In this document: positions 1 through 64,000 of the stretch, in pieces | Numbering within the stretch: position 1 is the stretch's first letter | Layout of the letters: every line of letters starts with the position of its first letter | Assembly (NCBI RefSeq): GCF_022489035.1 | Contig: NZ_JAKVTV010000001.1 | Coordinates: 992,001 to 1,056,000, forward strand | Reading direction: 5' to 3' | DNA: 64,000 nucleotides | DNA from: Christiangramia lutea | GTDB lineage: Bacteria > Bacteroidota > Bacteroidia > Flavobacteriales > Flavobacteriaceae | Position numbers and translations under genes: made by a program | Notes under the pieces: generated by a model | The model's database searches: none | Seen by the model: the letters and a program-made list of their open reading frames with translations, nothing else | Told to the model about the DNA's origin: nothing

Positions 1-1739
1 TGAATTTTTAGACTGGCTTTTGGTTTCAGTTTAAAAGCTGAAGAAAGGTTGGTTTCGCTAAAATCTAATATTGCTTTATCTGACTTATTTTGAGATCTAA
101 TGATAATTCCTTTTGAAATACTAATGGAACTTTCAAATTTATAATCCCCTTCGGCTAGTTCCAGGATGTCTCCAGCTTCAGCCTCCTCCAGTTTCCTGAG
201 AAATTCCGTTGAAGTAGATACCCTTAAAGTTTTTCCTTTTTTACCAATAATTTCAGGCTGAAACCATTTAGGGCCATAATTCTCCTGTTTAAAAAGGTTT
301 ACTTGTTCCGCTACAGGTAACTTAAACGCTCCCGGACTGTTATTTCCAGTACGATCCCTGCCTAAAAGATCTTTATCGATTTTTTCGAAATCAAAACCAT
401 GATATGTAACATTAAAATCATGTTCCGGTACATATAAATATTCCGAAATCTTTTTAATCTTAAAGTCCTTCCTAACTATCCCACTGTCTTGAACTGAACC
501 TTTATTTTCGTAGTTAAGAATGTTATTTTTAAAGGTTACACCGTCAACCGTGTCATAAGCTACGATCGGACTTTCTTGGACCTTCTCATTGTAAACTAGA
601 TTATTGGCCATTAACACTCTTTCAGGCCTTGCCGATCGAATCTCAGAAGCAGGTAACACTCCAGCCTGGTCGGTATTTGAACCAACACTAAAATGCCAGG
701 GAGATTTCGTGTCTACAAAAGAATTATAAGCGGCGACAACATCGGTCACCTGATTATACCGATTTAAAGGAGACTTTGGAATTCCATTCATCACCGCGAG
801 GGGACTTCTAAATTCAGTTCCTTTAAGTTTGTAAAAATAATTGTTGGTAATCCAGTGCCCGGTATTTATAACACGAATTCCACCAATAAATTCAGAATTG
901 TCATTCCCGATAAAAATGTTTCCATCAATGCTTGCATAATTTCCATGCCTCAGCACTAAAGACCCTTCAGACTCAAAGAATACGTTATTTTTGAAGGTAT
1001 TGAAGTTGGATTTACTAGATATAATCTCTACCTCACCGTTGCACCTGTAAAATAGGTTATCTGCGATATTTACATAAGCAGGAGTCATTGAAGTCTCACT
1101 GGACCCGATTTGAATGGTTTCAGCATGAGGTCCTCCTTTTCTAGGTCGAGGACCGAAGTAATTATGAACTATTTGATGATGGGTATTAATGTTTTCATTG
1201 CCCTTGAGGTAAACTCTCAAAGTTGGGCCGGAGTTTGATTTTCCGGCAATGTAAGAATGGTCCAACTGATTATTTCTACCCCAGAATTCAATCCAACGAT
1301 CCTGAGTTTCCCTGCTTGGCTGAGTAAAACCTTCTATTACACAGTTAGTGACCCTGGAATTATTTGCTATATGGTCGTTATCAACCTTGAAATCTATAAC
1401 AGTATTATTAGGTGTATAACCGTTCTGAAAAATTAATCCCTCCACAACGATAAAATCACCACCAATTTTTAAGAATGATTCGCCTTCGATGAATACCTTT
1501 CCCTTCTCCTCGGCCATGATTACGATAGGCAGGTTTTTTTCTCCATTGGCTATGATTTGAATTCCTACATCTGTCCATTTTCCATTGGCCATAATTATTG
1601 TATCCCCAGGATTCGAATTTCCCAAAGCCTCTTCCAGCTCAGATAAATTCTTGACCCGTATAGATAATGAGTCATTACTATTTTGAGCAGATCCCCCAAG
1701 GGAAAAAAGAAAGATTAAAAATATCGAAAGAATTCTCAT
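1..1739 (-). CDS. Polysaccharide lyase family 6 (alginate lyase-like), C-terminus cut by window edge
   Basis: The frame is open from the ATG at 1739 to the left window edge (at least 579 residues); the stop lies outside. The first ~19 residues form a signal peptide (MRILSIFLIFLFSLGGSAQ), so export to periplasm or surface is expected. The body resembles the right-handed beta-helix of PL6 enzymes such as alginate lyase and chondroitinase B. Conserved motifs are EIISSKS with Lys243 and LRHGN with Arg264. Their 21-residue spacing equals that of the catalytic Lys and Arg of chondroitinase B. Around residues 500-579 a second RVSTSTEFL/DILEL stretch repeats the pattern of the N-terminal helix, suggesting a second beta-helix domain. 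In a marine flavobacterium alginate is the likeliest substrate, by beta-elimination, but a chondroitin-type substrate is not excluded. It is probably the edge of an alginate utilisation locus extending left. Promoter and operators are read just upstream. Confidence 0.88.
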   Translation of the reverse strand, partial: MRILSIFLIFLFSLGGSAQNSNDSLSIRVKNLSELEEALGNSNPGDTIIMANGKWTDVGIQIIANGEKNLPIVIMAEEKGKVFIEGESFLKIGGDFIVVEGLIFQNGYTPNNTVIDFKVDNDHIANNSRVTNCVIEGFTQPSRETQDRWIEFWGRNNQLDHSYIAGKSNSGPTLRVYLKGNENINTHHQIVHNYFGPRPRKGGPHAETIQIGSSETSMTPAYVNIADNLFYRCNGEVEIISSKSNFNTFKNNVFFESEGSLVLRHGNYASIDGNIFIGNDNSEFIGGIRVINTGHWITNNYFYKLKGTEFRSPLAVMNGIPKSPLNRYNQVTDVVAAYNSFVDTKSPWHFSVGSNTDQAGVLPASEIRSARPERVLMANNLVYNEKVQESPIVAYDTVDGVTFKNNILNYENKGSVQDSGIVRKDFKIKKISEYLYVPEHDFNVTYHGFDFEKIDKDLLGRDRTGNNSPGAFKLPVAEQVNLFKQENYGPKWFQPEIIGKKGKTLRVSTSTEFLRKLEEAEAGDILELAEGDYKFESSISISKGIIIRSQNKSDKAILDFSETNLSSAFKLKPKASLKI

Positions 1740-1746
1740 ATTAAAC

Positions 1747-1769
1747 TGGTTTACCAATTTGGTTTACCA
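1747..1769. promoter_or_regulatory. Tandem palindromic operator at the PL6 promoter
   Basis: Two identical copies of the palindromic decamer TGGTTTACCA lie at 1747-1756 and 1760-1769, start to start 13 bp. The second extends to TTTGGT-TT-ACCAAA (1758-1771) and overlaps the -7 box; the first covers the expected transcription start. The position suits a repressor. Which family binds is not known from the sequence. Confidence 0.6.
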
Positions 1770-1797
1770 AATATAGACTTAATTATGAGTTTTCCAA
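1768..1797 (-). promoter_or_regulatory. Promoter of the PL6 lyase gene
   Basis: Read on the minus strand there is a -33 TTG (1797-1795), a 19-nt gap, and a -7 box TATATTTG (1775-1768). This is a full match to the Bacteroidetes sigma consensus TTG-N19-TAnnTTTG. It lies 29 bp before the ATG at 1739. Confidence 0.75.
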
Positions 1798-1941
1798 AAT
1801 TGAATTCAAATATTAATCATTCTCATAATAATTGCCCCAAGATTTTGAGAAGAATGTAATTTATAAATGGTATGATGAATTTTAAAGCCCTTGATTAACT
1901 ACTCGTTTTGACCTTATATAAACTTAATAAAGAAGTAAATT

Positions 1942-1971
1942 TTGTCATTTCTAAACGATTGGTTAGTTTTG
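1942..1971 (+). promoter_or_regulatory. Promoter of the TetR gene, overlapping its own operator
   Basis: TTG at 1942-1944, a 19-nt gap, then TAGTTTTG at 1964-1971 fit the Bacteroidetes promoter consensus. The operator-like CTAAACGATTGGTTAG (1951-1966) sits between and over these boxes, so bound repressor would block polymerase. Confidence 0.7.
1951..1966. promoter_or_regulatory. TetR operator, imperfect copy
   Basis: CTAAAC-GATT-GGTTAG is an inverted repeat with one mismatch. It shares the core TAAACGATTG and the right half TTAGTTT with the perfect palindrome at 2566-2587 upstream of the next gene. That sharing is the main evidence that one regulator binds both. Confidence 0.65.
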
Positions 1972-1987
1972 TAGTACAATTTTGAAG

Positions 1988-2551
1988 ATGGCTCGAAAAA
2001 AGAACTATAATGAAGAAGAGGTAATAGAAAAGGCAATGAACCTTTTTTGGATCAACGGTTATAAAACTACCTCGATGCAAATGCTGGAAAAAGAAATGGG
2101 TATCAATAAATTCTCTATTTATGCGAGTTTTGGAAATAAAGATGGAGTTTTTCTGGAAAGCCTGAAGTGTTATAAGAAAAAGCTCAATGTTCTAATCGAG
2201 GATTTAAAGCAATCTCCTGATGGTATCGCCGGGATCAAACAATATTTTTATGCTTTTGTAACCTTCTCTAAAAATACGGAATTTGGAAAGGGATGCCTGG
2301 TAACAAATACCGCAAATGAATTGAATGATAAGGCCGACGAGAAAATCATGGAATCTGTTACCACATTTACAAATCAAATTAAACAGCTGTTTGCAGAAAA
2401 ATTAACCCAGGAAAGAGAAAGATCAGAAGCAAAAATTGAAGAAAAAGCTGATTATTTGCTCCTTTCAATGTTCGGATTATCCACGGCTACCAGGGTATTC
2501 AGTAAAAATCAAATTGAAAATTATATAGAGAACGTTTTTAAAAACGTCTAA
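1988..2551 (+). CDS. TetR/AcrR family transcriptional repressor
   Basis: A 187-residue DNA-binding regulator. Residues ~8-55 form the TetR helix-turn-helix, visible as VIEKAMNLFWINGYKTTS followed by MGINKFSIYASFGNKDG. The rest is a helical ligand-binding domain with a Cys in KGCLVTN, common in the TetR group that senses electrophiles or aromatic compounds. The start is taken at the ATG at 1988; an in-frame TTG six bases earlier is possible but adds only two residues. Operators at 1951-1966 (own promoter) and 2566-2587 (next gene) imply autoregulation and control of the downstream AhpD-like gene. The inducer cannot be read from the sequence. Confidence 0.9.
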   Translation: MARKKNYNEEEVIEKAMNLFWINGYKTTSMQMLEKEMGINKFSIYASFGNKDGVFLESLKCYKKKLNVLIEDLKQSPDGIAGIKQYFYAFVTFSKNTEFGKGCLVTNTANELNDKADEKIMESVTTFTNQIKQLFAEKLTQERERSEAKIEEKADYLLLSMFGLSTATRVFSKNQIENYIENVFKNV

Positions 2552-2565
2552 ATTTTTTTACCTCA

Positions 2566-2587
2566 AAACTAAACGATTGTTTAGTTT
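2566..2587. promoter_or_regulatory. TetR operator, perfect palindrome
   Basis: Left arm AAACTAAAC (2566-2574), spacer GATT, right arm GTTTAGTTT (2579-2587): nine perfect pairs. It lies 22 bp before the start of the AhpD-like gene, overlaps a weak -7-like TAGTTTAA, and matches the operator over the tetR promoter. Confidence 0.75.
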
Positions 2588-2609
2588 AATTTTAATCAAA
2601 AATAAAATT

Positions 2610-3164
2610 ATGACAGAAGAAAAGAAGTTACCAATTCACACCATCGAATCTGCACCTGAGAAAAGTAAAGATTTACTGGAAGATTCTAAAAAGACCAATG
2701 GTTTCGTGCCTAACCTGCACGGCGTACTTGCAGAATCTCCTGAGCTACTTAAAGCTTATAAAACACTTCATGAACTATTTTCTAAATCTTCTTTTAATAA
2801 AGATGAATTAACCGTGGTATGGCAAACCATAAATGTTGAGCATGAATGTCATTATTGCGTACCAGCTCATACTGCCATTGCCAAGATGATGAAAGTAGAT
2901 GACGAGATCACCGATGCTCTTAGAGACAAAACTGAATTACCTTCAGAAAAATTGGAAATTCTAAGAGAAACCACCTTAGCCTTAACCAGGAATCGCGGTA
3001 ATATTTCATCTCAAGAACTAGACAAGTTTTACGGCGCAGGGTATTCTCAAAGGAATTTGCTGGATATTATTTTAGGGCTATCACAAAAAGTTATTAGTAA
3101 CTATACAAATCATATAGCTAAAACGCCATTAGACGAAGGATTTGAAAAATTTGAGTGGAAATAA
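2610..3164 (+). CDS. Carboxymuconolactone decarboxylase / AhpD-like peroxidase-family protein
   Basis: A 184-residue cytosolic protein of the AhpD-like fold. The signature ECHYCVPAH gives Cys80-x2-Cys83-x3-His87, the redox/proton-relay motif of alkylhydroperoxidase AhpD relatives. The C-terminal half (ALTRNRGNIS, FYGAGYSQRNLLDIILGLS) is typical of the long uncharacterised peroxidase-related subgroup. The ATG at 2610 is chosen because an upstream in-frame TTG at 2577 lies inside the operator palindrome. The gene directly follows the TetR gene, and a shared operator suggests it is the regulated target, probably in detoxifying peroxides or reactive electrophiles. A strong terminator follows. The substrate is unknown. 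Confidence 0.85.
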   Translation: MTEEKKLPIHTIESAPEKSKDLLEDSKKTNGFVPNLHGVLAESPELLKAYKTLHELFSKSSFNKDELTVVWQTINVEHECHYCVPAHTAIAKMMKVDDEITDALRDKTELPSEKLEILRETTLALTRNRGNISSQELDKFYGAGYSQRNLLDIILGLSQKVISNYTNHIAKTPLDEGFEKFEWK

Positions 3165-3171
3165 AAAAATT

Positions 3172-3206
3172 AAAAACAGTGTTAGTTTGTTTCTAACACT
3201 GTTTTT
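3172..3206 (+). terminator. Rho-independent terminator after the AhpD-like gene
   Basis: A perfect 14-bp stem, AAAAACAGTGTTAG (3172-3185) with CTAACACTGTTTTT (3193-3206), and a 7-nt loop, starting 8 bp after the stop codon. The A/T arms allow it to act on both strands. Confidence 0.85.
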
Positions 3207-3298
3207 CAATCCTAATTTTATACTGTAGATCAATTAGAAATTAATTATTCAACACTTAGAATTAAAAATTTAGGTGATGATATTGCTATTTTAAAAAC

Positions 3299-3331
3299 AA
3301 AAAACCTGTCTTTAAAGAGACAGGTTTTTTT
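3299..3331 (-). terminator. Terminator of the CAU tRNA gene (probably bidirectional)
   Basis: CCTGTCT (3305-3311) pairs with AGACAGG (3318-3324) around a 6-nt loop, flanked by an A run on the left and a T run on the right. On the minus strand it begins right after the tRNA 3' end. The ~90 bp between it and the preceding terminator hold nothing recognisable. Confidence 0.8.
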
Positions 3332-3336
3332 AAAAG

Positions 3337-3410
3337 TGGTCCCACTTGGGCTCGAACCAAGGACCACCTGATTATGAGTCAGGTGCTCTAACCAACTGAG
3401 CTATGGGACC
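3337..3410 (-). tRNA. tRNA with CAU anticodon (Met or Ile2)
   Basis: The 74-nt minus-strand sequence folds as a complete cloverleaf. It has acceptor GGTCCCA/TGGGACC, D arm GCTC/GAGC, anticodon stem CCTGA/TCAGG with loop CTCATAA, and T arm CTTGG-TTCGAGC-CCAAG. The anticodon is CAT and the discriminator base A; the 3' CCA is not encoded. Elongator tRNA-Met and lysidine-modified tRNA-Ile2 share this anticodon loop. The C4/C5 pairs of the acceptor stem resemble Ile2 determinants, so the amino acid is left open. Confidence 0.93.
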
Positions 3411-3477
3411 TGATACTTGAGCGTATCGAGAGCGCAAATTTAGATAATTGCAAGTTACGCACCAAACAAAAATATTC

Positions 3478-3876
3478 CTATTTTTCCTGACATAGCTCTA
3501 CCAGTACACCGTTCGCATCCTTTGGATGCATAAAAGCTACCAGCTTATTATCGGCTCCAGGTTTCGGACTTTCATTCAGCAACCTAAAGCCTTCTTTTTT
3601 AAGCCGCTCGATCTCAGCTTCAATATCATCCACATAAAAAGCCAGATGATGAATCCCCTCGCCTCTTTTTTCTATGAATTTAGAAATTGGACTTTCAGGA
3701 TTTGTTGCCGCTAACAATTCTATCTTACTTTCACCTACTTTAAAAAATGAAGTGGTAACTCCTTCACTTTCCACGGTTTCCATTTTGTATGGCTCAACAC
3801 CCATTACCGCTTCATAGGTTTTATTCGCTGCTTCCAGGTCTTTAACCGCTATACCAATATGTTCTATTCGCTTCAT
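3478..3876 (-). CDS. mce: Methylmalonyl-CoA epimerase
   Basis: A 132-residue VOC-superfamily enzyme that interconverts (R)- and (S)-methylmalonyl-CoA in propionate metabolism, in the cytosol. Length and motifs match the family: HIGIAVKDL at the N-terminus (metal ligand His6), IELLA, HHLAFYVDD in the second half-domain, and the C-terminal GVLVELCQ whose Glu is the last metal ligand. The methylmalonyl-CoA mutase genes are not in this window. It is divergent from rbfA. The start is the ATG at 3876. Confidence 0.92.
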   Translation of the reverse strand: MKRIEHIGIAVKDLEAANKTYEAVMGVEPYKMETVESEGVTTSFFKVGESKIELLAATNPESPISKFIEKRGEGIHHLAFYVDDIEAEIERLKKEGFRLLNESPKPGADNKLVAFMHPKDANGVLVELCQEK

Positions 3877-3965
3877 AAATCTTCAATTTACTCAGACAAA
3901 TATCATTAAATTATGTGATATGGTTCAAATTCACTTATATGAAGATAAATCACGTTTAAAAATTT

Positions 3966-3973
3966 TACTTTTG
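3966..3973 (+). promoter_or_regulatory. -7 box of rbfA, implying a leaderless or near-leaderless mRNA
   Basis: TACTTTTG matches TAnnTTTG and ends only four bases before the rbfA ATG at 3978. A start site 4-7 nt after the box would fall at or next to the ATG. No clear -33 TTG is seen. Confidence 0.5.
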
Positions 3974-3977
3974 TAAC

Positions 3978-4373
3978 ATGGAAGAAACAAACAGACAAAA
4001 AAAGATTGGTGGATTATTGCAGAAGGACCTTGCTGATATCCTACAGAACTCTCTTAGAGATAGCGGAAGGACAGGGATCTTGATTTCTGTTTCCAAGGTG
4101 AGGGTAACTACAGATCTATCTATCGCCAAAGCCTATGTTAGCATTTTTCCTTCTAAACATCAGGAAGAGGTGGTAAAGGAGATCAACGAGAATAAATCTA
4201 AGATAAAGCATGAAGTTGCGCAGCGCACAAAACATCAACTTCGTAAAATGCCAGATCTTAATTTTTATATTGATGACTCTCTTGAGTATATAGACGGAAT
4301 CGAAAAATCCATCAAAGGCAAGGAAGACCCTATTTCCAATCCAGATCTATTAGACAAAAGGAAAAAGTCTTAA
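3978..4373 (+). CDS. rbfA: 30S ribosome-binding factor A
   Basis: A 131-residue KH-domain protein needed for 30S maturation and 16S 5'-end processing. N-terminal RQKKIGGLLQKDLADIL, then ISVSKVRVTTDLSIAKAYVSIFP and the end motif LRKMPDLNFYIDDSLEY are characteristic of RbfA. The stop is followed one base later by the TTG start of the permease gene, so the two are probably cotranscribed. Confidence 0.95.
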   Translation: MEETNRQKKIGGLLQKDLADILQNSLRDSGRTGILISVSKVRVTTDLSIAKAYVSIFPSKHQEEVVKEINENKSKIKHEVAQRTKHQLRKMPDLNFYIDDSLEYIDGIEKSIKGKEDPISNPDLLDKRKKS

Positions 4374-4374
4374 T

Positions 4375-5583
4375 TTGAAGTTTCCCCTCTATATCGCCAA
4401 AAGGTATTTATTTACCAAAAGCAAGAACAATGCGATCAACATCATCACGATTATCGCGGCGATTGGGGTTTTTGCCGGTGCTTTTTCTCTTTTTATCGTC
4501 CTTAGCGGATTTTCAGGCCTCCGCGATTTCAGTCTTTCCTTTTCCAATGAATTTGATCCTGACCTGAAGGCTATTCCAGAACAAGGTAAGGTCCTTACTA
4601 TTTCTGAAGAGCAATTAACCCAGATCAGGAAAATTCCTGAAATCGCAGAATTCAGCAAAGTTGTTGAAGAACGAGTGATCCTGAGCTACAGATCTAAAAC
4701 CAACCCTGCCTTTATTAAAGGTGTTGATGAAAACTACCGGATGGTCAATAAAATTGATAGTGCGGTAGTTTTTGGAACCTGGCTAACTAAAAGTGAACCC
4801 CAGGTAGTAATTGGTAATGGTTTATCCAGATTGTTGGATGTAGGAACTTTCAATTACCAGAACCTTTTGAAGATCATGGTTCCAAAGCCAGGAAAAGGAG
4901 CTATTACCATGACCAATCTCCAGGATGCTTTTAGCACCAGGCAAACCATAGTTAGCGGTATATACAGCGTGAATGAGGAACTGGACGACAAGTACGTTTT
5001 TACCAATATCAATTTTGCCAAAGACCTGCTGGATATGGGCGAAAATGAATTTTCAGCCATAGAATTCAAATTAGCGCCTGACGCATCATCAGAAAATGTT
5101 ACCGAAAAAATCAATGAGATTTTTAAGGGTGAGGCTATTGTAAAAACCAGGGCAGAACTGAATGATGCCCTTAATAAAATGTTGAATTCAGAAAATCTGT
5201 TCGTTTACCTAATTTTCACACTGGTACTCACCATTGCACTTTTCAACGTTGTAGGTTCTATTATCGTTATGATCCTGGATAAACGTGAGAATATTAAAAC
5301 GCTTTACAATTTGGGTGCATCTCCAAACCAGATCAAGAATATATTTTTCTACCAGGGAATGTTGATGACAGGGCTTGGAGGTATTATAGGTCTTGCGATG
5401 GCAATAATACTTATCCTTCTTCAGTTAAAATACGACCTGGTAATGATCACACCAAACCTGCCCTACCCGGTACAAATGAAATTCGAGAACATCCTGATAG
5501 TCCTCATTACTATATTTACCTTGGGACTAATAGCTTCTTATATTGCTGCAGGAAGAAGTAAAAAGGCCTTGAAATCTACTTAG
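4375..5583 (+). CDS. FtsX/LolE-type ABC permease (lipoprotein-release-like)
   Basis: A 402-residue inner-membrane protein. TM1 is at about residues 20-45 (INIITIIAAIGVFAGAFSLFIVLSG). A periplasmic MacB-PCD-like domain of ~210 residues follows, then three C-terminal TM segments (LIFTLVLTIALFNVVGSIIVM, MTGLGGIIGLAMAII, ILIVLITIFTLGLIASYIAAG) with the family coupling motif DKRENIKTLYNLGAS. In LolCDE this fold pulls lipoproteins out of the inner membrane; no ATPase gene is adjacent, so the exact substrate is inferred. The start is TTG at 4375: the encoded KFPLYIAKRYL is the conserved family N-terminus, and the next Met is over 100 residues later. Confidence 0.85.
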   Translation: MKFPLYIAKRYLFTKSKNNAINIITIIAAIGVFAGAFSLFIVLSGFSGLRDFSLSFSNEFDPDLKAIPEQGKVLTISEEQLTQIRKIPEIAEFSKVVEERVILSYRSKTNPAFIKGVDENYRMVNKIDSAVVFGTWLTKSEPQVVIGNGLSRLLDVGTFNYQNLLKIMVPKPGKGAITMTNLQDAFSTRQTIVSGIYSVNEELDDKYVFTNINFAKDLLDMGENEFSAIEFKLAPDASSENVTEKINEIFKGEAIVKTRAELNDALNKMLNSENLFVYLIFTLVLTIALFNVVGSIIVMILDKRENIKTLYNLGASPNQIKNIFFYQGMLMTGLGGIIGLAMAIILILLQLKYDLVMITPNLPYPVQMKFENILIVLITIFTLGLIASYIAAGRSKKALKST

Positions 5584-5593
5584 AAATCATTTT

Positions 5594-5661
5594 TCACATT
5601 TCGACTGCGCTCAATGTGACAAATGTTATTTTTTGTATTGAACTTGCTCCGACTGCGCTCA
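5594..5661. repeat. Two copies of a short dispersed repeat (CGACTGCGCTCA core)
   Basis: The dodecamer CGACTGCGCTCA occurs at 5602-5613 and 5650-5661, followed by ATGTGACA and GCATGACA respectively. The first copy is framed by a perfect 7-bp inverted repeat TCACATT (5594-5600) / AATGTGA (5613-5619). The element fills the gap between two convergent genes and looks like a REP-like palindromic unit. Confidence 0.6.
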
Positions 5662-5674
5662 GCATGACATGTAA

Positions 5675-6667
5675 TTAAGCGAACTGGTAATCTGAAAATT
5701 CTCTTTCTACCTCATCGAAAGCCTTAAAAACATCTACTGAATCATCGCTGGTCACCATTTTCATACGGTATTCCTTAAAGTGTGGAATTCCTTTGAAATA
5801 ATTGGTATAGTGACGACGGGTCTCAAAAACTCCTAATTTTTCACCTTTCCAGTCTATGGCCATTTGAAGGTGTCTCCTGGCAGCATCCAATCGTTCTTTC
5901 ATCGTTGGAGGTGGCAAATGTTCACCTGTTTCGAAATAATGTTTCACTTCTCTGAAAAACCATGGATAGCCAATACTTGCCCGACCTATCATCGCGCCAT
6001 CAAGTCCGAATTTATCACGCATTTCCATGGCACGCTCCGGTGTATCCACATCTCCGTTACCAAATACAGGAATATGCATACGTGGATTATTCTTCACTTC
6101 AGCGATAGGCGCCCAGTCTGCTTCACCTTTATACATCTGCGCCCTGGTACGGCCATGAATGGAAATTGCCTGGCAACCCACATCCTGAAGTCTCTCGGCA
6201 ACTTCAAGGATCTTAATTGAATCGTGATCCCAACCTAAACGGGTCTTTACAGTAACCGGCAACTTGGTATGTTTTACCATGGCTTCGGTAAGAGAAACCA
6301 TCAGGTCTACATCCTTTAGAATCCCGGCACCGGCTCCTTTTGAAACTACTTTCTTCACCGGGCAACCAAAGTTGATATCAATAATATCTGGCCCGGATTT
6401 TTCAACGATCTCAACCGACTGAAGCATAGATTCCAGGTTAGCTCCAAAGATCTGGATGCCAACTGGACGTTCCTTTTCATAAATATCGAGTTTCATGGTG
6501 CTTTTCGCCGCGTCGCGAATAAGCCCTTCTGAAGAAATAAATTCAGTATAAACAACATCTGCCCCCTGTTCCTTGCAAAGTGCACGGAATGGCGGGTCAC
6601 TCACATCTTCCATCGGCGCCAGAAGCAACGGGAAGTCTCCTACATCTATATTTCCAATTTTTGCCAA
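5675..6667 (-). CDS. dusB: tRNA-dihydrouridine synthase B
   Basis: A 330-residue FMN-dependent TIM-barrel enzyme reducing uridines in the tRNA D-loop. LLLAPMEDVSDPPFR opens the barrel; INFGCPVKK contains the catalytic Cys102; VTVKTRLGW, ISIHGRTRAQMYKG and VFGNGDVDTPE / GAMIGRASIGYPWFF bind FMN and phosphate. The start codon is TTG at 6667: KIGNIDVGDFPLLLAP is the normal N-terminus of this group, and the next Met lies inside the active barrel. It is monocistronic on the minus strand with its own -7 box. Confidence 0.93.
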   Translation of the reverse strand: MAKIGNIDVGDFPLLLAPMEDVSDPPFRALCKEQGADVVYTEFISSEGLIRDAAKSTMKLDIYEKERPVGIQIFGANLESMLQSVEIVEKSGPDIIDINFGCPVKKVVSKGAGAGILKDVDLMVSLTEAMVKHTKLPVTVKTRLGWDHDSIKILEVAERLQDVGCQAISIHGRTRAQMYKGEADWAPIAEVKNNPRMHIPVFGNGDVDTPERAMEMRDKFGLDGAMIGRASIGYPWFFREVKHYFETGEHLPPPTMKERLDAARRHLQMAIDWKGEKLGVFETRRHYTNYFKGIPHFKEYRMKMVTSDDSVDVFKAFDEVEREFSDYQFA

Positions 6668-6687
6668 AGCTTCTCTTTTTCAGGTCG

Positions 6688-6695
6688 CAAAATTA
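6688..6695 (-). promoter_or_regulatory. -7 box of dusB
   Basis: Minus-strand TAATTTTG matches TAnnTTTG and ends 20 bp before the TTG start. No -33 TTG at the expected distance. Confidence 0.45.
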
Positions 6696-6740
6696 CTAAA
6701 TTATTCCAATGCCTGAAAATAAGTTAACTAAGCTCCTGAA

Positions 6741-9164
6741 TTACTGATTTTGAGTCTGTAATCTTTCGTTTTCTTCAGCAGTGATGGCGCGCTTATTATC
6801 ACCAAGCTTGAAATTACCAAATTTATAGGTTACTCCAAATCGAACCAAACGGGATTCGGGCTTAGCGAAATATGAGTAATTCTGATCTAAGTATTGCGAT
6901 CTTAAAGGTATGTTCATGGTATTGAAGACATCTTCAACATTCACGGTGGCCACTAACCTGGAGTCGAAAAAAGTCTTTCTAAGTCCTAAGTTCAATCCGA
7001 ATTGAGGTTCTTCAAATTCATAGGAACCAACAATATAATCTGGAATATAAGTAGACGTCAATTCTCCTGAAAAAGTCCCGTCCTTAGACAGGGTAAAGAA
7101 ATTACCGGCATATAGATATGCTCCAAAGGTATCATTGGTCACGATCTGGCCTCCACTTTCCAGGGCAGGAAAATCATTCTGCATATAAAAGAATGAAGAG
7201 TAAGCGGTTAAATACCACCAGTCGTTCAAATAAGCATAATATCCTATATCAAAACTAAATTGCTGGTAAAAATCCATGTTCAAACTGGTTGAACGAAGGT
7301 TCCTGTTCACATTATCCTGGAATGGAATGGTGGCGATCTCGTTATTTGCCCTATCCCAGTAAAGATCGAAGAACCATTTATTATTATAGCTGTAGCTAAA
7401 TTTGATCATATTCGAAATAGCAGGAACGAGATTAGGATTTCCATCCTTGAAATTATTCTCATTTAGAAAATACCTGTAGGTGTTAAGGGTTTCAAATCGG
7501 GGTCGGGTGATTCGCCTGCTATATTCCAGCCCAAAGGCATGATTGTCTGATGCATTATAATTCAGGTAAAAAGTAGGAAATAGTTCAAAATAATCCTGTG
7601 AGTTCACGAGTCCCTCACTATCAGAAACTCCCAGTACTTCTGTATATTCACCACGCAGGCCTAACTTCAAAGACCATTTTTCCCAGTCTTTAGTCAAACT
7701 GGCATAAGCCGCCATAATATCCTCTTCATAATTTAAATTATCTGAAAGATTTCCTGAAAACTGTCTTGTACCCGTATTGGTGTCAAAATAATCCTGGCCA
7801 CTTTCAGTTCTTAAACCGGAGTATTTCAAACCGGTTTCAAAACTGCTAGATCCCAAAGGAGTGGTAATATCAACCTGTCCTGTATAGATCTCACTATTTT
7901 GATTCGCTTCTGTAGTAAACGAGTTATCTCTAATAAAACTTCCATCTGCCTGGAAATATTCGGTCATGATATGCTGAAACTGGCCATTATCATAATTGAT
8001 GTAATTTGCCACTGCAGATAACGTCCCGTTATCACCTAAAGTGGTATTATAGGTAGCTGCCAGAAGAATATTATCTGTAGTACTATGCAACTTACTGTCT
8101 GTAGTAAATAAAGAATCCAGGGAATTGTTTTGGTCATAGATATCTGTTTGCCCATCTATCTGGCTGTCAACATCGGGAATAAGCTGAATATTGGCACTCA
8201 AGCTCAAAGTACTTTTTTCACTAAGTGTAAAATCCAGGATAGTATTTAGACTGTGAGATAGTCTGTTGGTATTCCTTTCAAAATCGGTTAACCATCTTGA
8301 ATCTACATCTCCATTAGGTTCATAAAATTCCAGGAAACTTTCATCAACCTTTACCAAATCTCTTTGACTGTAATTATAGCTAGCATAAAGATTTAGCCAG
8401 TCATTTTTATAATACTGGCTGGTTCCAACATCATATTTTGGTAGAATGGCAATCGTATTTGATGCATTTAGGCTCCCTTTATATCCAATAGATATATTCT
8501 TTGATGTGGTGATGTTCAAAATTGCTCCGCCTTCAGCATCATATCTCGCTGGGGGATTGGTAATCACTTCTACAGTTTTTATGTTCTCTGCAGAAAACCC
8601 TTCCAGTAACTGCTGTAATTCCTGAGAGGTCAGGTAAACCTTTCTATCATTTATATAAACTGTAGCCGGCCTGTTCTTTACCAGTAATTGCCCCTGACTT
8701 ACCACCACTCCCGGGGTTCTTTTAAGGATTTCAAAGGAGTTCCCGGTAGACAAGGTGGTATTTTCCACATCAAATACCAACCGGTCTATTTTTCTACTGA
8801 TCTTTGGTTTACGGGCATTTACCACCACTTCATCCAAATCATTAGATCCCTCCTGTAAAACAATAGGAGCAATATTCGTATCGCCTTTTATCTTTATTTT
8901 CTGAAGATTATCTGAATAGCCAATAAAAGACACCTTTAGTAAATAGGTGCTGTCTTCTATATTGTTAAGAATAAAGAATCCATCTTCCTCGGTTATTCCT
9001 CCTTTGTAAACACTGGTAGAATCTTCAGCGTTCAAAAGAATGACATTGGCAAATGCAACAGGGGAATTATTCTGATCAAGGACCTTTCCTTTTACTTCAC
9101 TCTGTGAATAAACCGCACAGGAAAATAAGAGGAAAATAAGGGGGGCAAACTTTATTTTCAGCAT
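6741..9164 (-). CDS. Outer-membrane beta-barrel family protein with carboxypeptidase-like N-terminal domain
   Basis: An 807-residue protein. A signal peptide (to about residue 20) is followed by a CarboxypepD_reg-like beta-sandwich at ~22-110 (VKGKVLDQNNSPVAFANVILLN, GFFILNNIEDSTYLLKVSF). Then comes a plug-like segment with LDEVVVNARKP, TVYINDRKVYL and NPPARYDAEGGAILNI. The remaining ~550 residues are alternating aromatic beta-strands ending in FGVTYKFGNFK, as in the OMP_b-brl_3 family. It resembles TonB-dependent receptors but is shorter than SusC and has no SusD partner. The ligand is unknown. Its stop faces the dusB promoter, and it is divergent from nothing regulatory; upstream lies the GH3 fusion gene on the same strand. 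Confidence 0.8.
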   Translation of the reverse strand: MLKIKFAPLIFLLFSCAVYSQSEVKGKVLDQNNSPVAFANVILLNAEDSTSVYKGGITEEDGFFILNNIEDSTYLLKVSFIGYSDNLQKIKIKGDTNIAPIVLQEGSNDLDEVVVNARKPKISRKIDRLVFDVENTTLSTGNSFEILKRTPGVVVSQGQLLVKNRPATVYINDRKVYLTSQELQQLLEGFSAENIKTVEVITNPPARYDAEGGAILNITTSKNISIGYKGSLNASNTIAILPKYDVGTSQYYKNDWLNLYASYNYSQRDLVKVDESFLEFYEPNGDVDSRWLTDFERNTNRLSHSLNTILDFTLSEKSTLSLSANIQLIPDVDSQIDGQTDIYDQNNSLDSLFTTDSKLHSTTDNILLAATYNTTLGDNGTLSAVANYINYDNGQFQHIMTEYFQADGSFIRDNSFTTEANQNSEIYTGQVDITTPLGSSSFETGLKYSGLRTESGQDYFDTNTGTRQFSGNLSDNLNYEEDIMAAYASLTKDWEKWSLKLGLRGEYTEVLGVSDSEGLVNSQDYFELFPTFYLNYNASDNHAFGLEYSRRITRPRFETLNTYRYFLNENNFKDGNPNLVPAISNMIKFSYSYNNKWFFDLYWDRANNEIATIPFQDNVNRNLRSTSLNMDFYQQFSFDIGYYAYLNDWWYLTAYSSFFYMQNDFPALESGGQIVTNDTFGAYLYAGNFFTLSKDGTFSGELTSTYIPDYIVGSYEFEEPQFGLNLGLRKTFFDSRLVATVNVEDVFNTMNIPLRSQYLDQNYSYFAKPESRLVRFGVTYKFGNFKLGDNKRAITAEENERLQTQNQ

Positions 9165-9198
9165 AAATAGGTTAGCGTAATATTCAATAAAATATGCA

Positions 9199-9206
9199 CA
9201 AATATA
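9199..9206 (-). promoter_or_regulatory. -7 box upstream of the outer-membrane barrel gene
   Basis: Minus-strand TATATTTG, 34 bp before the ATG at 9164, matches TAnnTTTG. It suggests transcription separate from the GH3 gene, which ends 150 bp upstream. Confidence 0.5.
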
Positions 9207-9314
9207 GAATTTATTGAATACTTCGGATAATATTTACAAAAACCGATATGATTTTGATATTAATTATTCCAATTACCATCATTTTCATGAGTGAAATTTA
9301 GGAATTTTAGGTGG

Positions 9315-12266
9315 TCACTCCAGTATCGAATCGTAGAGAGCCTGCTGTATCTTCGTTCTTGTATTTAGCTTGTACAAACGGGTGTTATTTCTGGTTGGAA
9401 GGACACGGTTAGAGAGAAAAATATATAATAGATCCTCTTTTGGGTCCATCCATACCATAGTTCCTGTAAAACCTGTATGTCCAAAACTATCTGAACTGGC
9501 ATCTTTCGCGGTATTGCTATTTTCACCTTTGTATTCCAGGTAGGGTTTATCAAAAGCCAAGGCACGGTGATTATCATTTTCAGGGAACTGGGTTTTGGTA
9601 AATTCCCTTAAGGTTGCTTCATTAATATATCTTAAGCCTCCATATTCTCCCATATTTAAATACATCTGCATGAGTTTGGCCAGGTCGTTAGCATTGGCAA
9701 AAAGTCCGGCATTGGCAGAAACGCCACCCATCATAATGGCTCCTTCGTCATGAACGTTCCCGTGAATCTCTTCATTCCTGAAATTAAAATCACTTTCTGT
9801 AGGCACAATTCTTTCAATTGGAAATTTTTTGGAAGGATTATAAGTTACGGTCGTTGCACCCAGTTTATCATAGAAATTTGTATTGATATAATCTACGAAA
9901 TCTTCATTCGAGATCTTCCCTACGATCTCAGGTAAGAGATAAAAAACAAGGCCGGAATACTTGTATTTTGCCTCAGCTTCCAAAGGCGACTTCTTTATGG
10001 CCTTATAAATTTTCTTTTTGTAATTACGGTGCAGCCAGAGTTCATCGCTTACCCGAACTGGGTACCTGGCTGAAGAATCCTTCTTAAAAGTATACCATTT
10101 AAAACTCCCATTATCGCGAAGGGTATTTTTCCAATAAGGGATCCATGGTTTAAATCTAGCCTGGTGAGCAAGGATCTGCCTGAAAGCAATATCCTCTTTA
10201 TTCGAATTATTGAAATAAGGGAGATAATCTTCTATTCCAGCCTGAAGATCGAACTTTCCCTCGTCATAAAGTTTCATAAGTGCCGGCAAGGCTGTAGATA
10301 TTTTACTAACAGAAGCGAGATCATAAATATCTGATCTTTCAACTTTGATAGTATCGCTGTATTTGTGCAGGCCATAAGCCTTATGAAAAACTACTTTTTG
10401 ATCCCTTGCAACCAACACTACTCCTCCCGGTGTTGCCTTCATATCGATTGCTTCATTCATCAGGGAGTCTATTGCGTTTCCCAGTTTTTTTGAATCCATA
10501 CCGGCATCCTCCGGATTTGTATATTTAAACCTTAACCCTCCATTAAGCTCCAGTCCATCTCCGGCTTTAAATTTTTCTCCCACCGAAACTGGCAGTTTTC
10601 CCGTCGCTCCAATTCCACCAAAGATCAACTGCGCAGATAATTCCTGTGAAATTTCTGTATCCTGGTATGCTTCTATTAATACAGCAGAGTTTTCTATGTT
10701 TTCCAGCTTATCGAGCACGTATGGATTTTTGAATATGCTGAAAATTGAATTTTTACTCTCTGAAAGTTCTGAAATGAATTTCTGAACATCTTCTGAAAGT
10801 TGTATCTGGTTTCTTGACCTTATGCTGAAATCATGTAAACCAACGATAACCAGATTATAATCCTCTAGCTTCTCTTTCAGGTTTTCGATGTCGGTTGTAT
10901 TGGCTTCTCGATCCAACTGAAAATCATCAACCCTGGTATAGAGTTTAAGAGTCTTCTGGAACTCTGTGATTTCAGATGCTCCAATCGAAACCGAAGCTAT
11001 TTTCAGGCTGTCCAGCCTTCTCAAAGGCAGTAAAGAATTTTCATTTTTTAATAGAGTAAGGGAGGCTTCAACCAGTTTTCGGTTCAATAATTTTGCTTCA
11101 GGCTTATTCAGTTCTTTTTCTATATTTTCAACCGGAAGAGGTTCATAATTATCCAATCCTACCCATTGCTTCACCGCCAGGATCTTTCTGCATCGCGCAT
11201 CGATCTTTTTCTGGGTAATAATTCCCTCATCTATGGCTTTTCTAATCTCAGAGATTGCCTTTGGAATATCTTCTGAAAACTCCAGCAGATCATTCCCCGC
11301 CAGGATAGCTTCTTTATCTACCACTCCGGGTTCATTCCCTTCTGCCACACCTTTCATGTTCATAGCATCGGTTACAATAAGTCCTTTAAAGCCAAGTCTT
11401 TCTTTCAGAATTCCAGTAATTATAGGTTTGGATAAGGTTGATGGAGTTCCAGTGGAATCCAATGCGGGAATATCCAGGTGAGCGACCATCACTCCGCCAA
11501 TTCCTTCATTAATCAGCTCTCTGAATGGGTACATTTCCAGGTCATCCAATCTTTCAAAAGGGTGATTAATCTGGGGCAGGGCATAATGTGAATCTGTATC
11601 TGTATCACCATGACCAGGAAAATGCTTTGCCGTAGCCAGAAGGTTCTCGCTCTGCATTCCTTTCATGTAGGCAATTCCCTTTTGAGTAACATTCAACTTG
11701 TCTTCACCAAACGATCGATAATTGATAACCGGATTTTGGGGATTATTGTTCACGTCTACTACAGGTCCAAAATTGATATGCAGCCCAGTGCGTTTCAATT
11801 GCCTGGCGACCTCAACACCCATTTCATAGATCAATTCTTCATCCTGAATTGCCCCAAGGCCCATCTGGTAGGGAAAGCTTATGGTATTATCCAGTCTCAT
11901 GCCCAGCCCCCATTCTGCATCTATTGCTCCAATAATTGGAACTTTTGAAGCCTGCTGATATTCGTTCATCAATTTCAACTGAGACTTTGGATCTCCCTGC
12001 ATGAAAATGAGTCCACCTATTTTATATTCCCTGATGTATTTCAGGACTTCTTTTTTATGTTCTTCATCTTTATTTGAAAAAGCCGGAATCATTAAAAGCT
12101 GGGCGATACGCTCATCAGGAGTCAATTCCGTCATGACCGAATCTACCCATTTGCTGTTCGTATATTTTAAAAACTCAGGTTCCTTTCGCTGTATTTCCTG
12201 TGCTAAGAATTCATTTCCGAAGATCAGGGCGGTGATCACCACCAGAAGGGATTTATTCAACTGCAT
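9315..12266 (-). CDS. NagZ-type GH3 N-acetylglucosaminidase fused to an AmiE-like serine hydrolase
   Basis: A 983-residue exported fusion; the signal peptide ends near residue 22 (FLAQ). Residues ~35-570 are a GH3 enzyme with KHFPGHGDT and the NagZ Asp225-Ser-His227 acid/base dyad, and VTDAMNMKG with nucleophile Asp300. This type removes GlcNAc from GlcNAc-MurNAc. Residues ~600-983 are a class C beta-lactamase-fold domain with Ser652-x-x-Lys655 (SVSK), a YSG second motif and HTG near residue 930. In Bacillus subtilis the same two functions are separate neighbours, NagZ and AmiE (a beta-lactamase-fold MurNAc-L-Ala amidase, next to murQ). The fused domain is therefore plausibly an amidase rather than a resistance enzyme. 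It lies 15 bp behind the NagX-like gene and is probably cotranscribed. Confidence 0.88.
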   Translation of the reverse strand: MQLNKSLLVVITALIFGNEFLAQEIQRKEPEFLKYTNSKWVDSVMTELTPDERIAQLLMIPAFSNKDEEHKKEVLKYIREYKIGGLIFMQGDPKSQLKLMNEYQQASKVPIIGAIDAEWGLGMRLDNTISFPYQMGLGAIQDEELIYEMGVEVARQLKRTGLHINFGPVVDVNNNPQNPVINYRSFGEDKLNVTQKGIAYMKGMQSENLLATAKHFPGHGDTDTDSHYALPQINHPFERLDDLEMYPFRELINEGIGGVMVAHLDIPALDSTGTPSTLSKPIITGILKERLGFKGLIVTDAMNMKGVAEGNEPGVVDKEAILAGNDLLEFSEDIPKAISEIRKAIDEGIITQKKIDARCRKILAVKQWVGLDNYEPLPVENIEKELNKPEAKLLNRKLVEASLTLLKNENSLLPLRRLDSLKIASVSIGASEITEFQKTLKLYTRVDDFQLDREANTTDIENLKEKLEDYNLVIVGLHDFSIRSRNQIQLSEDVQKFISELSESKNSIFSIFKNPYVLDKLENIENSAVLIEAYQDTEISQELSAQLIFGGIGATGKLPVSVGEKFKAGDGLELNGGLRFKYTNPEDAGMDSKKLGNAIDSLMNEAIDMKATPGGVVLVARDQKVVFHKAYGLHKYSDTIKVERSDIYDLASVSKISTALPALMKLYDEGKFDLQAGIEDYLPYFNNSNKEDIAFRQILAHQARFKPWIPYWKNTLRDNGSFKWYTFKKDSSARYPVRVSDELWLHRNYKKKIYKAIKKSPLEAEAKYKYSGLVFYLLPEIVGKISNEDFVDYINTNFYDKLGATTVTYNPSKKFPIERIVPTESDFNFRNEEIHGNVHDEGAIMMGGVSANAGLFANANDLAKLMQMYLNMGEYGGLRYINEATLREFTKTQFPENDNHRALAFDKPYLEYKGENSNTAKDASSDSFGHTGFTGTMVWMDPKEDLLYIFLSNRVLPTRNNTRLYKLNTRTKIQQALYDSILE

Positions 12267-12281
12267 TTAGAATTTTCTCTT

Positions 12282-13418
12282 TTAAACTTTTATATAAATC
12301 TTTCTTTTGTCCAAAATATAACCAATAACCCACATTAGAAGCACATAAGAAACTGCAAAAGCCAGGGAAGCATTATAATCACTTAGCCAGCTTAGATAGA
12401 ACTTATTATAGATCCAGGGTTTCATTGGTTCTCCATCAAAATATATAATTGCCATAAGCATAACTACAACTCCAGACATTATAAAAATGAAAAGCGGGTT
12501 CTTCCCGAATGCCTCAAAAAAATAGGTCCATTTTTTTAATCCGAAAACCTCAATTACCAGGATTAGCGCGGCGAGGATTAACAAATCCCAACCGATGCTG
12601 TAAAGGACAAAAGTACTTGTCCAGATGCCTTTATTAATTGGGAAATATGGTGCCCATAGCAAAGCAGCTACTAATATAATAACTCCTGCAGCAGCTAAAC
12701 AGATCACTGTAGTTACATTATTACCAGATCTCTGAATGAATTTTCCAGCAATATAACCGGCAACAATATTTACTATCGCAGGTAATGTGCTTAAAAGACC
12801 TTCCGGATCAAAGGGAGTCCCAAATCCGTTCCATAGATTTTCTTTTCCAAAAATTAGCAGATCCAGTTTTAGGGCGGCATTGTTTTCCAAGCTATATGGA
12901 TTGGGATGTGTACCGAAATACCACATTATACCCCAATAAACCAGGAGAATCAAACTGCTTAGAAGGAGCACTTGTTTTACTTTCAAATAATGCAAAATAA
13001 GTGAAGCGAAGAGATAGCAAAGTGCGATCCTCTGCAATACCCCCATGATGCGAATTTTACTAAAATCCTTCAGCACCAGTTCCTCACCATTATGAAATAC
13101 AAATGGGAATGCATTAAGTAATAAACCTATTACAAAAATCAGTGCACTCCTGCTGAGCACTTTTTTGAGAAAATCTGAATCAGACCGGTTTTCATATTTC
13201 CGCAGGCTGAAACTCGCCGCATTTCCTATAACAAATAGAAAGGTTGGAAAAACAAGATCTGTAATGGTGAATCCATGCCAGGCCGCATGCTTGAATGGCG
13301 CATATATATTAGACCAGCTACCGGGCGTATTAACAAGTATCATTAAGGCGATAGTCATCCCCCTTAACACATCCAGTGCAAGATACCTATGATTTCCAAC
13401 GACGCCAGTTTTATTCAT
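12282..13418 (-). CDS. NagX-like transmembrane acetyltransferase (HGSNAT/DUF1624-type)
   Basis: A 378-residue inner-membrane protein with about ten TM segments. The start RYLALDVLRGMTIALMILVNTPG and HAAWHGFTITDLVFPTFLFVIGNA are the hallmarks of the heparan-alpha-glucosaminide acetyltransferase-like family. Its bacterial member NagX recurs in GlcNAc-utilisation clusters, for example in Shewanella. The conserved His in AAWHGFT corresponds to the loop where the human enzyme carries its acetylated His. A possible job is acetylating de-N-acetylated amino sugars, or transport; the biochemical role is not settled. It is divergent from the ROK regulator across a 228-bp region and cotranscribed with the NagZ/AmiE-like fusion. 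Confidence 0.82.
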   Translation of the reverse strand: MNKTGVVGNHRYLALDVLRGMTIALMILVNTPGSWSNIYAPFKHAAWHGFTITDLVFPTFLFVIGNAASFSLRKYENRSDSDFLKKVLSRSALIFVIGLLLNAFPFVFHNGEELVLKDFSKIRIMGVLQRIALCYLFASLILHYLKVKQVLLLSSLILLVYWGIMWYFGTHPNPYSLENNAALKLDLLIFGKENLWNGFGTPFDPEGLLSTLPAIVNIVAGYIAGKFIQRSGNNVTTVICLAAAGVIILVAALLWAPYFPINKGIWTSTFVLYSIGWDLLILAALILVIEVFGLKKWTYFFEAFGKNPLFIFIMSGVVVMLMAIIYFDGEPMKPWIYNKFYLSWLSDYNASLAFAVSYVLLMWVIGYILDKRKIYIKV

Positions 13419-13522
13419 ATAAGGGTAATTAGATCAAGAATCCAGAGCTATTTTCGGCAACTTTCACTATTAAAGTTTATCTATTAAACATAAAAGTATA
13501 ATTTTTTATCAATTATAGAATC

Positions 13523-13543
13523 TTAAATAAAATTTTTATTTAA
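13523..13543. promoter_or_regulatory. AT-rich palindrome between nagX-like and ROK regulator genes
   Basis: TTAAATAAAA (13523-13532), one central T, then TTTTATTTAA (13534-13543): ten perfect pairs, midway in the divergent promoter region and 33 bp before the ROK -7 box. It is a candidate operator for the ROK repressor encoded next door; AT-richness lowers its significance. Confidence 0.35.
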
Positions 13544-13575
13544 TTGTTTTAAAAAATGGTTTTTTTTTATATTTT

Positions 13576-13583
13576 TAATTTTG
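13576..13583 (+). promoter_or_regulatory. -7 box of the ROK regulator / nagB-like operon
   Basis: TAATTTTG matches TAnnTTTG and lies 64 bp upstream of the ATG at 13647. No -33 TTG at 19-21 nt. Confidence 0.45.
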
Positions 13584-13646
13584 GCTTTAGGAAACTTAAA
13601 TAATTAGCTTATTTTGAGCTGCTTTAAAAAATTTCCAAACAATTAT

Positions 13647-14918
13647 ATGACTAAAAATCTACAAGACTTTCTTATTACTGATGATGCCCTAAAAGACATT
13701 AGTAATATTGAAAGGAAAAAGTTTCTTCAAAAGATCAAGATCATCAAATATCTTTTTTTGAATGGCAGCACTTCCAATGCTGATATTTGTGAAAAGTTCG
13801 ATATAAGCCTTCCCACCTCTATGGCCCTGCTTAACCAGCTTATGGAAACCGGAATAGTTGTGAAATCGGGTCAGGGTAAATCTGAAGGTGGTAGAAAGCC
13901 AGATCTTTACGGACTCAAAGAACAGTCCTTTTTTGTATTAAGTATCCACATTAAACGCTTTAAAATAAAGATCGCAGTCACAGATAATAATCATTCCATA
14001 ATAATGGAAGAATCTATCGCGACAGAGATCTCCCCGAATTCTAATATCGTCGACCTGCTTTATGAGAAATCTCAGGAAGTGATCGAAAAATCAGGGATAG
14101 ACTCTGAAAAGCTTCTTGGGGTTGGTATTAGTATGCCGGGACTGGTATCTTCAACAGAAGGTAAGAACTTTACCTATTACCTTACTGAACAGGAACCAGA
14201 ATCCCTACAGGATAAATTTGAAAAGAAGTTTAGGAAACCCGTGGTGATCCTTAATGACACGAAAAGTGCCTGCCTTGCCGAATATAGATTCGGATTAGCC
14301 AAAAACAAACAAAATGTACTAGTAATCTCGATGGATTGGGGTATTGGACTAGGAATTATTATGGGTGGTAAAATGCATACGGGTCATTCCGGGTTTGCCG
14401 GTGAATTCGGGCATATACCTATGACCGAGGACGGATTGCTATGTCATTGCGGAAAAAGAGGATGCCTTGAGACGGAGGCCTCTGGCTTAGCCCTGGTAAG
14501 AAAAGCCAAAGAGGGACTGGAAAAAGGACAAACCTCGATCCTGAACAACCTTAAAGGCGAAGATTTTGAAAAAATGGATCCTCACGTGATTATCCAGGCA
14601 GCAAACAAGGGAGACCAGTTTGCCATTAATCTGTTATCGGAAATTGGAATTAACCTGGGTAAAGGAATAGCAATACTTATCCAGATCTTCAACCCGGAAC
14701 TTATCATCCTGGAAAGTGAGATCGCACAGGCAAAACAGTTTATCACCACCCCAATTCAACAATCTACGAACACTTATTGCATGATGCAGCTAAAAGAGAA
14801 AACGAGTATAGAACTCTCCAATCTCGGCCCTAATTCAGGTTTATTTGGCGGCACCATCGCAGTTATGGAAGAAATATTTAAAGATCAGGTAGCCATGCTA
14901 AAAGCAAGCAATGGCTAG
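13647..14918 (+). CDS. ROK-family transcriptional regulator (NagC/Mlc-like)
   Basis: A 423-residue protein. Residues ~20-90 are a winged helix-turn-helix (IIKYLFLNGSTSNADICEKF, TSMALLNQLMETGIV, SEGGRKPDLYGL). A full ROK domain follows with VGISMPG, the Zn motif CHCGKRGCLE after GEFGHIP, and LGKGIAILIQIFNPELIIL. NagC/Mlc proteins of this build repress amino-sugar genes and release DNA on binding a sugar phosphate. The ATG at 13647 is preferred over an upstream in-frame TTG at 13614. It leads the operon of regulator, NagB/PIG-L fusion and amidase, and is divergent from the NagX/NagZ pair; it is the only sugar-type regulator in the cluster. The effector is inferred (GlcNAc-6-P or MurNAc-6-P). 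Confidence 0.9.
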   Translation: MTKNLQDFLITDDALKDISNIERKKFLQKIKIIKYLFLNGSTSNADICEKFDISLPTSMALLNQLMETGIVVKSGQGKSEGGRKPDLYGLKEQSFFVLSIHIKRFKIKIAVTDNNHSIIMEESIATEISPNSNIVDLLYEKSQEVIEKSGIDSEKLLGVGISMPGLVSSTEGKNFTYYLTEQEPESLQDKFEKKFRKPVVILNDTKSACLAEYRFGLAKNKQNVLVISMDWGIGLGIIMGGKMHTGHSGFAGEFGHIPMTEDGLLCHCGKRGCLETEASGLALVRKAKEGLEKGQTSILNNLKGEDFEKMDPHVIIQAANKGDQFAINLLSEIGINLGKGIAILIQIFNPELIILESEIAQAKQFITTPIQQSTNTYCMMQLKEKTSIELSNLGPNSGLFGGTIAVMEEIFKDQVAMLKASNG

Positions 14919-14946
14919 CTGAAAGGAAAATTTATATTCAACAGTT

Positions 14947-16866
14947 ATGGCCAGATTAAACCTATTGGAAGAGACCCGCTTCGAGAAATTAGCGGTGAAT
15001 GTTTTTGAAGACGAACATATTGCGGCAAAAAAAGTTGCACGAAGAATCGCCGATATTATTATTTCCAAGCAGAAGGAAAATAAAAATGCGGTTTTAGGTT
15101 TGGCCACAGGAGCTACTCCTGTTGAGGTTTATGAAGAACTGGTTAGGCTGTATCGGGAAGAAGGTTTAAGTTTTAAAAATGTGATCACCTTTAACCTCGA
15201 CGAATATTACCCCATGAAACCCGAAGCTAAACAAAGCTATGTAAGGTTCATGGATGAACAATTGTTCGACCATATAGATATTCCCCGGGAAAATATTCAT
15301 ATTCCAGATGGAACCCTGAAAAAGGAGGAGATTGCTGATTACTGCCTTGAATATGAAAGAAAGATAACCGATGTAGGCGGTTTAGATCTACAAGTTCTGG
15401 GAATTGGTAGAACCGGGCACATTGGTTTTAATGAACCTGGGTCAGCCCCGAATTCCGGAACCAGGCTGGTTACTCTGGACGACCTAACCCGTCGTGATGC
15501 CTCCAGAGAATTTGGAGGAAAGGAGAATGTGCCCACCAAGGCTATCACAATGGGAATTGGTACCATTTTCAAGGCCAAGGAGATCATCCTTATGGCCTGG
15601 AGCAAAAAGAAAGCACCAATAATCCGGAAAGCGGTGGAAGGAGAGATCTCCTCGAATGTTCCCGCTACTTTTTTACAGTTATCAGATAATGTTGAATTCA
15701 TCCTGGACAAGGACGCCGCATCTGAACTTACCAGATTCGACACGCCCTGGTTGGTTAAAGATTGTAACTGGACCCCTGCCCTGATTAAAAAAGCGGTGAT
15801 CTGGTTGTCCAGAAATGTCAACAAACCAATTCTAAAATTAACCGAAGAAGATTACAATTCCAACGGAATGGCTCAGCTGGCTACTGAGCAAGGTCCCGCA
15901 TATGATATCAACATTAGTGTTTTCAATGAATTGCAACATAGCATAACCGGTTGGCCCGGAGGTAAACCCAATGCCGATGATTCTCAGCGTCCGGAACGTA
16001 TGGAACCTTCGCACAAGAGATGCTTGATCTTTAGTCCACATCCAGATGATGACGTCATCTCCATGGGAGGCACGTTCATTCGCCTGGTAGACCAGGGACA
16101 TGATGTTCATGTCGCTTATCAAACTTCGGGAAATACCGCAGTTTGGGATACAGACGTTTTAAGGTACATGGAATTCGCTATAGATTTCAAAAAAAGCATT
16201 GGTGAAGACACGGCCAAATTTGAGGGGATTTACGACAAAATGAGAAGTTTCCTTAAAACGAAACAACCCAATGATATAGACCTTGAAGAAATCCAGGAAG
16301 TAAAAGGATTTATAAGAAAAACTGAAGCGATCGCCGGTGCCCGGTATGCCGGGCTTAAGGATGATCAGATACATTTCATGGCGCTTCCTTTTTATGAAAC
16401 AGGAAAAAAGAAAAAGAACCCGGTAACCGAGGAAGATGTGAAACTAACTATGGATCTTCTTAAAAAGATCAAACCTCATCAGGTTTTTGCAGCGGGCGAT
16501 TTTGCCGATCCTCATGGCACCCATATTGTATGTTTCCGTATCATACTTGAGGCCCTCACCCGACTTAAAAAGACTGAAGACTGGGTAAAAGACTGCTGGT
16601 TATGGTTATACCGAGGCGCCTGGCAGGAATTCCAGGTTCATGAGATCGAAATGGCCGTGCCTCTTTCTCCGCAGGAAGTTCAGCGGAAAAGACATGCAAT
16701 CTTCCAGCATCAGTCGCAAAAAGATCGTCCGGTTTTCCCTGGAGACGACGAACGTGAGTTTTGGATAAGAGCCGAGGAAAGAAACCGTGAAACGGCAGTG
16801 AACTATCATAAACTGGGACTCGCCAATTATGAGGCTATGGAAGCTTTTGTAAGATGGAAATTTTAG
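14947..16866 (+). CDS. Glucosamine-6-phosphate deaminase-like domain fused to PIG-L/LmbE deacetylase
   Basis: A 639-residue cytosolic fusion. Residues ~1-290 match NagB: LGLATGATPVEVYEEL (phosphate loop), TFNLDEYY with Asp85 (E. coli Asp72) and GIGRTGHIGFNEPGS with His158 and Glu163. The canonical Asp of the NDGH motif (E. coli Asp141) is Thr156 here. Residues ~355-600 are a PIG-L de-N-acetylase with SPHPDDDVISMGG (Zn ligands His365 and Asp368) and GDFADPHGTH. The pair could carry out successive deacetylation and deamination of GlcNAc-6-P to fructose-6-P, which would explain the missing nagA. Alternatively the deacetylase acts on another amino sugar. The gene starts 28 bp after the ROK regulator and 20 bp before the amidase. 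Confidence 0.88.
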   Translation: MARLNLLEETRFEKLAVNVFEDEHIAAKKVARRIADIIISKQKENKNAVLGLATGATPVEVYEELVRLYREEGLSFKNVITFNLDEYYPMKPEAKQSYVRFMDEQLFDHIDIPRENIHIPDGTLKKEEIADYCLEYERKITDVGGLDLQVLGIGRTGHIGFNEPGSAPNSGTRLVTLDDLTRRDASREFGGKENVPTKAITMGIGTIFKAKEIILMAWSKKKAPIIRKAVEGEISSNVPATFLQLSDNVEFILDKDAASELTRFDTPWLVKDCNWTPALIKKAVIWLSRNVNKPILKLTEEDYNSNGMAQLATEQGPAYDINISVFNELQHSITGWPGGKPNADDSQRPERMEPSHKRCLIFSPHPDDDVISMGGTFIRLVDQGHDVHVAYQTSGNTAVWDTDVLRYMEFAIDFKKSIGEDTAKFEGIYDKMRSFLKTKQPNDIDLEEIQEVKGFIRKTEAIAGARYAGLKDDQIHFMALPFYETGKKKKNPVTEEDVKLTMDLLKKIKPHQVFAAGDFADPHGTHIVCFRIILEALTRLKKTEDWVKDCWLWLYRGAWQEFQVHEIEMAVPLSPQEVQRKRHAIFQHQSQKDRPVFPGDDEREFWIRAEERNRETAVNYHKLGLANYEAMEAFVRWKF

Positions 16867-16886
16867 GCAATTAAAATCCTAATTAA

Positions 16887-17822
16887 ATGAAGAAAGGACT
16901 CAAACAATTATTTTTTATAATTATCGCAAGTGCACTGGTTTCGTGTAGCTCAAATCCTTATAAGAAAACCAATAAGATCTATAAAAAGCAGGTGAAGGAG
17001 TATGCCAAACAACTCCGGGAATTCACCCCTGAAAAAGACAAGGAAACTGATACCCTTAACTACGGAAAATATGCGGTTGGAACCACAAATTTCAACCTTC
17101 GAAAACCTAATTATGTGATCATTCATCACACCGCGCAGGATTCGGTAGGCCAGACCCTGAAAACTTTCACCCTTCCCAGGGCTCAGGTAAGTTCTCATTA
17201 TGTTATTTCAAAAAATGGCGAGATCTACCATATGCTGAATGACTATTATCGTGCCTGGCATGGAGGCGTAGGTATGTGGGGAACCACTACCGACCTGAAT
17301 TCGACCTCTATTGGAATTGAACTCGACAATAATGGTTCTGAAAGCTTTTCTGATGCACAGATCCAGAGTCTTCTTGATGTTTTAAAGGAACTTAAAACTA
17401 AATACAATATACCGGATAAGAACTTTATTGGACATTCAGATATCGCACCTGGAAGAAAGGTTGACCCGAATGCCAATTTTCCATGGAAAAAACTTGCAGA
17501 AGAGGGCTACGGATTATGGTTTGATGAAGAAGAAATAGAAAAAATTCAACTCCAAGAAAATCTACAAAATCATGTTGATTATGAGTTAAGCGATATTTTG
17601 GACTTCAGACTCGCATTTCTGGACAAGATCCTTTTTCCTGAAGTGATTCCTGCCGGATTCGACCATAAACTCGCTTTGAAGGCTATTGGATATGATGTTT
17701 CCAACCTTAACAATGCCGTAAAATCCTTCAAACTGCATTTTGTGCAGGAAGATTATGAGAATCCTGTTTTAAGAAAAGGAGACCTCAAGATTCTCTATAA
17801 TTTGTATCAAAAATACCTGTAG
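16887..17822 (+). CDS. N-acetylmuramoyl-L-alanine amidase lipoprotein (AmiD/Amidase_2 type)
   Basis: A 311-residue exported lipoprotein (lipobox SALVSC, Cys ~20). Residues ~65-205 form an Amidase_2/PGRP domain with Zn ligands in NYVIIHHTAQD and GHSDIAPGRKVDPN; the catalytic region carries IGIELDNNG and FPWKKL. The C-terminal ~80 residues (DFRLAFLDKILFPEV, AVKSFKLHFV) resemble the peptidoglycan-binding tail of E. coli AmiD. It cuts MurNAc from L-Ala in (anhydro)muropeptides at the outer membrane. It is last in the plus-strand operon after the NagB/PIG-L fusion and ends at a shared terminator opposite the NlpC/P60 gene. Confidence 0.92.
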   Translation: MKKGLKQLFFIIIASALVSCSSNPYKKTNKIYKKQVKEYAKQLREFTPEKDKETDTLNYGKYAVGTTNFNLRKPNYVIIHHTAQDSVGQTLKTFTLPRAQVSSHYVISKNGEIYHMLNDYYRAWHGGVGMWGTTTDLNSTSIGIELDNNGSESFSDAQIQSLLDVLKELKTKYNIPDKNFIGHSDIAPGRKVDPNANFPWKKLAEEGYGLWFDEEEIEKIQLQENLQNHVDYELSDILDFRLAFLDKILFPEVIPAGFDHKLALKAIGYDVSNLNNAVKSFKLHFVQEDYENPVLRKGDLKILYNLYQKYL

Positions 17823-17845
17823 TTTTATTGATAGTTTATTTAAAT

Positions 17846-17879
17846 AAAAAAGCCCGGGTCAAATGGTCCGGGCTTTTTT
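17846..17879. terminator. Bidirectional terminator between amidase and NlpC/P60 genes
   Basis: AAAAAAGCCCGG (17846-17857) pairs perfectly with CCGGGCTTTTTT (17868-17879), 10-nt loop. It lies between two convergent operons, with T runs on both strands. Confidence 0.9.
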
Positions 17880-17894
17880 GATAGTTCAATTTAC

Positions 17895-19118
17895 TTAATC
17901 GGTGGTTTCTTCGGCTACTGCTTCGGTAAAAATATCCTTCTGCTTTAGATACAACAGCTTTTCATCGTTTTCATTAAATACTCTTTTGGTACGCAGGTAA
18001 CGATTGAAATTATATTCGTCGAATTCAGAATTTGTAGAGTCCAGTGTGCTTATATGAACGTCCCCCATGGAGTGAATGAATTTATTATCTCCAATCCACA
18101 TTCCTACGTGTACTACTCTTTCTGAAGTGGAATCGGTCGCTGGTCTTCCGAAGAATAGCAGGTCTCCAGGAATTAGCTTCTCAAAATTTTTGGTAGTATC
18201 TATTAACTTTCCAGTATGCACCTGCTGAGAGGCATCCCTGGGGATCACGACTCCATTCAGGAAATACACCGTTTTTGTAAATCCACTACAGTCAACGCCT
18301 TTTGGTGAGGTACCACCCCATAAATATGGAAGACCCATCAATTTTTTTGAAGTTTCCACCAGATCCTCTTTTTGCATATCCAAGGAAGTAAGCCAGTCCT
18401 GGTAAGGTTGTGCCTCAGACATCTCTACAAAAGCTTTTCTACCATCTGGATATTGAACCCTATAAAATTTATTTTCGTCGCTTAGAAGTTCTAAAATGTC
18501 TCCGGCTACCAGGTCGCTTACACTTTGAGATCCGCTGTCTGGCTTCTCATAGGAATTACCGAAGGGTTTCAGGTAAATAAGCTTTTCAGCCGATTTCCAT
18601 TTCGAAAATTCATCTGGAGTCATACTTGCCAGACCTCCGTAATCTACCCATCCCAGGTATCCATCTGGTGTTTGAATATAATACCAGCCTCCCTGTTTCT
18701 TATAGACATTTAAAGGCATGCCCAGGGTTGCCTGGGTAACGAGTTGCGCTGAGTGCTTAGGTTCATCTCTTAAATTGGCTACAGAGATCTTTACCACGCC
18801 CATAGTTTTTCCTTCAAGGCCTTCAGAATCTGGAAGCATACTAATACTATCAGTAAATTTGAGTTCCTGTTCCTTCATTTTTTGCTTCAGCTCGGCTACA
18901 GCATCCGGAAGATTAGATTCACCCTTCAGAACATAATTCTGGTTCTTTTTTTCGGCTTCAATATCAAAAAGAGCGACTCTTTTATCTGGTGCGTACTCGC
19001 CTCTAACCTCGGCGATCACATCTTCTGCCTGGTTATTTTCCTTCTCTTCCACTTTTTCCTCGCAGGAAGCAAATACCATAATGGCCATTATGGCCAAATA
19101 CTTAATTCTGATATTCAT
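17895..19118 (-). CDS. SH3/NlpC-P60 gamma-D-glutamyl endopeptidase lipoprotein (YkfC-like)
   Basis: A 407-residue lipoprotein (lipobox VFASC, Cys ~19). After a Glu-rich linker come SH3-like domains (~105-235, with ISVANLRDEP, YYIQTPDGYLGWVDY and ILELLSDENKFYRVQYPDG). Then an NlpC/P60 domain follows with YLWGGTSPKGVDCSGF (catalytic Cys277), HVGMWIG and FIHSMGDVHIS supplying the His residues. Bacillus YkfC and Bacteroides relatives of this build cut D-Glu from diaminopimelate and release L-Ala-D-Glu. The gene upstream encodes the epimerase for exactly that dipeptide, 13 bp away, a strong functional link. It is last of the long minus-strand run. Confidence 0.9.
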   Translation of the reverse strand: MNIRIKYLAIMAIMVFASCEEKVEEKENNQAEDVIAEVRGEYAPDKRVALFDIEAEKKNQNYVLKGESNLPDAVAELKQKMKEQELKFTDSISMLPDSEGLEGKTMGVVKISVANLRDEPKHSAQLVTQATLGMPLNVYKKQGGWYYIQTPDGYLGWVDYGGLASMTPDEFSKWKSAEKLIYLKPFGNSYEKPDSGSQSVSDLVAGDILELLSDENKFYRVQYPDGRKAFVEMSEAQPYQDWLTSLDMQKEDLVETSKKLMGLPYLWGGTSPKGVDCSGFTKTVYFLNGVVIPRDASQQVHTGKLIDTTKNFEKLIPGDLLFFGRPATDSTSERVVHVGMWIGDNKFIHSMGDVHISTLDSTNSEFDEYNFNRYLRTKRVFNENDEKLLYLKQKDIFTEAVAEETTD

Positions 19119-19131
19119 AGTATCTCAATTT

Positions 19132-20151
19132 TTATTCAAAACTAATCAATTTCGCTCCGGTTCCATTTCTGTCGGGAAAATGAACCTCAGCATCATAAAC
19201 TTTTACACCCTCGGCTATATCCTCCTTTATTAGAAGACCTCCATCCATATCTACATAATCCAGCATTGGCAGCAACTGTCCAATGGCCGACATGGAAACG
19301 GTAGATTCGGTCATACAACCTACCATTACTTTTAGATCTAGAGACCTGGCCATTTTGATCATTCTCCTCCCCGGGGTGATGCCGGCACATTTAGTAAGCT
19401 TAATATTCACTCCATGGAAAAATGGGGCGCAATCAGCAACATCGTTCTCTACTATACAACTTTCATCTGCAATTAAGGGTAAGCTTGATCTTTTATAAAG
19501 TTCCTGCATTCCTTCGGTATCCTCCGGTTTTAATGGCTGCTCCAGGAACTCCACATTCAGTTCTTTCATGGCATTGCTATTTTTAATTGCCTGCTCCACC
19601 GTCCAGGCGGCATTGGCATCTAAACGAAATACTGAATTTGTATGTTTACGTAATTCCTTGACAATGGCAATATCGTCATCTGTTCCCAACTTTATTTTAT
19701 AAAGAGGCCAGGGAAATTCCCTGATCTTTTTCACCATATTTTCTACGGTATCGATACCTATGGTATAATTGGTAAGCGGAACATTGGAATTATCGAGTCC
19801 CCACATTTTGTAAAGCGGTAAACCATTTCTCTTTCCATGAAGATCATGCATAGCCATATCCAAGGCACATTGAGCAAACGGATTTTCTTTTAATTCAGGA
19901 AAAGTAAGTTCCCATAATTCCTCAGGTGTTCGATGAATATTTTCAGCTATTATTGACTCAACCGATTTAATGGAAGCGATCATTTTCTCAACGGTGACTC
20001 CATAATATACCGTAGCGGCAGCTTCTCCATAACCTGTAAATCCACCATCAGACAAAATAACTATAAGTGTAGGCTGAAAATCCCTTGAACCATGGCTAAT
20101 GGTAAAAGTATTCTTCAGCTCTAGATTGAAGCTTTTATATGTTATTTCCAT
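19132..20151 (-). CDS. L-Ala-D/L-Glu epimerase (dipeptide epimerase)
   Basis: A 339-residue enolase-superfamily enzyme of the muconate-lactonizing subgroup. It carries LYKIKLG (KxK base), FRLDANAAWT, VEFLEQPL and LIADESC (three Mg ligands), NIKLTKCAG (second Lys) and the C-terminal DMDGGLLI loop typical of dipeptide epimerases. It converts L-Ala-D-Glu from murein peptides into L-Ala-L-Glu so that ordinary peptidases can use it. It sits between the sodium symporter (8 bp) and the NlpC/P60 endopeptidase (13 bp), all on the minus strand. Confidence 0.92.
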   Translation of the reverse strand: MEITYKSFNLELKNTFTISHGSRDFQPTLIVILSDGGFTGYGEAAATVYYGVTVEKMIASIKSVESIIAENIHRTPEELWELTFPELKENPFAQCALDMAMHDLHGKRNGLPLYKMWGLDNSNVPLTNYTIGIDTVENMVKKIREFPWPLYKIKLGTDDDIAIVKELRKHTNSVFRLDANAAWTVEQAIKNSNAMKELNVEFLEQPLKPEDTEGMQELYKRSSLPLIADESCIVENDVADCAPFFHGVNIKLTKCAGITPGRRMIKMARSLDLKVMVGCMTESTVSMSAIGQLLPMLDYVDMDGGLLIKEDIAEGVKVYDAEVHFPDRNGTGAKLISFE

Positions 20152-20159
20152 CTTGAAAA

Positions 20160-21608
20160 CTATTTAACATCCAGGCCATTTTTATGGTTCAGCCATAAGC
20201 CCAGAAAGGTAAGTCCGGCATTGACCAGTAAAATTTCAAAACCGAACTGATACCCATTAAACCAGGCTTCAGAATTCTGGTCTACGATAACCGAAATTAT
20301 GGGAGCCAGGATACATATAATTGGCACGAACCGGTCTTTCACTGCTCTTTTATTTAATAATCCGAAGGCGAATAAGCCTAATAATGGCCCATAAGTAAAT
20401 CCGGCAACCTTGAAAACAGCACTTACAACACTGGTATCATTGAAGCTATTAAAAATAATGATAACCAGGAACATTAGCAGGGTAAAACCAATATGAACCC
20501 ATAATCTTGTTTTTTTCTGATGGGTTTTTTTATTGGGAAGATCAAGTATATCTACACAAAAGGAAGTAGTAAGCGCGGTTAATGCTGAATCGGCACTTGA
20601 AAAGGCAGCCGCAATAATTCCCAGCAGAAAAACAACCCCGGCAAGTATTCCAAAATGATTTAATGCTAATAATGGATATAAATCGTCACTTCTTTCAGGA
20701 ATCGAAATACCCTGATCTATGGCGAATTTATACAATAGCACGCCTAGCGAAAGGAAAAGAACCGTTGAAAAGAAAAAAGTAATGGAAAACCAGAATATAT
20801 TCTTTTGAGCATCCTTCTGATTCTTGCAGGTAAGATTCTTTTGCATCACATTTTGATCCAGTCCGTTCATCGCAATAGTTATAAAGATTCCGGCAAGAAA
20901 GGTTTTATAGAAGTTCCTGTCTGATCTCCAGTCCCAGTCGAAAATTGTAGACATCTTACTTTCTGAAACCGTGCTGATCATTTCTGAAAAGCTTAGTCCC
21001 ATCTGGTCTATGATCATAATAATACTTATGACCACAGCAAGAAGAAGAAAAGTGGTTTGTAAAGTATCTGTCCATACAATGGTTTTGATCCCTCCCCTGA
21101 ACGTGTATAGCCAGATAAGGATTATGGTAGTTAAAACTGTTACATAAAACGGGATCCCGAATGCATCGAAAAAAGCTATCTGCAATACCACTGCCGCCAG
21201 GAATAACCGGAAGGAAGCCCCTATGGTCTGGGAGATCAGAAAAAAAACCGATCCTGTGTAATAAGATCTCATTCCGAACCTATCCCGTAGATATTCATAA
21301 ATTGAAACGAGTTTTAGCCTGTAAAAAAGCGGAATTAGTACAAAAGCGATCACGGCATACCCCACCATATTTCCCATGACGAACTGCAGGTAGGTCCAAT
21401 TAGAGTTTCCGACTTCCCCGGGAACCGAAATAAAGGTAACCCCGGAAAGGGAGGCACCTACCATTCCAAATGCCACCAGATACCATGGAGATTGCCTATT
21501 TGCTGTAAAGAAAGTTTCATTATCTGCCTTTCGGGAAGTGAAATGACTAATTCCTAAAAGCACAATAAAATAGGCGGCTATAACTCCGAAAACCAGTAAT
21601 GGGCTCAT
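20160..21608 (-). CDS. Sodium:solute symporter (SSS family)
   Basis: A 482-residue inner-membrane carrier with about 13 TM segments. It has the SSS start YFIVLLGISHFTSRKADNETFF, the sodium-site region GMVGASLSGVTFISVPG, YRLKLVSIYEYLRDRFG and GIIAAAFSSADSALTALTTSF (Na2-site Ser residues). SSS members carry sugars, sialic acid, amino acids or short organic acids. Context favours a murein fragment: it abuts the GHL10 gene (stop and start adjacent) and lies 8 bp before the dipeptide epimerase. A dipeptide or amino-sugar substrate is inference. Confidence 0.88.
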   Translation of the reverse strand: MSPLLVFGVIAAYFIVLLGISHFTSRKADNETFFTANRQSPWYLVAFGMVGASLSGVTFISVPGEVGNSNWTYLQFVMGNMVGYAVIAFVLIPLFYRLKLVSIYEYLRDRFGMRSYYTGSVFFLISQTIGASFRLFLAAVVLQIAFFDAFGIPFYVTVLTTIILIWLYTFRGGIKTIVWTDTLQTTFLLLAVVISIIMIIDQMGLSFSEMISTVSESKMSTIFDWDWRSDRNFYKTFLAGIFITIAMNGLDQNVMQKNLTCKNQKDAQKNIFWFSITFFFSTVLFLSLGVLLYKFAIDQGISIPERSDDLYPLLALNHFGILAGVVFLLGIIAAAFSSADSALTALTTSFCVDILDLPNKKTHQKKTRLWVHIGFTLLMFLVIIIFNSFNDTSVVSAVFKVAGFTYGPLLGLFAFGLLNKRAVKDRFVPIICILAPIISVIVDQNSEAWFNGYQFGFEILLVNAGLTFLGLWLNHKNGLDVK

Positions 21609-23240
21609 TTATTCATTATTTAGATCTATTTCTTCAAAATCACTTTGATTTCCTAATCTGTCTACAGCGGTAATCCCAATCTTATCCATAAATCTCTTTT
21701 TCTCACCTACCACATTCTGCAAACTGTAATTATTCGTGTTCCCATCAAGAATTTTATAATCCCAGTTCCCTTCTTCATATTTAAACCAAAGCACATACTT
21801 TTCTATATCCTCATTTTGACCAACAAGCCAGTTCATCTTGAGTCTGTCGTTTTCTATTGTTGTAGTAACTTTTGGTGCTTCTGGTGCAGAATCATCTAAC
21901 CACGGACTGGCCGGCACAAGAGCTTTTTTACGATAAGGCCCTTCAACCAGAGCCTTTGCAAGGTCATTATGTTGCAATAATGGGCCAATGCTCCAATGCA
22001 CTGAACCTTTACTTTCCGGTAGCATTCCCCTGGTGATCATGATCTGGTTGATAGTTTCATCAATATTCTTCTCATCTCCTCCTAGACCTACTTTTAGACC
22101 TGGCCAGAGATGCCTGTTCATGGTGTTTTCAGATTCCCACCAGCCTAATAATTCGGGAAAACTCTGCCCATACTGATTGATCTGCCAGTATAGTTGCGGG
22201 GTAAAATAATCTATCCAGCCCTCGTTCAGCCATAATTTAGCATCTGCATACAGCTTTTCATACTGATCATATCCCTGAACAGATTCAGGATATCCAGGTC
22301 TCCAGATCCCAAACGGACTCAAACCGAATTTCACATGAGGTTTTTCAGCCTTTATCTCATCATATATCCTTTTGATGAAGCGGTTTACATTATCCCTTCT
22401 CCAATCTGACCTGGTAAGCTTTCCGTTTTCGTTTTTATATGCCGAAAAGGAGACATTATCCGGAAAATCCTTTCCATTATTATATGAATCATAAGGATAG
22501 AAATAATCATCGAAATGAACGCCGTCTATATCATATCGCTTTACTATATCCATAACAACATTTGCGGAATGATCCTGGGTTTCAGGATTTGCAGGATCCA
22601 GCCACCACATGCCGTTGGCAAGTTCTATAGCCAACTCTGGTTTCTTCTTAATAATCGAGGTTTCTGTTACTTCTCCCCCGGTGGTATGATGTGCCCGGTA
22701 CGGATTTAACCATACATGAAGTTCAAGCCCTCTTTTATGAGCCTCGGAGATCCAGAATTCAAGCGGATCGTAAAAAGGTTGCGGTGCCTTCCCCTGCTCA
22801 CCGGTAAGAAAATAAGACCAGGGCTCGAGTTCACTTTTATAAAGGGCATCTGCCTGCGGCCTAACCTGAAAAATAACCGCATTGAAATTATGTGACTCTA
22901 AAAAATCCAGCAATTTTAATGCTTCCTGTTTTTGTTGTTCGGTAGATAAACCGGACTTACTCGGCCAGTTGATATTAGCCACGGTAGCTACCCAGGCAGC
23001 CCTGAACTCTTCGATATTCAAAGGTGGTTGCTTGCTTTCTTTGCCTTCGATCTCAATTACCTCATCTGGAATATTTTCCTCCTTAGAAACATCCTTATCT
23101 ATCTCTTTCTCCTTTTCAATTTTGATCTCCTCAACTGTTTCGGGAGTTTCTTTTTCAGCAGAGGTAGTAGGTTTAGTCGATTTACAGGAAAAAATGAAAA
23201 GCGCGAATAAAACCGGCAGGATCTTTAAAATTCTGGTCAT
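21609..23240 (-). CDS. GHL10-family glycosyl hydrolase lipoprotein (DigH/YngK-like)
   Basis: A 543-residue lipoprotein (lipobox FIFSC) with a Glu/Lys-rich linker to about residue 75. A TIM-barrel GHL10 domain follows: EFRAAWVATVANINWPS, VRPQADALYKSELEPWS, ELHVWLNPYRAHH, DGVHFDDYFYPY, FGLSPFGIWRPG and PQLYWQINQYG. A Fn3-like tail (~435-543) ends it. E. coli DigH (YddW) of this family cleaves peptide-free glycan strands of murein, which matches the neighbours. The ATG at 23240 is chosen; an upstream in-frame TTG at 23249 adds only three residues. It follows the GH18 gene by about 11 bp and abuts the symporter start. Confidence 0.87.
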   Translation of the reverse strand: MTRILKILPVLFALFIFSCKSTKPTTSAEKETPETVEEIKIEKEKEIDKDVSKEENIPDEVIEIEGKESKQPPLNIEEFRAAWVATVANINWPSKSGLSTEQQKQEALKLLDFLESHNFNAVIFQVRPQADALYKSELEPWSYFLTGEQGKAPQPFYDPLEFWISEAHKRGLELHVWLNPYRAHHTTGGEVTETSIIKKKPELAIELANGMWWLDPANPETQDHSANVVMDIVKRYDIDGVHFDDYFYPYDSYNNGKDFPDNVSFSAYKNENGKLTRSDWRRDNVNRFIKRIYDEIKAEKPHVKFGLSPFGIWRPGYPESVQGYDQYEKLYADAKLWLNEGWIDYFTPQLYWQINQYGQSFPELLGWWESENTMNRHLWPGLKVGLGGDEKNIDETINQIMITRGMLPESKGSVHWSIGPLLQHNDLAKALVEGPYRKKALVPASPWLDDSAPEAPKVTTTIENDRLKMNWLVGQNEDIEKYVLWFKYEEGNWDYKILDGNTNNYSLQNVVGEKKRFMDKIGITAVDRLGNQSDFEEIDLNNE

Positions 23241-23251
23241 TAGGGGCAAAA

Positions 23252-24400
23252 TTAATTTTCGTGGTTATTTATTTCATTATTTATCACATCCAGCAAACCC
23301 TGAGGCTTGTCTCCGGACAATCTCCAGAACATGATTCCACCGAGATTATTATCCAGAGCATATACTGTTTTACCGGATACCGATAAAGAGTCGTCATAGG
23401 TAATGAAGACCTCCTTTTCGGCGTTGTAAATATAGGGAGCACTAGCTTCGTTATCCCAGAAATATTCAAATCCGTTCGATCTTTTTGCATAATTTTCTAG
23501 ATCCCTATAAAGTACTGACTCTTTGAATCGTCCCTGTTGATAAAGACCATTTAAAGAATCAGTTACATTTTCCCAGACTCGAGCATAAAAGGCGGCTCCT
23601 ATCACCATCTTTTCAAGAGGCACACCTAAGGAGTCCAAATATTGAATAGATCTGTCTGCTGACGATCTCTGGCCTTTTGTGGAGTATAAGGAAGTATGAT
23701 GCCCTGTTTTGGTACTTCCGCCACCAACCATATCGTAGGTCATGATATTAACGTGGTCTACCAGTGGCATCACTTTATCCCATTCAACAGATTTATCCAG
23801 AAAATCTTTGAAACCGCCAGCCGCTAAACTGATAACTTTATCCTCTCCCACGCTATTTCTTAGACTTTTTACTAACAGGGTGAAATTTTCCCTGTCTTCA
23901 GGTTTAAAAGCATGCCCCTGATACCCGGCAATAGCTGGATATTCCCAGTCAAGGTCTATGCCATCGGCATTATAATCCTTTAGGATTTCCTGTACAGAAT
24001 TAGTGAAATCACTCCTGCCTTTTTCAGAAGAAAAAACTTCGGAACAGGTTTCACAACCGCCCCATCCACCAAGAGAGATCAGAATTTTTAGATCAGGATT
24101 CGATTTTCTTACTGAATCAAGATGCCTTAAACTAAGGCTATCTCTTTCGGTTACCTTTAAAATGTTACCATCCAGGTGAAGAAAACTATAGATCACCTGG
24201 TCCAGTTTTTTAGCGGTCTCAGGTTTGATCTTCTCACTTCCGGTCCAGTAGGCAATAACTTTAAAATCATCATTCTTAACCGAAAATTCTTCAATTTCCG
24301 AAAGTTCAGCCTTTTCTTCAGTTTTATCCTTACAGGAAAAGCAAAAGGAAACCAGAAAAACAACAATTACCGACCTTGTTATTAGAATAAATTTTTTCAT
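23252..24400 (-). CDS. GH18 family glycosidase lipoprotein
   Basis: A 382-residue lipoprotein (lipobox SFCFSC) with a GH18 TIM barrel. It has KVIAYWTG, LKILISLGGWGGC, the intact catalytic signature DGIDLDWEYP with acid Glu153, VDHVNIMTYDMVGG and GIMFWRLSGD. GH18 enzymes cut beta-1,4 bonds next to N-acetylglucosamine with substrate assistance; members act on chitin, N-glycans or murein (endo-N-acetylglucosaminidases such as LytG-type YaaH). Neighbours favour a murein role, but chitin oligosaccharides cannot be excluded. It lies 110 bp after susD, behind a hairpin, and directly before the GHL10 gene. Confidence 0.9.
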   Translation of the reverse strand: MKKFILITRSVIVVFLVSFCFSCKDKTEEKAELSEIEEFSVKNDDFKVIAYWTGSEKIKPETAKKLDQVIYSFLHLDGNILKVTERDSLSLRHLDSVRKSNPDLKILISLGGWGGCETCSEVFSSEKGRSDFTNSVQEILKDYNADGIDLDWEYPAIAGYQGHAFKPEDRENFTLLVKSLRNSVGEDKVISLAAGGFKDFLDKSVEWDKVMPLVDHVNIMTYDMVGGGSTKTGHHTSLYSTKGQRSSADRSIQYLDSLGVPLEKMVIGAAFYARVWENVTDSLNGLYQQGRFKESVLYRDLENYAKRSNGFEYFWDNEASAPYIYNAEKEVFITYDDSLSVSGKTVYALDNNLGGIMFWRLSGDKPQGLLDVINNEINNHEN

Positions 24401-24454
24401 AATTCGGTTTTTAAATGCAGTGAATTAAGTTTAGTAATTATAATTATCACAAAT

Positions 24455-24485
24455 AAAAAAGATCGCCAAAAATACATTTGACGAC
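24455..24485 (-). terminator. Hairpin with T run after susD (partial terminator candidate)
   Basis: On the minus strand the segment 24485-24477 pairs with 24470-24462 (nine pairs, two of them G-U) around a 6-nt loop, and is followed by six T. It could reduce read-through from susCD into the GH18 gene and set their expression ratio. Confidence 0.45.
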
Positions 24486-24510
24486 CCTTTTTGCTAATCC
24501 CAATATTCAA

Positions 24511-26214
24511 TTAATTATCTGCAGACCACCATAGTTCTGTTCCCTGCTCATCAGGTCCCTGAACTCCGATTGCTTCCTGCAAATTAGCTCCGTTGGTATT
24601 ATACTCAACGTTACCATATCTCATTCTTTCTGGGTATTCACCATTTAGTGTTCCTGCCGAATATAATTCGTAGTCTGATACCCCGTTAGCAAGTTCTGCC
24701 GGGTAACCGGTATCACGTACGATCGCCCAGGCCTCAAACCCATCTGTATATGCCGCGATCCATCTCTGAACGGCGATCTTTTCCAAGTTTTCTTCCATGC
24801 TACCATCTAGCAAGGCCATTCCTTCGTTAGCCAGGAATTCAGCAATTGAACCTTCATCAACATTCCATTGAAGCATTGACTGCCTGATACCTTCCTGGTA
24901 CAACGCCTGAGCATCTCCAGATCCCAGTCCTTTTACAGCGGCTTCTGCCTGTAAAAAGTTTCCTTCAGCAGCCGTCATCACTACTTCAGGAGCGATTGGA
25001 GCTCCACTGTTCTTAGGGTTTACAACCAGTTCTGCAGGAGCAGAGAAAAGTTCATATTTAATATGAGGATAGACATCGCCATTTAGCCTGGTAGGCTGGC
25101 CAACATAATAAGGCCCTCCTGATACAGATATAGTAAACTCATCGGCCGAACCACTTCGGGTGTAATCGACACCGGCATTATCAAGTTGTTCCAAGATAAA
25201 ATCTACGTACTTGTCAAATAAGGCTACACCGTTTCCTTCAGCGGGCCTGGTAAAGGTTACGTCTCCTCCAATAATGGGTTCGGCGTAGTAAGGAAGCCTG
25301 GGATCGTTGTTATCTCTTAAATAATCAACAAGGGTCTTTCCTATTTTCCACTTAGAACCAAGGCCTCCGAAGTTATGCCAGATATCTCCATAAGCAGCAT
25401 TTCCAAACTGGTCTATCTCGGTATCCTTCTCCATAAGCGCATTTTCATCAGCTGCTGTTAGCAACGGATTTTGAAGCGCAGAAGAGATCGCGGCAGAAGC
25501 GAAATCTGCTCCAGGAGCTCCCTGAGCTCTTAAAGCCATTCTGAGCTTAAGAGTATTGGCCAGTTTTTTCCACTTCTGAAGGTCTCCGTTAAAGAAAAGA
25601 TCATTTTCTGCTAAAAATTCAAGCCCTTCACCTGTGATGCTTTCTTCACCAATAATACTCATTGCTTCATCAAGTTCAGCAATCACACCCTGATAGATTT
25701 CAGCCTGTGTATCAAATTTTGGTGTTACGATATCAGGATTCGACGCCTCTGTATAAGGAACCATTCCAAAAGTATCTGTGTACATCTGGTAGTAAAGACC
25801 TTTCATGATCAATCCAATAGCATAGAATTTATCATTTTCCAGTTCTCCTCCAGGCCTTACAAAATTCTGATAGGTACTGAATTTTCCTAAATAACCGGCT
25901 AACCAGTCGTAAGCGGCATCGGTATAACCTACATTGTAACTATAAGCAAGGCCGTCTGTCCACCAGCAACCATTAAAACCGAAGGTAAACTGCCCGGCGA
26001 AACGGTCGGCATGAATTAACTGTGCTCTCCAGTAAGGGAATCTATTTGGAGCATAAAGTTCGATCTGTAAACCGGTAAGAAAATACTTAGCACTTACCTC
26101 TTCCGAGGTAAAAGCATCCGGTTGGGTATTTATTTCTTCGAAGTCTGAACATCCTGATATCAAAAAGACCAAAAGTAACAGGCTTCCACTGAAGATTTTT
26201 AATATTCCTTTCAT
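24511..26214 (-). CDS. SusD/RagB-like surface glycan-binding lipoprotein (SusD-like_2 type)
   Basis: A 567-residue lipoprotein (lipobox LISGC) exposed on the outer membrane. N-terminal CSDFEEINTQPDAFT, FYAIGLIMKGLYYQMYTDTFGMVPYTEA and LFFNGDLQKWKKLANTLKLRMALR mark the SusD_2 subgroup with its TPR scaffold. C-terminal EGNFLQAEAAVKGLG, VQRWIAAYTDGFEAWAIVRDTGYP and YPERMRYGNVEYN are typical closing motifs. It binds oligosaccharides or peptides at the mouth of the partner SusC, whose gene ends 9 bp upstream. The ligand in this locus is predicted to be murein-derived. Confidence 0.93.
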   Translation of the reverse strand: MKGILKIFSGSLLLLVFLISGCSDFEEINTQPDAFTSEEVSAKYFLTGLQIELYAPNRFPYWRAQLIHADRFAGQFTFGFNGCWWTDGLAYSYNVGYTDAAYDWLAGYLGKFSTYQNFVRPGGELENDKFYAIGLIMKGLYYQMYTDTFGMVPYTEASNPDIVTPKFDTQAEIYQGVIAELDEAMSIIGEESITGEGLEFLAENDLFFNGDLQKWKKLANTLKLRMALRAQGAPGADFASAAISSALQNPLLTAADENALMEKDTEIDQFGNAAYGDIWHNFGGLGSKWKIGKTLVDYLRDNNDPRLPYYAEPIIGGDVTFTRPAEGNGVALFDKYVDFILEQLDNAGVDYTRSGSADEFTISVSGGPYYVGQPTRLNGDVYPHIKYELFSAPAELVVNPKNSGAPIAPEVVMTAAEGNFLQAEAAVKGLGSGDAQALYQEGIRQSMLQWNVDEGSIAEFLANEGMALLDGSMEENLEKIAVQRWIAAYTDGFEAWAIVRDTGYPAELANGVSDYELYSAGTLNGEYPERMRYGNVEYNTNGANLQEAIGVQGPDEQGTELWWSADN

Positions 26215-26223
26215 AACTCTTTT

Positions 26224-29200
26224 TTAAAAATTAATATTCAAATTCAGTCCAATGCTTCTTAGAGATGGTGCGTTGTTCAAGGAAATTCCCTGACCAGAAA
26301 GACCAGTACCTATAGAAGAATCAGGATCTATATCCTCAGCATCCTTATAAAAGAAGAATAGGTTTCTTCCAATTAAACCTATAGAAGCCTGGCTTAATCC
26401 AATTTGCCCTACCATATCTGAAGGGAACCTATAATTTAAGGCAAATTCTCTTAATCTCACATTAGTTTGATCATAAATATAGTTGGAAGTAATTCCTGAA
26501 TAGCTACCCCAGTATTCCTGAGCGGTGATAGATTCAGTATTTTGTGCTCCTGTTCCTTCATTTATTGCGTCTACAACAACTCCTCCATCTCTAAATTGCA
26601 GGGTTCTTTCAGATACACCGGCTGCATCAAGATAGGATGAAGTAGCAGAATAAATTTCACCACCAAATCTACCGTCTACAAGAAATCTCAAACTCCAGTT
26701 ATTCAGAGTAAAGGTATTAGAAAAACCGGCTATCCAGTCTGGTTGAGCATTTCCAAGTTTTTCAACCTCACCAGCTAATGGGAATCCTTCTGCGTTTACA
26801 AGTCTTTCACCATCTTCGTTAGTTTTCCAGGTAGTACCGTAAAGGTCTCCTATTCCACCACCAACACTTGCTCTCACAGAAAAGTTACCTAATGTATTTA
26901 AAGGCAAAGTTTCCAGACCGTCGATTAAGGCAACAAGTTCGTTATTATTGGTTGAGAAGTTAAGCGATGTTTCCCATTTAAAGTTCTCTGTACGAATTGG
27001 TGATCCACCAATTAGCGCTTCAAAACCTTTATTCCTTACCTCACCAACATTTTCCTTAAAGAAGGTAAATCCTGTTCCCGGAGGCACCGGAACGTTATAG
27101 ATCATATCGGTTGTTCTAATAGAGTAATAAGAGAAATCTCCGTAAAAACGATTCCCGAACATATTGAATTCAAGACCAACTTCTGAAGATTGTACACTCT
27201 CAGGTTTTAGATCTGGATTCAACCTAACTTCTGGTCCGTTAAGAACAGTAAGACCAAGATATCCTTGCGTTGGAACGCTGAAAGTCTGGTATAACTGGTA
27301 AGGTCCAGTATCGTTACCAACATCTGCCCAACTTCCTCTTAATTTCAGCATATTCAGCCAGTCTTTGTCCGGATCGATAAAACGATCTACAAGAACCGAT
27401 AAACTCGCCGATGGGTAAAAATAAGAGCGGTTGTCTTCTGCCAAAGTTGAAGACCAGTCGTTTCTTCCTGTTAGGTCAAGGTATAAGAAATCATCATAGG
27501 AAAGACTTAGCTGACCGTATAATGAATTCACTTTTTTGATCTGAAGCGGATTATGCGTACTTGTTTGGATATTCGTATTACTTAAGAATACTCTTGAAGG
27601 TAATCGGAAATCCTGACCTCTAACGATCACTCCTTCTGAAGTTCTTTTTGAAAGGTTACCACCAAAATTCGCAACAAGGTTGAACTTATCGGTGATATCC
27701 TTATTTGCTGTGAAAAGGAAATCTCCATTTAGTTCAGTATTTTTAAAAGTTCCGAAGTTTAATCTACCTGTATAGAAGAAATGATGCCCATAATTCTGAA
27801 CATATTCTGTTCTGGAATTGGTAATATCCCCTCCTACCCTGGCGAATAGCGATAGCCAGTCATTGAATTCATAAGTTAATTTTGTAAAACCAATAAACCT
27901 GTCTCTACGCTCATCGTTTTGATCTTCATTCAACATCCAGTATGGGTTACCTATACTTTTATTCTGGCCGGCATAACTAATCGCGGCATACTCATCAGCA
28001 AACATTGAAGGATCTTCCCAAAGTGAAGGTTTGTATCTTCTAAGGTCGGAAGTTCTAACGTTTCTAGGAGTTCTGTATACAAAAGCAAGCACACCTTCAG
28101 TACCAAGGTTCACCCTGTTATTAAGATCCTGAGTAAAATAAGTGGCTTTACTGTCTATATGAAACTTGTCTGAAAGATCAACCAGAGCTCTCAGGTTAAA
28201 GTTATGACTTTGTAAATCTGAATTTGGAAGAACTGCACTCGTATTGTTATTAGTATAAGAAAAACGAGTACTAAAATTCTCTCCTCCTTTATCTATTGCA
28301 ACCGTATTAATCGCTTGTAAACCCGTTTCAAAGAACTCATCAATATTATTTGGTTGGGCCTCGTATGGGCGTTGTTCACCGGTATAATACAACTGACTGG
28401 ATCCATCAAACCTTGGTCCCCATGAGGAACCTCCAAAGTTTTCAAGATCGGCATAATACGCTCCGTTATTTCCCTGTCCATATTCATTCTGAAATTCTGG
28501 AAGAAACATTGGGTTTTCAAAAACCACGTTCGAGTTAATAGAAACACCAAGACCTCTTCCCCTTGTACCTTTTTTAGTGGTAATAAGAATAACACCACTG
28601 GCTGCACGAGATCCATAAAGTGCCGCCGCGTTAGGTCCTTTTAGTACAGATACAGACTCTATATCAGATGGATTGATATCGGTGATACCTCCTCCAGTCA
28701 CTGTACTGTTAAAAATACTACCACCAGATTCGTTCCCGGATGCATCGATTGGAATACCATCTACAACGATCAAAGCCTGGTTATTACCTGTTAAAGTGTT
28801 ATTACCACGAATAGTGATCCTGGATCCAGATCCTACCCCTCCAGAAGAGTTAACTACCAATCCCGGAACTTTACCAACGAGAGAATTCGCAACGTTAAAG
28901 TCTTTCACCTCATTCACCTCTTCAGATTGAAGTTCGGTAACCGCATACCCCAGGGATTTCTTTTCCCTGGTTAAACCGAGTGAGGTAACCACGACTTCAT
29001 CTAAGGCCTCTGCATCTTCAGACATTATTACATCTAAAGTAGTTCTACCATCCAAAGGTATTTCCTGTCTCCCATATCCAAGAATCGAGAATTCAAGGAT
29101 CGCATCTGGGGACACCTCTATAGTATAGTTACCGTCAAAATCGGTAACAGCACCATTACTGGTTCCAATTTCAACAATAGTAACTCCCATAAGCGGAAGA

Positions 29201-29307
29201 CCGGTTTCCCCATCTGTAACATTTCCTGTTACGACCTGTTCCTGGGCAACAATGCTTTGAAAAAATAAAAACATTGCAGCCAGCATGTAAGGTAATTTTT
29301 TGACCAT
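26224..29307 (-). CDS. SusC/RagA-type TonB-dependent outer-membrane transporter
   Basis: A 1027-residue transporter. After the signal peptide (MVKKLPYMLAAMFLFFQSIVAQ) comes a CarboxypepD_reg-like domain (VVTGNVTDGETGLPLMGVTI). The SusC signature AEALDEVVVTSLGLTREKK is next, then the plug (LVGKVPGLVVNSSGG, ITIRGNNTLTGNNQALIVVDG, SVLKGPNAAALYGSRAASGVI) and a 22-stranded barrel ending in LRSIGLNLNINF. It takes up ligands delivered by SusD using TonB energy. The ATG at 29307 is chosen because it opens a normal signal peptide; an in-frame TTG at 29355 would add 16 polar residues. A 327-bp region with two AT dyads precedes it, so it probably starts its own transcript. Confidence 0.94.
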   Translation of the reverse strand: MVKKLPYMLAAMFLFFQSIVAQEQVVTGNVTDGETGLPLMGVTIVEIGTSNGAVTDFDGNYTIEVSPDAILEFSILGYGRQEIPLDGRTTLDVIMSEDAEALDEVVVTSLGLTREKKSLGYAVTELQSEEVNEVKDFNVANSLVGKVPGLVVNSSGGVGSGSRITIRGNNTLTGNNQALIVVDGIPIDASGNESGGSIFNSTVTGGGITDINPSDIESVSVLKGPNAAALYGSRAASGVILITTKKGTRGRGLGVSINSNVVFENPMFLPEFQNEYGQGNNGAYYADLENFGGSSWGPRFDGSSQLYYTGEQRPYEAQPNNIDEFFETGLQAINTVAIDKGGENFSTRFSYTNNNTSAVLPNSDLQSHNFNLRALVDLSDKFHIDSKATYFTQDLNNRVNLGTEGVLAFVYRTPRNVRTSDLRRYKPSLWEDPSMFADEYAAISYAGQNKSIGNPYWMLNEDQNDERRDRFIGFTKLTYEFNDWLSLFARVGGDITNSRTEYVQNYGHHFFYTGRLNFGTFKNTELNGDFLFTANKDITDKFNLVANFGGNLSKRTSEGVIVRGQDFRLPSRVFLSNTNIQTSTHNPLQIKKVNSLYGQLSLSYDDFLYLDLTGRNDWSSTLAEDNRSYFYPSASLSVLVDRFIDPDKDWLNMLKLRGSWADVGNDTGPYQLYQTFSVPTQGYLGLTVLNGPEVRLNPDLKPESVQSSEVGLEFNMFGNRFYGDFSYYSIRTTDMIYNVPVPPGTGFTFFKENVGEVRNKGFEALIGGSPIRTENFKWETSLNFSTNNNELVALIDGLETLPLNTLGNFSVRASVGGGIGDLYGTTWKTNEDGERLVNAEGFPLAGEVEKLGNAQPDWIAGFSNTFTLNNWSLRFLVDGRFGGEIYSATSSYLDAAGVSERTLQFRDGGVVVDAINEGTGAQNTESITAQEYWGSYSGITSNYIYDQTNVRLREFALNYRFPSDMVGQIGLSQASIGLIGRNLFFFYKDAEDIDPDSSIGTGLSGQGISLNNAPSLRSIGLNLNINF

Positions 29308-29517
29308 TGGTTTTAGTTTTTGTGAATAATTCGATTGCGTTTTCTTAACACACAATTAGTTTGATTAGCTAGTTAAATTATGTTAATACTCTAAAAGACA
29401 TATTTTAAGTTAATATATCAATTCCATAACCTAAAATATAATTTTCATCAGTAAATTTAAAAATTTCCATTAAAATAAGACTACTTTTTCAATTTTTTTA
29501 TAGAACTAATATTGGAT

Positions 29518-29549
29518 AGATAAAATTATATTAATTTATAATTTTATCT
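29518..29549. promoter_or_regulatory. AT-rich 13-bp inverted repeat upstream of susC
   Basis: AGATAAAATTATA (29518-29530) and TATAATTTTATCT (29537-29549) are perfect complements around TTAATT. It lies 211 bp before the susC ATG in the 327-bp gap 29308-29634. The rest of that gap is AT-rich and shows no gene or full promoter match. Confidence 0.4.
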
Positions 29550-29566
29550 GTTTAAAGAATTGAATG

Positions 29567-29593
29567 ATTATTTAAGTTTTAGTCTTAAATAAT
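29567..29593. promoter_or_regulatory. Second inverted repeat upstream of susC, ROK-operator-like
   Basis: ATTATTTAAG (29567-29576) and CTTAAATAAT (29584-29593) are perfect complements around a 7-nt loop. The half sites TTATTT and AAATAA resemble those of NagC/Mlc operators, although the spacing (13 nt) differs somewhat. It is a candidate site for the ROK repressor encoded at 13647. Confidence 0.4.
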
Positions 29594-29634
29594 TTAACAT
29601 TTAAATTGGATAGTAAAAAGTTCAGATTGTTGAT

Positions 29635-30750
29635 CTATTTCAAGGCTTTAAGCACATCGAGATGTTCCTTTTTAAGCGCACCTCCATCAAATAACGAGAT
29701 CCCTAAAGCACCGTTATTTTTAGCTTCATCTATAGCATTCTGTAGGTCGTCAGCTGTCATACTTGGAATAAAAACACCGGAATGTAATTCTGTATTCCTT
29801 CCTTTCAGATCTTCTACTCCCTGTTTAGTAGCATAGCCAATCCAATCAATATCCTCATTATAGAAGTTATGATAGATCATTGGGAGAACGGCATCGATCT
29901 TCCACTTATCCCAGCGCTGCCTTACCATATGATCAGCCATTTCAGGATAAGGAAAAACTGCCGCAGTTAAATTTTTACCATTTTCGTGCACTACGGAATA
30001 AGCCTCGTCTACAACCGATTTGATCTTATTCAACCTGAATTGTTTCCATTCCATATCCAGTGCCGGATTTTCAAAATCTCTCGGGTTTTTGCCATGCTCT
30101 TTTTCAAATTCTGAAATACAAACATCGCAATAGCAGAAATCAAATTCAGGAAGTTCTTCCTCCTGCTGTAGATCATACTTTGGTAAAAGCCCAATTGGTA
30201 GAAAAATGTCCGGTAGCCTTATATAATCGAGATGAACACTGGCCACATCCTCCACCTTGGAAAGACCTTCTACCAAACCAAGTACGTGTTCACGGGATTC
30301 CTTCCTTGTAGGGCACATCCACTGATAGTAATCTACATAAGGTCTTGTATCATGAGTAGATTTACCGTCACGGCTTACGGCATACCAGTCTGGATGCTCC
30401 AAAGCTACGCTGTCTCCAGGTCTATTCATGGCCATGATCCAGGCATGCACTTCTAAACCTTCGTTTTTTGCCAAAGGAGTAACCCTGGAAAGAAGTTCTG
30501 GATCTGTATTTGTATTGATCAATACCGCGTCTATGCCATTCTCAGCATACTTTTTATATTCTGCAGTATACGATGAATCTGTTCTCTTATTATTAGCGCC
30601 TGTCCATACCCAGATTTTGAAGCCTTCCTTCTTCTTTTCTGATACTTCTGCTGTTGAATCTTTATTTTCTTCGGAATCAGCTGATCTTTCGGCGCAGGAA
30701 AATATAGAGATCGCTAACATTAAAATGAAAAGCCTGGAGATTTGTTTCAT
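29635..30750 (-). CDS. Putative GHL-type TIM-barrel hydrolase lipoprotein
   Basis: A 371-residue lipoprotein (lipobox SIFSC). The barrel pattern resembles the GHL10/DUF4015-like group: GFKIWVWTGA, NGIDAVLINTNTDPELL, EVHAWIMAMNRPG, WYAVSRDGKSTHDTRPYVDYYQWMCPT, VASVHLDYIRLPD, AVLPMIYHNFYNEDIDWIG and GALGISLFDGGAL. The LDYIRLPD segment aligns with the HFDDYFYPY position of GHL10 proteins. A Cys-rich FCYCDVCISEF insert is unusual. The exact activity is unknown; a second glycan-strand hydrolase for the same substrate is plausible. It sits 6 bp after the CBM9-like gene and ends the upstream half of the minus-strand run. Confidence 0.7.
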   Translation of the reverse strand: MKQISRLFILMLAISIFSCAERSADSEENKDSTAEVSEKKKEGFKIWVWTGANNKRTDSSYTAEYKKYAENGIDAVLINTNTDPELLSRVTPLAKNEGLEVHAWIMAMNRPGDSVALEHPDWYAVSRDGKSTHDTRPYVDYYQWMCPTRKESREHVLGLVEGLSKVEDVASVHLDYIRLPDIFLPIGLLPKYDLQQEEELPEFDFCYCDVCISEFEKEHGKNPRDFENPALDMEWKQFRLNKIKSVVDEAYSVVHENGKNLTAAVFPYPEMADHMVRQRWDKWKIDAVLPMIYHNFYNEDIDWIGYATKQGVEDLKGRNTELHSGVFIPSMTADDLQNAIDEAKNNGALGISLFDGGALKKEHLDVLKALK

Positions 30751-30756
30751 AAGTAA

Positions 30757-31812
30757 TTAGAGTTTAGTTAAATGACCGTCTTCTTTGATTATATAGGTTT
30801 CCCCTGTAAAAGGACTTTTTGCTAAAATATTCCAACCTGTGGAATGGTTTTCGAGTTCTGTATCCAAGACCTGATCGTTAATCTTCATAGGCGTCTTTAA
30901 AACTTCCCCTATCTCTTCTGCCCATTTGCCATTTTTACGCTTATAAGCTTTCTGAGCTCTATAAAGTTTAAAAAGTGCCCATTTTATCTGCTCATCCAGC
31001 GGAATTTTAAATCCATCTGTTTCACCGGCATTCTTAGAGGAAAAGTATACATAACCCCAATGCTCTGGTTCATGCATATTAATAACTCCCTGGGGTGACC
31101 AAACCCAGTTATATTCCGGTAGAAAATCTCCATTTTCATCGGTCTTTCGCGAATAGGTATTTCCATCCAGATCAAAATCCCAGTTAACCCTCGAAAAATT
31201 GACACGCCAGAAATTGTTAATATGGCCATCTCCAAAAACATTTGCCTCTTCAAGAACTTCCCATGGAATAGCAACCTCAACACTCCAGAAATTATCTTCA
31301 TCTGAAGGATCATTCAAAGTACCATTAATGTTTACAGCAGTTCTCAATCCATTGATGGTCCAATTGTCGATAATTGGAGAAGGCTCACGGTAGGGTTTAA
31401 CAATGAAAAGATCCCAAACCGTGTTCAGGGCATTCATTTCAAATTCCATGTAATTATGGGAATCACCGTCTGGATCTATAAAAATCTCGAAGTCGTTATT
31501 GTAAAAAATAACGGTATCTCTTTGTTTTAAAGTAGCCCAAATATGGGGCTCCTCCATCTTTGCATAAAAGTACAGGTAGGTGTCGTCCCATAACATTTTG
31601 ACATTGGTTCTATATTTTGGAGTTTTCTCACCTTCAATATCTATGAAATCTGAACTATAATCTACCTTGGCCCAGGAAGCTTCGTTGGCAAGACCATCAA
31701 CTTCAATGGAATCTATAGTTCGATATGCTATATAGCTACGCGGAGTTTTCTGGGAATAGAGTAAAGAACCTCCAAGAAATAACACAACTAATAGGAGTAA
31801 AAGTTTATTCAT
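30757..31812 (-). CDS. Secreted carbohydrate-binding protein, CBM9-like
   Basis: A 351-residue exported protein (signal peptide to ~20, SLLYSQ). Residues ~28-245 match the family 9-like carbohydrate-binding domain: SIEVDGLANEASWAKVDYS, VKMLWDDTYLYFYAKMEEP, DTVIFYNNDFEIFIDPDGD, YMEFEMNALNTVWDL and WSVEVAIPWEVL. No catalytic motif is seen, and the C-terminal ~90 residues (ALFKLYRAQKAYKRKNGKW) are unassigned. Proteins of this kind accompany glycan-degrading enzymes in Bacteroidetes and probably bind the substrate. It lies between murQ and the GHL-type hydrolase. Confidence 0.8.
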   Translation of the reverse strand: MNKLLLLLVVLFLGGSLLYSQKTPRSYIAYRTIDSIEVDGLANEASWAKVDYSSDFIDIEGEKTPKYRTNVKMLWDDTYLYFYAKMEEPHIWATLKQRDTVIFYNNDFEIFIDPDGDSHNYMEFEMNALNTVWDLFIVKPYREPSPIIDNWTINGLRTAVNINGTLNDPSDEDNFWSVEVAIPWEVLEEANVFGDGHINNFWRVNFSRVNWDFDLDGNTYSRKTDENGDFLPEYNWVWSPQGVINMHEPEHWGYVYFSSKNAGETDGFKIPLDEQIKWALFKLYRAQKAYKRKNGKWAEEIGEVLKTPMKINDQVLDTELENHSTGWNILAKSPFTGETYIIKEDGHLTKL

Positions 31813-31850
31813 TGTTTACATATAAATGGCTGAATGAATAAAATTTGTCA

Positions 31851-31872
31851 TTTCGGCCGAAAGCGGCCAAAA
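31851..31872 (-). other. Intercistronic hairpin between murQ and the CBM9-like gene
   Basis: GGCCG (31855-31859) and CGGCC (31864-31868) pair around a 4-nt loop; on the minus-strand RNA the stem extends by a wobble and three A-U pairs. No T run follows, so it is more likely an RNA-processing or stability element than a terminator. Confidence 0.4.
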
Positions 31873-31878
31873 GATCAG

Positions 31879-32709
31879 TTATTCATCCTGCTTATAATTC
31901 TTAAGCACGTTACGAACACTTCCGTGTTTCATTAATAGTTTTCCAGCCTCCTCTTCTTCAATTCCAAGTTCCTCCATGATCATACGGGTTCCACGGCCTA
32001 CCAGCTTAACATTGGAAAGCTGCATATCTACCATCTTATTTCCTTTTACTCTTCCCAGTTTGATCATTACGGATGTAGAGATCATATTAAGCACCATTTT
32101 TTGGGCAGTTCCTGCTTTCATCCGTGTACTTCCAGTAACGAATTCCGGACCTGTTACCACTTCGATAGGATATTCTGAAGCTTCTGCCAGCGGGCTTCCA
32201 GAACTACAGGTAATACAGCCGGTAACAATTCCCTGTTTTCTGCAGTCCTTGATCCCACCAATTACATAAGGCGTAGTTCCTGAAGCAGCGATGCCAATTA
32301 CCACATCGTTTTCTGAAATATCATGTTCCTGAAGATCTTTCCAGGCCTGGTTGGTATCATCCTCTGCATTTTCTACAGCATTTCTTAAAGCAGTATCCCC
32401 TCCAGCGATTAATCCTATCACAATTCCCGGACTCACCCCAAATGTTGGCGGACACTCGGAAGCATCCAGGACTCCCAATCTTCCACTGGTTCCTGCGCCT
32501 ATGTAAAACAATCTTCCTCCCTTTTTAATTTTAGGAACGATGATATCTACCAGTTTTTCTATATATGTGATCTGTTTTTTAACATTGCCAGCTATAGATT
32601 GATCTTCTTTATTAATATTCGACAATAATTCAAGCGTGTTCATCTTTTCCAGATGATCGTAATTCGATACTTTCTCTGTATCCGGATTCTTTTTATTCAT
32701 CTTCTTCAT
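31879..32709 (-). CDS. murQ: N-acetylmuramic acid 6-phosphate etherase
   Basis: A 276-residue SIS-domain lyase that removes D-lactate from MurNAc-6-P to give GlcNAc-6-P. This is a diagnostic step of murein recycling. Motifs: GGRLFYIGAGTSGRLGVLDASECPPTFG (sugar-phosphate loop and catalytic Glu, quoted at 28 residues only by its parts GAGTSGRLG and DASECPPTFG), AGGDTALRNAVENAEDD, DVVIGIAASGTTPYV, NPEFVTGSTRMKAGTAQK-like EFVTGSTRMKAGTAQK, and VKLVGRGTRM. It overlaps the GH20 gene by 17 bp, so the two are translationally coupled. Two ATGs, at 32709 and 32700, are possible starts. Confidence 0.96.
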   Translation of the reverse strand: MKKMNKKNPDTEKVSNYDHLEKMNTLELLSNINKEDQSIAGNVKKQITYIEKLVDIIVPKIKKGGRLFYIGAGTSGRLGVLDASECPPTFGVSPGIVIGLIAGGDTALRNAVENAEDDTNQAWKDLQEHDISENDVVIGIAASGTTPYVIGGIKDCRKQGIVTGCITCSSGSPLAEASEYPIEVVTGPEFVTGSTRMKAGTAQKMVLNMISTSVMIKLGRVKGNKMVDMQLSNVKLVGRGTRMIMEELGIEEEEAGKLLMKHGSVRNVLKNYKQDE

Positions 32710-34276
32710 TTGAAAGTTTTTCAGAGAAAACTCCTTTTTCTCCTGTGTTTCTCCATTTCACTTCCGGGCTTTTGAAATAGTTTATTCCAAGTTCATCCAT
32801 TCTAAGCCCGTGTTCAGCCAGCCTTTCCGTAAAATCCTGGAAATTTCTCTTTTCAGCATTTGTCCAGGCTACTTCAGCCATGGCAATGCTTCTGGGCCAT
32901 AACCTGTCGTCTGCCCGGTCATCACTTATCACCAGCTCACTCCAAACAGGAGCTTCCACACCAATAACCCGTTTATCGTTTGTATTGTAACTATAAACCT
33001 TTTCCAGGCTCACCCCTTCTTTATTACACCATTTATAAGTGTTTTCCTGGTCTTGAACGTTTCCGTGATCCAGGTAAAAGAATTTACAGAAGGAATCTAT
33101 TATTTTCTGGTCTTTGGCTATTTCTGTCTCACCGTTCCATCTTTGTACTATAAAACTATCACTTAATTCAGCTTTAGCACTTTCTTCCCAGCCAATGGCA
33201 GATTTTTCATATTTTCTAACTATTGCATCTGCTTTTTGAATGAATTCCTCATATAAAGGATCCTCGATCTCATCACCACCAATATGAATCCATTTTCCGG
33301 TAGTGATTTCAGATAACTCCTTTATAATATTTTCAACGAATTCATAAGTTTTATCATCTTCCAGGCATAACCTGGTCCAGCCAACATTATAACCATCATA
33401 TAATTCGGGAGGAGTTGCCCTTTTAGGCTCAATATTTTTATTGTTATCACAGTTCAATTCCGGATAAGAAGCAAGAGCGGCATAAACGTGGCCAGGCATA
33501 TCAATTTCCGGGATGATCACGATATTTCTCCTGGCAGCATATTCCTGAAGCTCGATATATTCCTTTTGGGTCAAAAATCCCGATCTTCCATTTTTAACTG
33601 CACTCTTCCCTCCTGTTTCGGTAAGTTCTGGATATTTTTTGATCTCTATTCTCCAGCCCTGATCATCGCTTAAATGGAGATGTAAACGGTTCATTTTATA
33701 AAAAGCCATCCTGTCTATATGCTTCTTTATATATTCCTTTGATAGAAAACTACGGGCCACATCCAGCATACTTCCCCTCCAGGAATAAGCAGGATTATCA
33801 GTAATTTCTACAAATTTTAGTTTGATTGAAGAATAAGATTTACCGCTTTCTATTTCTGGCGGGAACATTTGTCTCAAGGTTTGAATCCCGTAGAACATAC
33901 CGGCCTCGGTTGCACTTTTTATGCTAATTCCAGAAGAATTGATCACTAACTGATATCCCTCCTCACCGAGGTCTGTCTTTAATCCCGCATCTACCTGAAG
34001 ATTCCAGTTACCACAATTATCACCCTCTTTTAATTCTGTCTTTGTACCTGCAGCCTGAAGTAGTTTCTGGATCCATTTAGTTGAACTAGCGGCAGTTTCA
34101 TTAAAACAAATGATATTTTTGTTTGGGATACTATAACTTCCCGATTCCCAATTCAAAGTTTGAGGCATAGGAATGATCGAAGGAGTTTCTTCGGAATTTT
34201 GCATTCCAAAACCTGATAGGTTCAGGCTTAAAGCAATTCCTAGACAAATGAGATATTTGGTAAAATTTGAAATCAT
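32693..34276 (-). CDS. GH20 beta-N-acetylhexosaminidase
   Basis: A 527-residue exported exo-glycosidase (signal peptide to ~25). The N-terminal GH20b domain (SIIPMPQTLNWESG, GYQLVINSSGISIKSA, GMFYGIQTLRQMFP) precedes the GH20 barrel with SWRGSMLDVARSFLS, RLHLHLSDDQGWRIEIKKYP, IPEIDMPGHVYAAL and IHIGGDE (catalytic Asp335-Glu336). The end carries WTNAEKRNFQDF. It releases terminal GlcNAc by substrate-assisted catalysis. In this locus it could act on murein or chitin oligosaccharides. It overlaps murQ and follows the creatininase-like gene by 38 bp. Confidence 0.94.
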   Translation of the reverse strand: MISNFTKYLICLGIALSLNLSGFGMQNSEETPSIIPMPQTLNWESGSYSIPNKNIICFNETAASSTKWIQKLLQAAGTKTELKEGDNCGNWNLQVDAGLKTDLGEEGYQLVINSSGISIKSATEAGMFYGIQTLRQMFPPEIESGKSYSSIKLKFVEITDNPAYSWRGSMLDVARSFLSKEYIKKHIDRMAFYKMNRLHLHLSDDQGWRIEIKKYPELTETGGKSAVKNGRSGFLTQKEYIELQEYAARRNIVIIPEIDMPGHVYAALASYPELNCDNNKNIEPKRATPPELYDGYNVGWTRLCLEDDKTYEFVENIIKELSEITTGKWIHIGGDEIEDPLYEEFIQKADAIVRKYEKSAIGWEESAKAELSDSFIVQRWNGETEIAKDQKIIDSFCKFFYLDHGNVQDQENTYKWCNKEGVSLEKVYSYNTNDKRVIGVEAPVWSELVISDDRADDRLWPRSIAMAEVAWTNAEKRNFQDFTERLAEHGLRMDELGINYFKSPEVKWRNTGEKGVFSEKLSNEEDE

Positions 34277-34314
34277 ATTTTGGAATTTATCTGGCCAGTT
34301 AGCGAACAGGCGCG

Positions 34315-35079
34315 TTATTGTTCGTAGCGTTCATCAATATTAATTTCAGAAACTTCAATTATAAGTTCTGCCAATTTTCTCGAAACCAAATTAAAAAATC
34401 CTTCACCTTTTTCTGAGGTCGCTTTCCTGGGATTTCCAATTCCGGTGTCTTTAGTTACCATAGACCATTGTCTTTCGGCCCAGGCCCATCCTTCCCTGAT
34501 TCCGGTAATTTTAGATTTATTCTCCTTGCCATCTCCAGCTTTTTCAAGATCTGAAACCAAATCTGGTCTCAGATGCAGCATAAGACTGCTCTCCATTTCA
34601 TCTGCATGATCACCCTCCTCTTCAAAAAATTCAGTCTTTTCTGAAAACTTGAAAAAATCTGAAGTAACCAGAAACATTTTTGGAAACTTATATCCCAATT
34701 CTCTCAGTATAGGTTTGAAATTATTGCCTCCGTGACCGTTTAACAAGATAAATTTGTGAATATTTTGCCGGTCGAGAACTTCAATAATATCATAAAGTAT
34801 TGCCCGTTGGGTACTTGGAAGCAGGTTAATATCAAGAGTTATATCGGCCTGCCCCGTATTCACTCCAAAGGGGATATTTGGAAGCAGTTTAACCTTAGCT
34901 CCATTTTCGAAAGCCAACTTCGCAGCTTCGGCAGCAACCGCCTCTACCTGGTAATTATCTGTTCCGTAGGGTAAATGATAATTATGCGCTTCAGTAGCAC
35001 CCCAGGTGAGGACAGCAACTTCAATTTCTTCATCCTTAATAATTCTCCAGTTATTTTCAGCTAGAATATAAGGTCTCAT
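34315..35079 (-). CDS. Creatininase-family metal-dependent amidohydrolase
   Basis: A 254-residue cytosolic protein of the creatininase fold. Expected metal ligands are all present: WGATEAHNYHLPYGTDNY (Glu, His, Asp), LLNGHGGN (His) and GDHADEMESSLML (Glu). Relatives hydrolyse creatinine, formamido intermediates (ArfB) or process mycofactocin (MftE). None of these fits here, and the gene is inserted between transporter and GH20 in an amino-sugar cluster. Its start overlaps the MFS stop by 4 bp (ATGA). A hydrolase for an amide or lactam product of murein is possible, but this is a guess. Confidence 0.85.
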   Translation of the reverse strand: MRPYILAENNWRIIKDEEIEVAVLTWGATEAHNYHLPYGTDNYQVEAVAAEAAKLAFENGAKVKLLPNIPFGVNTGQADITLDINLLPSTQRAILYDIIEVLDRQNIHKFILLNGHGGNNFKPILRELGYKFPKMFLVTSDFFKFSEKTEFFEEEGDHADEMESSLMLHLRPDLVSDLEKAGDGKENKSKITGIREGWAWAERQWSMVTKDTGIGNPRKATSEKGEGFFNLVSRKLAELIIEVSEINIDERYEQ

Positions 35080-36362
35080 GATCTTCTAATTTTATATCCC
35101 AATACGGCAAAATATAGGATGAACAGGTAGCATGGTATCATCACCCAGTAAGCATCCTGCGGATTCCAGGTTTCTGCCAAAGCTCCATATGCCAGCGGTA
35201 TTATTGCTCCCCCGGCTATACCCATCACCAGTAGTGAGGAAGCAGCTTTCGTAAATCTACCTACATCGGCCAGGGCCATGGGCCAGATCGCAGGCCACAT
35301 TAATGAATTCGCCAATCCTAATAATGCGATAAATGCTAGAGATACATAGCCTTCTGTAAAAATCGCCAGAATGGAGAATACAATTCCCAGTACCGCGGAA
35401 ACTCTTAAAGCATTTTCCTGACTTATTACCTTTGGAATGGTAATTATCCCTATGATATAACCAATCACCATCGAAACCATGGTTCCGGTAGCAAAATACT
35501 TAGCTGTAGTAAGGGCGATTCCCTGTGAGGCACCATAACTTATAATACTATCTGCGGCGATCACCTCTACTCCTACGTAAAGGAAAAGCGTTATAACACC
35601 CAGGATAACATGTGGAAAATCGAAAACACTGGTTTTACCCGCGTTGGTTGTTGAAAGAGTTTCATCTTCCTCATCGGTATCTACTTCTGGAAGGCTGGAT
35701 TTAAAAACCCAAAAAGCCAGTATCAAGAGAACGGCGATTATCCCTATGTATGGTGGGATCACTCTTAAAGCCATTTCATTTAATTCGTTGATCCTTTCGG
35801 CGGAAGTGAGGTTGGCTATATCCGATTGCAGTTCATCTGCCTTTTCAAGTTGAAGGAAAAATCCGATCAATATTGGAGCAATAGCCCCGGCAAGTTTATT
35901 ACAGATTCCCATGATACTTATACGCTTAGCAGCACTTTCTGCCGGGCCAACTATGGTCACGTATGGATTTGATGCAGTTTGCAGAATTGCGAGTCCGCTA
36001 CCCATTATAAACAAGCCTGAAAGAAAAAGCAGGTAGGTTCTGGTAATAGCAGCAGGAATAAATAACAAGGCTCCAAAAGCCATGATCACCAATGCGACAG
36101 ACATTCCTTTCTTAAAGCCTAACCAATTCAGGGTTTTGGTTGAAACCGGTGCCATCACCACATAAGCTATATAAAATGCGAAAGTGACGAAAAAAGACTG
36201 GAATTTGGTTAGTTCACACGCAATTTCCAGGTAGGGTATTAATAGGGAATTTAGCCAGGTAACGAACCCGAAAATGAAAAATAAAGCTCCTATGATAATT
36301 ATGGACCGGGTTGTACTTCCTTCTACCCGATTAGCTTTTTCTTCTGCAACTGAGTTTGCCAT
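35076..36362 (-). CDS. MFS sugar transporter (FucP/NagP-like)
   Basis: A 428-residue inner-membrane carrier with 12 TM segments. FIFGFVTWLNSLLIPYLEIAC, FYIAYVVMAPVST, GLFIMGSGLAILQTASNPYV and LGLANSLMWPAIWPMAL are the typical motifs of the FucP/GluP/NagP group of proton-coupled sugar carriers. NagP transports GlcNAc in other bacteria, and a related carrier (MurT) imports MurNAc in Tannerella. In this operon GlcNAc or MurNAc is the expected cargo. It is 18 bp after the ROK kinase and overlaps the creatininase-like gene. Confidence 0.9.
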   Translation of the reverse strand: MANSVAEEKANRVEGSTTRSIIIIGALFFIFGFVTWLNSLLIPYLEIACELTKFQSFFVTFAFYIAYVVMAPVSTKTLNWLGFKKGMSVALVIMAFGALLFIPAAITRTYLLFLSGLFIMGSGLAILQTASNPYVTIVGPAESAAKRISIMGICNKLAGAIAPILIGFFLQLEKADELQSDIANLTSAERINELNEMALRVIPPYIGIIAVLLILAFWVFKSSLPEVDTDEEDETLSTTNAGKTSVFDFPHVILGVITLFLYVGVEVIAADSIISYGASQGIALTTAKYFATGTMVSMVIGYIIGIITIPKVISQENALRVSAVLGIVFSILAIFTEGYVSLAFIALLGLANSLMWPAIWPMALADVGRFTKAASSLLVMGIAGGAIIPLAYGALAETWNPQDAYWVMIPCYLFILYFAVLGYKIRRS

Positions 36363-36380
36363 ATTGATTTGAAGTGATAT

Positions 36381-37262
36381 TTAAGATGATAAAGATTTGT
36401 TTGAGTCTTTTTTATTCTCGGCTTCTGAAATAATAAGTGCCGCAGCACCTAAGATCGAAATATTATTAGTGTATGCGGTTTGAATTACCAGCATTTCCAG
36501 AATCTTTTTGAAAGGAAAGCTTTCCAATGAGTTATATAAACTCGCTTCAAAATATTTAAATGATCTGCTTACCGAACCTCCCAGAAAAATTGCTTCTGGA
36601 GAAAGGATATAAAGTATGGTTTTTATAGCGTTGGCCAGATGTACTCCAAATTCATCCAGAATCTTTAGAGCTTCAGGATCACCTTTTTCAGCATTTTTGA
36701 AAACGGTGGTTCCGCTCAAATTATATTGCTCCCGGAAAAACTTTCCACTACAGTAATCTTCTATTGTCTTATCTAAATAAGGAATACTGCCCAGTTCTCC
36801 GGCACCGGAAAGATTACCGGAATAAAGCTTATTATTCGCTATAATACCTGTGCCAAAACCAGTTCCCATGGTGATCCCTACCATACTCCTGTAATCTTTA
36901 CCTTTTCCAAAGATCTTCTCTCCGAGAGCAAAAACATTAGCATCATTGGTGATCATCACCTGAATTTTAAAATGATCTTCAAGATGTTTTTTAAGCTCCA
37001 CTCTTTTCCAGGAAGATATATTCAAAAGATCAAAGACGATTCCTTTTTTCTCATCAACCAGGCCAGGAACCCCTATTCCAATACCTTGTAGGTCATGATC
37101 TCCAAGTGATTCGATACCATTAATGAGGTTATGTATTATATCTTCTTTGGAAGCATCAGGGAGGGTTGGAAATTGAACCTCCTGTATCACCTTATTACCT
37201 TCAACAACACCAAGATGAATTTTGGTAGCACCAATATCTACTCCTAAAATTTTATTATCCAT
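36381..37262 (-). CDS. ROK-family sugar kinase lacking the zinc motif
   Basis: A 293-residue cytosolic kinase without an HTH. The phosphate loop ILGVDIGATKIHLGVV, GIGVPGLVD, catalytic Asp107 in TNDANVFALGE, GTGFGTGIIANN and AIKTILYILSPEAIFLGG match ROK kinases. The sugar-binding region reads GAGELGSIP (Glu156 kept, the usual His replaced by Ser159). The CxCGxxGC zinc cluster is replaced by a segment with a single Cys (EDYCSG). It is predicted to phosphorylate GlcNAc, MurNAc or both to the 6-phosphates needed by MurQ and the NagB fusion. It is first gene of the minus-strand run. Confidence 0.88.
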   Translation of the reverse strand: MDNKILGVDIGATKIHLGVVEGNKVIQEVQFPTLPDASKEDIIHNLINGIESLGDHDLQGIGIGVPGLVDEKKGIVFDLLNISSWKRVELKKHLEDHFKIQVMITNDANVFALGEKIFGKGKDYRSMVGITMGTGFGTGIIANNKLYSGNLSGAGELGSIPYLDKTIEDYCSGKFFREQYNLSGTTVFKNAEKGDPEALKILDEFGVHLANAIKTILYILSPEAIFLGGSVSRSFKYFEASLYNSLESFPFKKILEMLVIQTAYTNNISILGAAALIISEAENKKDSNKSLSS

Positions 37263-37370
37263 TAGCTGTTGTTTATAATAATGATTTGGGTAGCTTTATT
37301 AAAATAACAAAAGAGTTTTAACAAAGTATGTATATTTTTTTAATTTAAACAAGTACTTATATAATTTTTT

Positions 37371-37393
37371 TATAAAAGTTGTTGACTTTTATA
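37371..37393. promoter_or_regulatory. Inverted repeat between the ROK kinase operon and lepA
   Basis: TATAAAAGT (37371-37379) and ACTTTTATA (37385-37393) are perfect complements around TGTTG, 109 bp before the kinase ATG and 48 bp before the lepA -7 box. The role is unknown; AT-richness makes chance plausible. Confidence 0.3.
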
Positions 37394-37440
37394 GAATATG
37401 GAACAATTTAGAATTATTCTCTGAAGACATACAAATAAAC

Positions 37441-37448
37441 TATATTTG
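37441..37448 (+). promoter_or_regulatory. -7 box of lepA
   Basis: TATATTTG matches TAnnTTTG 51 bp before the ATG at 37500. No TTG at 19-21 nt upstream. Confidence 0.5.
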
Positions 37449-37499
37449 CAAACTTAATTGAGTTATTTATTGCTATTAAAATAGCTGTGAAATTTGGAG

Positions 37500-39296
37500 A
37501 TGAAGAACATTCGGAATTTTTGCATAATCGCACATATTGATCACGGAAAAAGTACTTTAGCCGATCGCTTACTGGACTATACAGGCGCTGTGACCGAAAG
37601 GGAGAAACAGGAGCAGTTGCTGGACAGTATGGATCTGGAGCGCGAACGTGGGATCACTATTAAATCTCACGCCATCCAAATGGATTACCTGCATGAAGGT
37701 GAAGAATATGTTTTAAACCTTATTGATACTCCCGGTCACGTAGATTTTTCCTACGAAGTTTCCCGTTCTATAGCTGCTTGTGAAGGAGCATTACTTGTAG
37801 TAGATGCCGCACAAAGCATTCAGGCGCAAACTATTTCAAATTTGTACCTGGCTCTGGAAAACGACCTGGAAATTATTCCGGTACTTAATAAAGTAGATCT
37901 TCCAAGTGCAAATCCTGAAGAAGTTACAGACGATATCGTAGACCTGCTAGGTTGTGATCCTTCTGAAGTGATCCCGGCCAGTGCTAAAACCGGACTTGGA
38001 ATCAAGGAAATTCTTGATGCCATCATTCAGAGAATACCAGCACCTAGTGGAAAGGTAGATGCACCCTTAAGAGCTTTGATCTTTGATTCGGTTTATAATC
38101 CTTTTCGTGGGGTTGAGACTTACTTCCGGGTTATAAACGGTTCCATTAAAAAAGGTGAGAAAATTAAGTTCGTAGCAACAGACAAGACCTATGATGCAGA
38201 TGAGGTTGGAACGCTGCGCTTAAAGCAATTTCCGAGAAAAGAAATAAAGACCGGTGATGTGGGATACCTAATTACCGGGATCAAGGATGCCCGCGAAGTT
38301 AAAGTGGGTGATACCATTACCAGCGCGGTGAATCCTACTACAGAAGCCGTGGCAGGTTTTGAGGACGTAAAACCAATGGTTTTCGCCGGAATTTACCCTG
38401 TAGATACTGAAGATTATGAGGAACTGAGAGCTTCCATGGAGAAACTTCAGTTGAACGATGCTTCACTGGTGTTCACGCCAGAGAGTTCTGCCGCCCTGGG
38501 ATTCGGTTTCCGTTGTGGTTTCCTTGGAATGCTTCATTTGGAAATCATTCAGGAAAGGCTGGAACGTGAGTTCGATATGACCGTAATTACTACGGTTCCT
38601 AACGTATCTTATTATGCATATACCAATAAGAATCCAGATGATATTATCCTGGTCAATAACCCATCAGACCTTCCTGAACCTTCTACGCTCAACAGAGTAG
38701 AAGAACCTTATATAAAGGCAAGTATCATTACAAAATCAGATTTTGTTGGTCCGGTTATGTCCCTTTGTATCGAAAAAAGAGGGGAGATCACTAATCAGAC
38801 TTATTTAACGCCGGAAAGAGTGGAATTAACCTTCGATATGCCGTTGGCTGAGATCGTTTTTGATTTCTACGACAGGTTGAAAACAGTTTCAAGAGGTTAT
38901 GCTTCTTTCGATTACGCTCCAATTGGAATGCGTGAGTCTAAACTGGTAAAAGTAGATGTTCTCTTAAATGCGAATAAAGTGGATGCACTCTCTGCTTTGT
39001 TACACGTGGATAATGCCTATGATATTGGTAAGAAAATGTGTGAAAAGCTCAAGGAACTCATACCGAGACAACAATTCGATATTCCAATCCAGGCTGCCAT
39101 TGGTGCGAAGATCATCGCCCGTGAGACTGTAAAAGCCCTTCGGAAAGACGTTACTGCTAAATGTTACGGTGGAGATATCTCCCGTAAAAGAAAGCTTCTG
39201 GAAAAGCAGAAAAAAGGTAAGAAACGTATGCGTCAGGTTGGGAATGTAGAGATCCCACAGGAAGCGTTTATGGCTGTTCTTAAACTGAACGATTAA
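37500..39296 (+). CDS. lepA: Elongation factor 4 (LepA)
   Basis: A 598-residue ribosome-associated GTPase, of the usual family length. G1 [16 protein letters not shown]2 RERGITI, G3 [14 protein letters not shown]4 LNKVDLP and G5 PASAKTG are intact. Domain II, the EF-G-like domains and the LepA-specific C-terminal domain ([20 protein letters not shown]) follow. It back-translocates or rescues stalled ribosomes. The ATG at 37500 gives the standard N-terminus; an in-frame TTG two codons earlier is less likely. It is monocistronic with its own promoter. Confidence 0.97.
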
Positions 39297-39322
39297 TCAT
39301 AGAATTTTTATAGCCTTAATCT

Positions 39323-39415
39323 GGGCGTTCCGCCACCCATGGTCGGCGGCGGGCTATCCGTTCTAGTTTTTGGACGCTATCGCTGCCAAAAAGCTGCCAC
39401 TGCTATCCCTAACGC
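39323..39415. repeat. Palindromic intergenic element (GGGCGTTC ... CCCTAACGC)
   Basis: This 93-bp block is much more GC-rich than its surroundings. It begins GGGCGTTCCGCC and ends ATCCCTAACGC, so the ends carry GCGTT/AACGC inverted repeats. Inside, TTTTTGG (39367-39373) pairs with CCAAAAA (39386-39392) around ACGCTATCGCTG. Similar blocks are familiar between genes in Flavobacteriia; here it separates lepA and yebC and has no ORF. Confidence 0.55.
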
Positions 39416-39427
39416 AAAAACTAAATA

Positions 39428-39461
39428 GACCTCACAGGTTTCAGAAACCTGCGAGGTCTTC
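39428..39461 (+). terminator. Hairpin terminator after lepA
   Basis: GACCTCACAGGTTT (39428-39441) pairs with AAACCTGCGAGGTC (39445-39458) with one mismatch and a 3-nt loop, followed by TTCTT. It ends transcription from lepA ahead of the yebC promoter. Confidence 0.65.
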
Positions 39462-39490
39462 TTATTCAACCTAATTCCGCAACATTTTTT

Positions 39491-39498
39491 TATTTTTG
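39491..39498 (+). promoter_or_regulatory. -7 box of yebC
   Basis: TATTTTTG matches TAnnTTTG; the start site is expected near 39503, about 55 nt before the ATG. Confidence 0.5.
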
Positions 39499-39503
39499 TG
39501 ATA

Positions 39504-39536
39504 TTGAGTTAATCGATAGAAAATCTATCGACTCAA
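39504..39536 (+). other. 5'-terminal mRNA hairpin in the yebC leader
   Basis: TTGAGT (39504-39509) pairs with ACTCAA (39531-39536), and CGATAGA (39514-39520) with TCTATCG (39524-39530): 13 pairs, one 4-nt bulge and a 3-nt loop. It begins at the predicted transcription start and ends 22 nt before the ATG, so it may protect the 5' end or affect translation. Confidence 0.5.
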
Positions 39537-39558
39537 AATAAAGACTACAGACTAAATT

Positions 39559-40323
39559 ATGGCCGGACATAGTAAATGGGCGAATATAAAGCACAGAAAA
39601 GGAGCACAAGATAAAAAACGAGCGAAACAGTTCACCAGGGCGATCAAAGAGATCACCGTGGCCGTTAAAGAGGGTGGAGGACCCGACCCTGAAGCTAATC
39701 CATCTCTTAGAAACGCGATTCAGAATGCCAAGGGTGTGAATATGCCCAAGGATACTATTGAACGTGCTGTAAAGAAAGCCAGTGGGGCAGATGCTGATAG
39801 TTATGAAACAGTAACTTTTGAAGGTTATGGGCCCAATGGAATTGCCATTTTTGTTGAATGTACCACCGATAATACCAATAGAACCGTAGCTTCCGTAAGA
39901 TCGATATTCTCAAAAAATGGAGGTAGTCTCGGTACCAACGGATCCCTGGAATTCCTGTTTGATAAAAAAGGGGTTTTCGTAATTGAGAGGGAAAAGATCG
40001 AATTGGATCTGGAAGAATTCGAATTGGAACTTATTGAAGGAGGAGCATCAAAATTTGAAAAGGATGATGAATTTCTTACCGTTTTTACAGATTTTACAGA
40101 TTTCGGTTTGATGTCGTCCAAACTAGAAGAGCTCAAGATAGAGCCAAAGAATTCTGAAGTTCAAAGAATCCCGTTAAACACATTGGAATTGCCTGTAGAA
40201 GACGCGAAAAAGATTCTAAACCTGATTGAAAAATTCGAGGATGACGATGACGTTCAGAACGTTTATCATAACCTGGAAATTACAGACGAACTAATTGAGG
40301 AAATGGAAGAAGAGCAGGCCTAA
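39559..40323 (+). CDS. yebC: YebC/PmpR-family protein
   Basis: A 254-residue protein opening with the family signature AGHSKWANIKHRKGAQD, followed by ITVAVKEGGGPDPEANPSLR, YEGYGPNGIAIFVE-like FEGYGPNGIAIFVECTTDN and NGGSLGTNGSLEFLF. Family members bind DNA or assist translation of proline-rich stretches; TACO1 is the mitochondrial relative. The acidic C-terminus (FEDDDDVQNVYHN) is normal. Its stop overlaps by 4 bp the stop of the convergent antiporter gene, with no terminator visible between them. Confidence 0.95.
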   Translation: MAGHSKWANIKHRKGAQDKKRAKQFTRAIKEITVAVKEGGGPDPEANPSLRNAIQNAKGVNMPKDTIERAVKKASGADADSYETVTFEGYGPNGIAIFVECTTDNTNRTVASVRSIFSKNGGSLGTNGSLEFLFDKKGVFVIEREKIELDLEEFELELIEGGASKFEKDDEFLTVFTDFTDFGLMSSKLEELKIEPKNSEVQRIPLNTLELPVEDAKKILNLIEKFEDDDDVQNVYHNLEITDELIEEMEEEQA

Positions 40324-42188
40324 TCCTGCTCTATATTTTCTTCGATATTTTCCTTTTCGTCGCTTTCTCCGCTATCCATTTGTTTACCAAGGTAAACCAG
40401 CAAAAAACCTTCTTCGATCTCCACTTCCATACTGTTTGAAGGAATTATACTTAACTCTCCCTCATTGTTTTTAACGAATAAAGGAATGATATCGGAATCG
40501 GTTTTGCTTATTTCGATTAAACCTTCGTAATGCTCTTTAGAATTAAGCTCTACTTCATGAATTGAAGGGTACTTTCTGGCAAGATTGGTAAGTTTTATAT
40601 AATCATCTGTCTGGGAGAACAAGCCTTCTTTAGGATTATTCTCAGGATCATACATTTCATCTGAAGATACCACCCTAAAAGAACCATTTTCACCAAAATG
40701 TTTTCTGAACTTTTCAATGGCATTGGTATTCACCTCAGTATTTCCGGTTAAAGCCATAAGATAACCAACATCACTAAGTTCAATATTATTTATTAGATCA
40801 TCTGAATACACATTCTCCTGAATGGCATCCAGCCCCAGTTCCCTGGCTTTCCTAATGTTCGATCCGTTGCTATCTACAAGCACAACGTGCCGGTTATTCT
40901 TCTTCAAATATGAAGCGATAAGCCTGGAAATGGTCGAGGCTCCGATGATCAAAATACCCTGTGAATTCTTTAAAAACACTCCTACAAGTTGGGCAAAAAG
41001 CCTTGCTGTAGTGGCATTAAGAAGCACGGTCCCAAGAACGATCATAAATACAAGAGGTGTAATATATTCAGCACCCTCTACACCCTGGCTGGCCAATTCA
41101 AGACCAAACAGGGAAGCGATACCTGCCGCTACAATACCTCTTGGACCAACCCAACTAATAAACAGCTTTTCATTTATCTTCAGAGAAGAACCTATACTAC
41201 TCACAAATACACCAAGAGGCCTAATTACAAGCACTACGGTAGCAAAAAGTATCAATGCCTTGATATCGTATACCAGCAACAGGTCTTCCATATTGATGTT
41301 TGCTGCCAGTAATATGAAAAGTATCGAAATAAGAAGTACACTTAAAGATTCCTTGAAATACAACAACTCCTTTAAGTTAGGAAGGTTGATATTACCCATT
41401 ACCATCCCCATTACCACTACGGCTAAAAGTCCACTTTCATGGGCAAACAGGTCTGCCAGGACGAAAACTCCTAGCACCGTGGCCAGGGTGAGTACGTTCA
41501 ACAAATAATGTGGAATCACATTCTTTTTTATTGCAAAGGCTAGAGCATGCGCAAAGGTAAAACCAAAGGTAAACCCAAAAAGGACTATCTTACCGAATTC
41601 CAGCAAGGCGGTTTCAGTAAATTCAGTACCTGTTCCTGCACTAATAAACTCGAACATCAAGACCGCTACAAGTGCACCGATGGGATCTATCAGAATTCCT
41701 TCCCATTTCAAAATTGCTGAAATATCTTTTTTTAACGGTATATTCCGGAGGATTGGAGTAATAACGGTAGGACCTGTTACAATGATAAGTGCAGCAAAAA
41801 GAAAACTGATTTGCCAGCTTAGATCGAATATAAAATGAGCCGCGATCCCGGCACCAAAAAAGGTGACAATAACGGCTATTGTTATTAATTTCAGAATAAC
41901 CGGACCTACATTGAGAATTTCCCCTTTCCGAAGGGTAAGTCCACCTTCAAATAAGATGATCCCTATGGCAAGCGAAACAAAATAAAAGAGGCTATCCCCT
42001 GGAAATAATCCAGAACTCCCGTCCCAGATAGGTTCAATGAGCTTAGAACCATCTCCAGTATAATAAGTAGATAATGGCCCTACAGCCAGACCAATTATAA
42101 TAAGCGGAAGAATAGCCGGTATCTTAAATCTCCACGCTAACCATTGAGCCAAAATACCCAAAATCACTATCCCTGCTAATTCTATCAT
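40320..42188 (-). CDS. CPA-type sodium/potassium:proton antiporter with RCK/TrkA domain
   Basis: A 622-residue protein. About 12 TM segments occupy residues 1-390 (ILGILAQWLAWRFKIPAILPL, FALAIGIILFEGG-like LAIGIILFEGGLTL, LIVTGPTVITPIL, ILIDPIGALVAVLMF and SWVGPRGIVAAGIASLFG). A cytosolic TrkA-N Rossmann domain (~405-520: GILIIGASTISRLIASYL, VVLVDSN) and a short TrkA-C-like tail ending in acidic residues follow. This build is known in NhaP-type antiporters gated by nucleotides. It probably maintains Na+ and pH balance in a marine cell. It has an independent start on the minus strand. Confidence 0.9.
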   Translation of the reverse strand: MIELAGIVILGILAQWLAWRFKIPAILPLIIIGLAVGPLSTYYTGDGSKLIEPIWDGSSGLFPGDSLFYFVSLAIGIILFEGGLTLRKGEILNVGPVILKLITIAVIVTFFGAGIAAHFIFDLSWQISFLFAALIIVTGPTVITPILRNIPLKKDISAILKWEGILIDPIGALVAVLMFEFISAGTGTEFTETALLEFGKIVLFGFTFGFTFAHALAFAIKKNVIPHYLLNVLTLATVLGVFVLADLFAHESGLLAVVVMGMVMGNINLPNLKELLYFKESLSVLLISILFILLAANINMEDLLLVYDIKALILFATVVLVIRPLGVFVSSIGSSLKINEKLFISWVGPRGIVAAGIASLFGLELASQGVEGAEYITPLVFMIVLGTVLLNATTARLFAQLVGVFLKNSQGILIIGASTISRLIASYLKKNNRHVVLVDSNGSNIRKARELGLDAIQENVYSDDLINNIELSDVGYLMALTGNTEVNTNAIEKFRKHFGENGSFRVVSSDEMYDPENNPKEGLFSQTDDYIKLTNLARKYPSIHEVELNSKEHYEGLIEISKTDSDIIPLFVKNNEGELSIIPSNSMEVEIEEGFLLVYLGKQMDSGESDEKENIEENIEQD

Positions 42189-42353
42189 AGGTTGAATCTT
42201 TATTTATAAAAGCTAAAAATAATTAAAATGTTTTACTCTGCGAGTCTAAAGCATAAAGGCTTTCTATAACTCCATGCTGTTAAATGAAGTGAAAAATATT
42301 CCATAAGGCTTTAACTTTTTCTATTTTGCGGTGAATTTTTAAAAAATTTAACG

Positions 42354-43217
42354 ATGACTTTATACCCCATCGAAGCAGGAAATTTCAAACTGGATGGTGG
42401 CGCGATGTTCGGAGTTGTTCCTAAAAGCCTCTGGAACAGAACAAATCCAGCCGACGATAACAATATGATAGACATCGCAGCGCGTTGTTTGCTTATTGAA
42501 GATGGCGACAGGCTCATGTTAATAGATACAGGGCTGGGAGATAAACAAAGTGACAAGTTCTTTAGTTATTATTACCAGTGGGGTGATCATAGCATTGATA
42601 AATCACTAAAAAAATACGGTTTTCATAGAGATGACATTACCGATATTTTCATGACCCACCTTCATTTTGACCATTGCGGCGGAAGTATCCAATGGAATAA
42701 AGACAGGACAGGCTACGAACCGGCGTTCAAAAATGCCAGGTTCTGGAGTAATGAAGATCATTGGAAATGGGCTACTCAACCAAACGATCGTGAGAAAGCT
42801 TCATTTCTGAAGGAAAACATAATCCCAATGCAGCAGAGCGGAAAGTTGCATTTTATTGACAGGGAAGAGGATCAAACTTTTTCAAATTATGACGATCTGG
42901 GCTTTGGCGTATTATTTGTAGATGGACATACAGATAAGCAAATGATACCTCATATAGATTATAAAGGCAAAAAACTGGTCTTTATGGCCGACCTTCTTCC
43001 TACAGCAGGACACATTCCCTTACCCTATGTTATGGGATATGATACAAGACCGCTTCATACACTTCCGGAAAAGAAGAAGTTTCTGGAAACAGCTGCAGAT
43101 GAGAATTATTATCTATTTATGGAACACGACGCCCATAACGAAATTATAACACTAAAACATACCGAAAAAGGTGTAAGACTGGATGAAGTTCACACTTTTA
43201 ACGACATTTTTAATTAA
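42354..43217 (+). CDS. Metallo-beta-lactamase-fold hydrolase
   Basis: A 287-residue cytosolic protein. The MBL metal motif MTHLHFDHCGG is intact, preceded by LMLIDTGLGDK and followed by VDGHTDKQMIPHI and FLFMEHDAHNE-like YLFMEHDAHNEI. It resembles the quorum-quenching lactonase / AttM-like and general MBL group, with a large insertion around residues 115-160. The substrate is unknown. The 8-bp gap to the next gene suggests cotranscription with the two peptidases, and the 165 bp upstream holds only a TATTTTG-like box. Confidence 0.85.
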   Translation: MTLYPIEAGNFKLDGGAMFGVVPKSLWNRTNPADDNNMIDIAARCLLIEDGDRLMLIDTGLGDKQSDKFFSYYYQWGDHSIDKSLKKYGFHRDDITDIFMTHLHFDHCGGSIQWNKDRTGYEPAFKNARFWSNEDHWKWATQPNDREKASFLKENIIPMQQSGKLHFIDREEDQTFSNYDDLGFGVLFVDGHTDKQMIPHIDYKGKKLVFMADLLPTAGHIPLPYVMGYDTRPLHTLPEKKKFLETAADENYYLFMEHDAHNEIITLKHTEKGVRLDEVHTFNDIFN

Positions 43218-43225
43218 AAGCAATC

Positions 43226-44911
43226 ATGAGAATACCCTATTTTAAAACAATTCTATCCCTGTTTGCGGCAGGTATAATTACCGGATGTAGCAGTACCGCA
43301 CCAAAGATTGTTTCAACTCCGGTTAAGAACATAGATTCAATTCCCTTAAAGGTTAAGGATCTTTCTGATTCTCAACTAAAGGACTGGACAAATTCAGATC
43401 TACTTACAGATACCATCCCAGGTATGAGCGTAAATAAGGCTTATGCTGAAATCATAAAAAAAACGAAGCCATCTCCAGTAATCGTTGGAGTAGTGGATAG
43501 TGGAGTAGACATTGAACACGAAGATCTTCAAGGAGTTTTATGGACCAATGCCGATGAAATTCCCGGTAATGGAAAAGATGATGATAATAATGGGTATATA
43601 GATGATATCCATGGTTGGAATTTCCTGGGTGATGCCGTTGCCGAACAAATGGAATATACCCGTATTTACAAGCGTCTAAAACCTAAATACGAAGATAAGA
43701 CCGAAAGTAGCATAAGCACAGCAGATCGTGAAGAGTATAACCTTTTCAAAGCTGCCAAGGCCGAGTATGATAAAGAGTATACTGAAACTACGCAAACCCT
43801 TGAGCAATATCGCCAGATAGATCAGCAATTGACCGCTGCTCATAATGCGGTTTCAGCTGAATTAGGCACCGAAGATTACACTAAGGAGCAGCTTTCAGAC
43901 TTTCAACCACAAACCGATCAAATGACTCAGTATAAATCTATGCTGACTCAAATTCAATATAATGTAGATGAAAATATTCCTGCTGCCTTAAAGGAATTAA
44001 AAGATGGTATTGAATATTTCCAGGACAGGCTGGATTCTCATTTCAATATGGATCTGGATGGCCGCGCGGTGGTTGGTGACGATCCTTATGATATTACTGA
44101 TACAGATTATGGTAACAACCAGGTTTCAGGACCTGAACCAGATAAGGAAAATGTAAAACACGGAACCCACGTTGCCGGTATTATCGCAGCTGATAGAACA
44201 AATGAAATTGGTATAAAAGGTGTTTCAAATAATGCTAGGATTCTGGTGGTAAGGGCCGTTCCAGACGGAGATGAATATGACAAGGATATCGCTTTAGGAA
44301 TTAGATATGCTGTAGACAATGGGGCTAAAGTCATCAATACAAGTTTTGGTAAATACTTTTCTCCGAATCCAGAATGGGTAATAGACGCTATAAAATATGC
44401 CGCTGAAAATGATGTTTTAATTGTAAATGCAGCCGGCAACGAAGGATTGAATCTGGATGAAAAAAGAGTTTTCCCTAACGACCAGGAAGTTGGAAATAGC
44501 ACTGAAATAGCCGACAATTTTCTAACGGTAGGAGCCTTGAACTATGAATATGGGTCAGGTTTGATCGCAGATTTTTCCAATTACGGGAAAGCTAACGTAG
44601 ATGTGTTCGCTCCGGGTACCAAGATCTGGTCTACCACTCCTAATAACGAATACGAATACTTACAGGGAACATCTATGGCTTCACCAGCTGTAGCCGGGAT
44701 CGCGGCAATCATTAGAGGTTATTATCCTCAGCTTAGCGCCGCTCAGGTTAAGCAAGTGATCATGGATAGCGGCCTAACTACAAATGCAACCGTAATAGTA
44801 GGGGGAGACCGCAGCAATACCAAGAAATTTGAAAGCTTGTCCACTTCAGGCAAGATGGCCAACTTATATAACGCACTTATTTTAGCAGACCAAATCGCAA
44901 AAAACAATTAA
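43226..44911 (+). CDS. S8 (subtilisin) family serine peptidase lipoprotein
   Basis: A 561-residue lipoprotein (lipobox IITGC). The catalytic triad is intact: Asp91 in VGVVDSGVD, His312 in KHGTHVAG and Ser483 in GTSMASPAVAG, with VNAAGNEG as oxyanion motif. About 220 residues separate Asp from His; the extra ~150 (residues ~140-260) are charged and helical (EYNLFKAAKAEYDKEYTET, LEQYRQIDQQL), likely a coiled-coil insert. It is an exported, cell-anchored protease, one base upstream of the M1 peptidase gene, so both probably digest protein together. Confidence 0.93.
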   Translation: MRIPYFKTILSLFAAGIITGCSSTAPKIVSTPVKNIDSIPLKVKDLSDSQLKDWTNSDLLTDTIPGMSVNKAYAEIIKKTKPSPVIVGVVDSGVDIEHEDLQGVLWTNADEIPGNGKDDDNNGYIDDIHGWNFLGDAVAEQMEYTRIYKRLKPKYEDKTESSISTADREEYNLFKAAKAEYDKEYTETTQTLEQYRQIDQQLTAAHNAVSAELGTEDYTKEQLSDFQPQTDQMTQYKSMLTQIQYNVDENIPAALKELKDGIEYFQDRLDSHFNMDLDGRAVVGDDPYDITDTDYGNNQVSGPEPDKENVKHGTHVAGIIAADRTNEIGIKGVSNNARILVVRAVPDGDEYDKDIALGIRYAVDNGAKVINTSFGKYFSPNPEWVIDAIKYAAENDVLIVNAAGNEGLNLDEKRVFPNDQEVGNSTEIADNFLTVGALNYEYGSGLIADFSNYGKANVDVFAPGTKIWSTTPNNEYEYLQGTSMASPAVAGIAAIIRGYYPQLSAAQVKQVIMDSGLTTNATVIVGGDRSNTKKFESLSTSGKMANLYNALILADQIAKNN

Positions 44912-44912
44912 A

Positions 44913-46808
44913 ATGAAGAAAATACTATTTAGTATACTATTAATTAGCACTGGCCTTATTCAGGCTCAGAACAATACCTCATACTGGCAGCAACATGTAG
45001 ACTACACTATGGAAGTAGACATGAATGTTGACAATTTTAAATATTCCGGAACCCAGGAACTTGTTTACACCAACAATTCCCCTGATACCTTGAACAGGGT
45101 TTTTTACCACCTTTTCTTCAATGCTTTTCAACCGGATAGCGAAATGAACGCAAGATTGGAAAGCGTTCCAGATCCAGATAGCAGAATGACCATGAACAAG
45201 GGTACTAAGGAAAACCCTGAGATTGTTAGCAGGATCACTGGTCTTTCAGAAGATCAAATTGGTTATTTAAGAGTTAATTCCCTAACCCAGAATGGAGAGG
45301 AATTAGATTATGAGGAAGTAGGTACTGTTCTCGAAGTAGAGCTTGCACAGCCAATCTTACCTGGAGAAAAGACTACTTTCAATATGAATTTTGAAGGCCA
45401 GGTTCCAGAACAGATCAGGAGATCTGGTAGAAACAGTTCAGAAGGCGTAGCGCTTTCAATGAGCCAGTGGTACCCTAAATTAGCTGAATATGATTTCCAG
45501 GGATGGCATGCAGATTCTTACATTGCTCGTGAATTTCATGGAGTTTGGGGAGATTTTGATGTAAAGATCACCATCGATAAAGATTATACCGTTGGAAGTA
45601 CAGGATACCTTCAAAATCCACAGGAAATTGGGCATGGTTACGAAAAAGAAGGTACCAAGGTTAAAACCAAAGGAGACAAGTTAACCTGGCATTTTGTAGC
45701 TCCTAAAGTGCATGATTTTACCTGGGCAGCAGATCCAGAATACATTCATGATACTTTAGTTGCTGAAGACGGAACTGTTTTACATTTCCTTTATAAGGAC
45801 AATGATGAAATAAAAGAGAACTGGGAAAAACTTCAACCAAAAACAGCAGAGCTTTTGGCATATTTCAATGAGCATATCGGGCCTTATCCATGGGATCAGT
45901 ACTCTGTAGTTCAAGGTGGTGACGGTGGTATGGAATATGCCATGTTAACGCTTATTACCGGTGAACGTTCTTTCGGAAGTCTTGTTGGAGTAACTGCTCA
46001 CGAAATGGCTCATGCCTGGTTCCAGCATCTATTAGCGACAAATGAAAGCATTCATGAATGGATGGATGAAGGATTTACTTCCTACATTTCTTCTGAGGCT
46101 GAAAATGTAGTACTTGGAAAGAATGCTGAAAATCCTCATACAGGATCTTATAGAGGCTATCAATATCTTGCCAGTTCCGGAAAGGAACAACCACAAACTA
46201 CGCATGCCGATAGATATGCAATGAATGCACTTTATGGTGCAGCAGCTTACTCGAAAGGCGCAGTATTTCTTGCTCAATTAGGATATGTGATTGGAGAGGA
46301 AAATTTAGCCAAAACACTGAATAGATATTATGATGAGTGGAAATTCAAGCATCCAACCCCAAATGACTTCATCAGGATTGCTGAAAAAGTTTCCGGTGCA
46401 GAATTAGACTGGTATCTTCAGGACTGGACCAGAACTACAAATACCATCGATTACGCGATCACTTCAGTTGAAAGTGATTCAGAAGAAGACGTAACTAACG
46501 TGAAACTGCAAAGGAATGGTCTTATGCCTATGCCATTGGATATCCACGTAAGCTATGGAGACGGTTCAGAGGAGACTTTCTATATTCCTCTTCAAATGAT
46601 GAGATGGGAAAAACCTGCAAAAGAAGGAGAAAAAAGGTCTGTTGAAAACGACTGGGCCTGGGGATCACCTTCATACGAGTTTCAAATACCTGTAGCTAAA
46701 AATAAAATTAGCAGTATAGAAATTGACAGTTCACAATTAATGGCAGATTTAGATCGCTCGAATAACAAATGGGAAGGATCTGAAGCTGAAAATACTTCAG
46801 AAAATTAA
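44913..46808 (+). CDS. M1-family zinc metallopeptidase (aminopeptidase N-like)
   Basis: A 631-residue exported enzyme (signal peptide to ~18, LIQAQ). A beta-sandwich domain (~25-240) precedes the gluzincin domain with GGMEYAML (a GAMEN-like exopeptidase motif) and the Zn site HEMAHAWFQH...DEGF with His363, His367 and Glu386. It trims N-terminal residues from peptides in the periplasm or outside. It starts 1 bp after the S8 peptidase stop (translational coupling likely). Its terminator lies inside the 3' end of the opposite-strand gene. Confidence 0.93.
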   Translation: MKKILFSILLISTGLIQAQNNTSYWQQHVDYTMEVDMNVDNFKYSGTQELVYTNNSPDTLNRVFYHLFFNAFQPDSEMNARLESVPDPDSRMTMNKGTKENPEIVSRITGLSEDQIGYLRVNSLTQNGEELDYEEVGTVLEVELAQPILPGEKTTFNMNFEGQVPEQIRRSGRNSSEGVALSMSQWYPKLAEYDFQGWHADSYIAREFHGVWGDFDVKITIDKDYTVGSTGYLQNPQEIGHGYEKEGTKVKTKGDKLTWHFVAPKVHDFTWAADPEYIHDTLVAEDGTVLHFLYKDNDEIKENWEKLQPKTAELLAYFNEHIGPYPWDQYSVVQGGDGGMEYAMLTLITGERSFGSLVGVTAHEMAHAWFQHLLATNESIHEWMDEGFTSYISSEAENVVLGKNAENPHTGSYRGYQYLASSGKEQPQTTHADRYAMNALYGAAAYSKGAVFLAQLGYVIGEENLAKTLNRYYDEWKFKHPTPNDFIRIAEKVSGAELDWYLQDWTRTTNTIDYAITSVESDSEEDVTNVKLQRNGLMPMPLDIHVSYGDGSEETFYIPLQMMRWEKPAKEGEKRSVENDWAWGSPSYEFQIPVAKNKISSIEIDSSQLMADLDRSNNKWEGSEAENTSEN

Positions 46809-46827
46809 TTTCTGCCGAATAATAATT

Positions 46828-48042
46828 CTAAAACCCTTTCTTAACCGAGAGGGTTTTTTTATACCAGGCCAGGTCTTTATACAAGTGGGTCTTAGAGCGC
46901 CTGTCCCTGCTTGATACCTTAATAAAATCCGGACCTAATTCCCTGCTACGATATCCCAGGAGATGAAAGATGGGCTTTGCCATAAATCTCGCTATTTTCA
47001 AGTCTATAATAAGGGCAGATTTTGCCGAATTTTGCCATTTTACTCCCGGTAATAAAGTAAGAAAACTATCAGCGTTCATATTCCTGAACAAGGCAGATAA
47101 ATTCAAAAAGAAAGGTTTAATTTTCCGGATAAGATAATAACCGTCCTCACCCTTTTTCTGGTAAAGTGGCATGAATAAAGTTGCCGTTTTTGAAAGATAG
47201 ATATCTCGTTCATCACTTGTGGCTAATAATGTACCTTTTTCAACTTTTTCAAAGCTCGAAAAGCCGGGTTTCATTTTAAAATGCTCCTCTCTTTTGATGT
47301 TATAACGAAATATGATCTCGTAGATCTTTTCATTTGACCTGGTTGCTTTTTTAAGAAACTTATATTCCTTCTCAATATCAATATGATCAACTATTCCGGA
47401 AAAATTTAAGGCTAATTTTATAAAAGATTCAGCATTGGTAATTGCTTCTTTGGAGGTATGCTGGCCAGATTCGAAACCTAAAGAAACATAACCCAGTTCA
47501 TTTATATAACTAAGCAATGGACCTTCCAGGAATTCTTCTATTCCCAGGATCACCGGAACCTTAAAAAGCTTTGAGAATCTCCTGTTAATGATACTATCAT
47601 TGATCGTTATAAAAGGAAGGCTTTTACTTGAAGTTGTATGAAGATCTATAAAATAGAGCGCAGTCTTATGCTTATCAATTATCTTGTGTAGAATAGCATC
47701 CAATTCCAGTTGTTCCAAATCTTCAGCATATACTTTCCTTTCAAAAGACCTTTTAGACATTCGGGCTGAAGTCCACATCCTGTTAAGATCATAATCAAGA
47801 AACCTTTTGTTTTTAGATAAAGCATTTAGATTCCCAGAAATAGCGTAGATACTTCCATTGAAATTCTCAGGATCCAGCTCGCTTAAAACTCTCTCCAGGG
47901 CTATTATTCCCGCAGGTTCATTACCATGAATACCTCCAAAAAAGATCATTACAGGTCCAGGGTTTTCTCCAGTTAGAACTTTCAGAAATCTAGTGTTCCC
48001 AATTTCGATTCCAATATCTTCTCTATAGAAATCAGGCATCAT
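46828..48042 (-). CDS. Succinylglutamate desuccinylase / aspartoacylase family zinc hydrolase
   Basis: A 404-residue M14-like carboxypeptidase-fold enzyme. Zn ligands are in GGIHGNEPAG (His, Glu) and FIDLHTTSS (His); RFLDYDLNRMW and YVSLGFESGQHTS carry the substrate Arg and catalytic Glu. Residues ~245-404 are an extra C-terminal region not needed for the fold. It overlaps the GCS2-CBS ligase gene upstream by 4 bp, so the two are coupled. Relatives deacylate N-acyl amino acids, and the linkage with an amidoligase suggests cleavage of an amide made by its partner. Product unknown. Confidence 0.85.
   Translation of the reverse strand: MMPDFYREDIGIEIGNTRFLKVLTGENPGPVMIFFGGIHGNEPAGIIALERVLSELDPENFNGSIYAISGNLNALSKNKRFLDYDLNRMWTSARMSKRSFERKVYAEDLEQLELDAILHKIIDKHKTALYFIDLHTTSSKSLPFITINDSIINRRFSKLFKVPVILGIEEFLEGPLLSYINELGYVSLGFESGQHTSKEAITNAESFIKLALNFSGIVDHIDIEKEYKFLKKATRSNEKIYEIIFRYNIKREEHFKMKPGFSSFEKVEKGTLLATSDERDIYLSKTATLFMPLYQKKGEDGYYLIRKIKPFFLNLSALFRNMNADSFLTLLPGVKWQNSAKSALIIDLKIARFMAKPIFHLLGYRSRELGPDFIKVSSRDRRSKTHLYKDLAWYKKTLSVKKGF
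46830..46860 (+). terminator. Terminator of the S8-M1 peptidase operon, inside an antisense coding end
   Basis: AAAACCCTTTC (46830-46840) pairs with GAGAGGGTTTT (46847-46857) with one mismatch, followed by T residues. The hairpin DNA also encodes the last residues (SVKKGF) of the opposite-strand gene. Confidence 0.75.
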
Positions 48043-49895
48043 AAGTCAATGTCATTCTTAGTAAGTATAGCTATAAGCCGGTTTTTGTCAACTACAGGCA
48101 AACAGCCTATTTCATGTTTCTTCATTAATTCAATAGCATCTTGCAGGGGTTGTTCCTGAGTAGTAATAATAAGATCCCGCTTCATAATATCCCTAACACA
48201 CATATGCTGCGATCTATCATTTCCAGCAAATTCCTCAACATCCTTCCAGCTCAAAAGACCAATGATCATCTTATTTGAATCTATTACCGGCATATGGTGA
48301 ATGTTTTTCCAGAGCATCATATTAATCACCAGTTCCAGGCTATCATCTGGATCTACTGAATAAATATTGGTGTTCATATTATGCTTAACGATGCGTTGAA
48401 TTTGAAAACTGGTGCTTAGGTCAGGTTCCAAAATTTCCCATTCATGAACCGGAATATCCTGAATTTGATTCTGATAAATATGAGAAGTTAAAACCTGTAA
48501 AGCTTCCAATGGTTTTTTCCTTTTCTGAAGATTCCTGTAACTTTTTACTGTCCAATCAGCTCCGGTACAGGTTTGTATTCTCTTTTCAATTATTCCCAGG
48601 TAATAATTGATGTCTTTCTCAGAAATATGGCAATTTTCAAGACCTTTTCGGGAAATGGGTAAAAGCTTCTTCAATAGAAGGTCTTTTGCGCTTATCTGTT
48701 CTTTATTCCAGGTAAAAATCGAATCCAGCCCGTTTCGTCCTGCCTTATAAAAATTAGATCTCACATTCCTGAAATCTTCCTTTTCATGGATATTTTTTAA
48801 TTCTTCGGGCTGTCCCTTCATCAATCCTACCCAAAAGGCCGTGTTAGCCACTTCATCAACTACACTTGGCCCGGCGGGAATATACCTGCATTCTATTCGA
48901 ACATGGGCAATATTCTTTGCTACACCATAGCAAACCCGGTTCCACCGGTAAACCGTTCCATTATGTAAATTCAAGGCTTTTAGATCTGGGATTATTCCTT
49001 CGGAGATCTTGCTCATGCTGTCATATTCAAAATCTGAGGTGAGCAGGCTTCGATATCTTGAAATATTATCCTTGAAAATATCTGAAATACCTCTGGTTTC
49101 CCAACGAGATCCAAAACTTACCCTGGCTTGTTTTTCATTCAAAACGAAAGAATTTGCCCTTGTATCGGTACTTTGATTGAAAAGAGCGATACGGGTTTCG
49201 GCCCATAATTCCTTTCCGAATAGAATAGGGGAATTTACACAAGCGCTTAATACCGGTCCCGCGATCGCCTGGGCCCAGTTATATTTTTCAATAAATTCAT
49301 CTGGATCTATTTGAAGATGCATTTGAAAACTTGTATTGCAAGCCTCCAACATTACCGAATCGTGCAAAAGGTTTAATTCGTCTACCCCTTTAATATGAAT
49401 CCAGAAATCCTGTTTTCGTGATTTTTTGATCGCTTCATTCAGGGCAAAATATCTCCTTATTGGCGTCATATATTCTTCGGAAATATGCCGGTGCCTGAGT
49501 GTTGGTAAAATTCCGCTAAGTACGATCCTGGAATCATGTTGTTCAGCGATTTCCGAGGCTTTAGCCAGATAGAGATTGATATTCTTATGCAGTCTGGAAA
49601 AACAATCGGAATCAAGTTCCAGGGGATCCAGATTAAGCTCCAGGTTATATTTACCTATTTCAGTAGTAAAGTGATTATCCTCCAGATCCTTTAAAATTCC
49701 CAGAGAAGTGTTCACCGGTAAAAAAGAATGATTAACCAGGCAAAACTCCTGTTCTGCTCCAATCCTGATGGGAGCCTTTTCAATTAGATCGTTCTTAATT
49801 AAATGATCCAGAGCCTCAAGATCCTTGATTAACTGGTGAATATACTTTGCCCTGTCTTTTTTTCGGCTTAAGACCGATACTTCCAGAAATCCCAT
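48039..49895 (-). CDS. GCS2-family carboxylate-amine ligase with C-terminal CBS pair
   Basis: A 618-residue fusion. Residues ~30-430 match glutamate-cysteine ligase family 2: APIRIGAEQEFCLVN (ATP/Mg Glu), YNLELNLDPLEL, FQMHLQIDPDEF, ARVSFGSRWETRGIS and HVRIECRYIPAGPS. Residues ~500-618 are two CBS modules (DDSLELVINMMLWKNIHHMPVID, LQDAIELMKKHEIGCLPVVDKN), which usually bind adenine nucleotides and regulate. It would form an amide or peptide bond between a carboxylate and an amine. The ATG at 49895 is chosen; the longer frame would need a TTG at 49931. It is coupled by overlap to the desuccinylase-like gene. Confidence 0.86.
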   Translation of the reverse strand: MGFLEVSVLSRKKDRAKYIHQLIKDLEALDHLIKNDLIEKAPIRIGAEQEFCLVNHSFLPVNTSLGILKDLEDNHFTTEIGKYNLELNLDPLELDSDCFSRLHKNINLYLAKASEIAEQHDSRIVLSGILPTLRHRHISEEYMTPIRRYFALNEAIKKSRKQDFWIHIKGVDELNLLHDSVMLEACNTSFQMHLQIDPDEFIEKYNWAQAIAGPVLSACVNSPILFGKELWAETRIALFNQSTDTRANSFVLNEKQARVSFGSRWETRGISDIFKDNISRYRSLLTSDFEYDSMSKISEGIIPDLKALNLHNGTVYRWNRVCYGVAKNIAHVRIECRYIPAGPSVVDEVANTAFWVGLMKGQPEELKNIHEKEDFRNVRSNFYKAGRNGLDSIFTWNKEQISAKDLLLKKLLPISRKGLENCHISEKDINYYLGIIEKRIQTCTGADWTVKSYRNLQKRKKPLEALQVLTSHIYQNQIQDIPVHEWEILEPDLSTSFQIQRIVKHNMNTNIYSVDPDDSLELVINMMLWKNIHHMPVIDSNKMIIGLLSWKDVEEFAGNDRSQHMCVRDIMKRDLIITTQEQPLQDAIELMKKHEIGCLPVVDKNRLIAILTKNDIDL

Positions 49896-50012
49896 AAGCC
49901 TTATTTTAGACTCCAAGTAACTGAATATCAAAAAATAAAAATATGATTACCATCATATTTGAATTATTTTAATTCGTTTAGGAATTGCTACTTTTACAGC
50001 ATATTCAGCGAT

Positions 50013-50402
50013 ATGAACCAGAAGTTTGGAAAGAAAGACCGGTTAAAAAGCAAGAAGATCATAGACAGGTTGTTTATTGAAGGTAAAAGTGTAAAATCAT
50101 ACCCTTTAAAACTGGTCTATGTTCCCGAGGATAATTCAGATGAAACCGGACTGAATACAGCGGTTTCGGTACCCAAAAAACTAGTGAAGACCGCGGTGCA
50201 GCGTAATAGAATTAAGCGGCTTATGCGGGAAGTTTTCAGAAAAAATAAGTATCTTGTTATTAATCAATTAACTTCTTCCTACGCGTTCATGTTCATCTAT
50301 ATTTCTCGTGATGAAATTTCATATGAGCAACTCGAAAAGAGCATGATCAAGGTGTTGGAAAAATTCAATGATCAACATAAGGCTGCAGAAAAAGTTCAAT
50401 AG
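50013..50402 (+). CDS. rnpA: Ribonuclease P protein component
   Basis: A 129-residue basic protein that assists the RNase P RNA in tRNA 5' processing. It begins FGKKDRLKSKKIIDRLFIEGKS, and the RNP signature AVQRNRIKRLMREVFR is intact. The ATG at 50013 gives the normal N-terminus; the open frame extends 18 codons further upstream without a good start. rpmH is not adjacent, as is common in Bacteroidetes. The S41 protease gene follows 61 bp later. Confidence 0.95.
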   Translation: MNQKFGKKDRLKSKKIIDRLFIEGKSVKSYPLKLVYVPEDNSDETGLNTAVSVPKKLVKTAVQRNRIKRLMREVFRKNKYLVINQLTSSYAFMFIYISRDEISYEQLEKSMIKVLEKFNDQHKAAEKVQ

Positions 50403-50463
50403 GTTTTCTGGTCTATGATAGTTTATCTGAAAATCGGGCGCTCTGCTATTATAATTTTAAGTG

Positions 50464-52098
50464 ATGAAAAAGAAAATCAGTAAAATAATTCTTCTTCCTG
50501 TAGTTCTAATCGGGATTTTTATAGGTACCGTAAGTTTTAAGTCAGACTTCTTCGAAATAGCGAAGCAGATAGAGATCTTCACCACACTTTTCAAGGAGAT
50601 CAATATGAACTATGTGGATGAAACAAATCCTGCCGCATTAATGGATACTGCTATAAAATCCATGCTCACAGACCTTGATCCGTATACCAATTACTGGAAT
50701 GAACAGGATGTGGAAGCTGCCAGGATCAATAGCGCCGGGGAATATACAGGTATTGGAGCACTCGTTAAAGCTGAGGAGAAGGTTATAACAGTAATTGAAG
50801 CCTACAAGGATTATCCTGCCGATAAAGCCGGTTTAAAAGCCGGAGACGAAATAATTAAGATTGGAAATATCAATGTAGCAGATTTTAAAGAAGATGCCGG
50901 AGAACTGCTAAATGGAGCTCCTAATACTGAGATTAATATCATTTACCGGCGCCAGGGCGAAATTAAAACGACTTCTTTAAAGAGAGGATCGGTAGAACTT
51001 AGCGCCGTGCCTTTCTATAAATTATTGGATGATAATTCAGGATATATCGTCCTTTCAAGGTTCAATGCCAAAGCATCTACTGAAGTTGGTAGAGCTTTAA
51101 AAGACCTTAAAAATCAGGGAGCAGATAAGGTGATCCTTGATCTTAGAGGTAATCCTGGTGGTTTGCTGAATGAAGCCATTAACGTGAGTAATATATTTAT
51201 AGACCAGGGTGAACTAATAGTGACCACTAAATCTGAAATAGAAAAATATAACCGGGAATATTTTACCAAAAACGAACCTATAGATACTAAAATTCCACTG
51301 GTAATTCTGGTTGACGGAAGAAGTGCTTCAGCCAGCGAGATCGTGGCAGGAGCCATTCAGGATCTGGATAGGGGAGTGATCGTAGGAGCCAGAAGCTTTG
51401 GAAAAGGACTGGTACAAAGGCCACGGGAGCTTGCCTATGGAACCCAGCTGAAGATCACGATTTCCAGGTATTATACTCCAAGTGGCAGGTGTATACAAGC
51501 ACTGGATTATAGAAGAAGAACCGAAGACGGGAAGGCGATAAGGACCAAAGTTGAAGATTACAATGAATTCAAAACCAGGAATGGAAGATCTGTTTTCGAT
51601 GGGGGTGGTATTCTTCCGGATGTGAAAATGGAATCTTCAGAATTCAGCGATATTACTCAGTCGCTATTGATCCAGGATGCCATATTTGATTATGCAACGA
51701 AATATTATTATTCCCACGATATTAATGAGCCCGAGAATTTCAGTTTTTCTGATTCAGATTTTAATGACTTCAAAAACTACTTAAAAGCTTCAAATTTTCA
51801 ATATCAAACCTCTACAGAAAGGGAACTGAATGAAATGATGGAAAAGGCAGAAGAGGAAGAATTGAAGAACAAAATATCTTCTGAAGTCGAAAAAATAAGG
51901 TCTCAGATCTCTAGTTTTAAAGACCAGGAATTAGATAGAAAAAGACCGGAGATCGCCAGTTTATTAACCGATGAGATCCTAAAAAGATATTTTTATAAGG
52001 AAGGATTATATGAATATTATACTGATAATAATCCTGAGATCAAAAGAGCAAAAACTTTACTTAATGATCCTTCAGAATATTCGAGGATACTAAAATAG
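50464..52098 (+). CDS. S41-family carboxy-terminal processing peptidase
   Basis: A 544-residue periplasmic protease with an N-terminal anchor (IILLPVVLIGIFIGTVSF). The tail-binding PDZ domain (~95-170: YTGIGALVKAEEKVITVIEAY, DKAGLKAGDEIIKIG) precedes the S41 core with ILDLRGNPGGLLNEAI, the catalytic Ser in DGRSASASEIVAGA and Lys in SFGKGLVQ. A helical C-terminal extension of ~130 residues follows. It degrades or matures proteins from the C-terminus. The ATG at 50464 is preferred over the GTG three bases earlier. It is followed 10 bp later by the hydroxylase-like gene. Confidence 0.93.
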   Translation: MKKKISKIILLPVVLIGIFIGTVSFKSDFFEIAKQIEIFTTLFKEINMNYVDETNPAALMDTAIKSMLTDLDPYTNYWNEQDVEAARINSAGEYTGIGALVKAEEKVITVIEAYKDYPADKAGLKAGDEIIKIGNINVADFKEDAGELLNGAPNTEINIIYRRQGEIKTTSLKRGSVELSAVPFYKLLDDNSGYIVLSRFNAKASTEVGRALKDLKNQGADKVILDLRGNPGGLLNEAINVSNIFIDQGELIVTTKSEIEKYNREYFTKNEPIDTKIPLVILVDGRSASASEIVAGAIQDLDRGVIVGARSFGKGLVQRPRELAYGTQLKITISRYYTPSGRCIQALDYRRRTEDGKAIRTKVEDYNEFKTRNGRSVFDGGGILPDVKMESSEFSDITQSLLIQDAIFDYATKYYYSHDINEPENFSFSDSDFNDFKNYLKASNFQYQTSTERELNEMMEKAEEEELKNKISSEVEKIRSQISSFKDQELDRKRPEIASLLTDEILKRYFYKEGLYEYYTDNNPEIKRAKTLLNDPSEYSRILK

Positions 52099-52108
52099 AT
52101 ACCTGAAT

Positions 52109-52927
52109 TTGGATAATTTTCTCTTATTCTTTGAAGAAATGCCAACCTGGCAAAAACTGGTATGGCTAATTTTCATTCTTGGAGGTTTCTGGATCCTGGA
52201 AGGTTATTATGCCCTGGTCAAATTCAATTATAATAAATGGGAACACGCCAAAACAAATTTATTGTTATTGGGTTTTGTATTATTAATAAATCTCTTATTC
52301 GGAATCCTTACAGCAGGAGTTTTTATCTGGATGAATAAATCTAATTTCGGCTTATTACATCTTATAGACCTACCAATATGGGCTGAACTTATTTTATCAA
52401 TAATGATCCTGGATCTTGTTGCACAGTATTTTGTGCATTATTTATTGCATAAGGTAAAATGGATGTGGAGGCTTCACATAGTTCATCATTCAGATCTGCA
52501 AGTAGATACTACTACAGGTACCAGGCATCATCCCTTTGATTTTATACTGAGAGAATGTTTCGCTCTTATTGCAGTGCTTATAACTGGAATGCCCGTATCG
52601 TATTATTTGATCTACAGACTTCTAAGTGTGTTTTTTACTTATTTTACCCATGCCAATATCAAACTACCTTTGAGACTGGATAAGGCATTAAGTTATATTT
52701 TTGTAACCCCAAACGTTCATAAGTTCCACCATCATTATAAATTACCATGGACTGATAGTAATTACGGGAATATGCTAAGTATCTGGGACAGGCTCTTCGG
52801 AACTTTCGTTTATGAAAAAACAGAAGAAATAAGGTACGGTTTGGATATTCTGGAAGGTAAGGAATCTAACAGGATAGGATATCAACTTAGAATTCCTTTC
52901 AACAGGTCTATAATATCAAAGAATTAA
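52109..52927 (+). CDS. Fatty-acid hydroxylase / sterol-desaturase family membrane protein
   Basis: A 272-residue integral membrane di-iron protein with four TM segments and the histidine boxes HYLLHKVKWMWRLHIVHHSD, TRHHPFDF, THANI and VHKFHHHYKLPWTDSNYGN. The family inserts hydroxyls or double bonds into lipids, such as fatty acids or carotenoids. The substrate is unknown. The start is taken at TTG 52109, 10 bp after the S41 stop; an ATG at 52139 (MPTWQKLVW) is the alternative. It is convergent with the GNAT gene, one base apart. Confidence 0.88.
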   Translation: MDNFLLFFEEMPTWQKLVWLIFILGGFWILEGYYALVKFNYNKWEHAKTNLLLLGFVLLINLLFGILTAGVFIWMNKSNFGLLHLIDLPIWAELILSIMILDLVAQYFVHYLLHKVKWMWRLHIVHHSDLQVDTTTGTRHHPFDFILRECFALIAVLITGMPVSYYLIYRLLSVFFTYFTHANIKLPLRLDKALSYIFVTPNVHKFHHHYKLPWTDSNYGNMLSIWDRLFGTFVYEKTEEIRYGLDILEGKESNRIGYQLRIPFNRSIISKN

Positions 52928-52928
52928 A

Positions 52929-53375
52929 TTATTCTTTCACCATGGCAATATGAGGAATGCCATCTTCCAGGTAACCTTCTCCCACCGTTTGGTATCCATG
53001 TGACTCATAGAATTTTATAAGATATTGCTGGGCTGAAAGTTTGATATTCGAGGTTTTATAATGGTCTTTTATGGCCATATCTGAAGCTTTCATGATCTCA
53101 TGTCCATAACCGTATTTCCTTTCAGATTCCTTCACTACAACTCGACCAATAGCTGCTTCTTCAAAATAATATCCGGGAGAAAAACACCTGGTATAAGCAA
53201 CAATTTGATTGTTTTTAAAACCGATAATGTGAAGGGCATTAGCATCTTTACCGTCAATATCCTGGTAGACGCAATCCTGCTCCACCACGAACACTTCAGA
53301 TCTTAATTGTAAAATGTCATAAAGTTCAGTGAGCTCTAACTCACTGAACTTTTTTACTACAATGTTCAAATCCAT
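52929..53375 (-). CDS. GNAT acetyltransferase, ElaA-like
   Basis: A 148-residue cytosolic protein. DILQLRSEVFVVEQDCVYQDIDG is the ElaA-type N-terminus; AIGRVVVKESERKYGYGHEIM is the acetyl-CoA pyrophosphate loop; LSAQQYLIKFYESHGYQTVGEGYLEDGIPHIAM closes the fold (motif read in parts). The acceptor is unknown. It lies 3 bp after rpiB on the same strand, so they are cotranscribed. A strong hairpin lies within its first codons (53321-53355). Confidence 0.9.
   Translation of the reverse strand: MDLNIVVKKFSELELTELYDILQLRSEVFVVEQDCVYQDIDGKDANALHIIGFKNNQIVAYTRCFSPGYYFEEAAIGRVVVKESERKYGYGHEIMKASDMAIKDHYKTSNIKLSAQQYLIKFYESHGYQTVGEGYLEDGIPHIAMVKE
53321..53355 (+). terminator. Terminator-like hairpin inside the GNAT gene (plus-strand orientation)
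   Basis: AAAGTTCAGTGAG (53321-53333) and CTCACTGAACTTT (53340-53352) pair perfectly (13 bp, 6-nt loop), and on the plus strand a T run continues to 53355. It would stop read-through from the hydroxylase gene, about 400 nt after its stop. On the minus strand it lies at codons ~8-18 of the GNAT gene. Confidence 0.5.
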
Positions 53376-53378
53376 GGG

Positions 53379-53822
53379 TTATGAACAATATTTTTTAGCA
53401 GGAATTTTATCTACTCTCCTTTGGTGTCTTCCACCTTCAAATTTGGTATTAACAAAGGTTTCGGTCATTTCAGCGGCAAGTTCTTCAGAAACAAACCTCG
53501 CAGGAATACTTAGAACATTAGCGTCGTTATGTTCCCTGGCCAGTTCCGCGATCTCTTTATTCCAGCAAAGTGCCGATCTAACTCCCTGGTGTTTGTTTGC
53601 AGTCATGTTTGCCCCGTTACCACTACCACATATAATGATTCCAAGATCTGCTTTTTTGTTTTCAACATCCTCTGCAACGGGATGTACAAAATCTGGATAA
53701 TCTACGCTTTCGTTAGAGTTGGTACCATAATTAGTTACCGTATGGCCCATAGACTCCAGCTTCTCCTGTATCTTTTGTTTATAAACAGTACCTGCGTGAT
53801 CGTTTCCAATAGATATTCTCAT
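53379..53822 (-). CDS. rpiB: Ribose-5-phosphate isomerase B
   Basis: A 147-residue RpiB/LacAB enzyme of the pentose phosphate pathway. It carries ISIGNDHAGTVYKQKI, YPDFVHPVAEDV, IICGSGNGANMTANKHQGVRSAL (catalytic Cys and anion hole, read in parts), HNDANVLSIPAR and the C-terminal FEGGRHQRRVDKI. It starts at ATG 53822 with a -7 box close upstream and is cotranscribed with the GNAT gene. Confidence 0.96.
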   Translation of the reverse strand: MRISIGNDHAGTVYKQKIQEKLESMGHTVTNYGTNSNESVDYPDFVHPVAEDVENKKADLGIIICGSGNGANMTANKHQGVRSALCWNKEIAELAREHNDANVLSIPARFVSEELAAEMTETFVNTKFEGGRHQRRVDKIPAKKYCS

Positions 53823-53839
53823 AGTTGAATTGTTTGCCG

Positions 53840-53847
53840 CAAAGTTA
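53840..53847 (-). promoter_or_regulatory. -7 box of rpiB
   Basis: Minus-strand TAACTTTG matches TAnnTTTG, 17 bp before the ATG. No -33 TTG at the usual distance. Confidence 0.45.
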
Positions 53848-54336
53848 AAAAAAGAGGCTGTTAACCACCTTATTTTTGATTGTTAATTACTTTATTGAAT
53901 CTCTTATTTTTCAGCGTTTTAAAATTGACAGCATATTGTGGAAAACATATGATGATTTACTCAAAAAGAAATTTGATTTTTAAGAAAATTATAATAATAC
54001 CAGCATAAGATTGAAATAATCAAATTATAACTCATGAATTTTTTATCAAGTTATGAGCAGTTAAAAACACATTGTTGACAATTGTTAACTTCGAAGTTTT
54101 CAATAATTGATATTAAAACAATTTTATGAACTTTTGTTAAGTAAATCTTAAAACGCTAAGAATATCAATTACTTAGCAATTAACACCTATGTTGATAAAC
54201 TGTTATTAAATGCTTACAACTGAAATACCAAATCTTGACTAAAAAAATTGTTCTACAAATTAACACGCCATCATATAACATCATTTAATTTTTTTAAAAA
54301 AGAAGAAAAGATAAATATGATATATACTGTTTATAA
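53848..54336. other. Long AT-rich intergenic region with DnaA-box-like words
   Basis: The gap between rpiB and the DUF2007 gene is 514 bp and holds no convincing ORF. It contains TGTGGAAAA (53937-53945) and TGTTGATAA (54190-54198), each one mismatch from TGTGGATAA, and TGTTGACAA (54073-54081), two mismatches. An inverted repeat CTCAT/ATGAG (54031-54057) and many TGTTAA words are also present. A replication origin or a multi-site regulatory region is possible; neither is proven. Confidence 0.35.
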
Positions 54337-54579
54337 CTAAACGATCCTTAGATGGGAAGATTTGTCATTTAGAGAATCTATTATTTGTTTTGCTTTAGAA
54401 ATAAATGATGGATGAACCATAAGTCTTATTCCGCCGAAAGCAACTGAGGAAAGAGGTAGAAGACCTATTAGGGTTTCATTCTGGAAGTAATGGCGTATGC
54501 CGGCATTCTCGAACTCTAGTTTAATGACTAGATATTCGTGTGGATAGGTGAACGTAGCAAGGCATATATAATCCTTCAT
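54337..54579 (-). CDS. DUF2007-type small protein
   Basis: An 80-residue protein with the pattern of the DUF2007 (putative signal-transducing) family: FTYPHEYLVIKLEFENAGI, FQNETLIGLLPLSSVAFGGIRLMV and FISKAKQIIDSL. The fold resembles a ferredoxin-like or PII-like small domain, and no catalytic residues are apparent. The function is not known. It precedes nothing on its strand within 500 bp; the tiny membrane protein gene lies 34 bp upstream in the same direction. Confidence 0.75.
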   Translation of the reverse strand: MKDYICLATFTYPHEYLVIKLEFENAGIRHYFQNETLIGLLPLSSVAFGGIRLMVHPSFISKAKQIIDSLNDKSSHLRIV

Positions 54580-54613
54580 GATAAAAAGAAATTAACCTTA
54601 TTAAAGATAGGCT

Positions 54614-54784
54614 TTATTCCTTAGAACTGTAAGCTACGGTAGAAGTATAAATCTCTGGTTGCTTTTGGAAAAATTCTGTTTTCTTATTCAGGGATTTGTT
54701 GATGCTGGTCACAAAGTAGATAATTCCGAAAATAAATATCAGAAAAAATAGGGCCGAAAACTTGACAGACTTGTTGACTTTCAT
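54614..54784 (-). CDS. Small single-pass membrane protein (56 aa)
   Basis: A 57-codon frame with an ATG at 54784. Residues ~9-28 are a clear TM helix (FSALFFLIFIFGIIYFVTSI) preceded by a basic MKVNKSVK start, followed by a polar tail ending AYSSKE. This gives an N-in, single-span topology. No family is recognised. It is same-strand and 34 bp upstream of the DUF2007 gene, so possibly one transcript. Real-gene status rests on the sensible start, TM pattern and position only. Confidence 0.5.
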   Translation of the reverse strand: MKVNKSVKFSALFFLIFIFGIIYFVTSINKSLNKKTEFFQKQPEIYTSTVAYSSKE

Positions 54785-54977
54785 AATCTTAAATCAAATG
54801 TAAGGTCTAGTAGTCGGGGGAATGTTAAAGTAAAATTAAGAAAAAATTAAGAAACAAAAACAAGTTTTTCTAAAAAAAATGTTAAATGCCAATATTTATA
54901 AGGTTTTATATATGGTTATTCCCCAGCGACTTAACAAAACTTTAAAGTGAAAATCTCATTGTATAGTTATAATGGCG

Positions 54978-54985
54978 TAATTTTA
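54978..54985 (+). promoter_or_regulatory. Weak -7 box of rnr
   Basis: TAATTTTA is one mismatch from TAnnTTTG and lies 17 bp before the rnr ATG. The remaining 190 bp back to 54785 show nothing else. Confidence 0.3.
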
Positions 54986-55002
54986 TCGTATACTAATTGA
55001 TA

Positions 55003-57201
55003 ATGAAGAAAAAGAAGAAGAATAAACCTAAAATACAAGGTAACCTTTCCAGAAGTATCATCGATATACTTCGAAAAAATTCCGGAAAAACATATAACTA
55101 CAAACAAATAGCTTCAATACTTGGTGTAAATGATGCCAGCAGTAGGAACCAGATCATAAAAAAACTTGCTCAGCTTGCGGCCAAAAAGCAAATTGAAGAA
55201 GTAGATCGGGGTAAATTCAAAATCGAGGGAAGTAAAAATTACTATACCGGCGTTCTGGACTTAACCACTAAAGGCTATGGTTATGTGATGGTTGAAGAAT
55301 TGGCAGACGATATTTTTATTGCGAATAAGGACCTCAATGCCGCTTTTGATGGAGATACCGTAGAGATCTACGTCTACAATCGACGAAGAAGAAAAAGATC
55401 TGAAGGTGAGATAACCAAAATCGTAAAAAGAAAGCGTACCGAATTCGTTGGAACCCTTCAGAAAAAGAAGGATTTTGGATTTGTGGTGGTAGATGATAAA
55501 TCTATGTATACAGATTTCTTTATTTCCGGAAATAAGCTAAATGATGCTGAAAATGGAGATAAAGTGGTAGTTGAATTTGAAGAATGGCCAGATAAGGCTG
55601 ATTCTCCTTTCGGTAAAATAATCAGGGTTCTTGGAACTCCTGGTGAACATCACACCGAAATACATTCTATACTAGCCCAATATGGCTTACCACATGATTT
55701 TCCGGAAGAAATTGAAGAATTTGCCAATAAGATAGATACTTCCATCAACGAAGAGGAAATAAACAAGAGAAGGGACATGAGAGATGTTCTTACTTTTACG
55801 ATAGATCCTAAAGATGCGAAGGATTTTGATGATGCCCTTAGTTTTCAGAAACTTGAAAACGGAAATTATGAGGTGGGTATCCATATTGCCGATGTTTCTC
55901 ATTACCTGCAGCCGGGAACAATATTAGATGACGAGGCCTATGAAAGGGCTACCTCGGTTTATCTTGTAGACCGGGTAGTACCTATGTTACCTGAGATCCT
56001 TTCTAATAATGCTTGTTCATTGAGACCGAAAGAAGAAAAATTTACATTTTCTGCAGTTTTTGAGATAGATGACAAAGCCAATGTAAAAGATCAGTGGTTT
56101 GGAAGGACGGTAACCTACTCAGATGAAAGATTTGCATATGAGGAAGCGCAACATATTATCGAGACGGGTACGGGAACTATTCCTGAGGATGTTTCTATCC
56201 GGAAACATTCATATTCTGTTCGAGGAGCATTAGTTGAAGCCGTTATCACCCTGAACAGGCTGGCTAAGAAAATGCGTGCGGAAAGGATGAGGGATGGAGC
56301 CATTTCCTTTGATAAAGTGGAAGTGAAATTTCATTTGAATGAAGAAAATAATCCAACCGGTGTATTTTTTAAGACCGCTAAAGATGCCAATAAATTAATT
56401 GAAGAATTCATGCTTCTTGCAAATAGGAAAGTGGCTGAATTTATTGGAAAAAAGAAACCTCAAAAGACATTCGTTTACAGGTGTCATGATGAACCAGATG
56501 ACGAAAAACTTGCTTCATTACAGAATATTGTGGGTAGGTTTGGTCATAAACTTAACCTGAAAGATAGAAAAACAACTACCTCTTCACTGAACAAATTACT
56601 TGAAGATGTACAGGGAAGAAAAGAGCAGAATATGGTGGATACGCTTGCTATACGGTCTATGAGCAAAGCTTATTATGGGACCGAAAATATTGGACATTAC
56701 GGGCTGGCTTTTGATTACTATACCCATTTTACCTCTCCAATTAGAAGATATCCAGATGTTATGGTGCACAGGTTACTTCAACATTATCTGGATGGAGCAA
56801 AATCTGCCGACGAGGAAGAATATGAAAGTAAATGTCACCAGTGCAGTGAAATGGAGAACCTTGCCTCCAATGCAGAAAGGGATTCCATTAAATACATGCA
56901 GGTGAAATTTATGCAGGATCATGAAAATGAGGAATTCCTTGGAGTAATTTCAGGGGTTACCGAATGGGGAATTTTCGTCGAGATCGTTGAAAATAAATGT
57001 GAAGGAATGATTCGTCTTAGAGATATGAATGACGATCATTATGTGTTCGACCCAGAGGAATTCGCTGTGACGGGTAAAAGAACCGGGCAAACCTATACTC
57101 TTGGAGATGAAGTTTATGTAAAGGTTAAAAATGCCGATCTAGTGAAACGACATCTTGATTTCACCTTACTCGGGAATAGGGAAGAAGTAGAGGCTAGCTA
57201 A
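55003..57201 (+). CDS. rnr: Ribonuclease R
   Basis: A 732-residue 3'-5' exoribonuclease that degrades structured RNA. A Lys-rich start and a winged-helix domain (SIIDILRKNSGKTYNYKQI) are followed by cold-shock domains (TTKGYGYVMVEE, KKKDFGFVVVDD). The RNB catalytic core has TIDPKDAKDFDDALS with its metal-binding Asp residues, then HYGLAFDYYTHFTSPIRRYPD (read in parts). The C-terminal S1 domain (LGVISGVTEWGIFVEIVEN) closes it. The ATG at 55003 is used; an in-frame TTG two codons upstream is weaker. Confidence 0.96.
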   Translation: MKKKKKNKPKIQGNLSRSIIDILRKNSGKTYNYKQIASILGVNDASSRNQIIKKLAQLAAKKQIEEVDRGKFKIEGSKNYYTGVLDLTTKGYGYVMVEELADDIFIANKDLNAAFDGDTVEIYVYNRRRRKRSEGEITKIVKRKRTEFVGTLQKKKDFGFVVVDDKSMYTDFFISGNKLNDAENGDKVVVEFEEWPDKADSPFGKIIRVLGTPGEHHTEIHSILAQYGLPHDFPEEIEEFANKIDTSINEEEINKRRDMRDVLTFTIDPKDAKDFDDALSFQKLENGNYEVGIHIADVSHYLQPGTILDDEAYERATSVYLVDRVVPMLPEILSNNACSLRPKEEKFTFSAVFEIDDKANVKDQWFGRTVTYSDERFAYEEAQHIIETGTGTIPEDVSIRKHSYSVRGALVEAVITLNRLAKKMRAERMRDGAISFDKVEVKFHLNEENNPTGVFFKTAKDANKLIEEFMLLANRKVAEFIGKKKPQKTFVYRCHDEPDDEKLASLQNIVGRFGHKLNLKDRKTTTSSLNKLLEDVQGRKEQNMVDTLAIRSMSKAYYGTENIGHYGLAFDYYTHFTSPIRRYPDVMVHRLLQHYLDGAKSADEEEYESKCHQCSEMENLASNAERDSIKYMQVKFMQDHENEEFLGVISGVTEWGIFVEIVENKCEGMIRLRDMNDDHYVFDPEEFAVTGKRTGQTYTLGDEVYVKVKNADLVKRHLDFTLLGNREEVEAS

Positions 57202-57261
57202 TCTAAAAACTAATTCATTTGGCTTTAAGAAGACAATTTTCTGCTAAAAGAACAAAAAGTT

Positions 57262-57269
57262 TACATTTG
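57262..57269 (+). promoter_or_regulatory. -7 box of the LysE-family gene
   Basis: TACATTTG matches TAnnTTTG, 17 bp before the ATG at 57287. Confidence 0.5.
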
Positions 57270-57286
57270 TAATACAACTTAACTGT

Positions 57287-58021
57287 ATGCTACAGGACGT
57301 TTTAGCAGCATTACCTCTCGGTTTTTTTCTGGCTTTCTTATTTGGGCCTGTTTTTTTTGTATTGCTCGAAACAGCTGCAATTAAAGGATTTAGGGCGGCT
57401 TTTGCCCTAGATACAGGGGTGGTGATTGCAGATATTGTCTTTATTGTCATCGCCTACTTTAGTACTACCAAACTCCTGGAAAGATTAAAAGATGACCCCG
57501 CATTGTTCATTTTTGGCGGAATGATACTTACTACTTATGGTGTTATGAGTTTCCTTCAAACCAAGAAGAACATGCAAACCGATGAAGAAACTCCGGAAAT
57601 TAGGAAACTTGGTAAAAGCGATTACTTCAGCCTGTGTGTAAAGGGTTTTCTACTCAATTTTATCAATATTGGTGTTCTTGGCTTCTGGCTTGGAGTAATC
57701 ATCGTATTTGGCCCTAAATTGGATATGGAGCCAAACAGGATATCGGTTTTTCTAAGTAGTGTACTGGCAACTTACCTGGTTGTTGATGTGGCCAAGATCC
57801 TCCTCGCAAAGAAACTTAATCGGAAACTTACGCCAAACCGAATATATGTTATGAAAAAGGCGATCAGTGTCATACTGGTAATTTTTGGTGGAGTACTTAT
57901 TTTCCAGGGCCTTTTTCCGAATCAGGTAAATGAAATCAAAGATCAGATCGAAGAGATAACTCCCCAGGATTCACTTATCGGTAAACTTGAAAGTTTTTCT
58001 GAAGAAGAATCAGAGAAATAA
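57287..58021 (+). CDS. LysE-family amino-acid exporter
   Basis: A 244-residue inner-membrane protein with six TM segments. ALPLGFFLAFLFGPVFFVLLETA and FRAAFALDTGVVIADIVFIVIAYFS (read in parts) are the LysE/RhtB N-terminal pattern; GFLLNFINIGVLGFWLGVI is the conserved Asn-containing TM4. The C-terminal ~30 residues are an acidic cytosolic tail. The family exports amino acids such as lysine or threonine. The substrate is unassigned. A terminator shared with tRNA-Cys follows immediately. Confidence 0.88.
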   Translation: MLQDVLAALPLGFFLAFLFGPVFFVLLETAAIKGFRAAFALDTGVVIADIVFIVIAYFSTTKLLERLKDDPALFIFGGMILTTYGVMSFLQTKKNMQTDEETPEIRKLGKSDYFSLCVKGFLLNFINIGVLGFWLGVIIVFGPKLDMEPNRISVFLSSVLATYLVVDVAKILLAKKLNRKLTPNRIYVMKKAISVILVIFGGVLIFQGLFPNQVNEIKDQIEEITPQDSLIGKLESFSEEESEK

Positions 58022-58053
58022 AAAAAGCTTCCTGAAAATTCAGAAAGCTTTTT
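58022..58053. terminator. Bidirectional terminator between the LysE gene and tRNA-Cys
   Basis: AAAAAGCTTCCTGA (58022-58035) pairs with TCAGAAAGCTTTTT (58040-58053) with one mismatch and a 4-nt loop. T runs occur on both strands. Confidence 0.8.
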
Positions 58054-58054
58054 G

Positions 58055-58125
58055 AGGCATCGAGCGGATTCGAACCGCTGTACAAGGTTTTGCAGACCTC
58101 TGCCTAGCCACTCGGCCACGATGCC
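58055..58125 (-). tRNA. tRNA-Cys (GCA)
   Basis: A 71-nt cloverleaf: acceptor GGCATCG/CGATGCC, anticodon stem GAGGT/ACCTT with loop CTGCAAA (anticodon GCA), T arm AGCGG-TTCGAAT-CCGCT. The discriminator base is T (U73), the known identity base for tRNA-Cys. CCA is not encoded. Confidence 0.95.
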
Positions 58126-58175
58126 TTATACAGGTTGGCAAATGTAATAAAAATTTTAAGTTTCAAAACTAAAAT

Positions 58176-58532
58176 CTAACGGGATTTAGTCCTGCTTACT
58201 GTAACCATAGCTACGTTTCCTCCTATTGGCGGGTTGATTTTCGAAACATCCACCTTTGCCTTTTGGACCATAATGAGCTCGTCCATAATACGTTTCAGGA
58301 TTCTTTCGGCTACATTTTCAAGCAATTTAGAACGTATGGCCATTTCTTCCTTTACGATCTTATTTAAATGAACATAATCTATGGTGTCACTTAGTTTATC
58401 GGTTTTTGCAGAATGGGAAAGATCTCCATAAACCTTAAGGTCTACCCGGTAATCACTTCCTATTTTTCCTTCCTCGTCAAGACATCCATGGTAAGAGAAT
58501 ACCTTGATATTCTTTAATTTTATTACTCCCAC
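58176..58532 (-). CDS. folB: Dihydroneopterin aldolase
   Basis: A 118-residue folate-pathway enzyme that splits dihydroneopterin into 6-hydroxymethyl-dihydropterin and glycolaldehyde. IKLKNIKVFSYHGCLDEE contains the family N-terminus. DTIDYVHLNKIVKEEM and LLENVAERILKRI carry the substrate Glu, and VDVSKINPPIGGNV the catalytic Lys region. The start codon is GTG at 58532, which yields the conserved N-terminus. Confidence 0.93.
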   Translation of the reverse strand: MGVIKLKNIKVFSYHGCLDEEGKIGSDYRVDLKVYGDLSHSAKTDKLSDTIDYVHLNKIVKEEMAIRSKLLENVAERILKRIMDELIMVQKAKVDVSKINPPIGGNVAMVTVSRTKSR

Positions 58533-58575
58533 ATTAAATTTTTTACAAAGATAAACGCTCTGGGTTTGATATCAA

Positions 58576-59292
58576 TTATTGAATAAGCTTTTCTCCAATC
58601 ATGCCTATTAGAAATCCAAGATTAGCACCTAAAGCAGGAACCCAGGTTCGTTTTAATTTTACATTTGGCGCAATATCCTGGAAAATGAGATATAGAATTC
58701 CACCACTGGCGAAAACCATTAAAAAGGAGGTAACCTGTGGCAGGTCTCTAAGGAAAAGGTGGCCAAGCAACGCACCTATTATTCCGGCAAAACTTAAAAT
58801 GAATAAAATAAGCAGACTTTTTTTAACCGAAAATCCTGTTTTAATAAGGTCTCTATAAGAATTAAACGATTCTGGAAGGTTTTGTAATCCTATAAAAAAG
58901 GCCAGAAGAATACCTGTTTTTTCACTAGTCGCAAACAGAGCACCCAGGGCAATTGCTTCGGGAACAAAATCTAATAGCATTGCCAGTAATTGTGAAAGTT
59001 TACTACCTGATTTTTCCAGTTTTTTATCTATTAAAAAGAATATAATACCACCTGAAGCGAACGCAAGAATTAAAAGGAACAGCGATAAATTTTCCAGGCC
59101 ATGAGGAACCAGAACAAGGGCTATGGCAGCGATAAGTATTCCTCCCGCAAAAGCAATAATGAAATGAAGGATCTCAGATTTCTTTCTGTTTCCTTTAAAT
59201 TTTTCTTTGAAATATTTTGAAAGTAGTCCACCAAAGAATACGGTGATACCTGAAAATGCTGAATAAAGAATTATCCTGAATATGTCCTGCAT
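58576..59292 (-). CDS. ZIP-family metal transporter
   Basis: A 238-residue inner-membrane protein with eight TM segments. The sequence FIIAFAGGILIAAIALVLVPHG, MLLDFVPEAIALGALFA and FFIGLQNLPESFNSY (with conserved His/Asn/Pro-Glu metal-site positions in TM4 and TM5) is typical of bacterial ZIP proteins. The canonical His of the TM4 HxxPE-like motif reads DFVPEA here. It takes up Zn or related divalent metals. It is 43 bp upstream of folB on the same strand, so probably cotranscribed, and divergent from glnS. Confidence 0.85.
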   Translation of the reverse strand: MQDIFRIILYSAFSGITVFFGGLLSKYFKEKFKGNRKKSEILHFIIAFAGGILIAAIALVLVPHGLENLSLFLLILAFASGGIIFFLIDKKLEKSGSKLSQLLAMLLDFVPEAIALGALFATSEKTGILLAFFIGLQNLPESFNSYRDLIKTGFSVKKSLLILFILSFAGIIGALLGHLFLRDLPQVTSFLMVFASGGILYLIFQDIAPNVKLKRTWVPALGANLGFLIGMIGEKLIQ

Positions 59293-59352
59293 CGCTTATT
59301 TGAATTATAAGATGAAGTTATGAATTTTACCGATTCTATTGGTTCTAACTAG

Positions 59353-59381
59353 TTGTATCGAATATAAATTTGATAAATTTG
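59353..59381 (+). promoter_or_regulatory. Promoter of glnS
   Basis: TTG at 59353-59355, an 18-nt gap, then TAAATTTG at 59374-59381; a second copy of TAAATTTG lies at 59365-59372. It ends 20 bp before the ATG. Confidence 0.55.
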
Positions 59382-59401
59382 CCCTTTATTTTAAATCATT
59401 T

Positions 59402-61081
59402 ATGGCCGAAGGTAAAAAGTCGCTCAATTTCATTGAGCAAATCATAGAAGAAGATCTGCAAAAAGACTATAAAAAGGAGAATTTGAAGTTCCGTTTTCCA
59501 CCGGAACCTAATGGGTATTTACACATTGGGCATGCGTCTTCCATCTGCCTGAATTTTGGTTTGGGAGAGAAGTATAATGCTCCTGTGAATCTTAGGTTTG
59601 ATGATACCAATCCAATCAAGGAAGAACAGGAATATGTAGATGCCATTAAAAGGGATGTAGAATGGTTAGGCTTTAAATGGGAAAAAGAATGTTATGCTTC
59701 AGATTATTTTCAGCAGTTATATGACTGGGCTGTGGAAATGATTAAAAATGGAGATGCCTATGTAGATAGCCAGACTTCAGAGGAAATAGCTGAACAAAAA
59801 GGAACCCCAACTCAACCTGGAACTGAAAGTCCATACAGAAATAGATCTGTAGAGGAGAACCTGGATCTTTTTGAGAAGATGAAAAATGGTGAAACCCCGG
59901 AAAAAGGCCATGTTCTTCGAGCAAAGATTGATATGTCTGCTCCCAATATGCTTATGAGAGATCCTGTAATGTATAGATGCCTTCATAAGAGTCATCACCG
60001 CACCGGAAACGACTGGAAGATCTATCCAATGTATGACTGGGCACATGGTGAAAGCGATTTTATCGAGCAAGTTTCACACTCATTCTGTACTCTGGAGTTT
60101 TTACCACACAGGGAACTTTATAACTGGTTTATAAGCAAAGTAAGTAAACCAGGAGATTTTGAACCGAAACAGCGTGAATTTGCGCGTAGAAACCTAAGTC
60201 ATACCATCGTTAGTAAGAGAAAGTTACTTCAGTTGGTAGAAAAGGGAATCGTTGATTCATGGGACGATCCAAGGATGCCTACAATTTCTGGTCTTAGAAG
60301 AAGAGGTTATACACCTGGTGCGATCAGAAAATTTGCAGATTCTATTGGTGTTGGAAAGAGAGAAAACTTAATCGATGTTTCTCACCTTGAATTTTGTGCC
60401 AGAGAAGATTTGAATAAAGTTGCACCTCGGGTTATGGGAGTGCTGGACCCGGTGAAACTGGTGATCACAAATTATCCTGAAGGAGAAGAGGAGTGGCTTG
60501 AAGCTGAAAATAATCCTGAAGATGAATCGGCTGGAAGCAGAAAGATTCCTTTCTCCCGTGAACTTTATATTGAAAGAGAAGATTTCAAAGAAAGCGCTAA
60601 TAGAAAGTTCTTCAGGCTTACTCTGAATAAGGAAGTACGGTTGAAAAATGCTTATATCATCAAGGGAGAAGATGTGGTTAAGGATGAGGATGGAAATATT
60701 ACCGAGATCCATTGTACCTACGATCCAAAGAGCAAGAGTGGTAGTGGCACAGAAGAATCTCTAAGGAAGGTTAAAGGAACTTTGCATTGGGTTTCAGTGA
60801 AGCATGCCATTGAAGCTGAAATAAGGTTATATGACAGGTTATTCACCGAAGAAGCCCCAGATGCAGTTAAAGACAAGGATTATATTAACTTTATCAACCC
60901 TGAATCTCTAAAGACAGTAACCGGATATCTTGAGCCAGGTTTAAAAGATGCAAAACCAGGGGATAAAGTTCAATTTCAACGAATAGGATATTTCTGTGTA
61001 GACCGCGATTCTACTCATGAAAAGCCTGTTTTCAACAGAACTGTAACCTTGCGTGATTCCTGGGCTAAGATCAAAAGTTAG
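59402..61081 (+). CDS. glnS: Glutamine-tRNA ligase
   Basis: A 559-residue class I synthetase that attaches Gln to tRNA-Gln. The HIGH region is PEPNGYLHIGHASS, DTNPIKEEQEYVDAI follows, and the KMSKS-like loop is HTIVSKRKLLQLV. The anticodon-binding beta-barrels include LYIEREDF and FQRIGYFCVDRDST. The ATG at 59402 gives the normal start MAEGKKSLNF; the frame is open further upstream only from a TTG. It is a standalone gene with its own promoter. Confidence 0.96.
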   Translation: MAEGKKSLNFIEQIIEEDLQKDYKKENLKFRFPPEPNGYLHIGHASSICLNFGLGEKYNAPVNLRFDDTNPIKEEQEYVDAIKRDVEWLGFKWEKECYASDYFQQLYDWAVEMIKNGDAYVDSQTSEEIAEQKGTPTQPGTESPYRNRSVEENLDLFEKMKNGETPEKGHVLRAKIDMSAPNMLMRDPVMYRCLHKSHHRTGNDWKIYPMYDWAHGESDFIEQVSHSFCTLEFLPHRELYNWFISKVSKPGDFEPKQREFARRNLSHTIVSKRKLLQLVEKGIVDSWDDPRMPTISGLRRRGYTPGAIRKFADSIGVGKRENLIDVSHLEFCAREDLNKVAPRVMGVLDPVKLVITNYPEGEEEWLEAENNPEDESAGSRKIPFSRELYIEREDFKESANRKFFRLTLNKEVRLKNAYIIKGEDVVKDEDGNITEIHCTYDPKSKSGSGTEESLRKVKGTLHWVSVKHAIEAEIRLYDRLFTEEAPDAVKDKDYINFINPESLKTVTGYLEPGLKDAKPGDKVQFQRIGYFCVDRDSTHEKPVFNRTVTLRDSWAKIKS

Positions 61082-61135
61082 ATTTATTTCTTATTTTTAA
61101 GAATAATTTAGCAAAGGATTTTTAACATATTAACC

Positions 61136-61149
61136 GGTTGTTAACAACC
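61136..61149. promoter_or_regulatory. 14-bp perfect palindrome upstream of the YtxH operon
   Basis: GGTTGTT-AACAACC is perfectly symmetric and overlaps a second palindrome AACCGGTT (61132-61139). It lies 18 bp before the -7 box at 61168, in the position of an activator or repressor site. Confidence 0.4.
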
Positions 61150-61167
61150 TATAGCATACGCATCCGT

Positions 61168-61175
61168 TACCTTTG
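61168..61175 (+). promoter_or_regulatory. -7 box of the YtxH operon
   Basis: TACCTTTG matches TAnnTTTG, 30 bp before the ATG at 61206. Confidence 0.5.
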
Positions 61176-61205
61176 GTAGTTCAATAATCTAAAATTCAAA
61201 AACTT

Positions 61206-61580
61206 ATGGCAAGTACAGGAAATACCCTTTTAGCATTAATTACAGGAGCGGCGATTGGAGCCGGTGTAGGACTACTTTATGCTCCAGATAGTGGAGAAAA
61301 AACTCGCAAAAAGCTAAAGAAGGATGCTCAAAAAGCTCAGGATAATCTCAATAAGCGTTATAATGAAACCAGCTCTAATTTAAGTGAAAAAGCTAAAAAA
61401 GCTCGGGTAGATTTTGAGGAAAGACTGGAAGAGACATTGTCTTCTGCAAGTCATAAAGCAGATGATATTTTAGCTGCCATGGAAACTAAGCTTGAAGAAT
61501 TAAGAAAACAAAACGCTAAATTACAGAAAGGAAAATCAAGAAAGTCCACTGGAAATTCTCCAGACAAAGCAGTAGTATAA
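61206..61580 (+). CDS. YtxH-domain protein
   Basis: A 124-residue protein. NTLLALITGAAIGAGVGLLYAPDSGEKTRKKLK is the YtxH motif, a Gly-rich TM helix followed by APxSGxxTR (read in parts). After it comes an Ala/Lys/Glu-rich amphipathic helix to the end, resembling LEA-like stress proteins. The first of three tightly packed genes (6 and 2 bp gaps). Homologous trios are thought to belong to envelope or osmotic stress responses; the molecular job is unknown. Confidence 0.85.
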   Translation: MASTGNTLLALITGAAIGAGVGLLYAPDSGEKTRKKLKKDAQKAQDNLNKRYNETSSNLSEKAKKARVDFEERLEETLSSASHKADDILAAMETKLEELRKQNAKLQKGKSRKSTGNSPDKAVV

Positions 61581-61586
61581 TCTTAT

Positions 61587-61943
61587 ATGGCATTTGAAAA
61601 AATATCCAACGGTATACACGATTTAAATACTAATGTTCAGGCATTTCTGCATAGTAATTCTGAATATTATAAACTAAAAGCCTTTAAACAGGGAATGCGG
61701 GGAGCAACCTCCCTTGTTCGTTTCCTGATCCTGGCTTTTTTATTGAGTACTGCTGGAATAATGATTTCTTTTGCCCTGGCTATTGTAATTAGTGAGGCTA
61801 TTGGTGTTCCTAGTTCAGGTTATTTTATTGTAGGAGGTTTTTATCTGCTAATTTTTATTCTAATACTGATTTTTGGAAAAGAACCAATTGAAAAACTTAT
61901 GCTTAGGAAATTTTCTAAAGCTGTTTTCAACGATAATAAATAA
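61587..61943 (+). CDS. Phage-holin-family-like (Phage_holin_3_6) membrane protein
   Basis: A 118-residue protein with two TM helices, LILAFLLSTAGIMISFALAIVIS and YFIVGGFYLLIFILILIFG (each read as one span), and a basic C-terminus. The N-terminal ~45 residues form an amphipathic helix. This matches the cellular holin-superfamily protein found beside YtxH genes rather than a lysis protein, since no phage genes are near. Function unknown. Confidence 0.75.
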   Translation: MAFEKISNGIHDLNTNVQAFLHSNSEYYKLKAFKQGMRGATSLVRFLILAFLLSTAGIMISFALAIVISEAIGVPSSGYFIVGGFYLLIFILILIFGKEPIEKLMLRKFSKAVFNDNK

Positions 61944-61945
61944 AG

Positions 61946-62179
61946 ATGAGAATATATTCTTCATTCGAGGAAATAGACAAGGATCTTAAGATTCTAAAAC
62001 TGCAAACCGAAATAGACAAAGAAGAGATCAAGTTGAGTATTGATCGAACTAAACAGGGATTTTCCCCAATGTCTTTTATAGGTAGTGCTGTAGGATCTGT
62101 GATTCAAAAAGCCTTGATCCTTAAAGCTGTGACGAAAATAACAGGAGTAAAGAAAGTTTTTGCTTCTACCAAGAAGTAA
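61946..62179 (+). CDS. Small conserved-type protein of the YtxH operon
   Basis: A 77-residue protein. FEEIDKDLKILKLQTEIDKEEI is a charged helix, followed by SFIGSAVGSVIQKALILKAV, a short Gly/Ala-rich hydrophobic stretch, and a basic tail. It starts 2 bp after the holin-like stop, so it is translated with it. I do not recognise a characterised family; it may be a partner peptide of the two membrane proteins. Confidence 0.7.
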   Translation: MRIYSSFEEIDKDLKILKLQTEIDKEEIKLSIDRTKQGFSPMSFIGSAVGSVIQKALILKAVTKITGVKKVFASTKK

Positions 62180-62204
62180 AAAAAAATCTCATTTGATAAA
62201 AATT

Positions 62205-62228
62205 AAGGCCCGCTTTCGGGCTTTTTTT
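62205..62228 (+). terminator. Terminator of the YtxH operon
   Basis: GCCCG (62208-62212) and CGGGC (62217-62221) with a CTTT loop, extended by one G-U and two A-T pairs, followed by seven T. It ends at the stop of the convergent SPFH gene. Confidence 0.8.
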
Positions 62229-63186
62229 ATTGATCTAAATCTTTGTTTTTATTAGATCTTCCAGCCTGTTTTCGGTTCTGTTCCTTCATTGCTTCACCAA
62301 TCTGATTGGATGCAGTAAACGAAGCTACCATATTATTCAGCATGTCGCTACCAGCCTGCGGGGAGTTAGGAAGTAAGATAAGGTTACTGTTGGTTTCTTC
62401 ACCAATTGCCTGAAGCGTATCATAATGCTGGGTTACAACGATCAAGGCCGATGCTTCCTGTGAATTAATACCAACATTATTCAAGACATCCACACTTTCT
62501 TCAAGACCACGGGCTATTTCTCGACGCTGATCTGCAATCCCCTGACCTTGTAGCCTCTTGCTTTCAGCTTCTGCACGGGCTTTAGCTACGATCTTAATTC
62601 TGTCTGCCTCAGCATCATATTCAGCTGCTACCTTTTCTCTTTCTGCCGCGTTAATCCTGTTCATGGCTGCTTTTACCTGTACATCAGGATCTATATCTGT
62701 AACAAGTGTTTTTATAATATCATAACCATAAGACTGCATTGCCTCGTTCAATTCGCGATTAACTGCAATGGCTATATCATCCTTGCGTTCAAAAACGTCG
62801 TCTAGCTTCATTTTAGGCACTTCTGCGCGCACAACATCAAAAACATATGCTGTTATCTGGTCGTGAGGGCTTTCGAGCTTGTAGAAGGCGTCATATACAT
62901 TATCCTTTCTTACCTGGAACTGTACTGATATTTTAAGTTTGACGAAAACATTATCCTTGGTCTTGGTTTCCACCAGTACATCAAGTTGCTGAACCTTGAG
63001 ATTTATTCTTCCGGCAACCTGGTCTATTAGCGGAATTTTTAGCTGTAATCCAGAGCTTCTGATACTCGTGAATCTCCCGAATCTTTCTATGATCGCTGAA
63101 GTTTGTTGTTTTACGATAAAGATCCCAGAAAATAATAGGAGAAGAGAAGCTATTATAAGCAACGGAATGAAAACTAAATTAAACAT
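62227..63186 (-). CDS. SPFH/Band 7 (stomatin-like) membrane protein
   Basis: A 319-residue protein anchored by an N-terminal TM helix (FIPLLIIASLLLLFSGIFIV). The SPFH domain follows: QQTSAIIERFGRF, GLQLKIPLIDQVAGRINLK, VFVKLKISVQFQV, LNEAMQSYGYDIIKTLVTDIDP. Then a long coiled coil with EREKVAAEYDAEADRIKIVAKARAEAESKR (read in parts) ends in a Gln/Asn-rich basic tail. It belongs with QmcA/YbbK-type proteins, which form oligomers in membrane microdomains and often modulate proteases. It is monocistronic and convergent with the YtxH operon. Confidence 0.92.
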   Translation of the reverse strand: MFNLVFIPLLIIASLLLLFSGIFIVKQQTSAIIERFGRFTSIRSSGLQLKIPLIDQVAGRINLKVQQLDVLVETKTKDNVFVKLKISVQFQVRKDNVYDAFYKLESPHDQITAYVFDVVRAEVPKMKLDDVFERKDDIAIAVNRELNEAMQSYGYDIIKTLVTDIDPDVQVKAAMNRINAAEREKVAAEYDAEADRIKIVAKARAEAESKRLQGQGIADQRREIARGLEESVDVLNNVGINSQEASALIVVTQHYDTLQAIGEETNSNLILLPNSPQAGSDMLNNMVASFTASNQIGEAMKEQNRKQAGRSNKNKDLDQ

Positions 63187-63248
63187 GCTGAAAATATTAA
63201 ATTAACAATGCTTCAATTTAATAATAAAAGCTTGAAACCTTATAAAAT

Positions 63249-63284
63249 AAAAATCGGCTGATAATTGAATACCAGCCGATTTTT
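63249..63284. terminator. Terminator of gltX
   Basis: AAAAATCGGCTG (63249-63260) and CAGCCGATTTTT (63273-63284) pair perfectly (12 bp, 12-nt loop), symmetric enough to work in both directions. On the minus strand it begins 20 bp after the gltX stop. Confidence 0.85.
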
Positions 63285-63303
63285 AATAAAATGAAAATAT
63301 GCT

Positions 63304-64000
63304 CTAGTTTAGAGTATCTACAGCTTTTTTGATCCTTTTCAGGGTTTCTTCTTTTCCGATAAATTCAGCGATCTTGTAAAGATCTGGTCCCTGTAATGCT
63401 CCAACCAGGGCGATTCTAAGTGGCATCATTACCTTGCCAAAACCAATTTCCTTCGACTTGATCCATGATTTTACAGTTTCCTGTAAATTTTCAGCTTGGA
63501 AATTCTCCACCTCCTGTAACATTTCATGTAACTCAATCATAAGGTTTCCTGTATCATCTTTCCATGCCTTTTTAGAATCCTTAGGATCGAATGAAGTAGG
63601 GGCTACGAAAAAGAAATTTCCCTGTTCCCAGAAATCTTCAGCAAATACTGTCCTTTCCTTAATTAGGGCAACTACATCCTTTATGTATTTTTTATCTGCC
63701 TTGATTTCTTTTTGCGTTAGTTGCTTTTCAAATTCATCAGCAAGAAGATCGTCATCTGCTTCCTGCATATAATGTTGCTGAAACCACTTGGTCTTTTCAG
63801 GGTCAAATTTTGCTCCTCCTTTGTGAACCCTTTCAAGTTCAAAAACTTTGGTTAATTCATCAAGAGTGAAAAATTCCTGCTCGGTTCCGGGATTCCATCC
63901 TAAAAATGCGAGCATATTCACTACTGCTTCCGGAAAATATCCTTCTTCCCGATAACCTGCGGCAATATCACCTGATTTTGGGTCTTTCCATTCCAACGGG
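63304..64000 (-). CDS. gltX: Glutamate-tRNA ligase, C-terminal part (N-terminus beyond the window)
   Basis: The last ~232 residues of a class I GluRS. The frame is open through the right edge; a TTG at 63996 is internal (Leu in PLEWKDPKSGDI), not a start. EGYFPEAVVNMLAFLGWNPG, FTLDELTKVFELERVHKGGAKFDPEK (read in parts) and the C-terminal helical anticodon-binding domain ending with IGKEETLKRIKKAV are characteristic. The HIGH and KMSKS motifs lie outside the window. It charges tRNA-Glu. Confidence 0.93.
   Translation of the reverse strand, partial: PLEWKDPKSGDIAAGYREEGYFPEAVVNMLAFLGWNPGTEQEFFTLDELTKVFELERVHKGGAKFDPEKTKWFQQHYMQEADDDLLADEFEKQLTQKEIKADKKYIKDVVALIKERTVFAEDFWEQGNFFFVAPTSFDPKDSKKAWKDDTGNLMIELHEMLQEVENFQAENLQETVKSWIKSKEIGFGKVMMPLRIALVGALQGPDLYKIAEFIGKEETLKRIKKAVDTLN

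Follow-up and report, generated by a model that had tools for sequence, protein, structure and literature searches.

A putative amino-sugar and muropeptide catabolic locus of Christiangramia lutea with a SusCD cassette lodged between its GHL10 and MurQ genes

The window analysed here is a 64,000-nucleotide stretch of the Christiangramia lutea genome (contig NZ_JAKVTV010000001.1, positions 992,001 to 1,056,000), and Pfam and NCBIfam profile searches identify 19 genes between its positions 9315 and 37262. The first-pass annotation, made from the letters alone, recognized this gene run but counted 18 genes, leaving out those for a NagX-like protein (12282-13418), a CBM9-type protein (30757-31812) and a creatininase-family protein (34315-35079). 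The genes are as follows.

9315-12266, minus strand: GH3 (NagZ-type) fused to an AmiE-like serine beta-lactamase-fold domain, with a signal peptide-like N terminus (PF00933 and PF00144; KHFPGHG..D.H and SVSK motifs).
12282-13418, minus strand: NagX-like membrane acetyltransferase homologue (NF046061, 164 bits, under the curated cut-off of 480; no match in the Pfam search).
13614-14918, plus strand: NagC-like ROK regulator with winged HTH (PF00480 and PF13412; best NCBIfam model NF047937, 206 bits, under its cut-off of 650).
14947-16866, plus strand: NagB deaminase-PIG-L deacetylase fusion (NF002557, 1068 bits, above its cut-off of 384).
16887-17822, plus strand: AmpD/AmiD-type N-acetylmuramoyl-L-alanine amidase with a lipobox-like Cys (PF01510).
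17895-19118, minus strand: NlpC/P60 protein with SH3 domains and a lipobox-like Cys, a member of the conserved core (PF00877).
19132-20151, minus strand: L-Ala-D/L-Glu-type dipeptide epimerase (PF13378; top PDB match 3IJI, 208 bits).
20160-21608, minus strand: SSF sodium:solute symporter (PF00474).
21609-23249, minus strand: GHL10 glycan hydrolase lipoprotein of the Cwp19/DigH type, left edge of the slot described below (PF02638, 222 bits; Cwp19, 256 bits).
23252-24400, minus strand: chitinase-type GH18 lipoprotein, type A cassette (PF00704; DGIDLDWE; 5GZU, 389 bits).
24511-26214, minus strand: SusD lipoprotein (SusD-like_2), type A cassette (PF12771/PF12741; tree).
26224-29355, minus strand: SusC TonB-dependent transporter, type A cassette (TIGR04056, 659 bits, above its cut-off of 368; tree).
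29635-30750, minus strand: GHLb, a TIM-barrel-like lipoprotein, type A cassette (weak PF02638 match, 38 bits).
30757-31812, minus strand: CBM9-type protein, type A cassette (PF06452).
31879-32709, minus strand: MurQ, MurNAc-6-phosphate etherase, right edge of the slot (TIGR00274, 317 bits, above its cut-off of 302).
32693-34276, minus strand: GH20 beta-hexosaminidase (PF00728; HIGGDE motif).
34315-35079, minus strand: creatininase-family amidohydrolase (PF02633; 3LUB, 194 bits).
35076-36362, minus strand: MFS carrier of the NagP/FucP-GluP type (NF046060, 389 bits, under its cut-off of 625; TIGR01272, 297 bits, above its cut-off of 203).
36381-37262, minus strand: ROK sugar kinase (PF00480; every NCBIfam kinase model under cut-off).

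The locus is split over both strands and so comprises more than one operon, the plus strand carrying the genes for the NagC-like regulator, the NagB-PIG-L fusion and the amidase (13614-17822) and the minus strand all the others. The minus-strand run from NlpC/P60 to the ROK kinase is tightly packed, with 11 of its 13 gaps at 66 bp or less (two being overlaps), and its two widest gaps fall between GH18 and SusD (110 bp) and between SusC and GHLb (279 bp). The susC and susD genes are adjacent, with 9 bp between them (TIGR04056; PF12771/PF12741), and share the locus with the glycan-active enzymes GH18, GHL10, GH20 and GH3, the gene arrangement expected of a polysaccharide utilisation locus (PUL).

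The functions proposed in the first-pass annotation are borne out where they could be checked, through profile matches, nearest PDB relatives and active-site motifs. The nearest PDB relative of GHL10 is Cwp19, and those of the NlpC/P60 protein are 3NPF and 3PVQ (291 and 285 bits), both named 'dipeptidyl-peptidase VI'; its specificity is probably of the gamma-D-Glu-DAP endopeptidase type. The top match of the epimerase, 3IJI, is titled muconate cycloisomerase and the second, 3JVA, has a chain named dipeptide epimerase; the protein contains a D-x-D motif, which we take to be typical of such epimerases. GH3 is related to the beta-N-acetylglucosaminidase 6K5J, itself a GH3 enzyme, and to YbbD/NagZ, and the top match of GH18, 5GZU, is a named chitinase. 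Active-site motifs, by patterns that we take to be the appropriate ones, are intact in GH18, GH3, GH20, NlpC and the amidase, as is the SxxK of the AmiE-like domain. What had been read as a second GHL-type hydrolase, GHLb, does match the GHL10 profile weakly, but a PDB sequence search gave no relative at E up to 1. Its modelled fold (mean pLDDT 68, with low loops) proved uninformative as a clue to substrate, the top matches being assorted TIM barrels (beta-amylase, GH164, GH20 and an old yellow enzyme) with TM-scores of ~0.5. The SSF carrier shares a superfamily with MurT of Tannerella forsythia as described in the available text of PMC5790795, a likeness at superfamily level.

Elsewhere, the genome encodes AnmK, a D-lactate dehydrogenase-like protein, one NamZ (G000:C23:82934) and a MurK-like kinase (C23:347083); MurK is missing from the window's operon. 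The MurK-like kinase is the only match to the MurK family in the genome (30.7 bits, just under the cut-off of 31.5) and resembles MurK chains more than a T. forsythia GlcNAc-kinase chain (112 versus 99 bits), although the latter likeness is a point against the murein reading. All matches to NagA profiles in the genome are under cut-off, and PIG-L may therefore take over GlcNAc-6-P deacetylation.

Catabolism of murein and amino sugars by the locus is thus supported, as is the earlier description of a muropeptide catabolic cluster enclosing a SusCD pair; the further proposal that this pair brings in exogenous murein is plausible on gene content. The locus holds the gene set of a peptidoglycan PUL of the Urechidicola type (SusCD with murQ, epimerase, amidase, GH3 and an SSF carrier) and also that of a chitin PUL (SusCD with chitinase-type GH18 and GH20). 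An alternative that we regard as possible though rather doubtful is that the murein core recycles the cell's own wall only, and that the GH18-SusD-SusC-GHLb-CBM9 cassette, here called type A, takes up either chitin oligosaccharides or the GlcNAc core of N-glycans, having been parked at this site for a shared downstream GlcNAc pathway (GH20, NagP-type MFS carrier, ROK kinase, NagB-PIG-L and NagC). The chitinase-like GH18 favours such a substrate and counts against murein import, but the cassette sits exactly within the murein core and not next to the GlcNAc genes. No GH92 alpha-mannosidase was found in the genome, and the pair therefore does not serve a full high-mannose N-glycan pathway.

Comparison across the genus places the core NlpC-GHL10-MurQ in all 22 genomes read (21 including that of the window, with G499 added later; G507 and G508, 73% and 67% complete, were left out), with predicted importer cassettes lying exactly between GHL10 and MurQ. 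This junction is occupied by type A in six genomes, the window's included, by a different SusC/SusD pair, type B, in four species and by GH18 alone in two; it is empty in ten, nine of which have GHL10 and MurQ spaced by -4 to 99 bp, with a 1 bp overlap in G499. A third SusCD pair fills the same slot in a genome of another genus, G031, alongside NamZ, amidase, epimerase and NlpC, bringing to three the SusCD lineages that use the junction. That unrelated pairs fill it in relatives adds to the support for a muropeptide cluster with SusCD. The full gene set of the locus recurs in the sister species G489, G497 and G506 with 64-92% protein identity, which argues that the arrangement of the locus is not due to chance. 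A NamZ exo-muramidase fused to an amidase also occurs in the clusters of G493, G511 and G031.

The occupancy of the slot varies with the surrounding genes. SusCD is present in 9 of 12 extended clusters (those with SSF and GH20) and in 1 of 9 minimal ones (Fisher p 0.0075), or 1 of 10 with G499 added (p 0.0037), in manually tallied counts that ignore the kinship between genomes. The three extended clusters without SusCD in the slot (G509, G492 and G498) and the one minimal cluster with it (G490) count against murein import. The G490 cassette also weighs against the chitin or N-glycan alternative, since it lies alongside NlpC, GHL10 and MurQ only, with GH20, the MFS carrier and the ROK kinase absent.

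The relatives of the type A pair beyond the genus give a different picture. MurQ is near type A SusD in 4 of 52 loci, which vary in length and some of which stop near SusD (4 of 44 among those of at least 14 kb), all four being Christiangramia/Gramella; outside the genus, MurQ, epimerase or NlpC is near SusD in none of 47 loci, some on contigs ending close to SusD. The segregation of susCD from murQ, epimerase and NlpC genes, which the first-pass annotation had named as evidence against its own reading, is thus what the type A lineage displays, and it speaks against murein import. Of the 53 type A SusD loci (the window included), by comparison, 13 have GH92 close by, and single loci tested contain GH20, a fucosidase, asparaginase_2 and PNGase F, as judged from one representative of each neighbour cluster scanned with Pfam; this both favours the import of chitin or N-glycan pieces and counts against that of murein. 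In the SusD tree, moreover, Christiangramia pairs adjoin Salegentibacter pairs, most of the latter in GH92 loci; five loci outside the genus have NagB-PIG-L in the vicinity of a type A pair; and the available text of PMC6298971 reports that SusC/D proteins cluster by substrate. None of the scored neighbour clusters is present in 26 of the 53 loci, however, and the N-glycan tie is therefore not general. CBM9 is near SusCD in 12 of 52 type A loci, and GHLb and CBM9 accompany SusCD at non-murein sites too (for example L033 and L039), a further point against murein import.

The type B pair and its nearest relatives, on the other hand, neighbour NamZ, MurQ, epimerase or GHL10, and SusCD-coupled murein loci therefore recur. 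The neighbourhood search suggested in the first-pass annotation thus finds susCD with murein genes for this group and not for type A outside the genus; if ties to murein genes elsewhere are what mark a lineage, type B would qualify and type A does not. These links of type B, at the very same junction, argue against the chitin or N-glycan alternative. Type B and the murein-cluster SusCs of G391, G292 and G134 form one clade with SH-aLRT 99, in a quick tree with SH-aLRT support only and many long branches. A control SusC, of G470, adjoins the type B group in this tree. A single clade for all murein-linked SusCs was rejected, the nine 'PGclu' labels requiring six changes on the tree.

Growth on foreign murein had also been read from MurQ itself, a reading that does not survive: MurQ occurs in 269 of the 296 genomes of the class sample, and SusC is near 4 of 20 class-wide MurQ sites as against 5 of 20 control sites (100 kb from MurQ on the same contigs), so that MurQ is unfit as a sign of foreign murein. 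This lack of enrichment weighs against murein import, as does the absence of NamZ (GH171) from the locus, and it would also suit, as would the near-universal presence of MurQ, the explanation that a housekeeping recycling operon has a functionally unconnected SusCD cassette as its chance neighbour; so would Gramella jeungdoensis (L033/G498), where the cassette is at another site, on a separate contig from the murein core. We consider such coincidence improbable given three SusCD lineages at one narrow junction and the tight co-directional packing. In other genera, second MurQ copies are located in clusters with GH3-AmiE, SSF, NamZ, SusD and SusC, and SusCD is present at 4 of 5 MurQ sites with SSF or NamZ versus 1 of 24 bare sites (p 0.001), a post hoc and manually tallied grouping of 20 class-wide and nine same-family sites, three of them shortened by contig ends. 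A count of 8 of 9 versus 5 of 20 was biased because G134 and G173 had been picked with SusD matches already known; the MurQ-chosen count that replaces 8 of 9 is 4 of 5 (p 0.04).

NamZ alone was likewise discarded as a marker, being found in 188 of 199 genomes. SusC is at one of seven single-copy NamZ sites in other genomes, at the far end of its window, and there is none at the NamZ site of the C. lutea genome. Among ten NamZ-site windows of multi-copy genomes, those of G129:C6, G024 and G146 had neither MurQ nor SusC on a first pass, and the other NamZ site of G014 has SusC without MurQ; the survey left out extra copies in, for example, G013, G032, G119 and G122.

On balance we think it probable, by a modest measure, that an old murein-recycling core has here been extended into an island for the catabolism of amino sugars and muropeptides, with an importer that takes in wall-derived GlcNAc glycan. 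Lipoproteins at the surface or in the periplasm (GHL10, GH18, GHLb, the amidase and NlpC) would cleave wall-derived or other GlcNAc-containing glycan, and SusD would catch the oligosaccharides for SusC to draw into the periplasm. There GH3-AmiE and GH20 would strip GlcNAc and free MurNAc from MurNAc-peptide, the sugars passing through the SSF (MurT-like) and MFS (NagP-like) carriers and being phosphorylated by the ROK kinase of the locus together with the AnmK and MurK-like kinase encoded elsewhere. MurQ would then yield GlcNAc-6-P and D-lactate and NagB-PIG-L would lead into glycolysis, while NlpC and the epimerase would handle the stem peptide. The least certain step is the substrate of the type A SusCD, for which we put murein strands or muropeptides ahead of chitin or N-glycan pieces because of the genes surrounding it in this locus.

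More tentatively, and as a proposal that we hold quite possible but short of probable, the GHL10/MurQ junction may be a plug-in slot at which swaps of whole importer cassettes turn a conserved wall-recycling operon into a feeding operon; at least three SusCD lineages would have been recruited, and the window's pair would stem from a lineage that frequently accompanies N-glycan-type enzymes, its target having shifted to the glycan of bacterial walls. Since members of a single genus carry type A, type B or nothing in the slot, they form a matched natural set, and wild strains can serve to test whether SusCD converts wall recycling into wall eating. If it does, these bacteria would be linked to the turnover of dead bacterial matter at sea. 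In the literature, searched mostly through listings and largely among papers outside subscription, we found no description of a murein operon with an exchangeable SusCD slot.

In the Bacillus subtilis NagZ/AmiE rescue pathway a GH3 enzyme and an AmiE-type domain act on MurNAc-peptides; the window differs in fusing GH3 and the AmiE-like domain in one protein. The same domain pair occurs in RmNag3 of Rhodothermus marinus, a GH3 with a beta-lactamase domain that its authors link to peptidoglycan turnover, with no tie to SusCD described in the available text (PMC6987092). The ampG-murT-murK-murQ operon of Tannerella forsythia, which serves uptake of outside MurNAc or muropeptides, shares with the window the pairing of MurQ with an SSF-superfamily carrier, but has MurK inside the operon; in the available portions of these papers no SusCD is linked to that operon, and the outer-membrane route of muropeptides in Bacteroidota goes unnamed (PMC5790795, PMC5388701). 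As far as the available texts go, SusCD-bearing murein loci comparable to that of the window are already published (PMC10199937, PMC10233909). Among macroalgal Bacteroidota, 69 peptidoglycan PULs are predicted, so that 'peptidoglycan' is already in use as a substrate class for SusCD loci, the likeness to the window being one of class name (PMC10233909). In the Urechidicola symbiont of Idas mussels, two of whose four SusCD pairs rank among its most transcribed genes, a murQ-susCD PUL forms one ~27 kb locus and has in common with the window SusCD, murQ, the L-Ala-D/L-Glu epimerase, nagB, ampD, a sodium co-transporter, GH3, GH18 and 'family 10' (PMC10199937). The Urechidicola PUL, whose substrate is left open in the text available, carries two SusCD pairs, GH171, deoR, dacA and an AmpG-type MFS carrier (PMC10199937), whereas the window has one type A pair, a NagC-like regulator and GHLb/CBM9 in a locus without GH171.

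The interval 9315-37262 is filled by 19 genes, and the nearest solved relatives of four of their products would fit work on murein: Cwp19 for GHL10, 3NPF and 3PVQ for NlpC/P60, 3IJI for the epimerase, and 6K5J and YbbD/NagZ for GH3. Cwp19 is a lytic transglycosylase according to the title of PMC6016235. Because a simple pattern finds lipobox-like cysteines in SusD and five enzymes (amidase, NlpC, GHL10, GH18 and GHLb, a second GHL-type TIM-barrel-like lipoprotein), much of the cutting is predicted to occur outside the cytoplasm; the same pattern finds no such signal in MurQ, the epimerase, the kinase, NagB-PIG-L or the creatininase, which by their look are probably cytoplasmic. NagB is fused to PIG-L (14947-16866), which may stand in for NagA, for which there is no match above its cut-off anywhere in the window's genome. 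The creatininase-family amidohydrolase gene (34315-35079) is present in nine of the 12 extended clusters of the genus, those with GH20 and the SSF symporter, and every minimal cluster lacks it; its product could have an amide of the muropeptide or the amino-sugar pathway as substrate. Elsewhere in the genome are AnmK (scoring above its cut-off), a single NamZ exo-muramidase, and a protein resembling T. forsythia MurK chains and, less closely, a GlcNAc-kinase chain. The murein core of the locus is firm.

MurQ is present in 24/24 genus genomes and the window's SusD in 7/24. We compared the MurQ region in 21 genus genomes, the window's included, together with G499, and all 22 have NlpC, GHL10 and MurQ, adjoining LepA. 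The contents of the GHL10|MurQ junction vary between them.

Contents of the GHL10|MurQ slot in the 22 genomes.
Type A cassette, GH18-SusD-SusC-GHLb-CBM9: 6/22 (G000, the window's genome; G489, G497, G506, G490, and G494, the last without GHLb)
A different SusC/SusD pair, type B: 4/22 (G491, G493, G500, G511)
GH18 alone: 2/22 (G496, full length; G509, a 93-residue piece)
Empty: 10/22

In empty slots GHL10 and MurQ overlap or lie no more than 99 bp apart. In G509 (L079-L080) the slot holds nothing but the GH18 piece, which looks like a remnant of a type A cassette that has been lost. G. jeungdoensis (G498) has an empty slot and a type A cassette on a different contig, in surroundings common to Salegentibacter; there (L033, contig C21) CBM9-GHLb-SusC-SusD is flanked by an AraC-family gene and a Na:sulphate symporter family gene. 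In G031, from another genus, the same slot holds a third SusC (34%) and SusD (29%), type C, with a DUF4397 protein, and the surrounding cluster carries NamZ, amidase, epimerase and NlpC. Importer presence tracks the extended enzyme set, with SusCD in the slot of 9/12 extended versus 1/9 minimal clusters (p 0.0075), or 9/12 versus 1/10 with G499 added (p 0.0037), relatedness being ignored in both comparisons.

Relatives' murein clusters carry further genes. GH9, usually a cellulase family, is found in two species (L034:16076-17881; L092:2638-4515, in G496), between SSF and the epimerase or between NlpC and GHL10. In several relatives the stretch from the amidase to NlpC includes a gene for a calcineurin-like phosphoesterase with a fused beta-propeller (L081:14647-16491, L078:5143-7059, L114:5281-7122), and similar genes lie near the G391 and G134 murein clusters. 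NamZ is fused to Amidase_2 in the clusters of G511 and G493 (L093:12785-14542, L078:7002-8768) and, by similarity, in G031; the window's locus lacks this fusion.

Type B, whose SusC matches the window's at 35-37%, has relatives at 73-74% in two genomes: the one in G119 has an epimerase and a NamZ-like gene nearby, and the one in G030 adjoins GHL10. In the SusC tree type B shares a clade with the murein-cluster SusCs of G391, G292 and G134 (SH-aLRT 99), and those of G014, G125 and type C are placed elsewhere; since murein-linked SusCs sit in different places, SusCD has apparently entered murein clusters on several occasions. Class-wide, SusC is no commoner at MurQ sites (4/20) than at controls (5/20). 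SusC is tied to MurQ only where SSF or NamZ is present too (4/5, versus 1/24 bare sites, a grouping made post hoc), and clusters of that type occur in G391, G292, G125, G134, G173, G014 and G129. Several of these include a DeoR-type regulator, assigned by Pfam on the G030 copy and otherwise by similarity. One of about 250 residues (L160:14285-15034) recurs near SusCD-bearing murein clusters, with relatives in G391, G292, G134, G014 and G129, and in G119 about 15 kb off; the Urechidicola locus of PMC10199937 also lists deoR. An FAD/4Fe-4S oxidase is present in the G391, G134, G173 and G125 clusters, and a 58% identical protein elsewhere in the window's genome would, judged by its domains, be a D-lactate dehydrogenase.

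The first-pass annotation had proposed that the window's own pair imports murein fragments. That SusCD pairs serve murein clusters is supported, because different lineages have been recruited repeatedly; for the type A pair, murein cargo is a guess from company set against a guess from kin. The closest named relative of the window's SusD is from Christiangramia gaetbulicola (90% identity), and in the SusD tree the Christiangramia pairs group, with G. jeungdoensis within and Salegentibacter beside them. Type A occurs in 8/199 family-sample genomes, the window's counted, giving with 44 loci in named genomes a sample of 52. MurQ (>150 bits) is nearby in 4/52, all Christiangramia/Gramella, and none of the 47 loci outside the genus, some of them on short contigs, has MurQ, epimerase or NlpC nearby. 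When neighbours were clustered with the window included, GH92 was near 13/53 loci, GHLb or CBM9 near 7/53, MurQ and GHL10 near 5/53 and GH20/GH18 near 2/53; 26/53 had none of these. Single representatives include GH92, GH20 and asparaginase_2, and also alpha-L-fucosidase and PNGase F, so that part of the lineage keeps N-glycan-like company. Uptake of chitin or N-glycan-core pieces by the window's pair is accordingly a possibility we take seriously while doubting it; given its place within the murein core, we lean towards murein pieces as its cargo.

We found no description of an exchangeable SusCD slot in a murein operon in the literature searched. The kind of locus is itself already known, since PMC10233909 counts 69 predicted peptidoglycan polysaccharide utilisation loci.
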